From a virus, in the IMG/VR virus record IMGVR_UViG_3300033571_012987, positions 1-52,540 of that record: a stretch of DNA of 52,540 nt. One strand, written 5' to 3'. Within the stretch, counting starts at the first letter, position 1. The number at the start of each line of letters is the position of its first letter. Made by a program: the position numbers and the translations under genes. The notes beneath the pieces are model-generated. The model was given only the letters and a program-made list of their open reading frames with translations, was not told the origin of the DNA and did no database searches. Positions 1 to 52,540 of the stretch are shown in pieces.

Positions 1-399
1 AACCGTGGCAAGAAGCGTCCCAAAATGTCAAAATCGATGCTCGGCAAGAAGCTTTCGGAAGAAACCCGCAAGAAAATAGGAGAATCGGGGCGCGGCAGGA
101 AGCATTCAGAAGAATCTCGCAGGAAAATGGGAGAATCGAAGCGTGGTAAGAAATTTCCCAAAATATCAGAATCGAAGCGCGGCAAGAAGCATTCAGAAGA
201 ATCTCGCAGGAAAATAGGGGAATCGAACCGTGGCAAGAAGCATTCAGAAGAATCTCGCAGGAAAATAGGGGAATCGAACCGTGGCAGGAAGCATTCAGAA
301 GAATCTCGCAGGAAAATATCAGAGTGGCGCATCATGCGAACCATGGCAAAGTTTCAGTCAATAGTTTCGTCATTGACAAACGGTAAGGGCGTGTTATAA
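1..399 (+). CDS. NUMOD3-repeat protein, C-terminal part of a homing endonuclease-like gene (5' truncated by window)
   Basis: The reading frame is open from base 1, so the gene starts upstream of the window; the first ATG visible is at 25. The protein is almost entirely Lys/Arg/Ser/Glu-rich repeats of the form [12 protein letters not shown]-x-R-G-[KR]-K, which match NUMOD3, the small DNA-binding motif found in tandem at the C-terminus of GIY-YIG and some HNH homing endonucleases. No nuclease domain lies in the window. At least five full or partial copies are present and one (about residues 44-55 from the visible ATG) is shortened. It is probably a free-standing selfish endonuclease; the catalytic part would have to lie before base 1. 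The tail after the repeats contains the promoter of the next gene. Confidence 0.7.
190..327 (+). repeat. 51-nt tandem repeats encoding NUMOD3 units
   Basis: Two complete 51-nt units (190-240 and 241-291) are almost identical, and a third partial unit begins at 292. The period is 17 codons and the frame is kept, so the repeats are coding. More divergent copies lie upstream. The near identity at DNA level suggests recent expansion by slippage or unequal recombination. Confidence 0.85.
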
Positions 400-400
400 T
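373..400 (+). promoter_or_regulatory. Extended -10 sigma70-type promoter
   Basis: TTGACA at 373-378, a 16-nt spacer ending in TGT, and TATAAT at 395-400. The ATG of the downstream gene is at 408, only 7 nt after the -10, so a normal start point would fall at or beside the start codon. Confidence 0.8.
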
Positions 401-407
401 ACTGCCT

Positions 408-1007
408 ATGATCACATCATCAAAAACATCGGAGATTGAATCGAAGTTCGCTAGCTGCAAATCTCTGATTCAATCTGGAATCGAAAGCATCAAAAAAGCT
501 GGGGATATCATCGTAAGTCTAATCGACGATGATAAACTCACGGTTGATCAAATCGTGGAGGGTTTTGGAGTCGGTGGAAACCGGACCCTCATTTCATCAC
601 TGGAAAGAATCGGTCGATCGCAGCTTCATCCAGAGTTGCTGTTCTCCCCAATTCCGGCAGCGGCACCAATGCGTAAGCTTCCTTTTTCGGAACAGGAAAG
701 ACTGTTGAAAACCGGTTCTGTGGAGTTATTGGTGGTGAACAACGGTAAAACGGACGTCCTTAACGCCCCCTTGACGTCCCTCAGTGTGGTGCAGGTGAAG
801 CAGGTCTTCGGGTCAGGGTATATCCGTTCAGTGGCTGATCAAAGAGTTTGGATAGAGGGTCAGACCACAGTCAGTAAGATTCGTCAGGCGTCTCCTCCAA
901 TTTATGAAGTGAAAAAGGGGGAGCTTGTATTCCCATCCCTTGAACTGAAACTCAACACAGCACAAGTGGCTACCCTGCTGGCACAGATGGAAGCGTCGAA
1001 ACGGTGA
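408..1007 (+). CDS. Hypothetical early protein, 199 aa
   Basis: I do not recognise a named family. The N-terminal 70 residues look helical, and a middle stretch (about residues 88-155) includes a segment around F-S-E-Q-E-R-L-L followed by a beta-rich part. No signal peptide or membrane segment is visible. The start at 408 is fixed by the consensus promoter immediately upstream, and the gene ends 27 nt before a strong hairpin, so it appears to be a monocistronic early unit with its own promoter and terminator. Early, solitary phage genes of this kind often act on host functions, but that is inference only. Confidence 0.8.
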   Translation: MITSSKTSEIESKFASCKSLIQSGIESIKKAGDIIVSLIDDDKLTVDQIVEGFGVGGNRTLISSLERIGRSQLHPELLFSPIPAAAPMRKLPFSEQERLLKTGSVELLVVNNGKTDVLNAPLTSLSVVQVKQVFGSGYIRSVADQRVWIEGQTTVSKIRQASPPIYEVKKGELVFPSLELKLNTAQVATLLAQMEASKR

Positions 1008-1033
1008 TTTCTATTCGATAGTCTCAGTCAATT

Positions 1034-1066
1034 AGACGCCCTACTCCGGTAGGGCGTCTCTTTATT
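1034..1066 (+). terminator. Factor-independent terminator
   Basis: A perfect 11-bp stem (1034-1044 with 1049-1059) closes a TCCG tetraloop and is followed by a short, imperfect T-rich run (CTTTATT). It closes the 408-1007 unit. The T tract is weak compared with enterobacterial terminators. Confidence 0.75.
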
Positions 1067-1082
1067 AGATTTCTACGGTTGG

Positions 1083-1481
1083 ATGAAAAAGCTCTGGAAT
1101 GATGTTAACTTGGCACAGATGAAACCACTTGTGTGCCATTATATCAGAGATGGGTGTCCTTCCAACTTACTGAAAGTGAGTCTTGAGAAATTCGGTTTAC
1201 TCGTTTGTATACAGAAGGAATGCCACGGGGGAAACAATCTCATTCATGTAAGCGTGTCGATGGACATCGGTACAGTGGAGCCTGTCATGGCGATACTAGG
1301 CTGTTGCAATCTTAAGATGTACATGGAGGAAGTGATCCAGGCTTGTTTTGGGTATGATTTCTTGCTTATCGAGGACAGATTCGAAGTAAGCTTCCCCGAT
1401 GGTGATATTAGTCCAAAACCCGCTTCAAAGATCTCGTCCAACCCAGAGGATTACGTCTATCATTGGTTCTACAAATTATGA
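1083..1481 (+). CDS. Hypothetical protein, 132 aa
   Basis: Family not recognised. The protein has mixed alpha/beta character with several cysteines (about residues 18, 25, 42, 48, 79, 80 and 92) and an acidic C-terminus, and no obvious transmembrane helix or signal peptide. A TTCTA motif at 1071-1075 lies 7 nt before the ATG, the same arrangement as a dozen other genes here. Its stop codon overlaps the start of the following oxygenase gene as ATGA, so the two are probably translationally coupled. Confidence 0.7.
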   Translation: MKKLWNDVNLAQMKPLVCHYIRDGCPSNLLKVSLEKFGLLVCIQKECHGGNNLIHVSVSMDIGTVEPVMAILGCCNLKMYMEEVIQACFGYDFLLIEDRFEVSFPDGDISPKPASKISSNPEDYVYHWFYKL

Positions 1482-2029
1482 ATAGGATTATATTAACCGA
1501 AGGCTTCCTTGGTAAGGAAGAGACTGCAAGTTTGTACAAAATAGCCAGGAACTTCAAGGGTTGGGAGTCTAGGGGTCACCATTTCTGGGATGGCAGAGTT
1601 TGTGACGTTTTTAAGGCATTTCCAGAGTGGCTCGGTGATTATATAACCGAGGGAATAAGGGATATTATAGCGATCAACTACGGAGATTTATTTCAAACTG
1701 GCGTATACTATGACACCCTGGATTTGGTGAAGTGGTCCGTTGGGTCCAACCAAAGCCCACATCAAGACAATATTCCAGAGAAGAATAGGTTAGTAGGATG
1801 TGTAATCTATATAAACGACGATTTCGGGGGAGGGGAGACCTTCTATCCTAACCTTGGAGTCTCAGTAAAACCGGTCGCCGGTAATATGGCTCTTCATCTT
1901 GGTGATGAGGAACACCTTCATGGAGTCACCGAAGTTTCAGGAGGTGACAGGTTTACGATTTCTAGTTTTTGGGGAACTGATGCCAATATGGCGCATTATC
2001 ACCTAAAAGCCCAAGTAGCTCAGCGATAG
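1478..2029 (+). CDS. 2-oxoglutarate/Fe(II)-dependent oxygenase (prolyl 4-hydroxylase-like)
   Basis: The protein is 183 aa with the double-stranded beta-helix signature: metal ligands H95 and D97 (motif S-P-H-Q-D), distal H148 (H-L-H-G-V) and the 2-oxoglutarate-binding R158 (G-D-R-F-T). G-G-G-E-T-F (about 118-122) is also typical of P4H-like enzymes. The family hydroxylates proline or other residues, or modifies nucleobases, using O2 and 2-oxoglutarate; the substrate here is unknown. I chose the ATG at 1478 because it overlaps the previous stop as ATGA; an upstream in-frame start at 1463 is possible. The last seven codons lie inside the tRNA-Val gene that begins at 2009. Confidence 0.85.
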   Translation: MNRIILTEGFLGKEETASLYKIARNFKGWESRGHHFWDGRVCDVFKAFPEWLGDYITEGIRDIIAINYGDLFQTGVYYDTLDLVKWSVGSNQSPHQDNIPEKNRLVGCVIYINDDFGGGETFYPNLGVSVKPVAGNMALHLGDEEHLHGVTEVSGGDRFTISSFWGTDANMAHYHLKAQVAQR

Positions 2030-2083
2030 AGCGTCCGCCTTACACGCGGATGGTCGCAGGTTTGAATCCTGTCTTGGGTACCA
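2009..2083 (+). tRNA. tRNA-Val (anticodon TAC)
   Basis: A full cloverleaf can be drawn: a 7-bp acceptor stem (2009-2015 with 2073-2079, one G-U), a standard D arm, an anticodon stem TCCGC/GCGGA with loop CTTACAC (anticodon TAC, reading GTA), T arm GCAGG/CCTGT and an encoded CCA (2081-2083). Its first 21 nt overlap the 3' end of the oxygenase gene on the same strand. Confidence 0.93.
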
Positions 2084-2103
2084 CAGCCTTTCTAAATATT
2101 AAT

Positions 2104-2418
2104 ATGACGTTCTTAGGAGCTTTAAACGCAATGTTCGAGGGTAAGACAGTTACTAGGGATGGCCTTACGACTTATAGAGTGCAAAAGGGCATCATGGATA
2201 CTGATCTAATTGAGAAGCACCGCGAGGAGGATGCCTCGCCCGACCCATGGCTGACCGCTTTCATTAAAGCATATGATCATGGAGACAGGGGATGCACTAA
2301 AGAAGACCCTGAACTTATAGTATCTTTCAAGGGTATAGTGAGAACGGAAAAGAAGTCACCTATAAGCTTCGATATGCTTTTGGCAACTGACTGGCGTGTG
2401 GTACATATCACTCACTAG
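2104..2418 (+). CDS. DUF2829-like protein, possible Tad2-type anti-Thoeris protein
   Basis: The protein is 104 aa. Its start F-L-G-A-L-N-A-M-F-E-G-K-T-V-T-R and its end D-M-L-L-A-T-D-W-R-V-V match the shape of DUF2829 proteins, which typically begin with F-x-x-A-L-x-x-x-x-x-G-K-x-V-x-R and end with a D-x-L-A-x-D-W-x-V motif. DUF2829 includes Tad2, a phage protein that sequesters the signalling nucleotide of the Thoeris defence system; that role is established for characterised members and is only inferred here. The middle (about residues 30-80) is divergent. The reading frame is open upstream through the tRNA, so I chose the ATG at 2104; TTCTA lies at 2090-2094. Confidence 0.55.
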   Translation: MTFLGALNAMFEGKTVTRDGLTTYRVQKGIMDTDLIEKHREEDASPDPWLTAFIKAYDHGDRGCTKEDPELIVSFKGIVRTEKKSPISFDMLLATDWRVVHITH

Positions 2419-2911
2419 AACCAGAGGAAGGAATGAATTCGACTGGTTGATCAAGATCGATCGGAAGTTGGTAAACCTCCCTTGATACCACTCTGATCCT
2501 TGAGGCAGTAGGGTATCTACTCCTTATTACGGAATGGGCTGCTGATACAGCCCTAGACTCCAGGGCCTCGCTTACAAAAACCTGATCCCTGAACTGCTCC
2601 ACAGCCATGAAGGAACCATAGGGTCTCGGCATCACAATCTCGAACCCTACCCTCCACCTCTCCCTAGCCTCATCGTAGGCTATGTCATTATCCTGTATGG
2701 AAAACTGACTCTGAATGTAGGTAGCAATTTCGTACCCAAGATCTGTCGTGGTATAGAGTCCAGGTTCATACACCTCTATTAAACCAAGAGTGGTTAGTTT
2801 ATCGACAATAGAAGGGATCGACTTGATGGGATTATCAAGGGACTTAACAAAGACGGACTTTTCTTTGCTATTCAGTTTCTGTGATATTCTCTCGTACTCT
2901 ATATTATACAT
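2408..2911 (-). CDS. Hypothetical protein with a winged-helix-like N-terminus
   Basis: The protein is 167 aa. About residues 15-65 read like a winged helix-turn-helix: a helical part, then L-T-T-L-G-L-I-E-V-Y, a short beta turn and T-T-D-L-G-Y-E-I-A, similar to MarR/PadR-type wings. The remaining ~100 residues are not recognised. It is the downstream member of a two-gene unit: the upstream gene stops at 2913 and this one starts one base later. Its 3' end converges with, and slightly overlaps, the DUF2829-like gene. The DNA-binding role is an inference from pattern only. Confidence 0.65.
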   Translation of the reverse strand: MYNIEYERISQKLNSKEKSVFVKSLDNPIKSIPSIVDKLTTLGLIEVYEPGLYTTTDLGYEIATYIQSQFSIQDNDIAYDEARERWRVGFEIVMPRPYGSFMAVEQFRDQVFVSEALESRAVSAAHSVIRSRYPTASRIRVVSREVYQLPIDLDQPVEFIPSSGSSE

Positions 2912-2912
2912 T

Positions 2913-3200
2913 TTATACGGTTCTCGCCATGTTTATTACAAAGTCTGACAGTATATTCTTCTTGAACAACCTGCTAACAGTGGTGGAGTCTCCGTTTTCG
3001 AGCAGGATTATTCTATTACTGACTGACTTAAAATTTACTCTCTTGCCGACCAGTTCAGCGTTGCAAAACACTATGCTATCGACAGGCATAGGATTATTTC
3101 CGGACAGGATCAACAAATCATCACTCAAGCCTTTTTCACCTATCCACGACAGCACGTTCTTGCCACGCTTGCTGAACACGATGGAGTTGTATAATGGCAT
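2913..3200 (-). CDS. Hypothetical protein, 95 aa
   Basis: Family not recognised. It is a small, probably beta-rich soluble protein without a signal peptide or membrane segment. A CTAGTTAT octamer (3211-3218) sits 10 nt before the ATG, inside the 3' end of the neighbouring purB gene, so this gene and the next (2408-2911) may be expressed from their own late-type promoter. Confidence 0.65.
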   Translation of the reverse strand: MPLYNSIVFSKRGKNVLSWIGEKGLSDDLLILSGNNPMPVDSIVFCNAELVGKRVNFKSVSNRIILLENGDSTTVSRLFKKNILSDFVINMARTV

Positions 3201-3204
3201 GCAA

Positions 3205-4326
3205 TTAGGGATAACTAGTTCCTTCTATTATAGAATGGCACTCTTCCCTACTCTTGCCGCTATGCAGTATCATTCTGTTAAGGTCATGGTACGACGACCT
3301 AGAACCCTCAAACCCTTCAAGTTTTGACTCAACCCCGCAAATTCTCACCAACTCATCTTTAAGGTCCGTTATCATCCTGGCTAGAAGATTAAATCCATCC
3401 CTTGGGTTCGATCTCTCGGAGCAAGAATGGCTAATGTCTCTTTCTAGCCACAAGTCGATATTGTCTAGGGCCACCATGACGTGGGAATCAAGCATCCTAG
3501 ACATACCGATTACTCTCTCCAGTCTCCACGGATTTACCTTATGGGGCATGGAGGACGAACCAATTTCACTATCGTTTTTCTTGAAGCTTATTTCACCAGC
3601 GATCAGAGATAGCCTTATACAATTCGCAAGTCTGGATAGCACCTTACCCACCACGGCCATTCTGAAGTGATATTCGGCATACACTTGCCTCGGTATCACT
3701 TGAGTCGATCCAGGATGAGCTTCAAGACCCAATCTGGACAGGGCCGCTACCTCACAGGTCTTATGATCGTTGAACCCGTCTGCTAGACCGACCGGTCCGG
3801 ACATTTTCCCATAGAACTTCAAGGAGTCTATAGCCTTCTTCTCCTCCACTAGTTCATCCATTATCCTGCCGAACCGAGTCCATAAGGAGATTCTGATCCC
3901 GGTGTCCGCCCCGTGAGTCCTAGCTGGGACTATTATATTGTCCTCAATACTTGAGGAGATCAGTTTACGGAGCCGATGTGATATGAAGTCAAATGAATCC
4001 CTGTACAAAGTGGATAAGGTGGTATCAACAACATCACTGGACGTGAGTCCGAAATGCACCATATTGTATGATTTATAGCCCACCCTTCTCAATTCCCTCT
4101 CCAGGGCTATTACCATGGAAGCGATATCGTGTCCATGTTTTTTCTCCAATTCTCTGGATGTCTCTAATAGGGACTCAACACACAGGTCATTCAGTGATGG
4201 GACTCGGTCATCCGCCATTCTAACGTCGCTGAGGGCCGTCAGCCATTTCAACTCAGTCTTAATTCTAGCAACGAAAACGCATCGTTCTGACCAGATCGAT
4301 TCCACCGATTCATTTGTGTATCTCAT
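3205..4326 (-). CDS. purB: Adenylosuccinate lyase-like protein
   Basis: The protein is 373 aa of the fumarase/aspartase superfamily, closest to PurB. Visible landmarks are T-S-S-D-V-V-D-T (95-102), the catalytic-histidine region A-R-T-H-G (135-139), G-K-M-S-G-P-V-G (173-180), T-Q-V-I-P-R, the superfamily signature G-S-S-S-M-P-H-K-V-N-P (256-266) and W-L-E-R-D-I-S-H-S further on. PurB cleaves adenylosuccinate and SAICAR in purine synthesis. It is shorter than bacterial PurB (about 430-470 aa), lacking part of the C-terminal region, but the active-site loops look intact. In phages that replace adenine by 2,6-diaminopurine, PurB activity is needed on the deoxy-substrate, so base modification is one possible role. 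The ATG overlaps the 3' end of the upstream membrane-protein gene. Confidence 0.88.
   Translation of the reverse strand: MRYTNESVESIWSERCVFVARIKTELKWLTALSDVRMADDRVPSLNDLCVESLLETSRELEKKHGHDIASMVIALERELRRVGYKSYNMVHFGLTSSDVVDTTLSTLYRDSFDFISHRLRKLISSSIEDNIIVPARTHGADTGIRISLWTRFGRIMDELVEEKKAIDSLKFYGKMSGPVGLADGFNDHKTCEVAALSRLGLEAHPGSTQVIPRQVYAEYHFRMAVVGKVLSRLANCIRLSLIAGEISFKKNDSEIGSSSMPHKVNPWRLERVIGMSRMLDSHVMVALDNIDLWLERDISHSCSERSNPRDGFNLLARMITDLKDELVRICGVESKLEGFEGSRSSYHDLNRMILHSGKSREECHSIIEGTSYP
3211..3218 (-). promoter_or_regulatory. CTAGTTAT late-promoter candidate
   Basis: On the minus strand the octamer reads CTAGTTAT, 10 nt upstream of the ATG at 3200. The same octamer lies 4-6 nt before four other genes in the window. 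Confidence 0.5.
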
Positions 4327-4600
4327 AATACTTTAAGAAAGCGCTCAGTATGTAAGATAAAGCGTAGGTAGGTAGAAGGAACTCAGGTTGATACAGTAAC
4401 GAGACCCACAGACTGACACACAAATGGCAGGTGCTAGGCGAAAATGTTGTTATATGCCCGATAGACCGCATCACCCTCTGATATGACCCGTCGATCTTTA
4501 TTCTGATCATCGTTAGGATATCAGCTTTGGTCAATACTACGGTCAGTATGAATACTGACAGGAAGTCAATCAAAAGCTGGAACTTCTGATCTTGAAGCAT
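4310..4600 (-). CDS. Small membrane protein
   Basis: The protein is 96 aa from the ATG at 4600; a longer frame from a GTG at 4636 would overlap the sigma gene more. There is one clear hydrophobic segment near residues 8-26 and another hydrophobic half near residues 55-90, with a C-x-x-C pair (T-C-H-L-C) between them. The pattern resembles small phage and DUF1360-type inner-membrane proteins, but the similarity is weak. It overlaps the 3' end of the sigma-factor gene upstream and the purB start downstream, so it is in an operon with both. Confidence 0.6.
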   Translation of the reverse strand: MLQDQKFQLLIDFLSVFILTVVLTKADILTMIRIKIDGSYQRVMRSIGHITTFSPSTCHLCVSLWVSLLYQPEFLLPTYALSYILSAFLKYYEIHK

Positions 4601-5537
4601 ACAACAACTTTTCGCTGAAGACCTCTTCTCCCCCACCTATTATACCGTCTATTATGGAGTGCATTTGCTCCCAGTCCAGATTGTACTTCCTAGCCACCTC
4701 CATTTCATCCACTTCATTCTTATAAGACTCAGAACTTATTGCTGCCACCTTAGCCAGTTTTATTATGCTGGAGGCTGAGGGAAACCTTATGCTATTGCCA
4801 GCAAAGATGCAACACAATTTCTTCGTATTCTCAAAACCGACCACATCCATGATATCCTTCAGGAATGAGAACCTAGTAGAGGCTACCAATAGATCCTTGA
4901 ACGATAACGGGTGATTATAATGTTCTAGGAAGGCTCCTCTTACAGCACCATGGGTCCAGTCGAGCATAAACTTGGCAGTATCAAGATCCATGCCGTAGGC
5001 TTCACAAGCAGTCTTCAGAATATACTTTCTTCTACTGTAACCTCTATTTCTTAGGATGGCATACACCATATACTTTATGGCTTCTCTGACTGCTGGTTCG
5101 TGCCACCTTACTGAAATGGCCGCGAGCCTGTTCTTCATTCTGTCGTTTAGATCGAACCCAAAGTCTGACTCGTAGGAAGCTGAGTCTCCTAGTGATTCAA
5201 GCGGAACGTTGGTATAGACACATCTTTGTCTAGCAATTTTCTCCTTCGTGACGTATGAGAGGCACCCATTCTTGATGGAGACACTCATATAAGTGTAGAG
5301 TTTGCCATCTCCAGGAACCCAATTATCTATCCATCTCTCGAATTGTAGGAATAACCAGTTCCTAAGATCAAGAAATGGAACTTGAAGGCTGAATTTCGAA
5401 CCTCTTATGATGCTATCTATGAGATGAATCGATTCCCCACAAATCCTCTTGTAGGTATTGAAGTCTCGGTTCCTCTTCCACTGGATTACCAGGGTTTCAA
5501 CGAACTCGTTCTCGAAGATAATGCGTTTATTGTTCAT
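4566..5537 (-). CDS. Phage RNA polymerase sigma factor-like protein (gp55-like)
   Basis: The protein is 323 aa. Around residues 78-105 the segment K-L-Y-T-Y-M-S-V-S-I-K-N followed by K-E-K-I-A-R-Q-R resembles sigma region 2 of sigma70-family and T4 gp55-like late sigma factors, where a Y-x-x-x-x-x-x-N helix is followed by a basic stretch. The C-terminal half is not recognised, and a canonical region 4 is not evident, as in T4 gp55. The frame opens with TTG at 5543; I prefer the ATG at 5537. It would direct the host RNA polymerase to phage late promoters, for which the CTAGTTAT octamers elsewhere in the window are the obvious candidates. Moderately sure of the sigma call, not of the class. Confidence 0.6.
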   Translation of the reverse strand: MNNKRIIFENEFVETLVIQWKRNRDFNTYKRICGESIHLIDSIIRGSKFSLQVPFLDLRNWLFLQFERWIDNWVPGDGKLYTYMSVSIKNGCLSYVTKEKIARQRCVYTNVPLESLGDSASYESDFGFDLNDRMKNRLAAISVRWHEPAVREAIKYMVYAILRNRGYSRRKYILKTACEAYGMDLDTAKFMLDWTHGAVRGAFLEHYNHPLSFKDLLVASTRFSFLKDIMDVVGFENTKKLCCIFAGNSIRFPSASSIIKLAKVAAISSESYKNEVDEMEVARKYNLDWEQMHSIIDGIIGGGEEVFSEKLLYASRSEVPAFD

Positions 5538-5603
5538 AGTCAATACCTGACTTCTTAGAAAGGAAGAAAAAGGTCTTGACGGTGAGACGTAATTAGTTAT
5601 TCG

Positions 5604-6200
5604 TCAAGTCGGGTCGAAATCTGGTACATAAGTCGGCCCACGCCTATACCTTTCTCTCCTCACTATGGTATCTTCAATGAAACCAGCCATTTCCTCTTCC
5701 AGATCTTCCCTTTTCACTGCTAGGAATTCCTTGAGAGGGAGAGCGCCCCTGAATTGTTCGTCATAGGCACGGAGAAGGTCCGCGAAAGCGGAACAATCGG
5801 TAGCCTTCCAGAACCTAAAGCTTAAATCAGGCCAAGTAGAGAAGCTTAGATTCCTACCACCGACTATGGCGCATGACTCGTTCATCACCACCTTTGTGTG
5901 GCTAGTAAGAACTTTTATGCTCAACTTTGGAAGCATCTCGGAAACCTCCTTTAACTTGACTTGGAGGTTCATTATACTGTTCACGGCCTCTGGTCTTTGA
6001 GGTTCATGTCTGCCTATCAGCATCCTCACCTTCACCTTTCTCTCCTCCGATGCCTCAAAGAGGGCGAGAGCTACCCTCTTTGGTGGCAAGTGTATCCCGA
6101 AGGAGGCTATGTTGACGAACTTATTGGACTCTCTGATGAGAATCAATACGGAGTTCCAATGGTGGCTCCAGTCGCTCAGTACCTCAATATTTTGGGTCAT
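5604..6200 (-). CDS. Phospholipase D-like (single HKD) protein
   Basis: The protein is 198 aa. It carries one HKD-type motif, H101-T-K103 followed by G114-G-R-N117, in the arrangement HxK(x)nGGxN of the PLD superfamily, after an N-terminal half with the usual strand pattern (I-L-I-R-E-S, V-R-M-L-I-G-R). PLD-fold proteins with one motif usually dimerise to build the active site and include nucleases as well as lipases. The conserved Asp of HKD is not obvious: position +6 after K is S-C-A rather than D. The start overlaps the stop of the upstream 62-aa gene (ATGA), so the two are coupled. Confidence 0.72.
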   Translation of the reverse strand: MTQNIEVLSDWSHHWNSVLILIRESNKFVNIASFGIHLPPKRVALALFEASEERKVKVRMLIGRHEPQRPEAVNSIMNLQVKLKEVSEMLPKLSIKVLTSHTKVVMNESCAIVGGRNLSFSTWPDLSFRFWKATDCSAFADLLRAYDEQFRGALPLKEFLAVKREDLEEEMAGFIEDTIVRRERYRRGPTYVPDFDPT

Positions 6201-6385
6201 TCCGCGTTGAGGGCTAGAGGCGTGATAGGATCGCCAATGCTGATTTGAAGTAAGCAGGTTGGAATAGTTTTTACCAATATCCCAACTTGTACCTTGGCAA
6301 ACGAATCGGTAGCTTCAACAACCGTTCCACTCTGCGTTCCACAGTAGTCATAAAAGGAAACCCTATCCCCGCGTTTGAAATCCAT
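6197..6385 (-). CDS. Small SH3/KOW-like protein, 62 aa
   Basis: The sequence pattern G-D-R-V-S-F-x-x-x-x-G-x-x-x-G-T-V-V-E-A followed by A-K-V-Q-V looks like a small SH3-like or KOW-type beta barrel. The function is unknown. It is coupled by ATGA to the PLD-like gene downstream. Confidence 0.6.
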   Translation of the reverse strand: MDFKRGDRVSFYDYCGTQSGTVVEATDSFAKVQVGILVKTIPTCLLQISIGDPITPLALNAE

Positions 6386-6394
6386 AATGTTGCC

Positions 6395-6574
6395 TCAGTA
6401 TTTTGGATGATTATCAACTTCGAGGTCCTTATCGAGGTGGTTCCCGAGGGAGGTCGTCGCTTTGTTAAGGCTCTCCCAAATGTTTTCAGGTAGTTCTACC
6501 AACCCGTGTGCTCGGCAGTCTTCGGTAATATGGGTTAGGAGTCCGTACAAGGAGTCTAGGAGGGTATTGCTCAT
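6395..6574 (-). CDS. Small hypothetical protein, 59 aa
   Basis: The frame is open to 6655, but the ATG at 6574 lies just after the stop of the upstream gene (6585) and gives a compact helical protein. Family not recognised. It sits between an early gene driven by a strong promoter and the SH3-like gene, and may be co-transcribed with both. Confidence 0.5.
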   Translation of the reverse strand: MSNTLLDSLYGLLTHITEDCRAHGLVELPENIWESLNKATTSLGNHLDKDLEVDNHPKY

Positions 6575-6584
6575 GTTCGATGGG

Positions 6585-7016
6585 TTAGGTGTTGAAAATA
6601 ACGACGAGGAATTTACCGCAGGTGCTCTTGAAGGACCATGAAACGGTGTCCCCATCAGAATCTTTGTCTAGCTTGTGGAAAGAAAAGTAAGCCCTAGTAT
6701 TACGCTTCTCGTTGTGCAGCGTAAAAGAGGTCGGTGTCATACCCGGACGGAAACCAAGATCGGACGCGAAAGATGCCCCTTTGGTTCCGTCCCACGTGAA
6801 CTTTCTGGCCGAGATTTCAGGGAATCTGGCCTCATCATCTTCCGGGTGAGGCTGTGGAGGACCATTGTAATAAGGGTTAGGCTCCCAAACGTCAAAACCC
6901 GTCAAAACCCAGGCTTTTTGGGGGTTCTCAGCGCCGAAAAGAAGTTTCATCTCCAAATGCTCTTCCTCCTTGACAGTTGCAGCGTTTGATACCGGGTCGT
7001 ATTCAGGATTAAACAT
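6585..7016 (-). CDS. Hypothetical early protein, 143 aa
   Basis: Family not recognised. The protein is rich in aromatic residues and probably beta-structured, with no membrane segment. An in-frame ATG exists at 7031, but the consensus promoter at 7022-7050 places its -10 over that codon, so translation should start at 7016, 5 nt after the -10. The gene probably heads a minus-strand early unit continuing to 6395 or beyond. Confidence 0.75.
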   Translation of the reverse strand: MFNPEYDPVSNAATVKEEEHLEMKLLFGAENPQKAWVLTGFDVWEPNPYYNGPPQPHPEDDEARFPEISARKFTWDGTKGASFASDLGFRPGMTPTSFTLHNEKRNTRAYFSFHKLDKDSDGDTVSWSFKSTCGKFLVVIFNT

Positions 7017-7021
7017 GACTA

Positions 7022-7050
7022 ATTTTAACATAGAAGACGCTATTTGTCAA
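7022..7050 (-). promoter_or_regulatory. Extended -10 sigma70-type promoter
   Basis: On the minus strand: TTGACA (7050-7045), a 17-nt spacer ending in TGT, and TAAAAT (7027-7022). The ATG at 7016 follows after 5 nt, predicting a leaderless transcript. Confidence 0.8.
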
Positions 7051-7078
7051 GTACTGATCGACGGGATTTCTAACCTGT

Positions 7079-7672
7079 ATGACAAACCCAAAACTATATT
7101 ACTTCATCAATTGCGTAGTATTCTCACTAGGGGCCTCGTATTTCATTAGATCAGGACTTGGCACAGACCCCCTTGACGTCTTCTGTTTGGGGATCCAAAA
7201 CAAAGTAGGACTCAGCATCGGAACTACTCAGTCATTATTTGCTCTAGTATGCCTTCTGATCTGGTCAGCCATAAATTCTTGGATGATGCCTCCGTGGAGT
7301 ACTTTCTTGACCTTCTTCCTCTGTGGGTATATGATAGACCTCTTTAGGCATAATATACCGACGTTTTCGTCTGGATATACCAATATGATTATCGGGTCCA
7401 TTCTATGCCTTCAGGGGTCGGCTGGTATCATATACAGCGGTTTCGGTATCAGGGCGATGGATTTGGTATCCATCTCGGTGGAGAGGATAACTGGGATAAA
7501 ATTCTGGATCACGAAAGCCGTTTTTGAGACAGCACTATTAACATTGGGTTGGTATATGGGAGGTCCGGTTGGTATTGGAACGATCACCTTCCTTGTAGTA
7601 GTCGGGTATCTAATTCAGCCTTGCATCACAATCAACAAGTTTATACTTGACAAATCAACAAGTCTGTGGTAA
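7079..7672 (+). CDS. YczE/YitT-like integral membrane protein
   Basis: The protein is 197 aa with about five to six hydrophobic segments. It shows the internal two-fold pattern of the YczE/YitT-type family: F-I-R-S-G-L-G-T-D-P-L-D-V (about 22-34) and L-S-I-G-T (about 45-49) in the first half, and S-G-F-G-I-R-A-M-D-L-V (about 120-130) and G-G-P-V-G-I-G-T (about 160-167) in the second. The biochemical role of the family is not well defined; it is a bacterial membrane family and unusual in a phage, suggesting capture from a host. TTCTA lies at 7068-7072, 6 nt before the ATG. The 3' end carries the next promoter. Confidence 0.72.
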   Translation: MTNPKLYYFINCVVFSLGASYFIRSGLGTDPLDVFCLGIQNKVGLSIGTTQSLFALVCLLIWSAINSWMMPPWSTFLTFFLCGYMIDLFRHNIPTFSSGYTNMIIGSILCLQGSAGIIYSGFGIRAMDLVSISVERITGIKFWITKAVFETALLTLGWYMGGPVGIGTITFLVVVGYLIQPCITINKFILDKSTSLW

Positions 7673-7675
7673 GAT
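7647..7675 (+). promoter_or_regulatory. Extended -10 sigma70-type promoter of the tRNA region
   Basis: TTGACA 7647-7652, a 17-nt spacer ending TGG, and TAAGAT 7670-7675. Unlike the other strong promoters here it is followed by a leader of about 30 nt before the small gene at 7712, and by the tRNA cluster. Confidence 0.7.
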
Positions 7676-7711
7676 CTTCTCACGCTGGTTCACCCCCGCT
7701 TTCATATCAAT

Positions 7712-7888
7712 ATGACACAAAGACAAATAATTGCTGAGCAACGAAAACTAAGGGTTGATCTATGGCTTATGCGCCAGCCGCTTACCCCTAGTTTTAACTC
7801 AAAACTTGAAGCTGCGGAGGCGTTCCGCAAAAGATTGAATGAATGGGTTGCGGAAAAAGACACCATAGCCCCCTCTTTTCACTTGTGA
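7712..7888 (+). CDS. Small hypothetical protein, 58 aa
   Basis: An ATG at 7712 opens a frame with a basic, helical product ending in S-F-H-L and a TGA at 7886-7888. The mixed-charge composition (residues 33-50 read as an amphipathic helix) is consistent with a real small protein. It is preceded by a strong promoter and followed by tRNA genes. Family not recognised. Confidence 0.5.
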   Translation: MTQRQIIAEQRKLRVDLWLMRQPLTPSFNSKLEAAEAFRKRLNEWVAEKDTIAPSFHL

Positions 7889-7944
7889 AGTACTGATACT
7901 GCGTGAAGAACGCAGAGCGTGTTCTGTTCTTTGACTTTTTTAAT

Positions 7945-8021
7945 GCACTTGTAGCTCAGTGGACTAGAGCAGCGGATTTCTAATCCGTAGGTCGCAGGTT
8001 CGATCCCTGCCAAGTGCGCCA
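7945..8021 (+). tRNA. tRNA-Arg (anticodon TCT)
   Basis: Acceptor stem 7945-7951 with 8011-8017 (7 bp), standard D arm, anticodon stem GCGGA/TCCGT with loop TTTCTAA (anticodon TCT, reading AGA), T arm GCAGG/CCTGC with TTCGATC loop, and encoded CCA at 8019-8021. The phage genes use AGA/AGG heavily, which fits carriage of this tRNA. Confidence 0.93.
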
Positions 8022-8023
8022 AA

Positions 8024-8099
8024 CGGCCTATAGCTCAATGGTTAGAGCAGGGAACTCATAATTCCTTGGTTGGGGGTTCGAATCCCTCTGGGCCGACCA
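8024..8099 (+). tRNA. CAT-anticodon tRNA (tRNA-Ile2 or tRNA-Met)
   Basis: Acceptor 8024-8030 with 8089-8095 (one G-U), D arm, anticodon stem GGGAA/TTCCT with loop CTCATAA, T arm and encoded CCA (8097-8099). The CTTGGT variable region resembles bacterial tRNA-Ile2 (lysidine-modified CAT reading AUA) more than elongator Met, and ATA codons are common in the phage genes; the identity cannot be settled by eye. Confidence 0.9.
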
Positions 8100-8104
8100 T
8101 TTTT

Positions 8105-8245
8105 GAGCGCGTGGCGGAATGTAAAGACGCCGACACAAGGCAAATGTTGACCCGAGTTTGCGGAAGAACGAACCATCGGGTCCCCAATGAAAGTGGACAA
8201 TTCAAAAATCCACAGGTTGCAGGTTCAAATCCTGCCGCGCTCACC
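8105..8245 (+). tRNA. tRNA-like gene (Leu/Ser-type ends) with an enlarged, unassigned central region
   Basis: The ends are tRNA-like: a 7-bp perfect acceptor stem (8105-8111 with 8236-8242), TGGCGGAATGTAAAGACGC as a class II-type D arm, and a T arm GCAGG/CCTGC with TTCAAAT loop, ending ACC without encoded CCA. Between the D and T arms are 88 nt, far more than a class II tRNA needs. They can form three hairpins: CGACA/TGTTG (8131-8149), GACCCGA/TCGGGTC (8149-8182) and GTGGA/TCCAC (8193-8213). None has a normal 7-nt anticodon loop with U33. It may be an interrupted, fused or degenerate tRNA-Leu, or a tRNA-mimicking RNA. Confidence 0.5.
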
Positions 8246-8266
8246 TTCTTTAAACGGAACTATCCT

Positions 8267-11200
8267 CTAGAACACGGCTATTTCGTTCTTGATGGAACTA
8301 TCTACCGCAGTTTTACTAACTGTAGTAATACTGTTTGAAACAGAGTTAACGACCATACCAAGAAACCCTTCTTCGCTTGGCAAATTGAATGACTCTCTAG
8401 CGTTTTCTGCATGGAACAGCGCCCCAGCAACGGAGTCAGTCAAGTCCTTTGACCCGTACTCGTGGAGAGTGACCAGATCCCCCCAAGGGACATCGAACTT
8501 TTTTGGATGATCTATCTTTTTACCAGTATCCTCAAGGTTCATCGCTTCAAGCAGTAGGAAATCGTGCTCATGAGTGGTGAAACGATCTTCGTGGACTATC
8601 TGCTTAAAAGTCTCATACCCTACTTTATTGACGTCTAGACTGAAGTATTGAGAGTTGAATCCAAGCTTCTTCAGTATGTTCCTGGTTTCAAAGGATAGCG
8701 CTCTCAAGTCGCAAGAGATTGATGATATTAAGAATCCTTTGTCTCTTAGCCACAATATGAATTCCCTTATCTTACCGTAGTCGAGTGGTTCTTTACTCCT
8801 ACCTCTAACCAGTCTTATAGCGAAGTCCAATTCGAAAACCGGCATCGCCATGATCTTTCTGGTCTGAGTAGCGGCATCCATCTTGTTCATGCTCCTATAG
8901 TATATAGGATGAACCATGGCAATCCCCATGGCGTCCATGGCACCGGTTGACATATCCATATGAATGAACCTGGGTGACTTTGGATCTCTTCTAGGGAACC
9001 ATCCTCCACTATATTCTTTCACCAGCAGATTTTCATGGAAGAAGTCCTTAAGCTGGTGTTCGCAATCGACTGATAGATCCACCTGATAACCCTTGGCAGC
9101 TGGTTTGTAGTCCCTCAGGGACTGGATCAATGGCATTACATTGGAGAAGTATTTAGCCATTCTACCAGTTGATCTACCACCGATATCCTTGATGGCTAGT
9201 AACAAATCATCCTCGAACTCAGACCGGTGCTCGACCGGCACCTCCATTATTCTGGAAGGTGACGACGTCCTTAAGATTTCAAGATCCTCAGGGTCGTCCA
9301 ATATCCTCGGATGATCAGTACTGTTTCCAACATCGACGTGGAACCATGCATCCTTAGCATCCGGTTCCCTCTCGAATTTGTAGCCACCAACATCGGCAAA
9401 CTTGACCGGTCCGGCAGTCCTCCAATATGGTAGGTCAACCACCATGGCACTCGGATTATTGCGCATTTTCTTCATATGACCGACCAGGAAGTCAGTCTCC
9501 TGATTGGCCGATGAGATTATGACAGTTAAGCCTTCTGTTGACTGCCTGAACCTGGATTTATATCTTCTATCGAGTCCCTTAACCAGCTTCTCGGCCTCCT
9601 TTGCGGCGTCCTTTTCAATTCGAAAGTTAATTTCATCGATCAACACCCCGAGAACGTTTCTACCGAGAGCGTGTCTGGCCTTCGAACCCGCCTCCATGGT
9701 AACACCCTTCATCAGGTCAACCTTCATCGTCGAGTATTTCTTCTTCTCGTCAACTACTGCCTGTTCGTTGAAGAATGGGGATGCTAGCATGCCGTTCACT
9801 GCGTACGAGAAGGCACCCTCCTTTACCTGCGATTTATCTGTCGATAAGAATGTGAACGTTAGCTTGGAGATCCTACTCATACCGAAGTACAAGAGAGGAT
9901 TTCTCATGCACAGAACCCTTGCCATCTTGTATAGGATAGCGACGGACCCACAGAAGGACTTACCAGACCCGATGCAGTTATGAACGCTAACGCCGTTAGC
10001 TAACCACTTCTTGTTTTCAGAGTCAACAACATCCCCAGTTGCAATCTTACCGATTTTTTCCACTGACACTACTGGGACTAGCCAGTCTGTTGAGACAAAA
10101 AGGTTTTTAAGGAATTCAGCTGCCGGGATTCCAGAATGGAACTCACACCATTCATCAAAACAAGTTCTTGTAAGCCTCTTTCCACGCTGCCCTTGTATTA
10201 GGTTAACCCATTTTGTGCCGTACTTCTTTAGACCATTGGCAGTCATGTAATCACCCAACCATTTTCCGGTGATCGGAACGCTGTCAATAGTTCGTTTGGC
10301 AGTTCTTCCACTCAAACCTTGCAACAACCGAACTGATTCTTCCTCTTTGCCTAAGACGAGACCGACATGCTTAAAAAAAAGTTCAATATCGACTGAACTG
10401 TTAATGCATAGGTTCCAGTGGTGACCATAATCTTTTAGTCGTTTCTTTGTCTTCCTAAGGCGTATCTTCTTAACTGATGTCAAGATGCCAAACCTAAGGA
10501 GAAGGGCTTGCATCTCCCTAATAAACCTCTCTGATTTCATCCTCAACTGTAAAAACCCATCAATTGTCCTATACTTCTTATTTACCAATCTCTCTCTATT
10601 GTACACGGTCCCTTCTGCAGCCCAGACGCGGTTGATAAACAGGGCTATCTGCCGCATTGGCGCGGAATGAATGGATGGAGGAATTACTACGTGGGCTGTT
10701 TTCACATGAGCTTGATGTCCTATTAGCCACGGTTTAAACCCAGATGTTGTACTTTTTTCTACAGTAACTACCCAACACTTTTGTCCACGTGCTTCTGGCT
10801 CTAACCATCCGTTCCAGCCCATCTCACGAAGGCAACTCAAAACTTCCTTGCAAGTCTCTATATTACCATCTGTAAAAGTAGCACATGAATTGCTATCGTT
10901 GAGAGAGCCATCTGTAGGCCAGTAGGCCAATAGTTTCACCTCAGCGTCCGTTAGTTTGGTGGTTGGGGCATACTGCTGACCGCGAGGGACTACTACCATA
11001 TCAGACTTTGTGAGAGAGTCAGCTCTCTTCCATATACGGCCTGAGTGGTTACAGCATTCAACTTCATGATCCGGAGTAAGTTTCAGCTCCATCCCATTTC
11101 TCAAGGTTACTTTCATAGCTTCCTTAACACCAGAATCAGCTACCCCAGCAGCTGACTTAACTCCATCTGATGTCTGTACGTTGATGTCACGTTTACCTAT

Positions 11201-11611
11201 CAACTCCCCAAGATGAATCATTCTACCGTTTCCGAGAGTAACGGATGTATCGTGGGATAAACAACCAGAAAGTATCAGCTGTTGCACCTTGCTACTGGGC
11301 GAAAAGGCTTCCCCAAGAACGTCCATCCAGCACGGGTACAGACCGTTTTGATTCTCTTCTTCGATCCTTCTGCAAACGCTTCCAAGGTAAAAATCATCGT
11401 TTAAGAACTCCACAATGCTTGGAGGAGGTCTCCAAAAATCAGCCTCGTGCAGCATGGAAAGGGTGGAAGAATCCCCGGTCTCGGATAACTCGGCCATTAT
11501 AGTTGTGGCTATTTCTATCTCCTCTGGAGACATACCAGACACGTCCACTTCCTCATCAACCAGAGCCTGACATAAGTCATTAGGATGATTTAATAGCCAT
11601 TTTTTATCCAT
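8267..11611 (-). CDS. terL: Terminase large subunit, interrupted by an intein
   Basis: The precursor is 1,114 aa; removing a 429-aa intein (residues 117-545) leaves a 685-aa protein of usual TerL size. After splicing, the Walker A region reads L-S-G-C-I-G-S-G-K-S-F, with Walker B V-L-I-D-E-I-N downstream and a probable nuclease motif H-M-D-M-S-T-G further on. TerL packages DNA into proheads as ATPase motor and cuts concatemers with its RNase H-fold nuclease. The ATG at 11611 is preceded by TTCTA on the minus strand (11619-11623). The divergent neighbour starts at 11639. TerL activity should depend on splicing because the intein splits the P-loop. Confidence 0.9.
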   Translation of the reverse strand: MDKKWLLNHPNDLCQALVDEEVDVSGMSPEEIEIATTIMAELSETGDSSTLSMLHEADFWRPPPSIVEFLNDDFYLGSVCRRIEEENQNGLYPCWMDVLGEAFSPSSKVQQLILSGCLSHDTSVTLGNGRMIHLGELIGKRDINVQTSDGVKSAAGVADSGVKEAMKVTLRNGMELKLTPDHEVECCNHSGRIWKRADSLTKSDMVVVPRGQQYAPTTKLTDAEVKLLAYWPTDGSLNDSNSCATFTDGNIETCKEVLSCLREMGWNGWLEPEARGQKCWVVTVEKSTTSGFKPWLIGHQAHVKTAHVVIPPSIHSAPMRQIALFINRVWAAEGTVYNRERLVNKKYRTIDGFLQLRMKSERFIREMQALLLRFGILTSVKKIRLRKTKKRLKDYGHHWNLCINSSVDIELFFKHVGLVLGKEEESVRLLQGLSGRTAKRTIDSVPITGKWLGDYMTANGLKKYGTKWVNLIQGQRGKRLTRTCFDEWCEFHSGIPAAEFLKNLFVSTDWLVPVVSVEKIGKIATGDVVDSENKKWLANGVSVHNCIGSGKSFCGSVAILYKMARVLCMRNPLLYFGMSRISKLTFTFLSTDKSQVKEGAFSYAVNGMLASPFFNEQAVVDEKKKYSTMKVDLMKGVTMEAGSKARHALGRNVLGVLIDEINFRIEKDAAKEAEKLVKGLDRRYKSRFRQSTEGLTVIISSANQETDFLVGHMKKMRNNPSAMVVDLPYWRTAGPVKFADVGGYKFEREPDAKDAWFHVDVGNSTDHPRILDDPEDLEILRTSSPSRIMEVPVEHRSEFEDDLLLAIKDIGGRSTGRMAKYFSNVMPLIQSLRDYKPAAKGYQVDLSVDCEHQLKDFFHENLLVKEYSGGWFPRRDPKSPRFIHMDMSTGAMDAMGIAMVHPIYYRSMNKMDAATQTRKIMAMPVFELDFAIRLVRGRSKEPLDYGKIREFILWLRDKGFLISSISCDLRALSFETRNILKKLGFNSQYFSLDVNKVGYETFKQIVHEDRFTTHEHDFLLLEAMNLEDTGKKIDHPKKFDVPWGDLVTLHEYGSKDLTDSVAGALFHAENARESFNLPSEEGFLGMVVNSVSNSITTVSKTAVDSSIKNEIAVF
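9977..11263 (-). other. Intein with LAGLIDADG-type endonuclease, inserted in the terminase Walker A motif
   Basis: The intein is 429 codons. It begins with Cys (C-L-S-H-D-T-S-V, block A), has block B L-T-P-D-H (intein residues about 62-66), a DOD endonuclease with L-L-A-Y-W-P-T-D-G-S (about 111-120) and a second copy F-I-N-R-V-W-A-A-E-G-T, and ends V-S-V-H-N with the +1 residue Cys. All four splice-critical features (Cys1, block B T-x-x-H, terminal His-Asn, Cys+1) are present, so it should be active. The first endonuclease motif has W-P-T-D-G instead of the commoner G-D-G form, but its acidic residue is kept. Confidence 0.92.
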
Positions 11612-11638
11612 TCCACTTTAGAACGTAATTATCACCAC

Positions 11639-12004
11639 ATGAAATTGGTCGATAAACTACTGGAGAGACCCACATCCAAAGTCATAAGGAGGGTGGACAT
11701 CGAGAATCTACTTCCCGACAAGGATAATATGGAGGTGGCCGTGGATTCTCTGCGTAAGGGTGCGAGATCCGAAGACAAGTCTCCAATAGGGGTTTATAAG
11801 TCTGGTAGAAAATATATCGTTGCTGACGGTCATCACAGACTTCTTCAGGCTATAATCAATGGGGATTCATCGATACTGGCCGACATAATGATACCGGAAA
11901 CCCCTATAAGTCGCAGAGGGGTCATAAGACTTAACTTACTAGACGGAGATTATTACGGTCTTGATAGTTCCTTAGAAAATGGTTGGTTAATTCCTAGGTT
12001 GTGA
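11639..12004 (+). CDS. ParB/Srx-fold protein, 121 aa
   Basis: The segment Y-I-V-A-D-G-H-H-R-L-L-Q-A (about 59-71) is the ParB/sulfiredoxin-type nucleotide-binding motif (usually xDGxHR), preceded by an L-L-P-type stretch at about 24-26 as in ParB N-terminal domains. There is no HTH domain, so it is a single-domain member; such proteins include nucleases, CTPases and unknown phage factors. It is divergent from terL with a 27-nt gap. A late-like GTAATTAT lies 6 nt before the ATG (one mismatch to the GTAGTTAT variant). Confidence 0.65.
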   Translation: MKLVDKLLERPTSKVIRRVDIENLLPDKDNMEVAVDSLRKGARSEDKSPIGVYKSGRKYIVADGHHRLLQAIINGDSSILADIMIPETPISRRGVIRLNLLDGDYYGLDSSLENGWLIPRL

Positions 12005-12007
12005 AGC

Positions 12008-12015
12008 GTAGTTAT
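12008..12015 (+). promoter_or_regulatory. GTAGTTAT late-promoter candidate
   Basis: One mismatch from CTAGTTAT and 4 nt upstream of the ATG at 12020, the same spacing as at three other sites. Confidence 0.4.
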
Positions 12016-12019
12016 ATAG

Positions 12020-12715
12020 ATGAGGATAGGAGAGTATTGGATAACCAACGATGGTAACATACCGGCTGACGGAAACTTCGGCGATAGCCACGAGGACGTG
12101 GTAATCAACACAGTGATCAGAAAAATCCTTGATGCCATCGGGTACGAAAATGAGGAGTTTAGTGATAGGATTCAATTTCGCATGTGGCTGAACGATGTAT
12201 ACTTCCCTGACGTATATGGATGGGAAGAGGAGGACCCGTACGGGAGGTTGGTTCAGAGGTTGAAGGGAACTTTCTCAGGTGATCCAGGGGAGGAACTTAC
12301 AGTCATCAACGGGACGGATGAGGATGCCAGAATAATAGCCATAAACAAGTGGAATTGGATACGTCTTGCTGGATTTAGCGCCGAAGTGAAGGATTTCTCC
12401 GAAAGAACCCTAAAAAGGCTGGCAGAGGGAGTTCTGGACATCGTTTACGAAGAAGGCTTCGACGGCGATGAGGATGATCTAATGGGTATTGAGATCAATG
12501 TCAGTACTTATACGGGAAAGAACAGCCAGAATAGGTCCATGTCGATCCGGGAGCTTCTCTCAGGAGAGGGAGGTGAGAGTGGTCTCGAATATAGTAGGTC
12601 CTCGAAAGAAGAGTTGAGGAAGATGGATATAGCTTCCCAGCCTAAGTATTACGGAACTCGTCTTGGGGATTCCCTCGCAGTAATTTCTACACTTTTAGAA
12701 TATGATATTAACTGA
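12020..12715 (+). CDS. Hypothetical, probably virion-associated protein, 231 aa
   Basis: No family name can be given. The N-terminus has the pattern G-E-Y-W-I-x-x-x-G-x-x-x-A-D-G-x-x-G-D-x-H-E-x-V, a compact motif with a conserved His that recurs in phage proteins of unknown role. The rest is acidic and helical. It lies between terL and another probable head or neck gene and overlaps that gene by 14 nt, so co-expression with packaging/head proteins is likely. Preceded by GTAGTTAT. Confidence 0.7.
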   Translation: MRIGEYWITNDGNIPADGNFGDSHEDVVINTVIRKILDAIGYENEEFSDRIQFRMWLNDVYFPDVYGWEEEDPYGRLVQRLKGTFSGDPGEELTVINGTDEDARIIAINKWNWIRLAGFSAEVKDFSERTLKRLAEGVLDIVYEEGFDGDEDDLMGIEINVSTYTGKNSQNRSMSIRELLSGEGGESGLEYSRSSKEELRKMDIASQPKYYGTRLGDSLAVISTLLEYDIN

Positions 12716-13439
12716 CACCTTTAGTTTAGACCAGCTGCGCCAGTGGATCAGAGAGACCCTAGGCGGTACCGTCTGGAGACTCGAAGGCATGAACGATGCT
12801 AACTCCCAAGCTCTCGATTCTGCTATCTCGATAGCCATAATGACGTACTCGAAGGAAGTACCGAGGATATCTTGGGAGACTATACCACCGGGGTCCACTG
12901 CGTACAAGATAAAATCCAACCCAGTGTACGGGGTAATAAGGGTTGACTTCATTGAACCATACAACTCGTACGGCATGGGGGCCACTGGGCTTGGATTAAC
13001 TCAGAACCTTACCGGCGTTGTCACCCCACCGATACTTTCGGCTGGTGGAGTAGGTGCTGGTGATATATTCCAATTCCAGACCTGGAGAAAGTCATTCCAA
13101 AGGGTAACCTCTAGGAGGCCCAATTGGGCTTACGACGATACTGAGGGTGTGATCCATGTATACAACCCAGTTAATTATTACGCCTGCGCGATCATAACAT
13201 CTCCGAGGAATTTCGAACAGATTCGTTTACAGCACAAGATGTGGGTGGCCAGAATGTCCCTTGCTCAGGCCAAAGTCAGACTAGGAGAGATTAGGTCTAA
13301 ATATGAAGTTCAGGGGCCTGGGGGAGATCCTATAAAGCTGAACGGGGATAAACTGAAGGATGAGGGTAACAAAGAGATAGAGGCCCTCTCAAAGGAGCTA
13401 GATGGAATAAGGCTAAGAGGTATCCCGTTCTGGGATTAA
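12702..13439 (+). CDS. Putative head-completion/neck or connector protein, 245 aa
   Basis: Homology is not certain. The protein has a helical start, a beta-rich middle (about residues 60-165, with V-I-R-V-D-F-I-E-P-Y and V-I-H-V-Y-N-P) and a long C-terminal helical stretch (about 170-240) typical of adaptor or neck proteins. It follows terL and a companion gene, which is the usual position of connector genes. It could instead be another tail-associated structural protein. Confidence 0.6.
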   Translation: MILTDTFSLDQLRQWIRETLGGTVWRLEGMNDANSQALDSAISIAIMTYSKEVPRISWETIPPGSTAYKIKSNPVYGVIRVDFIEPYNSYGMGATGLGLTQNLTGVVTPPILSAGGVGAGDIFQFQTWRKSFQRVTSRRPNWAYDDTEGVIHVYNPVNYYACAIITSPRNFEQIRLQHKMWVARMSLAQAKVRLGEIRSKYEVQGPGGDPIKLNGDKLKDEGNKEIEALSKELDGIRLRGIPFWD

Positions 13440-13588
13440 CCGAATTTCTTATTCCTACGTTTGGACTGTTCCTCCGCGTATTGTTTACTGACCCCGTTCA
13501 CGACGGCCTTCATGGTCTTGGTATTGATAATTCTCCAATACCCATTATTATCCGGGTCAGGTTCCGCCTTCCACAGGTTCTTATTCAT
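13436..13588 (-). CDS. Small hypothetical protein, 50 aa
   Basis: The start at 13588 overlaps the stop of the upstream gene as ATGA. The product has W-K-A-E-P-D-P-D-N-N-G-Y-W-R-I-I-N near the start and a basic C-terminus. The 3' end overlaps the convergent virion gene by 4 nt. Family unknown. Confidence 0.6.
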   Translation of the reverse strand: MNKNLWKAEPDPDNNGYWRIINTKTMKAVVNGVSKQYAEEQSKRRNKKFG

Positions 13589-13953
13589 AATCCTAGAGTC
13601 AAAATTAAAGCTTCGAAGCGGCAATTAGCGCTGGCGTGCCAATTCCAATTGTACTCAAGAACTCCATCGTTGTTTTTCATCGATATTCGTTTGAGTTCCT
13701 CACCATACTCGAATGACCACCCTGGGGGCTGTTTCTCGTACGCTTTTTTCTCCACCGATCGTAGAGCGTTCAAGTCGTTTGGATAATCCGGTAGGTCTTC
13801 GAAGGTGTGGTCTTGAATTCCAACCCAAATCTTATGCTCGACCCCTTCTTTTCTCCAGAACCTGAGACCGTTGTGGTTGGGTGGTTGTAAGACCCACCCA
13901 TCAAACTCAGCCATTGCCCAAATCTTACTGTATATTGACCTTTCCTTACTCAT
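13585..13953 (-). CDS. Phage ABA-sandwich-domain-like protein
   Basis: The protein is 122 aa. The layout F-D-G-W near the start, Y-P-N-D-L-N-A in the middle (about 76-82), and W-H-A-S-A-x-x-R-x-E-A-L-I-L-T-L-G-L at the end resembles the small 'phage ABA sandwich' or DUF2591-type proteins common in phage and prophage accessory regions. Their function is unknown. It is coupled on both sides by short overlaps (stop of the DUF3307 gene at 13950; ATGA to the 50-aa gene). Confidence 0.5.
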   Translation of the reverse strand: MSKERSIYSKIWAMAEFDGWVLQPPNHNGLRFWRKEGVEHKIWVGIQDHTFEDLPDYPNDLNALRSVEKKAYEKQPPGWSFEYGEELKRISMKNNDGVLEYNWNWHASANCRFEALILTLGL

Positions 13954-14384
13954 TTCAGATAGTCTATGGCTAGATAGTTAATGAGGAGGTGGATAGTGTT
14001 ATCAGCGGCAATTAGAAGCCATACCGACAACCACGGCGGAGAGTCTTTGTGATAACCGGTAGCGGAACAATCCTCCCACTTATGCCACCACTCAGTCCAC
14101 TGATGCCTAATCCCAAGTGAGTCATGTGTCACTCCATGATATGTGTCTCTTGGAGCTAGGAAGTTCTTGGCGTATACCACATATCTGGCCAACCTGTAAC
14201 GGTCGATGAAGAAATGGGTCACCATGATCACCATGAAAGCGTTAACGGAAGTGATCAGAAGGAACGGTAGTGAGTATACCAAGGCATGACAGGCGGCAGC
14301 TGTGTGGCTTTTGGTCTTCCTTTGTGCCATCCAGTCGGACTGCAGGACATAGTCACCTATTAAATGAAGTATTAGTTGTAGCAT
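13950..14384 (-). CDS. DUF3307-like membrane protein
   Basis: The protein is 144 aa. It begins L-H-L-I-G-D-Y-V-L-Q-S-D-W-M-A and continues with a hydrophobic segment (about 36-60) containing H-F-F-I-D-R-Y-R-L-A, then another near the C-terminus. These His/Asp-containing helices are typical of DUF3307, an integral membrane family of unknown function that is frequent in phages. A TTCTA motif (14398-14402 on the minus strand) lies 13 nt upstream of the ATG. Confidence 0.75.
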   Translation of the reverse strand: MLQLILHLIGDYVLQSDWMAQRKTKSHTAAACHALVYSLPFLLITSVNAFMVIMVTHFFIDRYRLARYVVYAKNFLAPRDTYHGVTHDSLGIRHQWTEWWHKWEDCSATGYHKDSPPWLSVWLLIAADNTIHLLINYLAIDYLK

Positions 14385-14454
14385 TTGGTTTAGGGGTTAG
14401 AATGAACTTTTCCGAGTAATCGTCTCTCTGCCAGTAACCCGAACTGAAAGACTG

Positions 14455-14508
14455 CTATAATAGAACGATTGTCAGGGTTATTACAGCGAATAGTCCTATA
14501 ACAGTCAT
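14455..14508 (-). CDS. Possible 17-aa hydrophobic peptide coupled to ligA
   Basis: An ATG overlapping the ligA stop as ATGA opens a 17-codon frame encoding an almost wholly hydrophobic peptide (G-L-F-A-V-I-T-L-T-I-V-L-L core). The ATGA junction is the same as at real gene boundaries here, but the length is so short that it may be chance. The rest of the 14385-14504 gap holds only a TTCTA motif and an imperfect 10-nt inverted repeat (14450-14459 and 14497-14506). Confidence 0.25.
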   Translation of the reverse strand: MTVIGLFAVITLTIVLL

Positions 14509-16415
14509 GAGAGCATCATTTGGAAGTCTTTGTATCCGATAACCTGCAGACCCAAGTCACGAGCTTTTTTACTCTTAGATGACTCCGATTCAGCGGATTT
14601 CTGAACCAAGTGGGTGGCGTTTTTTGATACCGAGTCCTTAATTATTCCCCCATTTGATTCGAAGAGTTCTTTTTCTTCCGCAGTCGGACGCACTCCGGTA
14701 AATACCAATGCCACCCCTGAGAATTTCGAGGATAATTTCTCAACTTGCTTTGGGGCTAGAATGCTAACTTTCGTCAGAATCTTTTCGATCGTTTCCCTAC
14801 GATTCTTCAAAGAGTCCATCATCATGGAAGCCTTGTTGACTCCCATGTTCTCCTTGGACGAGAGTTCCTCAAGACCGACAGAGAAATAGTCGTTTGGATG
14901 AGCAAGTCCGATGTGACCAGCCATTGACCTGCCAAGGAACTTAACGGAGACTGAACCCATGAGTAGGTCAACCGGTATCTCCCTAGTCTTATCAATCTCC
15001 GAGATTACCTTCTCCGCCATCGATTTACCTAGCACCCCGTTGCCAACCCTGATGGACTTGATGGAATCAACCGTCAGATCGTATAAATCCGGAATCTCTT
15101 TTACCATTTCGAGATCATACAAGACGCGAAGGAGGGTGTCACCAAGGTGTTTGATATCGAGCTTGTTGACCCAGTTCTTGATAATCTGGTAGGACTTGCC
15201 CTCACACTCCTCATTGAAGCAAATGATGTGACGGCCTTCCAAGGAAAGTGGGCCATCGCAATAGGGGCATGACGAAGGATATTTGAAGCATCCTTCACTA
15301 TTCTTTTCAACCACTTTGCTCATGTAAGGGATTACGTCTCCGGCTCTCTCGATCATTACCGTGTCACCGATATTCACGTTCAGGTCCCTAACGAATTCCT
15401 GATTGTTAAGGAGAATACTTGTGATAGTGACTCCACCGATGCGGACTGGCTCCACCTCGGCGGTTGGGATTAGAGCGCCGGTATGACCCATGGTGAGGGT
15501 GATGTTAACTACCTTTGAAACACCTTTCTCCGGTGGGAATTTATAAGCTGCCTGACCCCTCGGACGACTACCGCCGTCTTTATACCCAAGTTCCCTGATC
15601 GTGGACTTCTTCGGGCATGAAAGGATTAGACCATCGATTTCATAATCCAGGCTCTTCCGAGTGGTGTCTCGATACGTGTTGTAGATGTTCCTGAGGTCTC
15701 CTATATTGGAGGCCACCATACATGGGACCACATCAAACCCAAGGTCGTGTAGCAGGAGGAGTCGGGCATCGAGTCTGTCCGGAAGTAAATCCCCGTGTTC
15801 TCCGTCTGTATCACAATCGAAGACGATCACCGAGACGTGTTCGTTTTTCTCACCATCCTTACGCATGATCGTGCCGTTAGATGTGTTTCTCGGGTTGGAA
15901 GTACCGGGGAATTTATCCTTCCAAGTACTGATGGACAGGATTGCCTCTCCGCGAACCACGAACTTGTCATATCTCGGGATAGAGAGTGGAATGTTCTTCC
16001 ACTTCCTAGCGTTCGCGGTAATATCATTCCCGATGGTACCATCACCACGGGTGGCCACTCTTTGCAGGACACCGTTGTCATAGACGATTTCAACACTCGA
16101 CCCATCCAGTTTCTCCATGACGAGCAATTCCCCGGAGCCGACTGAACTCTCATACCATCGACGAATGTCATCCTCGGTATCCACTTTTTGTTGACTTCCC
16201 ATATGAATCACCAACTCCACCTGAGACAAATGTGCCGATGGCGGTGCTCCGACCTTCGAGAAGTACGGGTGATCAGGATTCTTAGACTTCACTACCGCAC
16301 GAATCTCGTCGTAGGTTGAGTCTGGAATCGATGGTTTCCCATTGTAGTAGTCCTCGTCGAATTTTTTCAGATGTTCGACGGAGAATGAGTTAAGATATTC
16401 TTCTGAGTGTTTCAT
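14505..16415 (-). CDS. ligA: NAD-dependent DNA ligase
   Basis: The protein is 636 aa, close to the usual 670. Nucleotidyltransferase motif I is E-K102-L-D-G-S (adenylated lysine K102), followed by R-G-D-G-T-I-G-N-D-I-T-A-N; an OB fold follows, then a four-Cys zinc finger (C-P-Y-C and C-x-x-x-x-C, about 385-407), helix-hairpin-helix repeats and a C-terminal BRCT domain (about 560-636, with V-F-T-G-V-R). The N-terminal Ia domain is present (D-S-T-Y-D-E). It seals nicks in replication and recombination using NAD+. It probably reads on into the DUF3307 group. Confidence 0.95.
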   Translation of the reverse strand: MKHSEEYLNSFSVEHLKKFDEDYYNGKPSIPDSTYDEIRAVVKSKNPDHPYFSKVGAPPSAHLSQVELVIHMGSQQKVDTEDDIRRWYESSVGSGELLVMEKLDGSSVEIVYDNGVLQRVATRGDGTIGNDITANARKWKNIPLSIPRYDKFVVRGEAILSISTWKDKFPGTSNPRNTSNGTIMRKDGEKNEHVSVIVFDCDTDGEHGDLLPDRLDARLLLLHDLGFDVVPCMVASNIGDLRNIYNTYRDTTRKSLDYEIDGLILSCPKKSTIRELGYKDGGSRPRGQAAYKFPPEKGVSKVVNITLTMGHTGALIPTAEVEPVRIGGVTITSILLNNQEFVRDLNVNIGDTVMIERAGDVIPYMSKVVEKNSEGCFKYPSSCPYCDGPLSLEGRHIICFNEECEGKSYQIIKNWVNKLDIKHLGDTLLRVLYDLEMVKEIPDLYDLTVDSIKSIRVGNGVLGKSMAEKVISEIDKTREIPVDLLMGSVSVKFLGRSMAGHIGLAHPNDYFSVGLEELSSKENMGVNKASMMMDSLKNRRETIEKILTKVSILAPKQVEKLSSKFSGVALVFTGVRPTAEEKELFESNGGIIKDSVSKNATHLVQKSAESESSKSKKARDLGLQVIGYKDFQMMLS

Positions 16416-16433
16416 AAATTGAATGGTTAATTG

Positions 16434-16622
16434 TTATTCTCCCTTCACTTGTCGGAAGGCTTCCTGAACGATGGCTTGGTATACTCCCTCACCCTCGGTG
16501 TAAATTCCAGCAAGGGCCGCGACGGCGGTGGCAACCCGCCAAGCGACCTTACCATGCTCTTGTTCAATCTTGAGTTTGCGCTCAAGTTCCTCAATTGTTG
16601 CTGCTTCGGTTTTCGCTTTCAT
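16434..16622 (-). CDS. Small hypothetical protein, 62 aa
   Basis: The frame is open to 16661, but the ATG at 16622 lies just past the stop of the DUF262 gene (16627). The N-terminal half is a charged helix, possibly a coiled coil (E-E-L-E-R-K-L-K-I-E-Q-E), then A-V-A-A-L-A-G-I. Family unknown. Confidence 0.55.
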   Translation of the reverse strand: MKAKTEAATIEELERKLKIEQEHGKVAWRVATAVAALAGIYTEGEGVYQAIVQEAFRQVKGE

Positions 16623-16626
16623 GTAG

Positions 16627-17109
16627 TTAAATGTCACTTTCTCCTTGCGGCACCCCGCCAAAATTGATCAGATCGAAAACTTCCCGCTCTGCATCCTCAC
16701 TTGGAAGTACAGCTTCCGAGAAAGTCATCGGCGTATGTCTGAAAGACCGTTGTTGGGGTACCGTCAAATCACCGAACAGGACTAAGTCGGACTCGACTCC
16801 AAACCACTCCCCCGGAACTGATAAATTGTTATTCAGGAAGTCCATGACAGCTGTAATCCTCTGCTTTCCGTCTATTACTGCCATAGGGGCTTCCAATCCT
16901 CCCCATCCAGCCTCAAACCTATCGTTAACTGTAATGGACGGAATTGGTATACCAAGTAGTATCGATCTGATCAGATTCACCTTCCGGCGATTTCCCCATA
17001 CCAAACCTCTCTGATACGGGGGGTCGAGGAATAAATGGCCACTCTCGCTCCAGTGTTTAATAACATCCAGGGGCCGGTGCTTACTAGTTAGAGACAGGCG
17101 TTGAAGCAT
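16627..17109 (-). CDS. DUF262 (ParB-fold/GmrSD N-domain-like) protein
   Basis: The protein is 160 aa from the ATG at 17109, just after the stop of the preceding small gene. It has P-P-Y-Q-R (30-34), W-x-x-x-R-K-x-x-L-I-R-S-I-L-L-G-I-P-I-P (38-57) and V-I-D-G-K-Q-R (78-84), the hallmark motifs of DUF262. DUF262 is the NTP-hydrolysing/DNA-contact domain of modification-dependent nucleases such as GmrSD, where it is followed by an HNH DUF1524 domain. Here the nuclease half is absent. A stand-alone copy could be a regulator, an anti-restriction decoy or an unrelated enzyme. Confidence 0.75.
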   Translation of the reverse strand: MLQRLSLTSKHRPLDVIKHWSESGHLFLDPPYQRGLVWGNRRKVNLIRSILLGIPIPSITVNDRFEAGWGGLEAPMAVIDGKQRITAVMDFLNNNLSVPGEWFGVESDLVLFGDLTVPQQRSFRHTPMTFSEAVLPSEDAEREVFDLINFGGVPQGESDI

Positions 17110-17110
17110 A

Positions 17111-17275
17111 TTATTTGAAAACTTCGCAGATTTTATTCCAGATGATATTCCACCACGGAATCGTGCGTGACTGCCGTGACTGATATTCTGCTGCAGCAAT
17201 AGCTTCCGCTAGTCCAACTGACTCCCCGCGTCTGATTTTATCACTGATGGCCTCCAGTTCTGACTGTGATTTCAT
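17111..17275 (-). CDS. Small early protein, 54 aa
   Basis: The ATG at 17275 lies 5 nt after the -10 of a strong extended -10 promoter and the frame ends with TAA at 17111-17113, two bases before the DUF262 start. The product has a charged helical N-terminus (S-E-L-E-A-I-S-D-K-I-R-R) and a Trp-rich C-terminus (P-W-W-N-I-I-W-N-K-I). Family unknown. The promoter makes this the first gene of an early unit with the DUF262 gene. Confidence 0.65.
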   Translation of the reverse strand: MKSQSELEAISDKIRRGESVGLAEAIAAAEYQSRQSRTIPWWNIIWNKICEVFK

Positions 17276-17280
17276 ACTGC

Positions 17281-17309
17281 AAAATAACATATGAATCCAA
17301 CTTTGTCAA
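17281..17309 (-). promoter_or_regulatory. Extended -10 sigma70-type promoter
   Basis: On the minus strand: TTGACA (17309-17304), 17-nt spacer ending TGT, TATTTT (17286-17281); ATG 5 nt later at 17275. The -35 overlaps the stop codon of the upstream gene. Confidence 0.75.
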
Positions 17310-17713
17310 GTGCCACTTTCCAAGTCAGACAGAATCCTCATGATCTTGATTGCTGATTCCCTGGTATTATCTATTTCTTCTCTCCTATCGACAGCTTCCT
17401 CGAAAGGACCTGGACGGTGATTGAAACAGTATGAGGCAGATGTTAGTATTTCCCGTATCTCTGGGCAGTTGTCCCTAAAACGTAAAGCCTTTGGATTTAT
17501 CGTCCTGACGCGACTTAGCCATATCGGAAACGATACTCCGTTATAGGATAAGGTTATTCTATCCCCGCCGAATATCACAACCGGGCTGATATCCAACTCC
17601 ATCAGCGTCTCGTACAGGGTCATTCCAGCCTGTGAGCCATACCGACTGGTGGCTTCCTTCGAAATTGACAGTTTAGCTTGGGCTTCTTCGATTAACAGTT
17701 TAACATCTTCCAT
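17306..17713 (-). CDS. Hypothetical protein, 135 aa
   Basis: Family not recognised. The protein is soluble and mixed alpha/beta, with a middle beta segment (V-V-I-F-G-G-D-R-I-T-L-S-Y-N-G-V) and a charged helical C-terminus. A TTCTA motif (17721-17725, minus strand) is 7 nt before the ATG and is back-to-back with the motif serving the divergent gene at 17749. Confidence 0.65.
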   Translation of the reverse strand: MEDVKLLIEEAQAKLSISKEATSRYGSQAGMTLYETLMELDISPVVIFGGDRITLSYNGVSFPIWLSRVRTINPKALRFRDNCPEIREILTSASYCFNHRPGPFEEAVDRREEIDNTRESAIKIMRILSDLESGT

Positions 17714-17720
17714 TAATTAA

Positions 17721-17742
17721 TAGAATGCCGCACTGATTTCTA
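17721..17742. promoter_or_regulatory. Back-to-back TTCTA motifs between divergent genes
   Basis: TTCTA on the minus strand (17721-17725) lies 7 nt before the ATG at 17713, and TTCTA on the plus strand (17738-17742) lies 6 nt before the ATG at 17749. The 35-nt divergent gap holds little else, so these are the best candidate promoter elements for both genes. This is a motif-level inference. Confidence 0.4.
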
Positions 17743-17748
17743 CACGGT

Positions 17749-18408
17749 ATGAAATTTCTCAGGACATTATCGTACAGACTCTTCAGACTGATTTGGAACC
17801 CCCATCTTACAGAGAATCCAGAATCAGCCATACCACTAGCAGAGACCCTCCGCATCAGCGCTATCAGATCGATTGGTTTCGAAAAATATGAAGAGTCACG
17901 CCTCTGCTGGGCCAAGGTATGCTTATCTAAAGTGATAAGAAGCGGTGGTCTAATCTTAATAGCTGGGAGTCCTAAACATGGTAAAACTCATATTGCTCAG
18001 TGTATATCAGAACTCACCGGAATGAAGTTTGGGAACACCTCTGACTTGATATACGAAGAGGCCATTGAGAGATATGGCAAGGGGTTTTTGGAGAAGAGTA
18101 AAGAAGAAATCAGAGGAACTCTCTGTGAGATTGGCGACAGTATTTGCAAGGATGATCCGGCAGCGATATGCAAGGAACTATATTCAAGGGGAGTTAGGAT
18201 CATAGCCGGACTTAGGAAACTGGACGAACTGAGAGAAATTCTCTTCCACGGTATTCCAGTGTTCGTTATATGGGTGACTAGACCAGGACATGATACGGTG
18301 GTAGATAATACTAATCTGTCAAGAGACTACTGCGATTTCGACTTGGTGAACGACGAGTTATACGAGACCAGGGTTGAGAGTCTTCTTGAACTCAGTATTT
18401 ATCCCTAA
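17749..18408 (+). CDS. P-loop NTPase, probably (deoxy)nucleoside monophosphate kinase-like
   Basis: The protein is 219 aa. Walker A is G-S-P-K-H-G-K-T (73-80) after a hydrophobic strand (G-L-I-L-I-A). Later segments R-I-I-A-G-L-R-K and F-V-I-W-V-T-R-P-G (about 180-188) fit the central strands of the NMP-kinase or phage dNMP-kinase fold, with helical lid-like stretches between. Such enzymes phosphorylate (d)NMPs to feed DNA synthesis. The exact substrate is not readable. It is followed closely by the 18412 gene. Confidence 0.55.
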   Translation: MKFLRTLSYRLFRLIWNPHLTENPESAIPLAETLRISAIRSIGFEKYEESRLCWAKVCLSKVIRSGGLILIAGSPKHGKTHIAQCISELTGMKFGNTSDLIYEEAIERYGKGFLEKSKEEIRGTLCEIGDSICKDDPAAICKELYSRGVRIIAGLRKLDELREILFHGIPVFVIWVTRPGHDTVVDNTNLSRDYCDFDLVNDELYETRVESLLELSIYP

Positions 18409-18411
18409 ACC

Positions 18412-19167
18412 ATGTCGTTACTGAACATACTTCTCAATCAAGAAAGAAGCAAGGGTGTTGAACTAAGGGAGAGGCCCGTTCATCACAGAATGGATCGTCC
18501 ACCGGTAAGAAGGTCATTGATAGAGACCCTGAGGGAGTCACATGAAAGAGAACAATCAGTGACCCTTAGGCCATCGGAAGTTAGGCAACTTCTCAGGATC
18601 ATAGAGAACAAGTCGTTTAGAGACCCCTTCGAGACTGATAAGTCTGTTCTTGACGACGGAGACTTGAAATCCCTTGGACTCAAGACCAACGGCGAAGGTG
18701 AGAAATACGGTCTAAGGGACACCAAAGATTTCCCAAAGGAAAATGGAGAGAAGGATAAGGGCGATTTAGTAAATAAACAACCGATATTCGGCCCGGAGAG
18801 TGCTTTGGTGGCTCCGGATTGTACTCCGGGAGGAAGGGATGACATTCCTAGATCGGTTCTCCACTCGATGAAAATACTCTCCGGTGAGGAAGCCGAGAAA
18901 GAGTATAATCCAGGACACAAGGAACAGAGGGTAGAAGAGCCACAGCAGCCAGAGGTTGTTAGACAAACCATCGGTTCTCCCCGCGAGCCACAGCCCCGCG
19001 AGCCACAGCCCCGCGTGCAGCCTCAAGAAAGCGCCATATCTATTCTAAAGGTTACTAAAACCCTCAGAGAGGGTTCCAAGAAGCAAAATTCAAGGAGGGT
19101 TATCAAAAAGGCCCTGACCGAGGAGCAAAGATCAGCGATATCAGCCCTGAGCGGTCCAGCCGATTGA
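18412..19167 (+). CDS. Hypothetical, largely disordered protein, 251 aa
   Basis: Charged, proline-rich and low in aromatics; residues 60-215 look disordered. A short repeat R-E-P-Q-P occurs around residues 190-203, reflected in tandem DNA repeats near 18984-19015. The C-terminus is basic (K-K-Q-N-S-R-R-V-I-K-K). Scaffold- or adaptor-like composition, but no family is recognised. It sits between the kinase-like and glycosyltransferase-like genes with gaps of 3 and 1 nt. Confidence 0.65.
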   Translation: MSLLNILLNQERSKGVELRERPVHHRMDRPPVRRSLIETLRESHEREQSVTLRPSEVRQLLRIIENKSFRDPFETDKSVLDDGDLKSLGLKTNGEGEKYGLRDTKDFPKENGEKDKGDLVNKQPIFGPESALVAPDCTPGGRDDIPRSVLHSMKILSGEEAEKEYNPGHKEQRVEEPQQPEVVRQTIGSPREPQPREPQPRVQPQESAISILKVTKTLREGSKKQNSRRVIKKALTEEQRSAISALSGPAD

Positions 19168-19168
19168 C

Positions 19169-20206
19169 ATGCATCGCGATGCTATAGTATTTGGTAGCAT
19201 CGGCATGGGAGAGGTGGTCGAAATAACACCTCTATTACGATCCCTGGACAACCCAACCCTGGTTCTAAGGTCGTGTCACAGGTTCATATTTGATCAGCTT
19301 TTCAAGGTTATAACTTACCCGTCTGATATAAGGGGTAGAAGGATTGATTTAGACAGACAATTCGCTGACTCAATCGGTTTGGATAACAGACCATGTCTGG
19401 CACCGTTCATGAGGGAGGGAGTCTTTATAGATAACGAACCATCCAGAACTTTCATACCAGCCGACCTTAGAGTACCAGTGCAGAACAAAAGCGTCTCGGA
19501 GAGAGTTCTGAGTCTGTACGGAATTCCGGGCAAATCATCGATCCTTGAGGTCAACATGTTGTCACCGCAGACCGAAGGAGTAGTTACTCTGTGCAGCAGC
19601 GCTAGTATTTTAAGATCCTTGCCTTATGGTCTGATCAAAGGCGTGGTCGAAAGGGTTAGTGGCCTGACCATTAATGTGGTAACCAGCCTCACCGATGGTC
19701 AAAAAACGGATCTATCCAAGTCGGCTACAGAAAGGGGAAACATCATCAATTTTTGTTTTCCCAACGGGCTAACAGCGGAAAGTCTAAGGGACACACTAAA
19801 GGTAGTTCAGTCAAGCAAGGTGGTAATATCAACCGACAACGGATGGGCGTGTTGTGCTATCGCATCCGGGGTTAGAACTATATTTCTAGAGTCCCATGAG
19901 ATGTTCGAACTTGAGATACCGAGGTCGCAGTGGAAATTCGTGGAGTTGTTCATGCCGAGGCATAATTTGAACTGCGACAGGTCATGTAACTCTCAAATGA
20001 TGAAAGCGGCCAATCCAGGAGTAGATAGGCCATCACCGGACTGGGAGAACAAGTCGCTCATGACCGCAGAGTGGAAGTTGAAGGTATTGAAGGATTATCC
20101 GAAATCGTTATCCTGTTACAAGGCCAGAGAACCCTCATGTCTTACGCTTGAGGAGGACGACATTGATAGACTTACTGATGTATTAAATCGTCTTCTCTCT
20201 GAATGA
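19169..20206 (+). CDS. Glycosyltransferase family 9-like protein
   Basis: The protein is 345 aa. The N-terminus V-F-G-S-I-G-M-G-E-V-V-E-I-T-P-L-L-R-S-L (7-26) matches the heptosyltransferase/GT9 start (xGDxxxxTPxLRxL), and V-I-S-T-D-N-G-W-A-C-C-A-I-A-S-G-V (about 222-238) matches the C-terminal donor-site motif (xxDSGxxHxAAAxGxP). A cysteine-rich segment follows (N-C-D-R-S-C-N). Known GT9 enzymes add heptose to lipopolysaccharide; in a phage the acceptor could be host envelope or phage DNA, which cannot be told here. Confidence 0.6.
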   Translation: MHRDAIVFGSIGMGEVVEITPLLRSLDNPTLVLRSCHRFIFDQLFKVITYPSDIRGRRIDLDRQFADSIGLDNRPCLAPFMREGVFIDNEPSRTFIPADLRVPVQNKSVSERVLSLYGIPGKSSILEVNMLSPQTEGVVTLCSSASILRSLPYGLIKGVVERVSGLTINVVTSLTDGQKTDLSKSATERGNIINFCFPNGLTAESLRDTLKVVQSSKVVISTDNGWACCAIASGVRTIFLESHEMFELEIPRSQWKFVELFMPRHNLNCDRSCNSQMMKAANPGVDRPSPDWENKSLMTAEWKLKVLKDYPKSLSCYKAREPSCLTLEEDDIDRLTDVLNRLLSE

Positions 20207-20599
20207 CCTAACTTTCTTTGCATATTCATCTCTGCCTTTGACAGAGCCATCAGCAAAGGATGGACAACTGCAGCACCCTATCTTTGTAATTGGCGCATTG
20301 ATGGAGACTTTGGTGGCGTCGATTCCGGCGAAGTAAGCACAAACTGGAATCTTGCAAATATTGGTGCTCACGTTTTTGACTGCAACCAAGCTACCGGCTG
20401 GGATTGACTTAAAACAATCAAGACAGTTAGTGGACTCCTCCAGCTGGTATAACTTATCGTCTCCACATTCACCAACGAGGCGACGTTTTGGCTTTCCGTC
20501 AGATATTAACGGCATCACCATACTATCCTTCTCTGGCTGAACTTTTTCTAGCTGAACTGGTTTCTTTTGGGTCTTTTTTGGGTTTCTGACACTCTTCAT
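20183..20599 (-). CDS. Cysteine-rich early protein, 138 aa
   Basis: The start at 20599 is fixed by a consensus promoter 5 nt upstream. The N-terminal 45 residues are basic and probably disordered (P-K-K-T-Q-K-K-P). Seven or more cysteines follow (C-G-D-D, C-L-D-C, C-K-I-P-V-C, G-C-C-S-C), suggesting a zinc-binding fold. Function unknown. It ends inside the convergent glycosyltransferase gene (24-nt overlap). Confidence 0.7.
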   Translation of the reverse strand: MKSVRNPKKTQKKPVQLEKVQPEKDSMVMPLISDGKPKRRLVGECGDDKLYQLEESTNCLDCFKSIPAGSLVAVKNVSTNICKIPVCAYFAGIDATKVSINAPITKIGCCSCPSFADGSVKGRDEYAKKVRSFREKTI

Positions 20600-20604
20600 G
20601 TTAT

Positions 20605-20633
20605 AAAATAACACTGAGTCAGTAATCTGTCAA
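20605..20633 (-). promoter_or_regulatory. Extended -10 sigma70-type promoter
   Basis: On the minus strand: TTGACA (20633-20628), 17-nt spacer ending TGT, TATTTT (20610-20605); ATG after 5 nt. It starts immediately after the stop of the gp46-like gene. Confidence 0.78.
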
Positions 20634-20634
20634 G

Positions 20635-22377
20635 TTAAGACTTACTGATTGTCAAAATTCCTCCTCTGTTAACCTCCCACGTCTGATCTACTTCCTGTTT
20701 TAGCTCGGTAGCGGAGTGGGTAATTAAGAACACTGAAGACCTACTCTTTGAGATGTCCCTGAGTAGATGGAGGACCGCTCTTTGAAGTGGTGGATCTAAC
20801 TTCTCGAAAGTTTCATCGAAAAAGACATGATTGAATCTATTATTCCTCTTATTATTAAGAGACATGAGACACATCAATATGATTATGTCTATGGTTCTTC
20901 TCTCACCTGCACTGCTACCATGGTATTGCCACGCTCCAATCGGGTTGTAAACTTCGACGGATAAGTTCCCAGAGTATGATTCATCAGAACCCCGGATAGA
21001 GAATTTTACCCTTATAGGAGTATTAAGAAGTACTGATACTCTCTCGGCCTCCTGATTCATGAACGGTATTACTGACCTTATGATGGCTAGTCTGAAGCCC
21101 TTAGGAGAGAACAATTCACTGAGCACCTCTTCGTCTTTTATAGATGATCTCACTAAAGAGATTGCTTCGGACAATTCGTCGATATTCTTCTTAACCCTCC
21201 TGATCCTTTCTTCCGCATCCTCAGATTTGCTGATTGCCGATTTTATCTGAACTATCTTTATCTGTGAGGAGGAAATATCCTTCTCAATACTCCTCTTCAA
21301 CTCTGAGTACTCCCGATTAAGTTTCCTGCTCTTGTCTAAGAGAGTATCCATGACTCCCTCATCTTCTCTAATTTCTTCCTCTATCCTTTTCTTTTGGGAG
21401 GCAAGTTCTCCTAGTTTTTCGCTCAATCTGGCCTCAGAGTCTCCAAAGTCATGAGTTCCACAAAGTTCACTAGTGTCCTGCCCACACTCTGGGCATTTTC
21501 CTTGACGCGCTAACTCCTTCTTCCTTGATATCTCTCTTAATGACGATTTAATGGTAGAGATTTCATCAGTGATGTTGTCTGGCACGGATCTTATCCTCTT
21601 CTTGGCCTCTTTCGCGCTGGAGCTTATCTTCTCGGACATTGTGTTGAAAGCTTCTTCCAAGTCCTCCAATTCCTTATTTTTAGACTCGATTACCTCCATT
21701 TCTTCTTTGAGACTCATCTTCAGTTTATCAGAGTCGTGATCGCTGTACGATTCTTCCTCCTTCAGACGTTCAGTGGCTATCGAGTACTCTCTATTAGCCA
21801 TCTCCAACTTGGATTTGAGAGACTTCAGTGTCTCAGCCGTTTCCTCATACGCCCCCTGAACAATCCACAACTCAAGTAACTCATCTAGGATAGACTTTTT
21901 CTCACCATCTGAAGCATCAGGGAATTTCCCCATGTCAGTTGAACACACGACACTCCTCCTGAACAGCCTCTCGGACATCTTCAAGAGACCTTCTGAAATA
22001 AGCTTCTGAGTGTCCCTCGAAGTACCTCTGGTAAGCCTATCCTCAGTGCCGTCATCATTGACTCTATGCAACTCAAGGCCATTCAGTTTGAGACTCTGAT
22101 CTTTACCCCTCATGATGCGAAATCTGTTATTATCAGATCTCAGCCATACTACCACTGAGAATTCCTTTTCGGTATTCTTCTTGACAGCCTGTCCTGGATT
22201 CTGACCATACTCAAAGGAAGTTCCATACAAACCATAGAGAACGGATTCACATGTTAAAGCGGTTTTACCAGATCCGACCCTACCATGAACAACTACCAGA
22301 CCCTGATCTTCTAGATTTATCTCAGCATTGGAAATAGAAAAGAAGTTCTTTAATACTATTTTCTCAAGTGTAATCAT
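20635..22377 (-). CDS. SbcC/Rad50-family recombination endonuclease subunit (T4 gp46-like)
   Basis: The protein is 580 aa from the ATG at 22377. Walker A is G-R-V-G-S-G-K-T (32-39), long coiled coils flank a zinc-hook C-P-E-C (about residue 293), and the C-terminus has the ABC signature-like S-A-G-E-R-R and Walker B with H-V-F-F-D-E-T-F-E-K-L followed by the H-loop (L-I-T-H-S). Partnered with an Mre11/gp47-type nuclease (not in the window) it processes DNA ends for recombination-dependent replication. It diverges from the baseplate gene at 22414. Confidence 0.9.
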   Translation of the reverse strand: MITLEKIVLKNFFSISNAEINLEDQGLVVVHGRVGSGKTALTCESVLYGLYGTSFEYGQNPGQAVKKNTEKEFSVVVWLRSDNNRFRIMRGKDQSLKLNGLELHRVNDDGTEDRLTRGTSRDTQKLISEGLLKMSERLFRRSVVCSTDMGKFPDASDGEKKSILDELLELWIVQGAYEETAETLKSLKSKLEMANREYSIATERLKEEESYSDHDSDKLKMSLKEEMEVIESKNKELEDLEEAFNTMSEKISSSAKEAKKRIRSVPDNITDEISTIKSSLREISRKKELARQGKCPECGQDTSELCGTHDFGDSEARLSEKLGELASQKKRIEEEIREDEGVMDTLLDKSRKLNREYSELKRSIEKDISSSQIKIVQIKSAISKSEDAEERIRRVKKNIDELSEAISLVRSSIKDEEVLSELFSPKGFRLAIIRSVIPFMNQEAERVSVLLNTPIRVKFSIRGSDESYSGNLSVEVYNPIGAWQYHGSSAGERRTIDIIILMCLMSLNNKRNNRFNHVFFDETFEKLDPPLQRAVLHLLRDISKSRSSVFLITHSATELKQEVDQTWEVNRGGILTISKS

Positions 22378-22399
22378 GCATGAAAGAACGCTTCCACCA

Positions 22400-22407
22400 C
22401 TAGTTAT
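22400..22407 (+). promoter_or_regulatory. CTAGTTAT late-promoter candidate
   Basis: CTAGTTAT lies 6 nt before the ATG of the baseplate wedge gene (22414). Confidence 0.55.
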
Positions 22408-22413
22408 TGTGAG

Positions 22414-24822
22414 ATGGCAACTAATAAGGCAATAGACTTGACGGGTAGGGAGTTCGATACGAATCTCCAAGCCATAATTGATACCCTGAAAAGGGAATCG
22501 CCAGAAAGCTGGAACTCGTTCTATGAAGGGGACTTGGGTAAAATTCTGCTTGATCTAGTGGCTTATGACTTCTCTATCCTGAGTTATACCGCTGATATGG
22601 CAGCTGGTGAGTCATTCATCGACACACATAAGACAACTGAGGCACAACAGCACTTCTGCAGTCAAATAGGTTACAAAGTAAGGGGGGCAACGGCAGCAGT
22701 CATAGAACTATACTGCCAGTCAACGTCAACACCTCAGTCTGGGCAGTACTTCCTTATCAAGAAAGGCCAGAAGCTTAGGAATTCCACCGGCTTGGTTTGG
22801 GAAGTGTCAAAAGATTACTATATAGAGCCGGGGCGGTTCACCCCCGTTCACGAAGTAATCAGGTATGGAAGCCTCAAGGGTTCGGTCATTTCTACCACTG
22901 GAGTAGTGGAAAAGGTGGATGCCCTGATTTGCCTTAGGGCTGGGTCAAGTCAGGCAATTCTTACGGACATTAACGGTGATAGGTTATCCTCGGAAGTGGG
23001 TTTCAGCGTCGTCTCTGATGGTTCCATACTGAAGCTGACTAGGACATACGATCCGGTGACGAAAGTATTCGGACCGCCCCCGGACTCCACGAGGAATGAA
23101 TACGCCATCATAGGTGTTGGTAAGTTAGCTTCGGATGCCTACGATAAGTCTGTCTTGTTCCTGGATAGGGCTTGGGATCAGAATTATGATTTCGTAGGAC
23201 AATGGGTAATCGAGAATAGAAACATAGAAGTAACACAAGGGGAGAGCTTCTCAGAGTCATACACTGTACCAACCAGTCTGGATGATAGGGTTAATTGGTC
23301 CGTGAAGACAGCCTTCTATCCAGTCATTTTCGCGGAGAGTGATAACCCGATGCCAGCCGGATTCTTTGGAAACGCCCTCTCAGGGGAGGGAATAACCAGT
23401 ACCGGGGTGGAAGTTTACGTGAATGGTATCCAGTGGGAAGAGACTAGCAACCTGATATTCGAAACACCCACTTCAAGGGCCTACCAAATAACGACTGATG
23501 AGTTAGGTAGGGCTTCCATAAAATTCGGAGACGGCAGATTCGGTAAGGTTCTCCCAAGCAACGCGGTAGTGGAGATAAAGTACAGGGTAGGAGGCGGCAA
23601 GGATGGTAACGTGCAACAAGGCTCTTTTAACACCTCTGTTCAGGTGGAGTCTTCCACTGGCGATTTGGTAACGGCTTTCGCGTCTAACCCATATACGGTC
23701 GGTAGAGGAGGTCAGGACAAGGAGTCAATGGACTCCGTGAGATCCAATCTTAAAAACTTCATCAGAACCAATGATAGGGCAGTCGGCGCTGAGGATTACG
23801 ACTACCTTGCTTCCAACTTCGTTGATAAACAAGGTGGAAGGATAAAGTTCGCGAAGAGTGTATTAAACACCAACATGGTACCCCGTGAGCAGAATATTGT
23901 GTGGGTATACACGTGGGCTGAGGGAGTGAACGGTCAACTTACCAGACCAAATGATATTCTGAAGAGGAAATTGAAAGATTACCTTGATCTAAGGAAGATG
24001 ATCTGCGATGAAGTCATCGTTCTGGACGGTCCTGTGAAGAGTGTCCCAATAGAATTCAGATACAAGTATTCTGGTGATGCTGACGAATTTGAGACTTACG
24101 AAGCAGTTAGAGCGGCTGTGAACGGTGTCTTCAAATCCCTCCTTCCCGGTAATCAACTATCGATGAGCAGGTTGTACGAGGCAGTGGAATCGATTGAGCA
24201 AGTGGAATGGGTCAGCTTCTACTCCCCTTATGAGAATCTGATCCCTCCTTCTGAGTATACGTTGTTCGTTAACTCCATTCAGCCAGCCTATAAAGCCACG
24301 TTGGTTAATCCGGTCTCGAAGTCAGACATTACTATCACAGTTGATGACGCCTCGTATTTTGCGGTCAATGGTATAATCTCTTTCTTTGAATTTGGTAAGT
24401 CGGCCACCTCCTCCATCATAGCTTCAATATCCGGCAACAGTGTAACGATAAGGCCGGAAACCCCACTGAATGATGATTATTCAGTCAATGCTGTGGTCCT
24501 GAATACCGACTGGTACCAGATGGGGTGGCAATACGAGAAGATTATCAATGTTTACGTCTCATACGACACCCTGAATGGTGGGTCATTGGTTCATATTGGG
24601 CAGCAAATTAAGAAGGCCATAACCGATTACTTCGCTAGGGTCATTACCGTAGAAGAATCGGTCCAGAAACAGACTCTTAATTCATTAGTGAGTTCAATAA
24701 GCGGCATAACCTCATATAGCGTCAATCTCGGAAGTGTCGATTCTCAAGTTGACACTATAGCCATGATACCAAGGGAGAAGGCTGTCTTGGGGAAGGTAGT
24801 AATAAACGGAACCGATTTCTAA
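22414..24822 (+). CDS. Baseplate wedge protein (T4 gp6 / baseplate J-like)
   Basis: The protein is 802 aa. The N-terminus contains E-G-D-L-G-K-I-L-L-D-L-V-A-Y (about 38-51), typical of gp6/J-like baseplate wedge proteins (D-x-x-x-x-L-x-x-x-x-A-x), followed by a beta-rich central part and G-A-E-D-Y-D-Y-L-A (about 464-472), the J-family G-x-x-D-Y-x-x-x-A motif. gp6 dimers form the continuous ring of the myovirus baseplate that triggers sheath contraction. It heads the structural block 22.4-34.0 kb. Confidence 0.85.
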   Translation: MATNKAIDLTGREFDTNLQAIIDTLKRESPESWNSFYEGDLGKILLDLVAYDFSILSYTADMAAGESFIDTHKTTEAQQHFCSQIGYKVRGATAAVIELYCQSTSTPQSGQYFLIKKGQKLRNSTGLVWEVSKDYYIEPGRFTPVHEVIRYGSLKGSVISTTGVVEKVDALICLRAGSSQAILTDINGDRLSSEVGFSVVSDGSILKLTRTYDPVTKVFGPPPDSTRNEYAIIGVGKLASDAYDKSVLFLDRAWDQNYDFVGQWVIENRNIEVTQGESFSESYTVPTSLDDRVNWSVKTAFYPVIFAESDNPMPAGFFGNALSGEGITSTGVEVYVNGIQWEETSNLIFETPTSRAYQITTDELGRASIKFGDGRFGKVLPSNAVVEIKYRVGGGKDGNVQQGSFNTSVQVESSTGDLVTAFASNPYTVGRGGQDKESMDSVRSNLKNFIRTNDRAVGAEDYDYLASNFVDKQGGRIKFAKSVLNTNMVPREQNIVWVYTWAEGVNGQLTRPNDILKRKLKDYLDLRKMICDEVIVLDGPVKSVPIEFRYKYSGDADEFETYEAVRAAVNGVFKSLLPGNQLSMSRLYEAVESIEQVEWVSFYSPYENLIPPSEYTLFVNSIQPAYKATLVNPVSKSDITITVDDASYFAVNGIISFFEFGKSATSSIIASISGNSVTIRPETPLNDDYSVNAVVLNTDWYQMGWQYEKIINVYVSYDTLNGGSLVHIGQQIKKAITDYFARVITVEESVQKQTLNSLVSSISGITSYSVNLGSVDSQVDTIAMIPREKAVLGKVVINGTDF

Positions 24823-24828
24823 ATCAAA

Positions 24829-26820
24829 ATGGGCAGTCAAACAGTTCTCCACAAGCTCTTCGGATGGTATTCATCCTCACCTGTAAACCTAACCCGTCAG
24901 GAGGTCAAGGGTAGGAAGCCGTCATGGACTGACATGCAAGGGGGAGGTGGCGGCGGCACGGCAAGATCCTTCAGTGATCTACTCAGGCCATCCGATAATC
25001 CGGTTGATAAGCAGTCGGACATGGAGACCATGATGAACTCGGATATTGGAAGGCCGATTATCGAGACATACGCTGAGGAGGCCAGCCAGCTTGACATTAA
25101 TAAGCAGAAGTCCGTATGGTATGAATGCAACGATTCCTCCGTGGAGGAGGATCTGAACAAGATGTTGGAAAGAATAGGGGTTGAAGACAGCATCTATTCG
25201 ATATGCTACCAGCTGGCTGGTAAGGGAAACCACTTCAGGAGGGTGTTGTGGAACAATTCTGAGGGTGTAGTAGGGTTCGTCTCAGTACCCCACCAAGAGA
25301 TACGCAGAATATGGGACACTACTAGTAAAAGATTACTTGGTTTTACTTGGCAGGGGCAGCAACCAGCCGAGCCTACAATGAAGGGCAACGAGAATATTTT
25401 CTCACCCTGGTCTTTCATCCACTTCAGAAACCTGTTAGACCCCAACTCTGAATACGGCTCGTCATTGGTGGAACACCTGTATCCGATGTTCAAGAGGATG
25501 CAGTATGGTCTTAATCAAATGACCATGTACAGACTGCATTGTATGCCGAACAAGCATTTGTTCTGGGTTGACGGCGGTACTCAAGACTTCACTACCCTCA
25601 TGGAGCAGGTTCACATGTTTGAGAGCATGATGCGCCAGAGGAGCATGATTGGTAATGCGGGAATGCTTGAAAGCAGATTCGATCCGCCAGCCATGGACAG
25701 CATGCTGTTCATCCCTAGAAGAACCGATGAGAAGTCTGAGTATCAGATTCTTACCGGAGATAAAGAGGTCCCGGACGTATATGACCTGGAGTATCTTGCA
25801 AAATGCTTCTACGGGGGAGCCAGGATACCGAAGGCTTACATAGGTCACGGAGACGATAGCGGTGGAGGTTTGGCAAAAGCTTCGTTGGTATCACAGGATA
25901 TACGGTTCGCTAGAATGATAAGAGTCCTCAGGAGACCGGTGATATACGGATTCTGGCAGCTGGCTAGCATCCACTTGGCTCTAATGGGTAAGGATCCTCA
26001 GAATTATAACATCAAGGTCAGGATGTCGAAAATATCCGCCCTCGAAGAGGAGGTGAATGCGGCTACCCTTGAGTCCCAGATGAATATTGCGAGGGACTTT
26101 ACTCAGATCTGTAAGGACCTCGAAATACCGAATCAGGCAACCATGGAGTTGGTGTTCAAAGAATACCTTCACGTCCCGCGTACCTTCGTTGACGTGGCTA
26201 AACTGGCGATGGCAGCATCGGCAGCGGCATCCGGTAATGATTCAACCTCTTCCATGTTCGGAAGCATGGGAGGTGGCGGAGGTGGAGGCGGTGATCTCGG
26301 TCTCGGTGATCTTAGCACAGAGGGTTCTCCGGAGGGTGAATTGCCACAACCAGAAGAGGAGATCCCAACAGAGGCTAAGAAGGTGATCCACAATCTACTG
26401 GTTGAGAGCATTTCGAACATGAAAGCATCTAAATCGGATAGGGATAAAGTTGGCGGGACTATCAAGAACCTCAACTCTAACCTTGCTGAAATGCAGAAGA
26501 TGTTCATCAATAAAAGGACTTCGTTAGTGGAGCACATAGAGAACAATGTGAGTGTCATGGCCAGCGCTAATTGGCCAATCCCTAGACCGTCCAAGATGAC
26601 CCTAACTGAGTCAGCCAGCAACAGACTTGACGGTTCCGGATTACTGATCGAAGATGTAAACGCCGCTATGAAGGCCATGTCAGCCATCGAAGAATCTAGG
26701 AAGGATGCTCCGAAGAACCCAGCTGTCAGGATAGTTGAAAACGCTAGAAAGGCTAAACGGGAGAGGGAGGAGAAGGTAAAGGTGAAAAATAGTAAGGACG
26801 TCCCTGGCGCTTTGAAATAA
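24829..26820 (+). CDS. Portal vertex protein (gp20-like)
   Basis: The protein is 663 aa. N-I-D-I-type start regions are replaced by N-S-D-I-G-R-P-I-I-E-T-Y-A-E-E-A-S-Q (about 67-84), a pattern seen in gp20-type portals, followed by V-P-H-Q-E-I-R, W-S-F-I-H-F-R-N and G-D-K-E-V-P-D-V-Y-D-L-E-Y-L (about 305-325). A Gly-rich linker (about 476-495) precedes a charged C-terminus (560-663). The dodecameric portal anchors terminase and neck. TTCTA at 24817-24821 coincides with the end of the previous gene. Confidence 0.85.
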   Translation: MGSQTVLHKLFGWYSSSPVNLTRQEVKGRKPSWTDMQGGGGGGTARSFSDLLRPSDNPVDKQSDMETMMNSDIGRPIIETYAEEASQLDINKQKSVWYECNDSSVEEDLNKMLERIGVEDSIYSICYQLAGKGNHFRRVLWNNSEGVVGFVSVPHQEIRRIWDTTSKRLLGFTWQGQQPAEPTMKGNENIFSPWSFIHFRNLLDPNSEYGSSLVEHLYPMFKRMQYGLNQMTMYRLHCMPNKHLFWVDGGTQDFTTLMEQVHMFESMMRQRSMIGNAGMLESRFDPPAMDSMLFIPRRTDEKSEYQILTGDKEVPDVYDLEYLAKCFYGGARIPKAYIGHGDDSGGGLAKASLVSQDIRFARMIRVLRRPVIYGFWQLASIHLALMGKDPQNYNIKVRMSKISALEEEVNAATLESQMNIARDFTQICKDLEIPNQATMELVFKEYLHVPRTFVDVAKLAMAASAAASGNDSTSSMFGSMGGGGGGGGDLGLGDLSTEGSPEGELPQPEEEIPTEAKKVIHNLLVESISNMKASKSDRDKVGGTIKNLNSNLAEMQKMFINKRTSLVEHIENNVSVMASANWPIPRPSKMTLTESASNRLDGSGLLIEDVNAAMKAMSAIEESRKDAPKNPAVRIVENARKAKREREEKVKVKNSKDVPGALK

Positions 26821-26823
26821 ACG

Positions 26824-26831
26824 CTAGTTAT
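26824..26831 (+). promoter_or_regulatory. CTAGTTAT late-promoter candidate
   Basis: CTAGTTAT lies 4 nt before the GTG start of the giant adhesin gene; the flank CGCTAGTTATTAA is identical to the one before the gene at 37692. Confidence 0.55.
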
Positions 26832-26835
26832 TAAT

Positions 26836-29800
26836 GTGGACGTAACCTTTAAAAATAACACTAACCAGTCTCTTAGTGCCTACTACTACGTTGGTTCTAA
26901 CGAGAAAGTCGTTGATATACCACCTGGCCAGTCGGTGCAACTGACCGGTATAACAGCTGTTAGCCCATCCACAGACAGACTACTCAAAAGCAAGTATTTG
27001 AGTATTGTGTATTCAACGGCTTCAACTCAGGAAAGTACCCTACCCTTGAATGTGAGGGGAATGGCCTGGGCAGGTCATTGGAATGGGCAGGTTTCCTATC
27101 ATCCGGGATACGTGGTTTCTTTCTCCGGATCGGTATGGGTAGCAAAGAATGGTTCGAAGAATAGTGAACCGGACCTGTTGAACACTGATTGGGAGTTGAT
27201 AGGAGCACAGGAGCTAAACTCCCTTCTGAATATAGAAATAAGCTCTATACCGGTTGGTAGTGTAATTTACAGGGATGAATACGGCTGGACTTTCGGGCAG
27301 TTATCAGATTCCTCCATATCTGGCTCCATCTCGATGGGGAAGATAAACGGCCTGTCTGAAGAACTGGACGACAAGTTGGCTAAGACTGGTCCTGACCAGA
27401 CCATAGAGGGCAACGTATCATATACTGGTGATATTACTGGTGTGAATCACCTCGTAAATAAGGCTTATGCGGATACAAAACTCGCGTTAGCCGGTGGTAC
27501 GATGACCGGTGCCATTTTGATGGATCCATCGGTTCCGGTGGTGAACCAACAGCAGCTTACCACTAAAGAGTATGTGGACGCGGTCTCATCTGGTTACCTC
27601 CCTCTCGCAGGAGGAGAGATGACCGGGTTCCTGAGCATCCCTCTAACCCCCGTCAGTGATAACCACGCGGCCAATAAGGCTTATGTGGACACCAAGTTAT
27701 CCTTATCAGGTGGCGTGGTTACTGGGTTCCTGACTTTGAGTCAGACTCCTACCTCCAGTCTCCATGCGGCCAATAAGGCTTACGTTGATTCGCAGGCTTT
27801 GGCTGGTGGTGTCCTGACCGGAAAGCTTAAATTGCCGATTGCTACCACTATAGACGATCAGGCTGATCTCACCAATAAGAAGTACGTTGACTCTCAAGCT
27901 TTGGCCGGTGGCATCCTAACCGGCAAGTTGAAGCTACCGGTGTCAACTCAGGTGTCAGATAATGACGACCTGACTAATAAATTGTACGTTGACTCGGTGA
28001 TGATGGATAGACTGGCCAGATCGGGCGGTACGATGACCGGTCTTATATACTACAACGTTCCGAGAGTAGGGGTTTCAGCAGACCCTGTGACAGACATCTT
28101 TACCTTTCAGTCACATGGGTTCAAATCAGGAAGATCTGTTATACCGACTTTCACGTCCGGATTTGGAGGGATAACGAGTGGATCGACCTACTACATAGTA
28201 TCTGTTCCAGGAGACCAGGTAAAGAACCAGTTTAAACTTGCCTATACCTTCGGTAATTCCACTGTTGGGGAAGCTGGATCTACTACGTTGTACACTGGAT
28301 CGACTGCTTCCCTTGCAGTTGGTCAACCCATTGATGGCGTAGGGTTCCAAACCAATACTATAATTTCAAGGATTGATGGGCCAACTTCGTTCATCATCAG
28401 CAACACACTCCTGTTGTCCCAGCCGAGACCTATAGACGTTACTTCAGAAGGAGTTGGCGCTACCTTCAAGTACGCCACTCAGGAATTGGACGATCAGGTC
28501 ACTACCAAGGATTACATAGACGATGTTCTTGGTATAAGTGGCGAGACCCTTACTACCTCCGGTGGCACAATGATCGGTCCGATACTTGGAAATCACGGTC
28601 TCCTACAGACCGATGGTAACAAGTCGATGACTGGTTCACTGATCCTGGCTGACCTTCCAGATATCACGATGGATGGACTTGTTCCTCGTGAGTGGGCCAT
28701 ACTTGGCTTTGCCTTCCACTCAGCTACTGAGTCCAAGGTTTATATTGACGACATTTTAGCGTGGGCTTCCCATCACGACATAAAGATATCCGGAACTGGA
28801 CTCTATGACGGCGTCTATGAGGTGTCATTGGTAGATAAGGAAAATGGCTACCTAGTGATCGAGAGGGAATTCGATGGAACCGTCTCTGGAACGGCCAACC
28901 AATATGCTGGTGGACTCTACTTCTCCACCACTGAGAATGGCGTATCCTATAGGAGGAGGAAACTGATCTCCAGAGGATCCTCCGTGGTGGTGGAGGGTAA
29001 TATACTAGATGTTGCCACCACAATTTATGAAGTACAGCCAAGTGATGGTGTGTTACTGGTTAACTCTACGCCAATATCAATTATAGACCTTGGTGATCCA
29101 AATGACGCGATAGGTCAGGTAGTCATTAAGAAGGTTAATGACTCAACCGGGTCATTTGTAATAGTCAAGGGCATAAATGGTGGGGATTCAAATTTAGTAC
29201 TAGACACTAAATACGACGCTGTCGTAATGGAATCCATCAAAGATGGAAACGGTGGCTCTGAATGGACCCCGATAGCTAGAATCAGAAACGGGGAGAACGT
29301 AGCGAGGGTAATTTTCAATGGCTGTTTCTTGAGATTTCCAGGAAGTCTCGACGTTGACATCTCGACACAGAGATCATTCGAGAAGACTACTAAGGTGACG
29401 TCTGTAACCTCCGTCACGATAGCCTCAGTGGCCTGCATCGAGATGACTGTGGAGGACGCCTCCGATTTCCAGACCGCCGTGGTCATAACGGTTGAGGGAT
29501 CAGTTTCTGGGTACAACGGCAACTACGCTGAGAACAATATAATATCAGTAGATACCGTTAATAATAAGATAACTCTTACCAACATTAACGATGTTAGCAT
29601 AGTCAACGAATCCAATTTCTTCTTGGTATCCAATGTTAACAAGCTATTTAAGTCTAATCTGGCTCTGACCACCTCGCCGGTCGTAAACGATATAAGACAA
29701 TCCCGTTTATCAGCAAGAATAGCTGGCTTTGCCAATGCAGGTGACGTTTTATCTGATCCGAGTTCCAGTTCCGAATCATCCTCCAGATACACTGACGTCA

Positions 29801-32800
29801 TACTCGGTAACAACATTAGCATAGAATCCATCGAGAATGTGCCGGTGGTGATAGATGGAGTAACGACAATAGGCACCACCTCACCATATTCCCTATATAG
29901 ACCGGGTCATGGTCTCGTAAACGGCGACCAGGTGGTGTTCGTGTTCGACGGCGCATCTTCCTCCTCCTCTTCGTCTTCCGAAGCGGAACAATTTGGTGGT
30001 CTTGTGAGTGGTGAGACGTACTACGTGACGAATGTTGTTGACGAGTTGGATGACGAGTTCGACCTTAGTGATGAGAGAGACGGGGCCGCAATTCCAATAA
30101 CTTCGCCCGGAGTGAATGGAGTTCTGACTAAGGTCGATTCCAGCGGAGTTCTGAAGGTCATTCTGAACCGCGAAGAATTCGATGGCGCATTCACTAGTGG
30201 GGAACTTACCTCTGGAGATAAAATAAACATAAATTGGGCGTCCACTGGCAGCGGGTCTTATGATGGTTCCTACTTAGTGGACGACGTGGACGTTGGAGAC
30301 GTTGACACTTTACCCTCAGTCACCATTCGCGGAGCCTATGTTGGAGTAATAACATCAGGCTATCCCAAAATGGCCGAGGCTGTTGACGCCTCCGATTGGA
30401 TACCAGGTTTCCACTTGGTACAAATATCGAATTACTCCGAATACACTGGTATATACGATCTAGTAGCTGTTGATCCAGTTTATGGGAAGCTTACCATTAG
30501 GAAAGACTACGTTTCACCAGCTGCTCCGGTGGTGACTCCAGGAGTGGACGTGGTAAGCAGGTCAACGCACATCATAAAACAACATCCAAGTGTGTTTGGG
30601 AAGGTTCTCAATGGGGAAAATACAGATGTGGTCTCCGCGAGAACTGATGGGGATGGTGATTTGACTATTCGTTTGTTGAACCCGGTCACTGATATAAACC
30701 TACCATCGAATGACCTGGCTTCGGTAGCCAACATATCAAATGAGATAAGCGGCTCATATCTGCATGCTGTCTCTGGCGGCATATTCGACTTAACCGGTGA
30801 GATCACGGCTAGGGTTACTAGCACATTGGTTTACTCCTCTACGATAGTGTCTGGTGGTGGACCTGCTGATGGAAACGGTCATATTACCTTCGCAATGAAT
30901 AACGTTATAGGATTCCGTGAAGGGGATTCTGTAAGGATAAGCACTGAATTGGTAGATAGAACCGTAATATCGATAGATAATAATAATATCACTATAGATG
31001 GAGGCGATTACACACTGGCTGGAGCACAGTCTATAACCAATAGTTCAGTCATGGTATTGGTTCTCGATGATATGTCATCGGGTGCCTTTGATGTAGGCGA
31101 CCCGATCATAATAAGGGATGTCACCAGTCTCGGCAGTAGTTTGATCAAAACCACTGTATCAGGAACTTCGCCTTTGATCACAACTCCATACACTGCTCCG
31201 AGAATAGTGATTAGGGGATTCAATAAGGCAGTGGATGACCCAAATGGGGAACCGGTATCGGCTCAAACATCCGTAGCGGAAGATTCCTTAATATTCGAAT
31301 CATTGCATAACTTCTCCACCGGTCAAAAGGTTAGAGTAGCGTTTGCTAATACGATATACACTGGGTTCTCGCTGACTGCCGACTTGTACGCCATAAGATT
31401 AAGCGTTTCGTCCATCAGACTGGCGATCAGCCAAATCAACGCATTCGATGGCAGGTTTATCAACCTGATAGCCAGTGGATCAGGAACCGTTACCCCCTTA
31501 GCGACGGTCTCGACAGCCTTCGATCCGACCGGTTCTCTAATAGGAACTGTTGAGGTTCCGAAGATCCTGAGTCTATACTCTATAAAGCCGTGGTCGTGGA
31601 TGTCCTGGAGAAGCACTTTCACTCTCGTAAGTGGTAACTTGGAAACATGGACTGATTACTCTGGTAATGGTAGAAACTTCGCTCAAGGTACCATCGCTAA
31701 CAGGCCGGTGTACGTTGGAAGTAACTTCAATGGTGTGGCAGCAATTAGGTACTTCGACTTCACCTCTAATAATAAATTCGTCAGTTATTCGTTGCCTCAA
31801 GATAAGCCACAGAGTCTTACAATAATATTCGTGGCGAAGATGAGTGGCAATGGAGTTGTCTTCAAATCAGGTACCTCAATAACCTTCTCAAGGGATTCCT
31901 TAAGTTATTCCTTGTCTGGGGTCTCCGGATCTCTCATAACTGGAGGGAGACCAGGCTCAGCCGCTGGCGTCTACACCATAGTACTCGATGGTGATAATTC
32001 TAGGTTTAGGAAGTTCACCTCATTCGCCTCATCCCCGCAGGAGGTTTTCGGTTCCATAATAGGAGGACTGACCAGCAATATTTCCATAGGTTCAGGTTCT
32101 GGAGGATTTAACGGTGGATTGACAACCTTCATGGTGTTCAGTTCTGCTCTGAACGACGATCAGATATCATTCCTTGAAAGATCGTTGGCATATGAACATG
32201 GTATCACTACTCTGAGCAATAATGCCTTCCTGAACACTCTGTCGATTGTCGGCAGTGATGCTGCTGGAATAATCTTCAGTCCAGCATTCAACGGCTACAC
32301 CACGACCGGGTATTCAGTATCAATACAAAATTCTGTGACTTGGGCCAGGGTTACCGCCACCCCAATACAATCGAACGCCTCGATGAGGGTCAGGATAAAC
32401 TCTGGTGGGTGGTCAACTCTGATAAGTGGGATTCAGAGTGGAAATCTGAACCTCAATGCTGGCAGCAATATTATAGAGATAGAGGTCGTAGCCCAAGACG
32501 ATACCACTGACGAAATCTATGAGTTGAGCATATTCAGGAGAGCCGCTCCTACAGTCAACAGTCCTACCTTCACCAGCGTTGGAGTATCCTCGGCAATAGT
32601 TGGCGGAACGGTTGTTACAGACAACGGGGCGGCGATCTACGAAAGAGGTATCGTTTATTCGGCTCTGGCCGATAATGCTGACCCAATAATAGGGGGCACC
32701 TCAGTTACTCAGTCGGTAGCCACCGGAACCGTTGGTACCTTCACTAAGTCTATCTCTGGTCTGTCGCCCGGAACGGCGTATAATTTCAAGGCTTACGCTA

Positions 32801-33510
32801 TCAACGCCGAAGGTACTACCTACAGCAATGTATTGACCTTCTCGACTCTGAGTAATAATGCATTGCTTAGCGCACTTTCTGCGCTCTCTGGATCTCCTCC
32901 TTCCTCATTATCTCTTACTCCATCGTTTAGCAGCATACAAACGTCTTATACGGCAACGGTCACACAAGGTAACAAGACGATGACTGTAACCCCGACAGTG
33001 GCCCAAGTTAACGCCACCGTCAAGGTCAGGATAAACAGCGGGTCATACGCCACAGTTACCTCCGGGTCACAGAGCGGTTCACTTAGCTTAGTTAATCTGA
33101 ACTCCAACCCGAATATCGTTGACGTCGAAGTAACCGCTCAAGATGGGGTTACTACAGAGAACTATTCGATATCGGTTACTAGACCAGCCACCACGCCGAC
33201 CGTCACTACTCCTACTCAAGCCTCAGTAACGGACACAACCGCCACACTTGGAGGTAACGTCACCTCTGATGGCGGGGATGATATAACGGAACGCGGTGTT
33301 GTTTACAGCGAGACTGGAACCAACAGCAACCCAATAATTGGAGGAACCGGTGTTACGAAAGAACCCGGAACCGGAACCACTGGGATCTTCACCGTCAACG
33401 TCGGCCTGATCGTCGGCCTGACATCAGCCACTGGCTACAGTTACAAAGCCTACGCCACCAATAGCCAAGGCACCACCTACACCTCAGTTGACACATTTAC
33501 CACCTTATAA
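26836..33510 (+). CDS. Giant tail fibre/adhesin, 2,224 aa
   Basis: Starts with GTG (an ATG two bases earlier is out of frame and stops at once). A small carbohydrate-binding-like module with G-H-W-N-G-Q-V-S-Y-H-P-G-Y-V-V lies near residues 75-115. Residues about 209-400 contain six or so repeats of N-K-x-Y-V-D-(x)n-G-G-x-M-T-G, the trimeric fibre repeat of many phage fibres. There are beta-rich stretches with Ser tracts (about 974 and 1,040), a LamG/concanavalin-like domain (about 1,578-1,790), then two copies of a cadherin-like beta-sandwich plus FN3-like pair (1,793-2,008 and 2,009-2,224). It is the likely host-binding protein. Confidence 0.85.
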   Translation: MDVTFKNNTNQSLSAYYYVGSNEKVVDIPPGQSVQLTGITAVSPSTDRLLKSKYLSIVYSTASTQESTLPLNVRGMAWAGHWNGQVSYHPGYVVSFSGSVWVAKNGSKNSEPDLLNTDWELIGAQELNSLLNIEISSIPVGSVIYRDEYGWTFGQLSDSSISGSISMGKINGLSEELDDKLAKTGPDQTIEGNVSYTGDITGVNHLVNKAYADTKLALAGGTMTGAILMDPSVPVVNQQQLTTKEYVDAVSSGYLPLAGGEMTGFLSIPLTPVSDNHAANKAYVDTKLSLSGGVVTGFLTLSQTPTSSLHAANKAYVDSQALAGGVLTGKLKLPIATTIDDQADLTNKKYVDSQALAGGILTGKLKLPVSTQVSDNDDLTNKLYVDSVMMDRLARSGGTMTGLIYYNVPRVGVSADPVTDIFTFQSHGFKSGRSVIPTFTSGFGGITSGSTYYIVSVPGDQVKNQFKLAYTFGNSTVGEAGSTTLYTGSTASLAVGQPIDGVGFQTNTIISRIDGPTSFIISNTLLLSQPRPIDVTSEGVGATFKYATQELDDQVTTKDYIDDVLGISGETLTTSGGTMIGPILGNHGLLQTDGNKSMTGSLILADLPDITMDGLVPREWAILGFAFHSATESKVYIDDILAWASHHDIKISGTGLYDGVYEVSLVDKENGYLVIEREFDGTVSGTANQYAGGLYFSTTENGVSYRRRKLISRGSSVVVEGNILDVATTIYEVQPSDGVLLVNSTPISIIDLGDPNDAIGQVVIKKVNDSTGSFVIVKGINGGDSNLVLDTKYDAVVMESIKDGNGGSEWTPIARIRNGENVARVIFNGCFLRFPGSLDVDISTQRSFEKTTKVTSVTSVTIASVACIEMTVEDASDFQTAVVITVEGSVSGYNGNYAENNIISVDTVNNKITLTNINDVSIVNESNFFLVSNVNKLFKSNLALTTSPVVNDIRQSRLSARIAGFANAGDVLSDPSSSSESSSRYTDVILGNNISIESIENVPVVIDGVTTIGTTSPYSLYRPGHGLVNGDQVVFVFDGASSSSSSSSEAEQFGGLVSGETYYVTNVVDELDDEFDLSDERDGAAIPITSPGVNGVLTKVDSSGVLKVILNREEFDGAFTSGELTSGDKININWASTGSGSYDGSYLVDDVDVGDVDTLPSVTIRGAYVGVITSGYPKMAEAVDASDWIPGFHLVQISNYSEYTGIYDLVAVDPVYGKLTIRKDYVSPAAPVVTPGVDVVSRSTHIIKQHPSVFGKVLNGENTDVVSARTDGDGDLTIRLLNPVTDINLPSNDLASVANISNEISGSYLHAVSGGIFDLTGEITARVTSTLVYSSTIVSGGGPADGNGHITFAMNNVIGFREGDSVRISTELVDRTVISIDNNNITIDGGDYTLAGAQSITNSSVMVLVLDDMSSGAFDVGDPIIIRDVTSLGSSLIKTTVSGTSPLITTPYTAPRIVIRGFNKAVDDPNGEPVSAQTSVAEDSLIFESLHNFSTGQKVRVAFANTIYTGFSLTADLYAIRLSVSSIRLAISQINAFDGRFINLIASGSGTVTPLATVSTAFDPTGSLIGTVEVPKILSLYSIKPWSWMSWRSTFTLVSGNLETWTDYSGNGRNFAQGTIANRPVYVGSNFNGVAAIRYFDFTSNNKFVSYSLPQDKPQSLTIIFVAKMSGNGVVFKSGTSITFSRDSLSYSLSGVSGSLITGGRPGSAAGVYTIVLDGDNSRFRKFTSFASSPQEVFGSIIGGLTSNISIGSGSGGFNGGLTTFMVFSSALNDDQISFLERSLAYEHGITTLSNNAFLNTLSIVGSDAAGIIFSPAFNGYTTTGYSVSIQNSVTWARVTATPIQSNASMRVRINSGGWSTLISGIQSGNLNLNAGSNIIEIEVVAQDDTTDEIYELSIFRRAAPTVNSPTFTSVGVSSAIVGGTVVTDNGAAIYERGIVYSALADNADPIIGGTSVTQSVATGTVGTFTKSISGLSPGTAYNFKAYAINAEGTTYSNVLTFSTLSNNALLSALSALSGSPPSSLSLTPSFSSIQTSYTATVTQGNKTMTVTPTVAQVNATVKVRINSGSYATVTSGSQSGSLSLVNLNSNPNIVDVEVTAQDGVTTENYSISVTRPATTPTVTTPTQASVTDTTATLGGNVTSDGGDDITERGVVYSETGTNSNPIIGGTGVTKEPGTGTTGIFTVNVGLIVGLTSATGYSYKAYATNSQGTTYTSVDTFTTL

Positions 33511-34037
33511 TGGGATTATTAAGAACTCCGGTAAACAGGCTGGCCTACGACCTTGAACCACTAAGGAAAGCCAACTACATACTGAAACTGACAGATCCAT
33601 TAGGTAGATCCATGCCGGAGGGCGGGTCCGGTCATCTCCATGTGAAATCACTGGGAAGCCTAGTCGATGAAATTGCTTCGGAAAAGTATAGAGCTTTCAA
33701 TTCTGACTATGACGTACCGTCCGGTAAGAGCACGTCATCATTAGCCGTCAATGTGAGATTCTTTAGGGAGAGAGAAGTATATGATTTCTTCACTACCTGG
33801 AGCAAGAGAGTATATTCTCTCAATTCCGATAGAGTGGGACTATATGATCAAATAGTCGGACAAGGCTCCATAGAGGTGTACGGACCAGATGGCAAGGAAG
33901 CGATATACGAGATAAAGCTTGTCGATGTATGGCCAAAGTCCATATCAATCGAAGGGTTTGACTCAGACGATGACGGGTCTTCACCAGCCTCTTGGTCGGT
34001 CAACTTGTCCATCGGCGGGGTGAAGTGGAGGCAGTAA
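33510..34037 (+). CDS. Tail tube protein (gp19-like)
   Basis: The protein is 175 aa. The stretch G-H-L-H-V-K-S-L through the A-F-N-S-D-Y-D-V-P-S-G-K region, and the strand-rich C-terminal half ending W-S-V-N-L-S-I-G-G-V-K-W, fits the gp19/phage tail-tube fold; position after the adhesin and near baseplate and portal genes agrees. The start overlaps the adhesin stop as TAATG, so the two are translationally coupled. A sheath gene is not in the window. Confidence 0.7.
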   Translation: MGLLRTPVNRLAYDLEPLRKANYILKLTDPLGRSMPEGGSGHLHVKSLGSLVDEIASEKYRAFNSDYDVPSGKSTSSLAVNVRFFREREVYDFFTTWSKRVYSLNSDRVGLYDQIVGQGSIEVYGPDGKEAIYEIKLVDVWPKSISIEGFDSDDDGSSPASWSVNLSIGGVKWRQ

Positions 34038-34044
34038 TATTAAC

Positions 34045-34073
34045 TTGACAGACTATCAAGTGTGTGTTAAAAT
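34045..34073 (+). promoter_or_regulatory. Extended -10 sigma70-type promoter
   Basis: TTGACA 34045-34050, 17-nt spacer ending TGT, TAAAAT 34068-34073; ATG 5 nt later at 34079. An early promoter placed directly after a late structural block. Confidence 0.8.
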
Positions 34074-34078
34074 GATAT

Positions 34079-34309
34079 ATGAGAGAAGCGATTCACGCTG
34101 CCCGTCAAGTAAATCAAGATCGCGCTGCCGAAAGGCAATGGCTTAAGGACTCTCGACTTCCCACTCGCGAAGAGGTTTTTTACAAGTTTTTAGGCCAGCT
34201 TAACCGCGACGGTAAAACGGTTTACTATATCAACCTTCGCAACGGAAAATCAAAGGAGGGCCATCCAACGCTCTTGATTGATTACCTCATTCGTAACCAA
34301 TACGTTTAG
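34079..34309 (+). CDS. Small early protein, 76 aa
   Basis: Basic, helical N-terminus (R-Q-V-N-Q-D-R-A-A-E-R-Q) and a beta-like C-terminus; no known family. It is an isolated gene with its own strong promoter in the middle of late genes, converging on the minus-strand block that ends at 34306. Codon choice looks different from the structural genes, with more CGC/CGT Arg, suggesting a separate origin. Confidence 0.7.
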   Translation: MREAIHAARQVNQDRAAERQWLKDSRLPTREEVFYKFLGQLNRDGKTVYYINLRNGKSKEGHPTLLIDYLIRNQYV

Positions 34310-35022
34310 GATGACACCGCCAAGAACAGGTCCTTGAACTCTTCCTTGGTGGAAGTTTCAGTAATCTTGAAGTTACCCCTGTTCAAGCACCACTCGGAGA
34401 AGCATTCAGAATAATCACTGAGTCTTCTGACGTCTCCACCATAAGTTGATAGCAAAGGCTTCAATGAATAAGGCTTCCTGCCCTCAACGAAGTCTTTGAC
34501 ACTGGCGTGATTCTTGAAGTCGATCGATTGAAGCTGAGATGGCGTGACCGAATTGTGAGTGAGGGCGTTTAAAATGTGTATCACTATCAGCTTATCAACA
34601 GCCGTAGTGAACATGCTGATCACTTCCTTGAAGCTCAGCTTACCGTGCATGAACTCGGATAGTCTGTCAATTAATGCTTCCTTGACAAAGCAGTATTGGT
34701 TGGCCCATTTTATCTTGTTGGTTGATGAGACGTTCATCTCCCAATGCCTCTTTCCCAATGCCTTGAAGAAAAAAGCGTCTATCCTATCTCCGGCTGTGAA
34801 ATTGGATGGGTGAATCGTTATTTCGTCCCTTGATCTATCGTATACTATCTTCTCTCCGTTTACCGGACTCTCTAGGAATTTTATCGGCTTGAGTCCAGTG
34901 TACGATCTGGAGAGCTTCAACCCATCGATTCTTCTGAAGAGATCCGGAAGAGTATCAGCGAAGGCCGACATCCTCTTCAGGAAATCACTTGATGATCCAG
35001 TGTAGAGTACTTTTGGTATCAC
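34306..35022 (-). CDS. Hypothetical protein with a possible degenerate zincin-like core, 238 aa
   Basis: Starts with GTG at 35022, two bases after the previous stop. The middle (about residues 75-110) reads I-T-I-H-P-S-N-F... then D-A-F-F-F-K-A-L-G-K-R-H-W-E-M, placed like the H-E-x-x-H helix of phage metalloprotease-like proteins but with the first His/Glu missing. Later Y-S-E-C-F-S-E-W (about 206-213) would fit the third-ligand region. This resemblance is weak. The gene ends the minus-strand operon 38.2-34.3 kb. Confidence 0.55.
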   Translation of the reverse strand: MIPKVLYTGSSSDFLKRMSAFADTLPDLFRRIDGLKLSRSYTGLKPIKFLESPVNGEKIVYDRSRDEITIHPSNFTAGDRIDAFFFKALGKRHWEMNVSSTNKIKWANQYCFVKEALIDRLSEFMHGKLSFKEVISMFTTAVDKLIVIHILNALTHNSVTPSQLQSIDFKNHASVKDFVEGRKPYSLKPLLSTYGGDVRRLSDYSECFSEWCLNRGNFKITETSTKEEFKDLFLAVSS

Positions 35023-35024
35023 GA

Positions 35025-35399
35025 TTACTTTCTGAGTTTCTCTATTTCCTCATCCGAAATTATCTCTTTTTCTTCGGCATCGTCAACTGACTTCTCTTGT
35101 GGGTCAACGATCATGACCTTAGAACCCTCATCCTTCACTACCTGGGCCTTCTGGATTCTGCCATCTTTGTAACGATAAACCTCTTGGCCTGGGGATAACT
35201 CGCCCTCAACCATCTTGAGTAGCTTCTTCGCTATCTGAGGATTGGCCTTGTAAAACCCTTCAGATACTCTGATTAAGCCATTAGACGAAACGGCCTTTCC
35301 TATCGCTGCTTTGCTGAACCCAGCCTTAAGGAGTCTTCCTTCCGAGACCGTTCCTTTTAAGCTGTAGATGCCGTATAATTGGGAGTTTATGTCTTTCAT
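35025..35399 (-). CDS. Hypothetical protein, 124 aa
   Basis: No family recognised. N-terminal residues 1-60 look like a small helical domain (G-F-S-K-A-A-I-G-K-A-V); a beta stretch follows (E-V-Y-R-Y-K-D-G-R-I) and an acidic tail ends the protein. Overlaps the previous gene as ATGA. Likely co-expressed with virion-associated neighbours. Confidence 0.6.
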   Translation of the reverse strand: MKDINSQLYGIYSLKGTVSEGRLLKAGFSKAAIGKAVSSNGLIRVSEGFYKANPQIAKKLLKMVEGELSPGQEVYRYKDGRIQKAQVVKDEGSKVMIVDPQEKSVDDAEEKEIISDEEIEKLRK

Positions 35400-35974
35400 G
35401 CTAGTCCAAGTTGTTTTGCTAACGATTCTCCCTCAGCCTCCCCTCCTGCAGCAGGTTCTGGTTCGGGAGCTTCTTCAGGCTTCGGAGTCTCTTCACCAGA
35501 CTTCTCTGACCCAGCTTCTGGGGCGACTGGTGTTTCTGGGCTGACGGAGTTGTGAAGCTGCATGAGGTTCTCTCTGAGCTTGTTGATATAGTCAATGACA
35601 GGCGAACTCGGAGAGGCTCTATCCTGGAACATGTTCCTGAGTTTATCAGAAAGTAATTTGGAGTTCTCCCTGACCGTGTTTGGGCTTGATTCTGAATCGG
35701 CCTTAAACTGATTCAACACGCCCATTACTGCCTCAATGGTCAACTTCTCAGGACTATCCGGTGGAAGGTCAACCACCTCGTCCTCCCTTCCTTCAAAGAA
35801 GGTGATAGCGGAGGTTAGCATTTTATTGAAGGTGGTCACTTCATCTCCTTCAGTAAGACGCCTCATCCTAACAGGCTTCCTCATATTGGCGACGGAGGAC
35901 TTCCTGACCCTGTTCTCCATAATTTTGAACTGGCGTCTCCAGGCCAAATCTACTACTCTAGATGATCCTGCCAT
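35396..35974 (-). CDS. Hypothetical protein with Pro/Glu-rich C-terminus, 192 aa
   Basis: Basic N-terminal 40 residues (R-V-R-K-S-S-V-A-N-M-R-K), a helical middle, then residues about 147-185 dominated by Pro, Glu, Ala and Gly. Unknown function; the composition is compatible with a head/tail accessory or scaffold-type protein. Neighbour genes overlap or lie within a few bases on both sides. Confidence 0.6.
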   Translation of the reverse strand: MAGSSRVVDLAWRRQFKIMENRVRKSSVANMRKPVRMRRLTEGDEVTTFNKMLTSAITFFEGREDEVVDLPPDSPEKLTIEAVMGVLNQFKADSESSPNTVRENSKLLSDKLRNMFQDRASPSSPVIDYINKLRENLMQLHNSVSPETPVAPEAGSEKSGEETPKPEEAPEPEPAAGGEAEGESLAKQLGLA

Positions 35975-35977
35975 TGT

Positions 35978-36493
35978 TTATTCGGATGAGGGTGATGAGT
36001 TTGAATAGAAAATCTTGGGAGTCTCGTCTTGAAGGAAAGTGTCAAGGTGAGTGTCTTTTTCACCCTCTCTCTCATACGACTTCCAGACTGTCAGATCAGC
36101 GGCTGACGAAGCCTCCACCCTGAGTCTAGAGTTGGTGGAACTAGTCATCACGAAAGAGAATAAGTTCATATCCCTTTCTTGCAACAAGATCTGCAAGAAT
36201 CCACCGGCTTTTAGAGTCTGAGCGGCCACTGCCTCAGAGTACGCAGCGTCATTTTCCTGGCTCTCTGCGGCATGACTTCTTCTTGCTGACATCACCTTGA
36301 AGATGACATCAGCATCTCCATAGTTCTTCAGTAGGACGGCAATGTCACACTGATTGCTTATACCAGTGTCGTTCTGCGAGGGACTACTGGTTATCGCCCT
36401 TCTCGGTTGAACGAATATCTTCAGGAAGGATTCGTCGGCCACCCTTGGGTGAACGATTTCATCTATTCTTATTGGAAATATAGCGTTATGCAT
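35978..36493 (-). CDS. Hypothetical protein, 171 aa
   Basis: No recognised family. The beta-rich first half (I-R-I-D-E-I-V-H-P-R; D-I-A-V-L-L-K-N-Y-G) and Ser-rich C-terminus may point to a virion component. It follows the duplicated-domain gene after 8 nt. Confidence 0.6.
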   Translation of the reverse strand: MHNAIFPIRIDEIVHPRVADESFLKIFVQPRRAITSSPSQNDTGISNQCDIAVLLKNYGDADVIFKVMSARRSHAAESQENDAAYSEAVAAQTLKAGGFLQILLQERDMNLFSFVMTSSTNSRLRVEASSAADLTVWKSYEREGEKDTHLDTFLQDETPKIFYSNSSPSSE

Positions 36494-36501
36494 AACTGTT
36501 G

Positions 36502-37692
36502 TTACTCTTCATGACCCCCAGATGGAGTGATTTCATATTCCCAACCATGACCGATCTGTTTAGCATCGAAACCAAGTTTCTTGATAGCCCTGAGGAGACT
36601 CGATGAAATGTTTCTGGAATTTTCTCCGTGATACCAGACAGTGCTTTTCACACCGTCTTTGGACAATTCATAGCTACCACGTTCCTCATTGTCCCTTAAA
36701 GTGATTCCTAACGAAGCGAGAGACTTAAGAAGTTCTGGGACTAGCAAGCTGCTGTTATCAGCCATCACGAATACGCTCTTTCCTTCTGAGATTGTGCTCT
36801 TAGATTCAGAAAGAGCGTCAAGAACTTCCGGGTCCTTCATCCTATTATGCCTTGTAGCAAGGCGATGAAGTTCGTCCTGAGCTTGAACTTCTTTGGCCTT
36901 GTCTCCAGTCTTGCGAGCGTGTCTTACTCTTGTAATCAAGGCTTGGAATGGGTCATTTGATTCATTGGTCATGGTTGGGGCTATTTCATATTCCCAACCA
37001 TGACCGATCTGCTTGGCGGTGAAACCTAGTTTCTTGATAGCCCTGAGGAGATTCGATGAAATGTTTCTGGAATTCTCTCCGTGATACCAGACAGTACTTC
37101 CCACGCCATCTTTGGACAATTCATAACGACCGCGTTCTTGATTATCCTTGAGAGTGATTCCTAACGAATCGAGGGATTTCAGAAGTTCAGGAACTAACAG
37201 GCTGCTGTTATCTGCCATCACGAATACACTATCCCCTTCTAAGATCGTGCTTTCACCGGTGAGAACCTTGGTCCTAGCGTCGATCGATTTCCTCATCTGA
37301 TTCTTGTCGAAATAAGAATAAGCCTTGCCGTCATTGACGGCTCTCTTGGCTTCTTCTGCAGTGTTCACATACCCGATGACGTCACCATCTTCATTCTTCA
37401 AACCAAAGTTACTTGATTCACAGAAAGACTTGATATCGCTAAGAACCTTGACCGTTTCCCGGAGACCACCTTGTAGTCCTGGAGCCACGTCGGTGTAAGT
37501 CCTCTTCACCAGTTTACCGGTGCTGGAGCCAGTCCTAGTTACCGGTAGAGCTAGCTTGTTACCTTTGACCGTTACGTCACTGCCCTTTCCATAACCAGAA
37601 AGATTGCTGTTTGGCTTGAAATGCTGTTTTGTCTTGACTCCTTTTCCGGCAAAGACGTTTTTGAATGGCTTATGGTCGAGAGGATTGCTCAT
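36502..37692 (-). CDS. Protein with two tandem copies of an ~85-aa domain, 396 aa
   Basis: Starting at 37692 (a TTG at 37725 extends the frame, but the CTAGTTAT motif and ATG favour 37692). Two copies of a domain beginning S-V-F-V-M-A-D-N-S-S-L-L-V-P-E-L-L-K-S-L and ending I-G-H-G-W-E-Y-E-I lie at about residues 150-240 and 305-390, joined by a basic helical linker. They differ at only a few positions. The N-terminal ~100 residues are basic and disordered. Domain function unknown; each has the length and strand pattern of a small alpha/beta fold. Confidence 0.75.
   Translation of the reverse strand: MSNPLDHKPFKNVFAGKGVKTKQHFKPNSNLSGYGKGSDVTVKGNKLALPVTRTGSSTGKLVKRTYTDVAPGLQGGLRETVKVLSDIKSFCESSNFGLKNEDGDVIGYVNTAEEAKRAVNDGKAYSYFDKNQMRKSIDARTKVLTGESTILEGDSVFVMADNSSLLVPELLKSLDSLGITLKDNQERGRYELSKDGVGSTVWYHGENSRNISSNLLRAIKKLGFTAKQIGHGWEYEIAPTMTNESNDPFQALITRVRHARKTGDKAKEVQAQDELHRLATRHNRMKDPEVLDALSESKSTISEGKSVFVMADNSSLLVPELLKSLASLGITLRDNEERGSYELSKDGVKSTVWYHGENSRNISSSLLRAIKKLGFDAKQIGHGWEYEITPSGGHEE
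36524..37250 (-). repeat. Intragenic duplication (two ~275-nt copies)
   Basis: The segments at about 36524-36800 and 36976-37250 are highly similar at DNA level, including third-codon positions, so the duplication is recent or maintained by gene conversion. Boundaries are approximate. Confidence 0.8.
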
Positions 37693-37696
37693 GTTA

Positions 37697-37704
37697 ATAA
37701 CTAG
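37697..37704 (-). promoter_or_regulatory. CTAGTTAT late-promoter candidate
   Basis: On the minus strand CGCTAGTTATTAAC precedes the ATG at 37692 with 4 nt between octamer and start codon, matching the site at 26824-26831 over 13 bases. Confidence 0.55.
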
Positions 37705-37717
37705 CGTTTGAGTAAGG

Positions 37718-38176
37718 TTATTCAACGTTGGGTTTTTTAGCCGCCACCAACTTATCCTTTTTCATCTTCTGGACATATTCCTTGCCAGAATCTACGTGTT
37801 CCGTAGTAACCCTGATGTAGTGATTAGAGATTGGATCGACGCTCTTCACAATATAAGAATCAGGCGCTTGATTCCAGGAAAGTATGTAACCGGGTTTCAG
37901 TTCTCTGGCCAGGATGGCAGATACCTTTCCAATACCCTGCAGGTGGATGAATCTTGTTCCCTCAGATAGATACTTCTTGATGGTCTCCGGCGAGTCGTTG
38001 ATTGGAACACAACAGTCCCCCTTCTTATGCGTCCTGATTTCGTCTTTATCTGAATCGTAATAGGCTCTGCCATTACTCCTCAAGACGCTGGCCGCTCTTT
38101 TCCTTAACCTGACTGGCAACTCCCTTATTCTTACAGAGTCTTCGTTTAATAACCTATGTACTATGTTTGACGGCAT
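37718..38176 (-). CDS. Hypothetical protein, 152 aa
   Basis: Start at 38176 is chosen because CTAGTTAT is 4 nt upstream; in-frame GTG/ATG codons at 38206/38203 would begin before the motif. The N-terminus is basic and helical (R-L-L-N-E-D-S-V-R-I-R), followed by beta-rich sequence with Y-I-L-S-W-N-Q-A and Y-I-V-K-S-V-D. Unknown function; probably late. Confidence 0.6.
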   Translation of the reverse strand: MPSNIVHRLLNEDSVRIRELPVRLRKRAASVLRSNGRAYYDSDKDEIRTHKKGDCCVPINDSPETIKKYLSEGTRFIHLQGIGKVSAILARELKPGYILSWNQAPDSYIVKSVDPISNHYIRVTTEHVDSGKEYVQKMKKDKLVAAKKPNVE

Positions 38177-38180
38177 GAGT

Positions 38181-38188
38181 ATAACTAG
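38181..38188 (-). promoter_or_regulatory. CTAGTTAT late-promoter candidate
   Basis: On the minus strand ACTAGTTAT lies 4 nt before the ATG at 38176. Confidence 0.55.
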
Positions 38189-38229
38189 TAATCTTTCATG
38201 CATCACGCCTAACTGCTACATAGGACATG

Positions 38230-38457
38230 CTAATCGGTTAAATGTTCAAGGGATGACATTACATCCCCGAGGGATTTCCAGGACTCAGCCGAATCGTCGG
38301 TGACGCACACCCCGAATTCGTTGCTAATCGCTTCAACCAGCAAGGATAGCTCTATATCATCAGCAATGAATTCCGATAGCAAGGTATCCTCGGAGAAATC
38401 AGAGGTGTCAACATCGAAGTTATCCGATATAACGTTGCTTAATTCCTTTATTGACAT
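38230..38457 (-). CDS. Acyl carrier protein-like protein lacking the phosphopantetheine serine
   Basis: The protein is 75 aa and strongly acidic. The segment F-I-A-D-D-I-E-L-S-L-L-V-E-A-I-S-N-E-F-G (30-49) aligns without gaps to the helix II region of acyl carrier proteins (G-A-D-S-L-x-x-x-E-L-x-x-x-L-E-E-x-F-G), and W-K-S-L-G-D-V (60-66) matches the usual T-V-G-D-V. The attachment Ser is replaced by Asp34, so it cannot be modified at that site. It may be a structural ACP mimic or a protein-interaction module; host ACP is bound by several enzymes and stress proteins. Confidence 0.6.
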   Translation of the reverse strand: MSIKELSNVISDNFDVDTSDFSEDTLLSEFIADDIELSLLVEAISNEFGVCVTDDSAESWKSLGDVMSSLEHLTD

Positions 38458-38462
38458 GCGGT

Positions 38463-38690
38463 TTATTCTTTAGATTGTTGGTTTTCAAGTTCGATTCTAT
38501 TCTCAAGCTCTTCGAAGAAGACGCTTGAGGCGTCTAGAGATGCCTTCGCTAAATCTCGGTAGAAATCCTGATTGAAACCATCTAACCCAGACTCATATAC
38601 CCCCATCGTATAGATCATGGTGGCTAGTTCGGTCCTATTCTGCGGTATGATCTTTAAATGATACTCGCTCGGCGGCATTGTCCTTTTCAT
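38463..38690 (-). CDS. Small hypothetical protein, 75 aa
   Basis: Helical, acidic C-terminus; no family recognised. The start overlaps the stop of the upstream gene as ATGA, and the ACP-like gene starts 6 nt after its stop, so the three are in one operon. Confidence 0.6.
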   Translation of the reverse strand: MKRTMPPSEYHLKIIPQNRTELATMIYTMGVYESGLDGFNQDFYRDLAKASLDASSVFFEELENRIELENQQSKE

Positions 38691-39958
38691 TCCATGAGGC
38701 TCTCTAAAACTGTTTCTGCGAAAGTTGTATTCATTCCCCTAAAATTAGGTGATTCAAACATTATGTTGTTAGATTCTTGCCAGAACGTCACGTTGTTCGA
38801 ATCTATCCAGGACATCCATCTTTGTGATCCCTTAATGGAGGAAACTACTGATGGAGTTGAAACCGATACTATAATGGTCGAATCCTTTATTTCCATCACT
38901 TTCATCTTCGAATCGGAATTCTCCCCTGGGAATACTTCATTGAGAGACCTTACGAAATCCCATACTACCTCTGGTATATCCCTTTTCGATTCGGACGGCA
39001 TTCTCGATATAGCAGCATCCAGGATTCTCCTAACTACCAGCGGGTTCATCTCTGGGTTTATCTCAACATTGAGGGCATCGCTTATTATCTCGTAGTCGAT
39101 AACGAGCCACCTTCTGGCATTCTCGGTCACCGCTTCTGATCTTGAGCCAAGAGCGACACGCTTTGTCTGATCCCCCGATAGAATTGACAATACACTGTCG
39201 GCCTGAGACTCATCCATCTTGGACACCAGATTCAACAGTCTTGAGACTGAATCGGTAGGTTCCTCTACGGTTCTCATAGCCCCCGTCTGGAGCGCCTTTT
39301 GTGCCAATTTTCTGAATTTTTCTTTTTCTTGTGGGTCCATGATTTTTGGGGAGATGTTTGGGGCTGTGTCTGGAAGAAATTTAACTACCTTTTCTCTAAC
39401 TTTCGAAATTACTCTCTCTTTGTCGTTACCTACTTCTGACATTAGTATTGTAACCCACGGCTTGTTCTCATGCCATAGAAGACACCAGAGTCTAAGAGCG
39501 GTGAACTCACCATCGTCGTATAGGGAGTCGGCGATGGGTTTATAGATACTTGAATAATCTGGTTTGCCGTCCACAATCAAGCTCTCATTTACCACGATTC
39601 CCTCACTATTGAGTTCAGAATGGTCTAAATGCACCATCCCATTCCTCAAGTTGAGACCTCTCTTCTGGCTCCTAATATGCTTCCTATGGTGGGCAAAACA
39701 AGCATTTCTGCAACTCTGATAGAGTGACGATCTGAATGACTCCATCTCATTCTTCCCCTTCTCTTTCTTATAGAAGTCAGGTTGTTTCTCGACCAGCTGG
39801 AGGTATCTCATTAAGACCTCGGCATTGAGGTGCCCCTCTATATCACCATAATCAAATCCCTGGGTTTGATAGTGTGATGCGTTAGTGTTAAAAAACCATC
39901 TGGCACATTGCTGCACCACCTCCAGCCCATTATTTAGGCATTCTTTAATGTCAAGCAT
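38687..39958 (-). CDS. Hypothetical protein, possibly sigma-like at its N-terminus, 423 aa
   Basis: The N-terminal ~100 residues contain Y-G-D-I-E-G-H-L-N-A-E-V-L, then S-F-R-S-S-L-Y-Q-S-C-R-N-A-C-F-A-H-H-R-K-H-I-R-S, an arrangement like sigma region 2 (helix, aromatic/helix, R-N, basic stretch). The rest shows no known domain. It overlaps the primase gene, so it lies in the early-promoted operon that begins at 40982. The sigma reading is tentative; a replication accessory role is equally possible. Confidence 0.6.
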   Translation of the reverse strand: MLDIKECLNNGLEVVQQCARWFFNTNASHYQTQGFDYGDIEGHLNAEVLMRYLQLVEKQPDFYKKEKGKNEMESFRSSLYQSCRNACFAHHRKHIRSQKRGLNLRNGMVHLDHSELNSEGIVVNESLIVDGKPDYSSIYKPIADSLYDDGEFTALRLWCLLWHENKPWVTILMSEVGNDKERVISKVREKVVKFLPDTAPNISPKIMDPQEKEKFRKLAQKALQTGAMRTVEEPTDSVSRLLNLVSKMDESQADSVLSILSGDQTKRVALGSRSEAVTENARRWLVIDYEIISDALNVEINPEMNPLVVRRILDAAISRMPSESKRDIPEVVWDFVRSLNEVFPGENSDSKMKVMEIKDSTIIVSVSTPSVVSSIKGSQRWMSWIDSNNVTFWQESNNIMFESPNFRGMNTTFAETVLESLME

Positions 39959-40982
39959 ACGAGAGTTCTAGTGTTTGTTTTATTTGATCAAATTCGGAAG
40001 TTCCTTCAACGGCTTTCTTGAGTCTGTCATCCCCATCTTCCAGCCTTGACACTTCATTGGGGTCTCCGCCAATCACCCGGATGGCACGCGATCTGAACCC
40101 AGTTAGGCTTAGAATATTTGACAACTCAACGGCTTTTTTATAGGCATCGTCATCCAGCATCACCATCACCTCTTCCGGGTCGAAGTAAGCTATCTTTCCC
40201 CATTGTGAGTTTAGTGGATGCCTATCCGGTGATGGGAATGAGAGACTAGTCCCTTGAATGCTAACTACTGTGACGTTATCGTAGTTCTTGTCGAAGAAGC
40301 TCTGAGCGGATATCTGATCCAAAGTTCCCTCGACAAGAACCATCTTACACCCTTTTCTGGCTCGGTGAATCCCGTATAACCAAGCGTTCTTACCCATTCC
40401 GTTCCTGGACTCCGGATTCTTCTTCTTTTTCTTGGGATCGGAAAGAAGGTCTGGATATGCTGCTCTGCCTTGGAAATATACCACTTCTCCGTCTTCCAAA
40501 AATGGGAATATGACGTATCCATCGTAAGCCCCTGACTCGCAATACCCGATTCCGTTGGAAAGCATCTGGCCGATACTTATGCCTTTCCTCGTCAGAGACT
40601 CAGTGAAAGAATCATTCTGATCCTTCGTTATTCTGCTGAATTCCTTGGGAAGCGGAGTCGTGGTTGAGTCGAATTGAACTTTCTTCTTGTCGAAGATTTT
40701 CTTTAATGAGTCCGTTTCTCTTATCACATCAACCACTGAGACGGTGATATGAATGTCGAATTTCTCAAGCCATGAAGCAGCATTTCCATGACCCCAGCCA
40801 CATCTTACACAATGGGCCTTATTCAGTCTAGTGTTTATGCCAAGGTGACCACTCGCGTCCTCTCTCATACCCCTCTTGTGGCAGTATGGGCATCGAACGT
40901 TTATCTGATCTCCCCCGTGTGAGAGCCAAGTTAGACCGAAACGTCTTTCGAGAGTGTCTAACATGGATGTGGTCGGTAGCAT
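39951..40982 (-). CDS. DNA primase (DnaG-like with zinc finger and TOPRIM)
   Basis: The protein is 343 aa. The zinc ribbon is C31-P-Y-C34 ... C58-V-R-C61. The TOPRIM domain has V-L-V-E-G-T-L-D-Q (about 215-223) and the acidic motif V-M-L-D-D-D (about 275-280). It lacks a DnaB-type helicase domain, so it is a stand-alone primase making RNA primers at the fork. Its own extended -10 promoter lies 6 nt upstream of the ATG, which places primase in the early class. The stop is overlapped by the next gene. Confidence 0.87.
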   Translation of the reverse strand: MLPTTSMLDTLERRFGLTWLSHGGDQINVRCPYCHKRGMREDASGHLGINTRLNKAHCVRCGWGHGNAASWLEKFDIHITVSVVDVIRETDSLKKIFDKKKVQFDSTTTPLPKEFSRITKDQNDSFTESLTRKGISIGQMLSNGIGYCESGAYDGYVIFPFLEDGEVVYFQGRAAYPDLLSDPKKKKKNPESRNGMGKNAWLYGIHRARKGCKMVLVEGTLDQISAQSFFDKNYDNVTVVSIQGTSLSFPSPDRHPLNSQWGKIAYFDPEEVMVMLDDDAYKKAVELSNILSLTGFRSRAIRVIGGDPNEVSRLEDGDDRLKKAVEGTSEFDQIKQTLELSYA

Positions 40983-40988
40983 ACCTGT

Positions 40989-41017
40989 CTTCTAACACGA
41001 AATTGGTTGCTTGTCAA
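40989..41017 (-). promoter_or_regulatory. Extended -10 sigma70-type promoter of the primase operon
   Basis: On the minus strand: TTGACA (41017-41012), 17-nt spacer ending TGT, TAGAAG (40994-40989, a weak -10); ATG 6 nt later at 40982. Confidence 0.65.
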
Positions 41018-41077
41018 GAACTCTCTTCACTGAGGGTTAGAAATCCTAAACTTTAAGTATTCTAAGTCTAAACTCAT

Positions 41078-42277
41078 ATGACATCAAAGTATGAACACGT
41101 TAAATTCGACACTATTTACAAGGGTAAGGTAGTGCAGAGAATTGATCCGGCCAGACTCGGAAGGGTCAAGGTCAGGGTCTTCGGCGTTCACTCCGATGAT
41201 CTGAGTGTAGATGAGTTGCCATGGGCCTGGCCCACTGCTCCATGTGGTTATCAATGTGGTATCTGGTGGATACCGCCTCTCGATTCCTGGGTAAGGGTTA
41301 GATTCGAGAATCATGACCCGGAATACCCGGTCTGGGAGGGCGGATGGTGGTCAGTTGAGTCTCCGGAATTCGGGAAAAATGAAACAGCAAGCGCCAAAGG
41401 TAATTCCCAACACTGGCGTCATCCCACATCTTTCTTTGGGTCCCAAGAGAAGTATCCTGACAACACTTTGTTGAAGACGGATAAGGTCAAGGGGGTTGAC
41501 CCGAATGACGCTCCAAACAATTACGTGTTCTTAACTCCCAATCAGAAGAGGCTGGAGCTTGATGAGAGGCTCGGGAGGCATAAGATAGCACTTTCCGATT
41601 TTTGGGGTAACATTCTGTTTATCAACAGCGAGAATGCCGTCAGCACCTTAGAGGTAGGGACCGGTAATCGCACTATCGATTCTCAGAAGAAGCAGATAGA
41701 TAAACAGCGTGGTATCACTATAAGTTCCGACTCTGTTAACAAGATCGAACAGATACAAGTGTACACGTTCGAGGGGTGGAGAATGACTTGGGACGATTTG
41801 GCGGCGATTTGGGAGACCACTTCTCCAGACGGTCACATGATAAGGATCAACGCCGCTCTTCAGAGAATAGAGGTATGGACAAGGGGTGGTAACAAGTTGA
41901 TCCTAGACGATGCCTCTGAGAGGATAGACTTATCGACCATAGATGACAGGAAGCTGGTTCTGGATGATAAAAACCTGACTTGTGCTCTAATAGGTCAGAA
42001 TGATGACTATCATATTCTTATTGACGAGAACAGGAAATTCGTTGAAATAGCGAGTGGAGGTGCCCTCCACTTAAAGGCCGCAGGAAAGATAAACGTAACT
42101 TCCGGTGGAATCATCAACCTTGACGGTTCTAAGATCCATTTAAACTCCGGACTTGCTGACGGAACGAACCTATTGAGAAGGACATCGCCATACACTAAAC
42201 CAGAGCGTCTCAGGCTTACTCCTAGGGCATGGGAGTACAAGTACTATGAAGACCCAGAGAAAACCCAAAAAGCTTAA
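41078..42277 (+). CDS. Baseplate hub / central spike protein (gp5-like)
   Basis: The protein is 399 aa. The N-terminal OB-fold signature D-P-A-R-L-G-R-V-K-V-R-V-F-G-V-H (about 23-38) with L-P-W-A-W-P (about 47-52) and P-P-L-D-S-W-V-R-V-R-F-E-x-x-D (about 66-80) is that of gp5/VgrG-type spike proteins. A C-terminal beta-helix follows with G-A-L-H-L-K-A-A-G-K-I-N-V-T-S-G-G-I-I-N-L-D-G-type repeats (about 328-352). There is no lysozyme domain, unlike T4 gp5. It forms the trimeric membrane-piercing spike together with the PAAR-like tip encoded 2.5 kb downstream. TTCTA at 41060-41064. Confidence 0.85.
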   Translation: MTSKYEHVKFDTIYKGKVVQRIDPARLGRVKVRVFGVHSDDLSVDELPWAWPTAPCGYQCGIWWIPPLDSWVRVRFENHDPEYPVWEGGWWSVESPEFGKNETASAKGNSQHWRHPTSFFGSQEKYPDNTLLKTDKVKGVDPNDAPNNYVFLTPNQKRLELDERLGRHKIALSDFWGNILFINSENAVSTLEVGTGNRTIDSQKKQIDKQRGITISSDSVNKIEQIQVYTFEGWRMTWDDLAAIWETTSPDGHMIRINAALQRIEVWTRGGNKLILDDASERIDLSTIDDRKLVLDDKNLTCALIGQNDDYHILIDENRKFVEIASGGALHLKAAGKINVTSGGIINLDGSKIHLNSGLADGTNLLRRTSPYTKPERLRLTPRAWEYKYYEDPEKTQKA

Positions 42278-42590
42278 ACCTTCTGAGTTCAGAAGAGTGT
42301 ATATGAGTAAGCTCATCAAGGAGCTTATGGTCATAAACGAGATATCATGGGATGAAGCCAAGTTCGTGGCTGGTTCCATGATTGTGTACTTGGATGATCG
42401 TATAAAACATGGGAAAGCCGTGGATTTAGGATTTCTAAAAATAGTCCCGAAGACTTCCAAACCAACAGTAATTCAGTGTAATGTCGGAGGCAAGAAATCG
42501 GTGATACACATGGGCGAGACAGTCCGTTGGCAAACTAGAATTACAAAGTCATGGCAGAGAAAACGCAAACCACATTGGAGTAGATACTAA
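42246..42590 (+). CDS. HU/IHF-like DNA-binding protein
   Basis: The protein is 114 aa from the ATG at 42246 (a second ATG at 42303 gives 95 aa). Residues about 20-65 read M-S-K-L-I-K-E-L-M-V-I-N-E-I-S-W-D-E-A-K, then a helix and G-K-A-V-D-L-G-F-L-K-I-V-P, which is the HU/IHF pattern (helix-turn-helix then x-G-x-V-x-L-x-x-F-G-x-F). A basic tail with R-x-T-R-I-T-K-S-W-Q-R-K-R-K ends the protein. The usual HU proline arm is not evident. It lies in the spike gene block, overlapping the hub gene by 32 nt. Confidence 0.5.
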   Translation: MKTQRKPKKLKPSEFRRVYMSKLIKELMVINEISWDEAKFVAGSMIVYLDDRIKHGKAVDLGFLKIVPKTSKPTVIQCNVGGKKSVIHMGETVRWQTRITKSWQRKRKPHWSRY

Positions 42591-42592
42591 GT

Positions 42593-43045
42593 ATGTCTGA
42601 AGAGATGCTCAAACCAGAAGATGTTAAAAGAGGAGACAGACTCACTCATAAGAGTGGAGTATACTCAATAGTAGTCATAGACACTTTGGTTGATACTAAG
42701 GGAGTCACTTGGTTCGGGTTCCTGATCGTAGAGAACTGCGATTGTACATTCAGAGAGGCTAAGGAAGCCTCTGAGAGACAGGAGCTTGGCGAGAAGGGCA
42801 TCAACTTCGTGAAGGCCAAGTTCTATGAAACCAACTTTGCTAACTGGTTATCAGAGGATCGTTTCCTGCCAAAATTCACCAAGGAGGAGGTGGAAAGAAT
42901 ACCACTAGTGGCCGTCGATCCGGTCCCGGTCAAGACAGAGCACATTTTCTTTGATCAGTCTGTAGCTATACCAGAGGAAATAATCATGGATAGTGAGACC
43001 AGTCAGCTTCAGACAATGGCACCAGTAATCAGAAGAAGAAAGTAA
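42593..43045 (+). CDS. Hypothetical protein, 150 aa
   Basis: The N-terminus P-E-D-V-K-R-G-D-R-L-T-H-K-S-G-V-Y-S-I-V-V resembles a small beta-barrel (SH3/KOW-like) domain (about 7-50); the rest is charged and unassigned. Lies in the baseplate block, 2 nt after the HU-like gene and 4 nt before the next. Confidence 0.6.
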   Translation: MSEEMLKPEDVKRGDRLTHKSGVYSIVVIDTLVDTKGVTWFGFLIVENCDCTFREAKEASERQELGEKGINFVKAKFYETNFANWLSEDRFLPKFTKEEVERIPLVAVDPVPVKTEHIFFDQSVAIPEEIIMDSETSQLQTMAPVIRRRK

Positions 43046-43049
43046 CCCT

Positions 43050-44753
43050 ATGGAGAGAACAAGCTTAGTAACAAAATACGAATTAGACATAGAGGTAACA
43101 ACCAGGATTCAAAGGGACTCTTGGCTCGCCAAATACGTTGGTCAACCTTGGGAACCAGAGGGTATCCCGAGTGACGACCTACCGGACTATACCTCTCTCG
43201 TCGATATTCAGGAGGGGCAGTCGATCAGGGCGGCTGTTGATACCCTAGACTCCACTAAGAATAGGAGAATAACCATTCAGAATAGCATCGGCGGAGTGGT
43301 TGTAGATAACCCTAGGTTCATCAAATTCGCGGGATTTGCTCTCACAGCGTTAGACGGCGGCAATGGGCTGATGGTTTCCATTTCCTCTGATGTAGTTTAT
43401 AAACAGGGTACTGAGGAGTCTCTCGCATTCGGTTTCGGGAATTACTTTGGTCAGAAGTACTTCACTGGCAATAGGTTTGCTTGTGGAATGAGCGTTAACT
43501 ACTCAGTGTTCTCATCCATCAAATCGGCCTATGCCGCTATATCCAACATAGTGCTTCACGGTTGTCAGGCTAGAGTAGCTCCGGCTGGTACAGAAGGTGG
43601 GGGTGAAATGCGTCTCGGTACGGTTGTCAGAGACTACGGGTCGATTTATTCAGCGGCTGTAGCTCATCCAACATCGTCAGGGAATAGGCCATCCAATACT
43701 CCAAGACCGGTTGAGTGGAGGGGCGAAGGCAGCTTGGAGTCTGGGTTATGCCTCAAGTACTGGACTGTCGGTGGAAACTATCAAAAAGGACAGCTAGTAA
43801 TGGCCGGTAATACCTTCTATGCTGTTCTCAAGGGGATAAACGGGGCGCAGGCTTATCCGACCAGCGATCCTGACACTTATTTCCCGATAACTTTCCTAAA
43901 CTATTCTCCGAATACTACCTACCTAAGAGGTGATAAAGTCACTGACATAGACGGCAGAGGTAACATGAGGACTCTGAGGATGGCGAAGGAGCAGTACAAC
44001 ACTGCCAACGAGTCCTTCGCGGTGTTATCAAAGGGTGCCGACATAATCTGGCACGATATCACTGAAAACGCAACCTGGACTTCACTACCGAAGTCCCACG
44101 TTTTCGTCAGGGGTGATATAGTTAAATACGACTCAAGCTCTTCAATGCTCTATGTCTGCTTGACCAAGTCGGTTCAGAAGGACTCTCTTGGCGGAAATCC
44201 AACGTCCAGTTCTAATTTCTCAGCTAATTTCACTATCCCTACCAAGGCTACGTTCGACGCTTTATCCTTCACCGTTCTTGGTAGCAACAGTCTGTCAGTC
44301 GGAGACGATATTACTATATCGCCGTCCAACACTTCACTATTGCTACCGCCTGACCTGACACCTGGACCTTATTATGTGGTTGGTGTTAGTGGTAACTCGA
44401 TAGCAATATCGAGGACTGCCGGTGGTCAACCTATAATACCGAATGCGTCTTGGATCGGTAAGGGTGGAACCATCACCGCGAACAGGTTCTGGGCACCACT
44501 AACCGGGCTTATCCCATGGTTCAGAGGAAGATCGACGGAACCTGGGGCGTTTTATTGCTTCGGGATGGGTAAGATAGTGTGCTCGCGTAGAAGGGGTTAT
44601 GTTGATAATGCCTCCCCATCCCTTGATTCGAGCGGTTCCTCATGGTGGTTTGTTAACGACAACTATAAACTTAATCCAGCCAATCAAAGAACCAACGCTT
44701 CCAACGTCCTAGAATGGCCAGCTGTCGGTTCAAGCATCGTAGTGACTGGATGA
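43050..44753 (+). CDS. Baseplate/tail fibre-associated structural protein, 567 aa
   Basis: No full-length family recognised. Beta-rich with repeated small modules of the type Y-x-x-G-x-x-V-x-x-x-x-x-x-Y-x-x-L (Y-Q-K-G-Q-L-V-M-A-G-N-T-F-Y-A-V-L; F-V-R-G-D-I-V-K-Y-D-S-S-S-S-M-L-Y-V-C), like CBM5/12-type carbohydrate-binding domains, and A-A-V-D-T-L near residue 65 as in fibre proteins. Position between the hub and the PAAR-like tip suggests a baseplate or short-fibre role. Confidence 0.65.
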   Translation: MERTSLVTKYELDIEVTTRIQRDSWLAKYVGQPWEPEGIPSDDLPDYTSLVDIQEGQSIRAAVDTLDSTKNRRITIQNSIGGVVVDNPRFIKFAGFALTALDGGNGLMVSISSDVVYKQGTEESLAFGFGNYFGQKYFTGNRFACGMSVNYSVFSSIKSAYAAISNIVLHGCQARVAPAGTEGGGEMRLGTVVRDYGSIYSAAVAHPTSSGNRPSNTPRPVEWRGEGSLESGLCLKYWTVGGNYQKGQLVMAGNTFYAVLKGINGAQAYPTSDPDTYFPITFLNYSPNTTYLRGDKVTDIDGRGNMRTLRMAKEQYNTANESFAVLSKGADIIWHDITENATWTSLPKSHVFVRGDIVKYDSSSSMLYVCLTKSVQKDSLGGNPTSSSNFSANFTIPTKATFDALSFTVLGSNSLSVGDDITISPSNTSLLLPPDLTPGPYYVVGVSGNSIAISRTAGGQPIIPNASWIGKGGTITANRFWAPLTGLIPWFRGRSTEPGAFYCFGMGKIVCSRRRGYVDNASPSLDSSGSSWWFVNDNYKLNPANQRTNASNVLEWPAVGSSIVVTG

Positions 44754-44754
44754 T

Positions 44755-45033
44755 ATGGCGTGTAGAACTACAATAGTTGAAATTCCTTATCCTGGGTACT
44801 CACCCGATAGGGTTCCGACCCGTTCCCCACTAGTATCAACTCCTATCGACACGGTTTTTATAAATGGAGCAAAGGCGGTCGCTATAGGATCTGTTGCCGC
44901 AGATAAATCGGTAGTGATAGAAGGAAGTCGGGATGTGTACTTCGAGGGGATACCAGCCTCAAGATATGCTGATATGACTACGGTGGGTGGCATAATAACA
45001 GCATCTGACGATGTATATGTAAACAACAGGTAA
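44755..45033 (+). CDS. PAAR-like spike tip protein
   Basis: The protein is 92 aa with the PAAR-type pattern: P-x-P-G-Y-S, D-T-V-F-I-N-G (about 32-38), V-V-I-E-G-S-R-D-V-Y-F-E-G-I-P-A-S-R-Y-A-D (about 53-73), G-G-I-I-x-A-S-D-D-V-Y-V-N-N. PAAR proteins cap the central spike of contractile systems with a sharpened, metal-stabilised tip. It begins one base after the preceding stop; the hub gene lies upstream in the same block. Confidence 0.75.
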   Translation: MACRTTIVEIPYPGYSPDRVPTRSPLVSTPIDTVFINGAKAVAIGSVAADKSVVIEGSRDVYFEGIPASRYADMTTVGGIITASDDVYVNNR

Positions 45034-45034
45034 T

Positions 45035-45133
45035 ATGGGAATAGTATCCGCAATACTACTGACTATCCTAATAGAAGCCTTCCTTGTATCCTTCGTGTTC
45101 CTATGCTTCTGGCTAGCTAGCCGAACTAGTTGA
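45035..45133 (+). CDS. Small membrane protein, 32 aa
   Basis: An ATG one base after the PAAR-like stop codon opens 32 codons, of which about residues 4-28 form one hydrophobic segment (A-I-L-L-T-I-L-I-E-A-F-L-V-S-F-V-F-L-C-F) ending in a basic/polar tail. Tight spacing to the tail-gene block supports it being real. A small holin or spanin-like role is possible but not shown. Confidence 0.5.
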   Translation: MGIVSAILLTILIEAFLVSFVFLCFWLASRTS

Positions 45134-45494
45134 CTTTGGTCAACCACTCCCATAGACGCCAGAAGCTAAGAAATACCCAGCGGAGGAATTCCATCACCTT
45201 GAATATGGCAAGAAGGAGGTATAAGGAGGTGACAAAAACAGCCACACAGGCCAGAAACAGCCCAGCGAATGGTAGAATAACCTTTAGAACTGGTACGATA
45301 CACTCCGGATAAATTATCGCCCCGATAAGGACAAAAGGGGCCAGGATTATCACTACCGGAAGGCTCCTATCCCACGCCAGTTCGTTGTATTCATCAATGA
45401 ACCAGCTGCTATTCCTACCTCTTTCGAATTCCTGCTTGACTGAAATATCGTGTATTACTTTCAGTCTCTTATTAATGGTGTCCATATCATTCAT
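45126..45494 (-). CDS. Early membrane protein, 122 aa
   Basis: A soluble N-terminal ~45 residues with charged helix is followed by two long hydrophobic segments (about 46-67 and 68-100) and a Trp-rich end. The ATG at 45494 is 6 nt after the -10 of a strong promoter, so it is an early gene; its 3' end overlaps the 32-aa gene. Early membrane proteins of phages sometimes block superinfection, which is inference only. Confidence 0.7.
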   Translation of the reverse strand: MNDMDTINKRLKVIHDISVKQEFERGRNSSWFIDEYNELAWDRSLPVVIILAPFVLIGAIIYPECIVPVLKVILPFAGLFLACVAVFVTSLYLLLAIFKVMEFLRWVFLSFWRLWEWLTKVN

Positions 45495-45500
45495 ATGTAT

Positions 45501-45528
45501 ATTTTACCATAACTACGCGGCTTGTCAA
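45501..45528 (-). promoter_or_regulatory. Extended -10 sigma70-type promoter
   Basis: On the minus strand: TTGACA (45528-45523), 16-nt spacer ending TGG, TAAAAT (45506-45501); ATG after 6 nt. Confidence 0.78.
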
Positions 45529-45543
45529 TATTAAAAACAGAAC

Positions 45544-45572
45544 TTGACAAATTAGAAACTATGTGTTAAAAT
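45544..45572 (+). promoter_or_regulatory. Extended -10 sigma70-type promoter
   Basis: TTGACA 45544-45549, 17-nt spacer ending TGT, TAAAAT 45567-45572; ATG 8 nt later at 45581. It is divergent from the promoter at 45501-45528, with only 15 nt between the two -35 boxes. Confidence 0.8.
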
Positions 45573-45580
45573 GGTTACGT

Positions 45581-45943
45581 ATGACAACACCACTTCCAAG
45601 AATCCGTCAGGATCTCCCAATAGAGGATTACCATGATGCTATCGAAACCGCCAAAGCGATCAAAGTGTGTAAGCGCGTTAAGGTGACCGACCTTAATAGC
45701 TTCATTGAGGCATGCAAGAAGTCATCCGCCGCTGAACGCATTGGTGGAATTCTGGTCGATATGACCACCAAGAGCATGATTTCTCAGGTGTGGGACCACA
45801 TGCAAAAGCACGAAAAGGCGGAGGTCCTAAAGGAGAAGCTGTCAACGAGATTCTCCGCCATTGCCTCGAAGTACAAGATGAAGACGGCCATTATCGATTT
45901 GGTTGACCGTTTTTGGAAAATCACCAGACCAGCAGCAGCATGA
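45581..45943 (+). CDS. Hypothetical early protein, 120 aa
   Basis: Starts at 45581 by the promoter position (an in-frame start at 45563 would lie upstream of the -10). Helical and basic; no known family. It heads a plus-strand operon: its stop overlaps the next start as ATGA, then rIIA. Confidence 0.72.
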   Translation: MTTPLPRIRQDLPIEDYHDAIETAKAIKVCKRVKVTDLNSFIEACKKSSAAERIGGILVDMTTKSMISQVWDHMQKHEKAEVLKEKLSTRFSAIASKYKMKTAIIDLVDRFWKITRPAAA

Positions 45944-46086
45944 AAATCATAAAAATCACCAATCGAAAGAGCGGGAACAGATACCCTAACGATAGGGTGG
46001 TCGATAAGACTGACGAATTCAGGTCAAAACTCAAGAAACTCAATCCCTTGGGAAAGAAACCATCTAACCTAGAAGAAAAGGACTAA
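45940..46086 (+). CDS. Small basic protein, 48 aa
   Basis: ATGA overlap with the upstream gene and TAATG overlap with rIIA frame a 48-codon gene whose product is rich in Lys/Arg/Asn (K-I-I-K-I-T-N-R-K-S-G-N-R-Y; L-K-K-L-N-P-L-G-K-K). No known family. Overlaps at both ends make it likely to be translated. Confidence 0.65.
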   Translation: MKIIKITNRKSGNRYPNDRVVDKTDEFRSKLKKLNPLGKKPSNLEEKD

Positions 46087-48146
46087 TGAAGCTTAGCGTA
46101 GATCAAGACAGGCAGGTCAACCTGAATGGGTTGAAGGTGAAGAATTATGGCATTGGAAACATTGCCGTGTTCCAGCAGGTAGCTCGTTCCTCCATGTACT
46201 CGGACCCATACCGAGCCTGCATTCAGGAATACCTTTCTAACGGCATCGACGCCATGCGTGAGAGGCGAAGGGTTGACCCGTCATTCGAACCGAATAGGTC
46301 CAAACTAACTGTTAACTTCAATGGAGGAGAACTTCACATTAGCGACTGCGGTATTGGTATCTCGCCGGAGCGCATGGAGAAGGGGTTCGCGTCATACTAT
46401 GGCTCGTCGAAACGGGGTTCTGATGACGAAATCGGCGGTTTTGGACTCGGGTGTAAAACGGCTTTTGCCGACCCTAACCGAGACTCATTCACCGTTGACA
46501 CGGTGTACGACGACGAGAATGGTATTAGAAGGAGGTATGTAACATATCATTTCATCGACTCAAACGGCCTCACTTCATACGCCGAATTGTCGAATGTCGA
46601 GTCTCCAGAATCAGATCTTGGAACCACCATCATTCTACCGATCGACGAATCCGACGTTGACACATACAAGAATGTCATCACGAGGGTATGTAAGCATTGG
46701 GCTGATAAGCCAACCATCAGGGGCATTAACCTGGAATGGCCATCAGTACCGGAGTTGTTCAAGGGTGACAATTGGATAGTCACCGATGCTGGAGTGATGG
46801 AGGTGGTGATCGACGGTATTCCATATGAGGTGGATAGTCACAAGCTTCCGTTAGAGCATCGGGAACTGGCAAAGTCTGGAATGGTATTATTCTTTAACAC
46901 GGGTGATCTTAGCATCACCTCCACTAGGGAGTCGTTGGACTATCGCGGTGACACTGTGGCTAGAATCGTAGATCTGGTCAACGATATTAAGGATGAAGTT
47001 TCCGGTAAAGTTTCGAGCATGATTGATGGGATGAATTTATGGCAGGCCCAGAAATACTTGAAGTCAGTCAGGGTATTCGTTAGTGAGGATAAGATTCCAC
47101 AATCGGTATTGGCTCAAAGGATCTATTTCCACAATCTATCGGTATTCAGTGTCAGAAATGACTATGGTAGTATCAGCGTGAGTGATGAGCGACATGATCT
47201 TGACTATAGTGCTGAATTCACAGTCCTGTTCACTAGGACGAAGACTGTCAGCAAGGGGCGCTTGAGAAGTTTCCTTGACTCAGACAAGCACAAGAAGGGA
47301 AACAACGTGTATGTAATGAGGGTCCCAAATTACCTTCTACATAAGAACGTAAAGTACGACTTCACCGGTCCGGATGGATTCACCAAGTTTATAAACTTCA
47401 TTGATTCCAGTTATCCAGGCTCTAGGTTCAAAGAGGTGGTAAGTGAGGCTTATGACCTGCAAAGCTGGCCAATTCATGAAGACTACAGGGAACACAAGGT
47501 AAGGAAAAAGTTCACCAAATCCGCCTTGATCTGCAGTGATCGAGGTAAGTGGTCCAACATCGAGGCAGACAGGATGGAATCGTTAAAGCTGCGCAAGAAC
47601 GTTTATTATATCATTGAGAGAGACTTGAAAGTCCTCAGGGGTAAACGTTGCGACCTGGACGATTCGGTCACAAAAGATGCGATCTTTATATCGCTAGACG
47701 AAGACCAGAAGGACTCTGTCCCGGATAATTGGAAGCCGTATTGGAAAACCTACAAGACGCGTCTGCAGGGGAAGCTAGAAAGAGCAAGGACTCTGGTAAA
47801 AGAAGTGAATAAAATGAACCCTTCTGACCTCGCGTCGAACTTCGGATGTTATAACGGGTTTCACTCCTTTATACTCCTTGGTAAATTATCGTTCATGCAA
47901 GGGTTCAAGAGTGATGGTAAGAAAGTGGAATACCTCAGTCTTGACAGGTATTTCAGGATACTCTCGTGCGTAAACACTAACAAGCCAATGTCGTCTGTAT
48001 TACTTAGGTCATACAGGGGTCCTGGGGGTATCTATGATAAGAAAGCTCGTCAGAATCTTATCAGGGATATGAGATCCAAGCTTCTGACCCACCGCATGAG
48101 GGCCGTTACGAAGTTAGTCTCTAAGATCAAATCAATCAAGAATTGA
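46086..48146 (+). CDS. rIIA: rIIA-like protein (GHKL ATPase fold)
   Basis: The protein is 686 aa. The GHKL ATP-binding motifs are clear: E48-x-x-x-N52-x-x-D55 (E-Y-L-S-N-G-I-D), D87-x-G-x-G (D-C-G-I-G-I) and G-G-F-G-L-G-C-K-T-A-F (117-127). rIIA-like proteins are HSP90/MutL-fold ATPases found with rIIB; in T4 the pair affects lysis timing and exclusion by lambda. It follows two small genes in the early operon starting at 45581, and rIIB lies directly downstream with its own promoter overlapping the rIIA stop codon. Confidence 0.85.
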   Translation: MKLSVDQDRQVNLNGLKVKNYGIGNIAVFQQVARSSMYSDPYRACIQEYLSNGIDAMRERRRVDPSFEPNRSKLTVNFNGGELHISDCGIGISPERMEKGFASYYGSSKRGSDDEIGGFGLGCKTAFADPNRDSFTVDTVYDDENGIRRRYVTYHFIDSNGLTSYAELSNVESPESDLGTTIILPIDESDVDTYKNVITRVCKHWADKPTIRGINLEWPSVPELFKGDNWIVTDAGVMEVVIDGIPYEVDSHKLPLEHRELAKSGMVLFFNTGDLSITSTRESLDYRGDTVARIVDLVNDIKDEVSGKVSSMIDGMNLWQAQKYLKSVRVFVSEDKIPQSVLAQRIYFHNLSVFSVRNDYGSISVSDERHDLDYSAEFTVLFTRTKTVSKGRLRSFLDSDKHKKGNNVYVMRVPNYLLHKNVKYDFTGPDGFTKFINFIDSSYPGSRFKEVVSEAYDLQSWPIHEDYREHKVRKKFTKSALICSDRGKWSNIEADRMESLKLRKNVYYIIERDLKVLRGKRCDLDDSVTKDAIFISLDEDQKDSVPDNWKPYWKTYKTRLQGKLERARTLVKEVNKMNPSDLASNFGCYNGFHSFILLGKLSFMQGFKSDGKKVEYLSLDRYFRILSCVNTNKPMSSVLLRSYRGPGGIYDKKARQNLIRDMRSKLLTHRMRAVTKLVSKIKSIKN

Positions 48147-48171
48147 CAAACCATCAACAACGTGATATAGA
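48143..48171 (+). promoter_or_regulatory. Extended -10 sigma70-type promoter of rIIB
   Basis: TTGACA 48143-48148 (overlapping the rIIA stop), 17-nt spacer ending TGA, TATAGA 48166-48171; ATG 6 nt later at 48178. Confidence 0.75.
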
Positions 48172-48177
48172 AAAGCA

Positions 48178-49341
48178 ATGAAACATACCGTAGTTAACCA
48201 CATCGTCACTCCAAGGTCCATCACTGTAATCTACAATGATGGAGTAATCGATAAGACAGCAACTGTTCAATCTACTGATTTTGAACGTTTCCAGGCGGCA
48301 TCTAGTGCTATTAAGTCTGGTAAATTCGATTCCCTTCTCTCGATCATCAAGCCAGAGGTGATGGCCTCTGATCTTGGGGATGGATTCATCCTCGAAAATG
48401 GGGTCGTAACCTATAACGGTCAGAGTGTCCCTGATGTGCTCTCCGATAAGATTGTCACCTTGGTTCGCTCCAATTTCAGTGTGGAACCTCCAAAGAACTT
48501 CTGGATTAAGGCCAAGCGAAACCCATCAAAGGTTAGTCTTGGGACCCTGTGTGACTTCATCAGCAAGAACAACGTCACCATTCAGAAGGACGGAAACTTC
48601 ATCCTCTATAAGAGGGTGAGGAATAACATGACATCCCACCATGATGGTACCACGCTTCATAAGATCGGGGTACCTCTCACCATCGATAGGAACAAATGCG
48701 ACCCGAACCCGATGACTGAGTGTGGCAGGGGTCTTCACGCAGCCCCATTCTCATGGGTTGAGAGAAACTACAACACCGGTAAAATGCTAGAAGTAGCCAT
48801 CGACCCGGAGCATGTCGTATCGGTGCCATCCGCTGACCCCGGTAAAATCCGTTCGTGTTGGCAGCTTCCTATCAGAATAGTTGGCTCTGATGACAACATC
48901 AAAGCATCCGACCTCAAGGAGGGTGAGGTGGTGCAGGTGGTGTCGAGTGAAAGCACTCCAAGTGAGGTCCGTAAGGTCCGCACACAACGCCGCAAGGAAA
49001 TCAGTAAGGGCGGTTCTTCCATCAACGCCACTACTGATCGTCTTACAATTCCAGCAGTTATCATGCTGGACGCCGGGTTCAAATCCAATGACGAACTCTC
49101 AGTGTTCATCACCGACAAGAGGTCCAGGTTCCTCCTCATCTGCCCGTCCAGACATTTGAAGAGGACTTCCAAAGAGTATAAGTGCGTGGATTCCATGACC
49201 GTCAAGTCACTCTCCACTGGTTCCGTCTCGCTTCGCGCTCCTACCCTTGCCTTGGCAAAGATCTGGCCCTCTAAATCTAGGGACAGGAAATACAAGGTCA
49301 AGATTATTTCCAGGAATCTTGTCGAGGTTCGTCTGGCCTAG
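48178..49341 (+). CDS. rIIB: rIIB-like protein
   Basis: The protein is 387 aa. The segment with F-I-L-Y-K-R-V (about 141-147), H-K-I-G-V-P-L, C-G-R-G-L-H-A-A-P (about 182-190) and M-L-E-V-A-I-D-P-E-H-V-V (about 203-214) is characteristic of rIIB-type proteins. A C-terminal ~130-residue extension (about 255-387) is beta-rich and unlike the T4 core. Adjacent to rIIA in the same order as in T4. A strong hairpin lies 12 nt after the stop. Confidence 0.82.
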   Translation: MKHTVVNHIVTPRSITVIYNDGVIDKTATVQSTDFERFQAASSAIKSGKFDSLLSIIKPEVMASDLGDGFILENGVVTYNGQSVPDVLSDKIVTLVRSNFSVEPPKNFWIKAKRNPSKVSLGTLCDFISKNNVTIQKDGNFILYKRVRNNMTSHHDGTTLHKIGVPLTIDRNKCDPNPMTECGRGLHAAPFSWVERNYNTGKMLEVAIDPEHVVSVPSADPGKIRSCWQLPIRIVGSDDNIKASDLKEGEVVQVVSSESTPSEVRKVRTQRRKEISKGGSSINATTDRLTIPAVIMLDAGFKSNDELSVFITDKRSRFLLICPSRHLKRTSKEYKCVDSMTVKSLSTGSVSLRAPTLALAKIWPSKSRDRKYKVKIISRNLVEVRLA

Positions 49342-49561
49342 TCCTAGAACAGTGAGGGGCGCGATCAATCGCGCCCCTCATATTATTAGGTAAAGCGTAA
49401 TACTTAAATAACTCTACCTTGTCAGAGCCTTTAGGATGTTTCCAGTAACCTAACTGACTGTCCCAAACAAAAGCGTCAAATGGTAGATGTACCTCCAGTA
49501 TGTCGCTACCATGTGCAACATAGTAACCTTCTTTTGAGTGAGGTTTGATGCTAAATGCCAT
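49304..49561 (-). CDS. Hypothetical protein, 85 aa (3' end overlaps the rIIB terminator)
   Basis: The first ~60 residues look like a real protein (Y-Y-V-A-H-G-S-D-I-L-E-V-H-L-P-F-D-A-F-V-W-D-S-Q-L is split here by short motif text only). No stop occurs before the hairpin at 49353-49380, so the frame runs through it and into the 3' end of rIIB. Either the last ~25 codons are accidental read-through or a functional tail crosses a bidirectional terminator. Family unknown. Confidence 0.5.
   Translation of the reverse strand: MAFSIKPHSKEGYYVAHGSDILEVHLPFDAFVWDSQLGYWKHPKGSDKVELFKYYALPNNMRGAIDRAPHCSRTRPDEPRQDSWK
49353..49380. terminator. Hairpin terminator between convergent genes
   Basis: A perfect 12-bp stem (49353-49364 with 49369-49380) closes a TCAA loop, followed by TATTATTA on the plus strand. 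It lies 12 nt after the rIIB stop and would serve rIIB; the lack of a clean T run makes it moderate in strength. It lies inside the minus-strand reading frame 49304-49561. Confidence 0.7.
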
Positions 49562-49606
49562 GCTTCTTTAGCCAAGGGTCTGATACTATCCCTGAGCATG
49601 CCAGGA

Positions 49607-50194
49607 CTACTTGGAGTTGTAAGACCCGCTGGCCTTGAAATCCTTAGGCGGGGTTAGGGTGTAAGTAGTCGGTACGGTTTTGTCCGATTCCACAATCCTC
49701 AATCCAGGAACTAACTCCGTACCCTTCTTTCTTATCCACTTGAACTTTGATACCGAGATAGTTACATCAACGCTGTGGCCAGCAAGTATGGACTCGAATA
49801 CCTTCTTGTACTTAGGTAGAAGTTGGTGATTATTGATTTTGAGAACCAGTAACTGCCAAGCTCTCTTCTGCAGAGTAGATCTACCACTGAATAATTTGCT
49901 TGGATTCTTCGGGTAGAATACTTGGTGGATATACTGACGCGAAACCCCAAGCTCATTTGCTATAGATTGCATTACTCCACCATTCTTTCCGACCGGTGGT
50001 ATGTACCTGAGATCACTTCTTGCTGAGTACATCTCGTTCTTCTCGGTGATTGAATAGGAAACCTGAGTTCTCTCTTCCTCTGCCATTCCGCCCCAATCAT
50101 CCTCCACTTTGGAAACCCTAGCTAGTTCCATGGCCAATCTCTCGCTGTCTGATATTTTCCTCGGCCTTCTTTTGAAGATGTTCATTATTTTCAT
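49607..50194 (-). CDS. Helix-turn-helix DNA-binding protein, 195 aa
   Basis: Residues about 72-100 read G-V-M-Q-S-I-A-N-E-L-G-V-S-R-Q-Y-I-H-Q-V-F, a clear helix-turn-helix (A-x-x-x-G-V-S-x-x-x-I). The N-terminus is basic (K-R-R-P-R-K). Likely a transcriptional regulator; target unknown. A TTCTA motif (50202-50206, minus strand) lies 7 nt before the ATG, sharing the 10-mer GCATTCTATT with the gene at 17713. Confidence 0.7.
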   Translation of the reverse strand: MKIMNIFKRRPRKISDSERLAMELARVSKVEDDWGGMAEEERTQVSYSITEKNEMYSARSDLRYIPPVGKNGGVMQSIANELGVSRQYIHQVFYPKNPSKLFSGRSTLQKRAWQLLVLKINNHQLLPKYKKVFESILAGHSVDVTISVSKFKWIRKKGTELVPGLRIVESDKTVPTTYTLTPPKDFKASGSYNSK

Positions 50195-50211
50195 TCGTCA
50201 ATAGAATGCAG

Positions 50212-51102
50212 TTAGAGACTCGATAGTGGGATATCGAATGAACTCACAATTTTACCGCCACTACTCTCCGTCCGATTGGTCTTTACAAATTTCGTGAATC
50301 CGGATGACCAGTAACATCTAATGAACGATCTTCCCCCTGAACTAACTAACCTCCAGTCGATCAACATTGTGTCTTTAACGGCCAAGTCGAATTCTTCTGG
50401 AGACACTTCGGAGAACTCAAGTATATCTCTATTGATCAGGGCATTAGTGAATAATCTAACCACCCTATGCGATAAGACAGCCATCCTTTCCATGATGGTT
50501 ACTGCAGAATGACTTAGCTTGTTCCTAGACTCCGTCATTAACCTATCCTTCGTCAACCCAGACTTATTAATGACACAGCCACCCCACCCATTAATCAACT
50601 TGCTGTATGACTTCACAGCACCCCTTGTCCACTTTTTTGATATTACCCTATTCGGCTTGAAGTTAGGGAACTTCCTCACCTGCATCTTGTGAATTACCTC
50701 GTCGTCTAGACTTACCTTCCTAGTATTATCAGAAGCCACACAGGCTTCGTGTTGGGTCATCCCAAGTAGTCTATTCCGAACGTAGCTCAACAGATTCTCC
50801 TCACTTAGCAGAAACATGTCGTCTTTATCTAGTCCATGATTTACCAACAACCTCCCGAAGCTAGATGAGATAGAAGCCTTCTCTTTCAGCTTCCCCTCCC
50901 AGACACCACGAGGTCTCAACTGCGGGCATCCACCCTTGGAGATTTTTGACAAAGATCTTTTGGCACCTCTAAGTACTCTTCCATAGTTATGTCCCAATAC
51001 AGACCTTACAGATGATCTGCTGAGGAGTCCGTAGTGTATGGCTAAGGCGTAGTAATGCCTTACCTGAAGAAATGGCTCTAAACTACTAAGGTCAACCTTC
51101 AT
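50212..51102 (-). CDS. Hypothetical protein, 296 aa
   Basis: Family not recognised. Basic and helical, with many Ser and Arg residues; no membrane segments. I start at ATG 51102 (a GTG at 51117 would extend it by five residues); this overlaps the end of the MazG-like gene, so the two are in one operon. Residues about 150-170 (N-R-V-I-S-K-K-W-T-R-G-A-V-K-S-Y) are basic and could contact nucleic acid, but this is speculation. Confidence 0.65.
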   Translation of the reverse strand: MKVDLSSLEPFLQVRHYYALAIHYGLLSRSSVRSVLGHNYGRVLRGAKRSLSKISKGGCPQLRPRGVWEGKLKEKASISSSFGRLLVNHGLDKDDMFLLSEENLLSYVRNRLLGMTQHEACVASDNTRKVSLDDEVIHKMQVRKFPNFKPNRVISKKWTRGAVKSYSKLINGWGGCVINKSGLTKDRLMTESRNKLSHSAVTIMERMAVLSHRVVRLFTNALINRDILEFSEVSPEEFDLAVKDTMLIDWRLVSSGGRSFIRCYWSSGFTKFVKTNRTESSGGKIVSSFDIPLSSL

Positions 51103-51811
51103 GAGTGTGATTACCACCTACCATGGCATCTTCCACCCAATTCCTCTTACCGACTATACTCCAGGTTTTTTCAACCACTTCAAGAAGGGTCATCCCGTAT
51201 GTCCTTGAGAACATATCGAGGTACGTCATTATTACGCCGAAGGATTGACCGGGTGATTCGTGCATTTTCGATAGGGATCTTGAAATGAGGATCACAAGGT
51301 CTTTCCTAATCTGATGCACAGAAGGCGGATTCCCAACGGTATCATAACTCATGTCAACCCTATGCAGATAGACCGTAGATGAGACCGTCAGCATGTCTAT
51401 CTCCAACACGTTCAAATAATTCATCATGTAAATCATGATGTCGCCTATAGCATCAACGGCGTCTCTATCGTGCTTCTCAGGGGTACCTCTTATTCCCTGG
51501 TCTTTCTTGAGGATGGCCTTGGCTAGTTCTCCGACTTCCTCTATGATCCCTAGTAGTGGATTAGTTCCTTGGGCCTTCTCTTTGAAATTCTTCCATGCCC
51601 AAGCACCTACCTCCCTTTGGATTTTGGAGAATCTCCTACCAACCTCGTTGTTCTTCTTCAGAAGTTCTATCTCATCCGCATCCAGAAGGAATGCGGAATA
51701 ATTAACCTCATCACTTCTGTTCTTGGCCCAGAATGGTACCTTTGTGATCTTTGGGTTGACGTCTTCGTATTCTGAAATAGGGATATCTGGAACAAGTACT
51801 TTGTCGTTCAT
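51092..51811 (-). CDS. MazG-like all-alpha NTP pyrophosphohydrolase
   Basis: The protein is 239 aa. The metal-binding motif E91-E92-V-G-E95-L-A-K-A (EExxE) and D120-A-I-G-D124-I-M-I-Y (DxxxD) mark a MazG/dUTPase-like all-alpha pyrophosphatase; the surrounding sequence is longer than a simple MazG core (about 100 aa). MazG-type enzymes hydrolyse (d)NTPs to (d)NMPs; phage homologues lower host or special nucleotides, and MazZ is one used by diaminopurine phages. TTCTA (51818-51822, minus strand) is 6 nt before the ATG. Confidence 0.78.
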   Translation of the reverse strand: MNDKVLVPDIPISEYEDVNPKITKVPFWAKNRSDEVNYSAFLLDADEIELLKKNNEVGRRFSKIQREVGAWAWKNFKEKAQGTNPLLGIIEEVGELAKAILKKDQGIRGTPEKHDRDAVDAIGDIMIYMMNYLNVLEIDMLTVSSTVYLHRVDMSYDTVGNPPSVHQIRKDLVILISRSLSKMHESPGQSFGVIMTYLDMFSRTYGMTLLEVVEKTWSIVGKRNWVEDAMVGGNHTHEG

Positions 51812-51839
51812 AATTGATAGAAAACAGTTGTTAGTTAAC

Positions 51840-51868
51840 TTGACAAGAAGCTACTCATGTGTTATAAT
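51840..51868 (+). promoter_or_regulatory. Extended -10 sigma70-type promoter
   Basis: TTGACA 51840-51845, 17-nt spacer ending TGT, TATAAT 51863-51868; ATG 5 nt later at 51874. The best-consensus promoter in the window. Confidence 0.85.
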
Positions 51869-51873
51869 TTGGT

Positions 51874-52488
51874 ATGGACCTTTATGAAACTCTAGGAATC
51901 ACCAAAGACGCCTCTCAGGAGGAAATCAAAAAAGCCTATCAGAGGGCGGCGAAGAAAAATCATCCGGATTCCCCTGATAAGGATGACGACAAATGGGATG
52001 AAATCAGCAAAGCGTATGAAGTGTTGAACGATCCCGGACGTAAGAAGATCTACGACGAGACTGGAGTTCACAACTCCGACCACTACAATATGATTGCTGA
52101 AACTACCGTCGCGGTGTTCATGCGTCATGTTCAGTCATCCAATCCTATTCGGGATGCGATCAGGGCTGTCGAACGTGAGAATTCCAACAACACGATGGCA
52201 ATCTTCGAGAACAAATCAGCAATATCTTTAATCGATTCATTGCTGAAACGCTTGAAGAGGTCCGACAAGTCGAGTGTTGACCCGATTAAAGATGCCCTCT
52301 TGAAAAAGAAACAGGACTTTGAGAATAAAATCAAGTCCGCCACCTACGTCATTTCTCTCATGAAGGAGGTCATTGCAGAGCTTAAGAAATACAGCATCTC
52401 GGACGATTCTCCCTCAGCCACTGCAGAAATGCTGGTACTGAGGGGTCCGAGGAAGTCATCCACTAACTACCACTATGAGGAGCCGTAA
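51874..52488 (+). CDS. J-domain (DnaJ-like) protein
   Basis: The protein is 204 aa. Residues 1-65 form a complete J domain: [18 protein letters not shown], the essential H30-P-D32, and A-Y-E-V-L-N-D-P-x-x-R-x-x-Y-D. There is no G/F-rich or zinc-finger region, so it is a class III type J protein; the C-terminus is helical with no known domain. It would recruit and stimulate host DnaK (Hsp70), as some phage J proteins do in replication or assembly. It is expressed from a strong early promoter. Confidence 0.9.
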
Positions 52489-52540
52489 TAGAATACTAGC
52501 CCGTTTCATGGTGTCATACGTGATTTCCGGTAAGCCCTAT
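52475..52540 (+). CDS. Start of a further gene (truncated by window end)
   Basis: An ATG at 52475, overlapping the end of the J-domain gene by 14 nt, opens a frame that runs to the last base (22 codons, basic start [11 protein letters not shown]). It cannot be identified from this stretch. Confidence 0.35.

Follow-up and report, generated by a model that had tools for sequence, protein, structure and literature searches.

What is the octamer CTAGTTAT, which recurs a few nucleotides before start codons in a 52,540-nt stretch of viral DNA (IMG/VR virus record IMGVR_UViG_3300033571_012987, positions 1 to 52,540; hereafter the window), and what would read it? T4-type late promoters have the form TATAAATA and are served by the gp55 sigma factor together with gp33 and the sliding clamp. 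A first-pass annotation took CTAGTTAT to be this phage's counterpart, with a gp55-like gene close at hand. The reading favored here, which we consider fairly probable, is a different one: CTAGTTAT, with TAGTTAT as its core, would serve as the −10 of a leaderless promoter that is specific to the phage and lacks a −35, and would be one of three promoter classes that share a geometry (Table 1).

The sites themselves are as earlier described, CTAGTTAT before five genes and GTAGTTAT before the gene at 12020, all on the coding strand, with gaps to the start codon of 10, 6, 4, 4, 4 and 4 nt. The two most alike had been credited with a common 13-mer; sequence is indeed shared, and the shared stretch is longer, the 16-nt AAACGCTAGTTATTAA. 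No site has a TTGACA −35, the best hexamer at 15–19 nt having two to three mismatches. Overlapping stop codons could have supplied the TAG of the motif, but this idea was rejected because the sites upstream of 12020, 22414, 26836, 37692 and 38176 are intergenic.

Table 1. Candidate promoter elements and associated genes (positions in the window)
Feature	Position	Strand	Context
CTAGTTAT	3211..3218	-	10 nt before ATG of gene 2913-3200(-); within 3' end of PurB-like lyase gene
GTAGTTAT	12008..12015	+	4 nt before ATG at 12020
CTAGTTAT	22400..22407	+	6 nt before ATG at 22414 (baseplate wedge, gp6-like)
CTAGTTAT	26824..26831	+	4 nt before GTG at 26836 (2224-aa adhesin / tail fibre)
CTAGTTAT	37697..37704	-	4 nt before ATG at 37692(-); 16 nt common to 26824 site
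CTAGTTAT	38181..38188	-	4 nt before ATG at 38176(-)
TTCTA	1071..1075	+	-12 of gene 1083; terminator-like hairpin immediately precedes
TTCTA	1467..1471	+	-11 of gene 1478-2029
TTCTA	7068..7072	+	-11 of gene 7079-7672
TTCTA	11619..11623	-	-12 of terminase large subunit gene (intein-bearing) 8267-11611
TTCTA	17721..17725	-	-12 of gene 17306-17713
TTCTA	17738..17742	+	-11 of dNMP-kinase-like gene 17749-18408
TTCTA	24817..24821	+	-12 of portal gene 24829-26820
TTCTA	50202..50206	-	-12 of gene 49607-50194
Host-type promoter TTGACA-N17-TAAAAT	34045..34078	+	gene 34079; predicted leaderless
Host-type promoter TTGACA-N17-TAGAAG	40983..41017	-	DNA primase gene 39951-40982; predicted leaderless
Host-type promoter TTGACA-N17-TATAAT	51840..51873	+	ends 5 nt before ATG of DnaJ-like gene; predicted leaderless, early-type
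Candidate transcription factor	4566..5537	-	N-terminal half weakly resembles sigma region 2, C-terminal half weakly resembles Mor/C
Baseplate wedge protein (gp6 / baseplate J type)	22414..24822	+	PHROG 219, E=1.6e-29
Giant tail fibre / adhesin	26836..33510	+	N-terminal part matches tail fibre PHROG 8378, E=1e-8

Might the recurrence be chance, or start codons have been chosen to suit the motif? The octamer count taken alone is modest, five matches in the window against 1.55 expected with five being reached in one of 100 shuffles, and three of the nine copies of TAGTTAT (at 5594, 45509 and 50984, none of them mentioned at first pass) lie outside the pre-gene slot, a fourth being off it at −17 (the 3211-3218 site, the weakest by spacing). 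Against this, a scan of all 7-mers, which required no gene calls, puts TAGTTAT first for association with starts among the 15,823 in the window, five of its nine copies beginning 11–13 nt before an ORF start (p=5.1e-7; about 0.008 after correction for the number of words). It is at that distance from 5 of 55 gene starts and from 2 of 3002 other ATG or GTG codons (Fisher p=3e-8), but as these starts were partly hand-chosen the scan is the fairer test. Two other kinds of element, moreover, converge on the same distance. TTCTA, which the first-pass annotation had missed, makes up a −35-less class as strong as TAGTTAT and in the same slot, occurring near −12 before 9 of the 55 gene starts and 10 of the 3002 other codons; and sequences resembling TTGACA-N16/17-TATAAT are found near −12 before 9 of the 55, compared with 4 of the 3002. 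Chance is, in consequence, scarcely credible as an explanation. A general sigma-70 scan of 20000-39900 found promoters not to be in excess (30 versus 28.1), so the signal is positional rather than numerical. TAGTTAT sites number just five to six in the 52.5-kb fragment, and no element of the three classes precedes 30 of the 55 genes; these may be members of operons or be preceded by undetected variants.

What does such a position signify? Shine-Dalgarno sequences precede 8% of the genes, versus a background of 18%, a deficiency also overlooked at first pass, while the elements of all three classes adjoin their ORFs at −11 to −14. This layout is the geometry of leaderless mRNAs. A gap of 4 nt between motif and start codon itself implies a leaderless message, unlike the situation in T4, and since the TTGACA class consists of recognizable sigma-70 promoters that end 5–8 nt before the ATG, it fixes the leaderless geometry independently. 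Transcription would begin at the start codon itself or no more than one to two nucleotides away, and the genes would have no need of a ribosome-binding site. The same fixed, short distance and the same dearth of Shine-Dalgarno sequences could be invoked for TAGTTAT being a signal for translation instead, a ribosome-binding element of non-Shine-Dalgarno type. However, 4 nt is unusually close for ribosome docking, only a minority of genes use TAGTTAT, and it occupies the very place held by the −10 elements of this phage's recognizable host-type promoters; we regard this alternative as very improbable.

Promoters of comparable layout are known. In Deinococcus-Thermus a −10 motif, TANNNT, adjoining ORFs yields leaderless mRNAs in a spacing-sensitive manner (PMC12340547), and the −10 element beside the start codon is the feature in common. 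That case, however, is cellular and involves the housekeeping sigma, and the words TTCTA and TAGTTAT here do not fit TANNNT. Middle and late transcripts of the Thermus phage phiYS40 are reported to be leaderless (reviewed in PMC3594737), though it is an unrelated phage and the third of its genome examined is rich in Shine-Dalgarno sequences (42% versus 15%). Neither TAGTTAT nor TTCTA is among the enriched words in the first 50 kb of phiYS40 or of RM378.

Is CTAGTTAT then a late promoter, and of the T4 type? Virion genes are among its targets, as had been claimed: the baseplate wedge and giant adhesin genes, the only two of the six targets with an identified function. The description of it as a single −10-like promoter element without a −35 is also well supported. 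Where the claim fails is in making it ‘the’ late promoter, because the equally strong TTCTA stands before terminase and portal. The timing of CTAGTTAT promoters is probably late. On the scheme we envisage, host-type TTGACA-N16/17-TATAAT promoters would serve genes such as those for primase, DnaJ and RIIB, whereas the TTCTA class (portal, terminase) and the TAGTTAT class (baseplate wedge, adhesin) would act later in infection, read by host core polymerase that a factor of the phage had redirected; the 4566-5537 product may be that factor.

A −10-only element before two virion genes and a weak sigma region-2 signal in that protein are what would be expected if a T4-type phage had CTAGTTAT as its single late promoter and encoded, at 4566-5537, a gp55-homologous sigma to read it. 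Yet the gene is not recognizably gp55-like: the gp55 family, PHROG 234, does not match it, and hhalign against six gp55 sequences gives 0.1% probability. At E<=1 PHROG 234 has no match anywhere in the window, a genome fragment, so that a gp55 gene may lie elsewhere; nor was a gp33 co-activator or gp45 clamp seen in these 52.5 kb. No gene start in the window carries TAAATA; the −10-only architecture is there but not the T4-type sequence. Nor is the distance that of T4, the element being at −11 here, whereas in T4 and P-SSM2 TAAATA stands farther off, at −21 to −40, and the T4 start is Shine-Dalgarno-led. With TTCTA, a second −10-only class, rather than TAGTTAT before portal and terminase, the T4-type explanation seems rather improbable.

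If not gp55, what is the 4566-5537 protein? Its best-scoring domain is C-terminal, a match to PHROG 836, ‘late transcriptional activator’ (E=4.7e-4), with Pfam Mor at E=0.014 below its curated cut-off, and a standalone relative is present in contig G001 (BLASTP 3e-7). The N-terminal half gives E=0.035 with Pfam Sigma70_r2 and E=0.0044 with an NCBIfam sigma model, both below curated cut-offs. AlphaFold models of the whole protein and of its N-terminal part (pLDDT 33 and 47) are too poor for use. One thought is of activation as at the Mor/C-dependent middle and late promoters of phage Mu, likewise −35-less, with the host sigma-70 holoenzyme being recruited to poor −10 elements, TAGTTAT and TTCTA, by a Mor/C-like domain such as this C-terminal half. 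The rank of that domain and the absence of a −35 accord with the idea, but visual inspection of the DNA preceding the −10 elements revealed no common box for an activator, TAGTTA and TTCTAN lack features of the TANNNT favored by sigma-70 (the last T and, for TTCTA, also the A at position 2), and the Mu regulators are without the sigma region-2-like half seen here. We think it unlikely. Unlikely too is a hybrid factor whose sigma region-2-like half and Mor/C-type DNA-binding half would together redirect host polymerase to CTAGTTAT, TTCTA or both, with leaderless mRNA in every temporal class.

Relatives offer limited guidance. Queries with the portal, DNA ligase and candidate factor found no close relative among viral contigs with which the sites could be compared for conservation. 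The words, where they stand, their enrichment and the dearth of Shine-Dalgarno sequences are observed; promoter function, leaderless initiation, late timing and the factor are inferred. Alignment-based searches did turn up distant terminase relatives (25–30%), mostly Shine-Dalgarno users, and relatives of the DUF3307 gene. The latter and the PurB-like gene have good actinophage matches among isolates, but as the DUF3307 matches in bacterial contigs are mixed, these actinophage-like genes do not assign a host.

Should the favored reading of CTAGTTAT as a phage-specific leaderless promoter be correct, early- and late-type genes of one phage would be expressed from three classes of promoter, all giving leaderless mRNA, two of them with −10-only words, TAGTTAT and TTCTA, for which the literature searched held no description. 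Which phage factor reads which promoter could then be tested directly. CTAGTTAT would also be a promising variant of known phage late promoters. A simple rule derived from it, to seek the −10 element at −11 to −13, uncovers late promoters that had been overlooked elsewhere. Published searches for late promoters failed in the Pelagibacter myophage group (PMC7029224). In the Pelagibacter phage HTVC008M the rule recovers promoters of T4 type: 12 ORFs, several virion genes among them, have TAAATA at exactly −11. In the marine gp55-bearing contigs G013, G016, G028, G029 and G031 TAAATA is at −11 to −13. TAGTTA here fills the −11 to −6 slot that TAAATA holds there, and four of its six bases (T-11, A-10, T-7, A-6) are those of TAAATA. 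The likeness thus extends to a −10-only element, its position, the inclusion of virion genes and the implied leaderless late mRNA; the difference is that those genomes have kept the T4 sequence and a clear gp55, and that 53% of HTVC008M genes also have a Shine-Dalgarno sequence.

The octamer CTAGTTAT (core TAGTTAT), which the first-pass annotation had put forward as a late promoter for the phage's own sigma factor, does stand before gene starts in the manner described. Its positions and its spacings to the start codons of 4, 4, 4, 4, 6 and 10 nt proved correct on re-checking, with the start at 12020 being preceded by GTAGTTAT, and the two most alike sites do have a common stretch, of 16 nt (AAACGCTAGTTATTAA) instead of the 13 claimed. 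Enrichment of the octamer is modest by count (five copies in the window against 1.55 expected, with five being reached in 1 of 100 shuffles) and strong by position. Among all 15,823 7-mers of the window TAGTTAT ranks first for having an ORF start 11-13 nt downstream (5/9 copies, p = 5e-7, or ~0.008 after correction for the number of 7-mers), in a scan independent of the gene calls made in the analysis. Comparison of starts, partly chosen by hand, with 3,002 other ATG/GTG codons gave a Fisher p of 3e-8.

TAGTTAT is not the only element at this distance from the start codon, since host-type (class 1) and TTCTA (class 2) elements occupy it also (Table). Class 1 sites can be recognised as sigma-70 promoters and so mark, by their distance, the expected transcription start, which should fall at the start codon itself or 1-2 nt off. 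Window genes are short of Shine-Dalgarno sequences, a core (GGAG, GAGG, AGGA or AAGG) being rightly placed in 8% of them, less than the background of 18%. TTGACA is absent, as had been claimed for TAGTTAT, from both TAGTTAT and TTCTA sites at window starts; a one-mismatch TTGTCA is present at 16-18 nt in two TTCTA starts, 7079 and 51811. The simplest reading of these sequences is that there are three kinds of leaderless promoter. Middle and late transcripts of Thermus phage phiYS40 have been reported to be leaderless (PMC3594737), and −10 elements adjoining ORFs are described in Deinococcus-Thermus (PMC12340547). The literature searched, which took in few subscription papers, yielded no account of promoters of the CTAGTTAT or TTCTA kind.

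Table. Elements before gene starts and other features of the window
Feature	Position	Description	Starts	Other ATG/GTG codons
Class 1	hexamer starting at −11 to −14	TTGACA, 16-17 nt, TATAAT-like hexamer; e.g. primase, RIIB, DnaJ genes (counts: exact TTGACA)	9/55	4/3002
Class 2	−11 or −12	TTCTA; e.g. portal, terminase, dNMP-kinase-like gene	9/55	10/3002
Class 3		TAGTTAT	5/55	2/3002
Promoter-like sequence	17309 to about 17275(−)	TTGACA-N17-TATTTT-like, then ATG at ~17275 with no called gene start; may point to a small gene not listed or to a gene with a longer start
Host-type promoter	45528-45494(−)	TTGACA/TAAAAT with GCGTAGTTAT copy within spacer; two promoter classes overlapping, or chance
Candidate transcription factor gene	4566-5537(−)
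Terminase large subunit gene	8267-11611(−)	intein with LAGLIDADG-like domain (Pfam)
DUF3307 membrane protein	13950-14384(−)	about 50% identity to Streptomyces phages
PurB-like lyase	3205-4326(−)	matches in actinophages

What of lateness? Late TAAATA is at −21 to −40 in T4 and cyanophage P-SSM2. In the Pelagibacter myophage HTVC008M (NC_020484), which carries gp55, 12 ORFs (minimum 60 codons) have an ATG preceded at exactly 11 nt by TAAATA, and in one further ORF the distance is 13 nt; by the phage's record the targets include DNA end protector, head closure, tail tube cap, baseplate wedge, tape measure and tail completion genes. To judge from sequence this implies late promoters of T4 type that are leaderless, and it does so in a group, the pelagimyophages, whose middle and late promoters one study reported having sought without success (PMC7029224). 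Low-GC uncultured contigs, found via their shared DUF3307 gene and likely of marine origin, are poor in Shine-Dalgarno sequences and carry TAAATA and TATAAT at −11 to −13 relative to starts, and the source records of five (G013, G016, G028, G029, G031) have a clear gp55. The window's TAGTTA stands where TAAATA does, at −11 to −6, with 4/6 bases agreeing, an analogy that favours a function like that of T4 late promoters in leaderless arrangement, descent not being implied. No close relative of the phage was found in the viral contigs searched.

The interpretation as a late promoter is supported in part. Baseplate wedge and adhesin, 2/6 of the TAGTTAT targets, are virion genes, and the other four have no assigned function. 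The portal gene, situated between those two, has TTCTA instead, as does terminase, so that if CTAGTTAT is late, TTCTA is probably late too, perhaps giving the phage a pair of late-type classes, or one middle and one late.

The proposed gp55-like identity of the candidate factor fared poorly: no part of the window matches the gp55 family, and against six gp55 proteins the profile comparison came to a probability of 0.1%. In its N-terminal half there are weak matches to sigma region 2 (Pfam, E = 0.035) and to an NCBIfam sigma-factor model (E = 0.0044), both below curated cut-off, the latter suggesting only a shared sigma fold, not the model protein's role. The C-terminal half is Mor/C phage activator-like (PHROG 836, E = 4.7e-4; Pfam Mor, E = 0.014, below curated cut-off) and resembles a standalone 106-aa protein of contig G001 (BLASTP 3e-7). 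Structure prediction for the product yielded no usable model. It is a reasonable candidate for the phage's transcription factor, whether a sigma factor or an activator, no more.

The DUF3307 and PurB-like lyase matches hint at an actinobacterial host. In the first 50 kb of Rhodothermus phage RM378, TATTTAA is within 25 nt upstream of the starts of 11/58 genes (0.22 expected), possibly a phage promoter word of its own.
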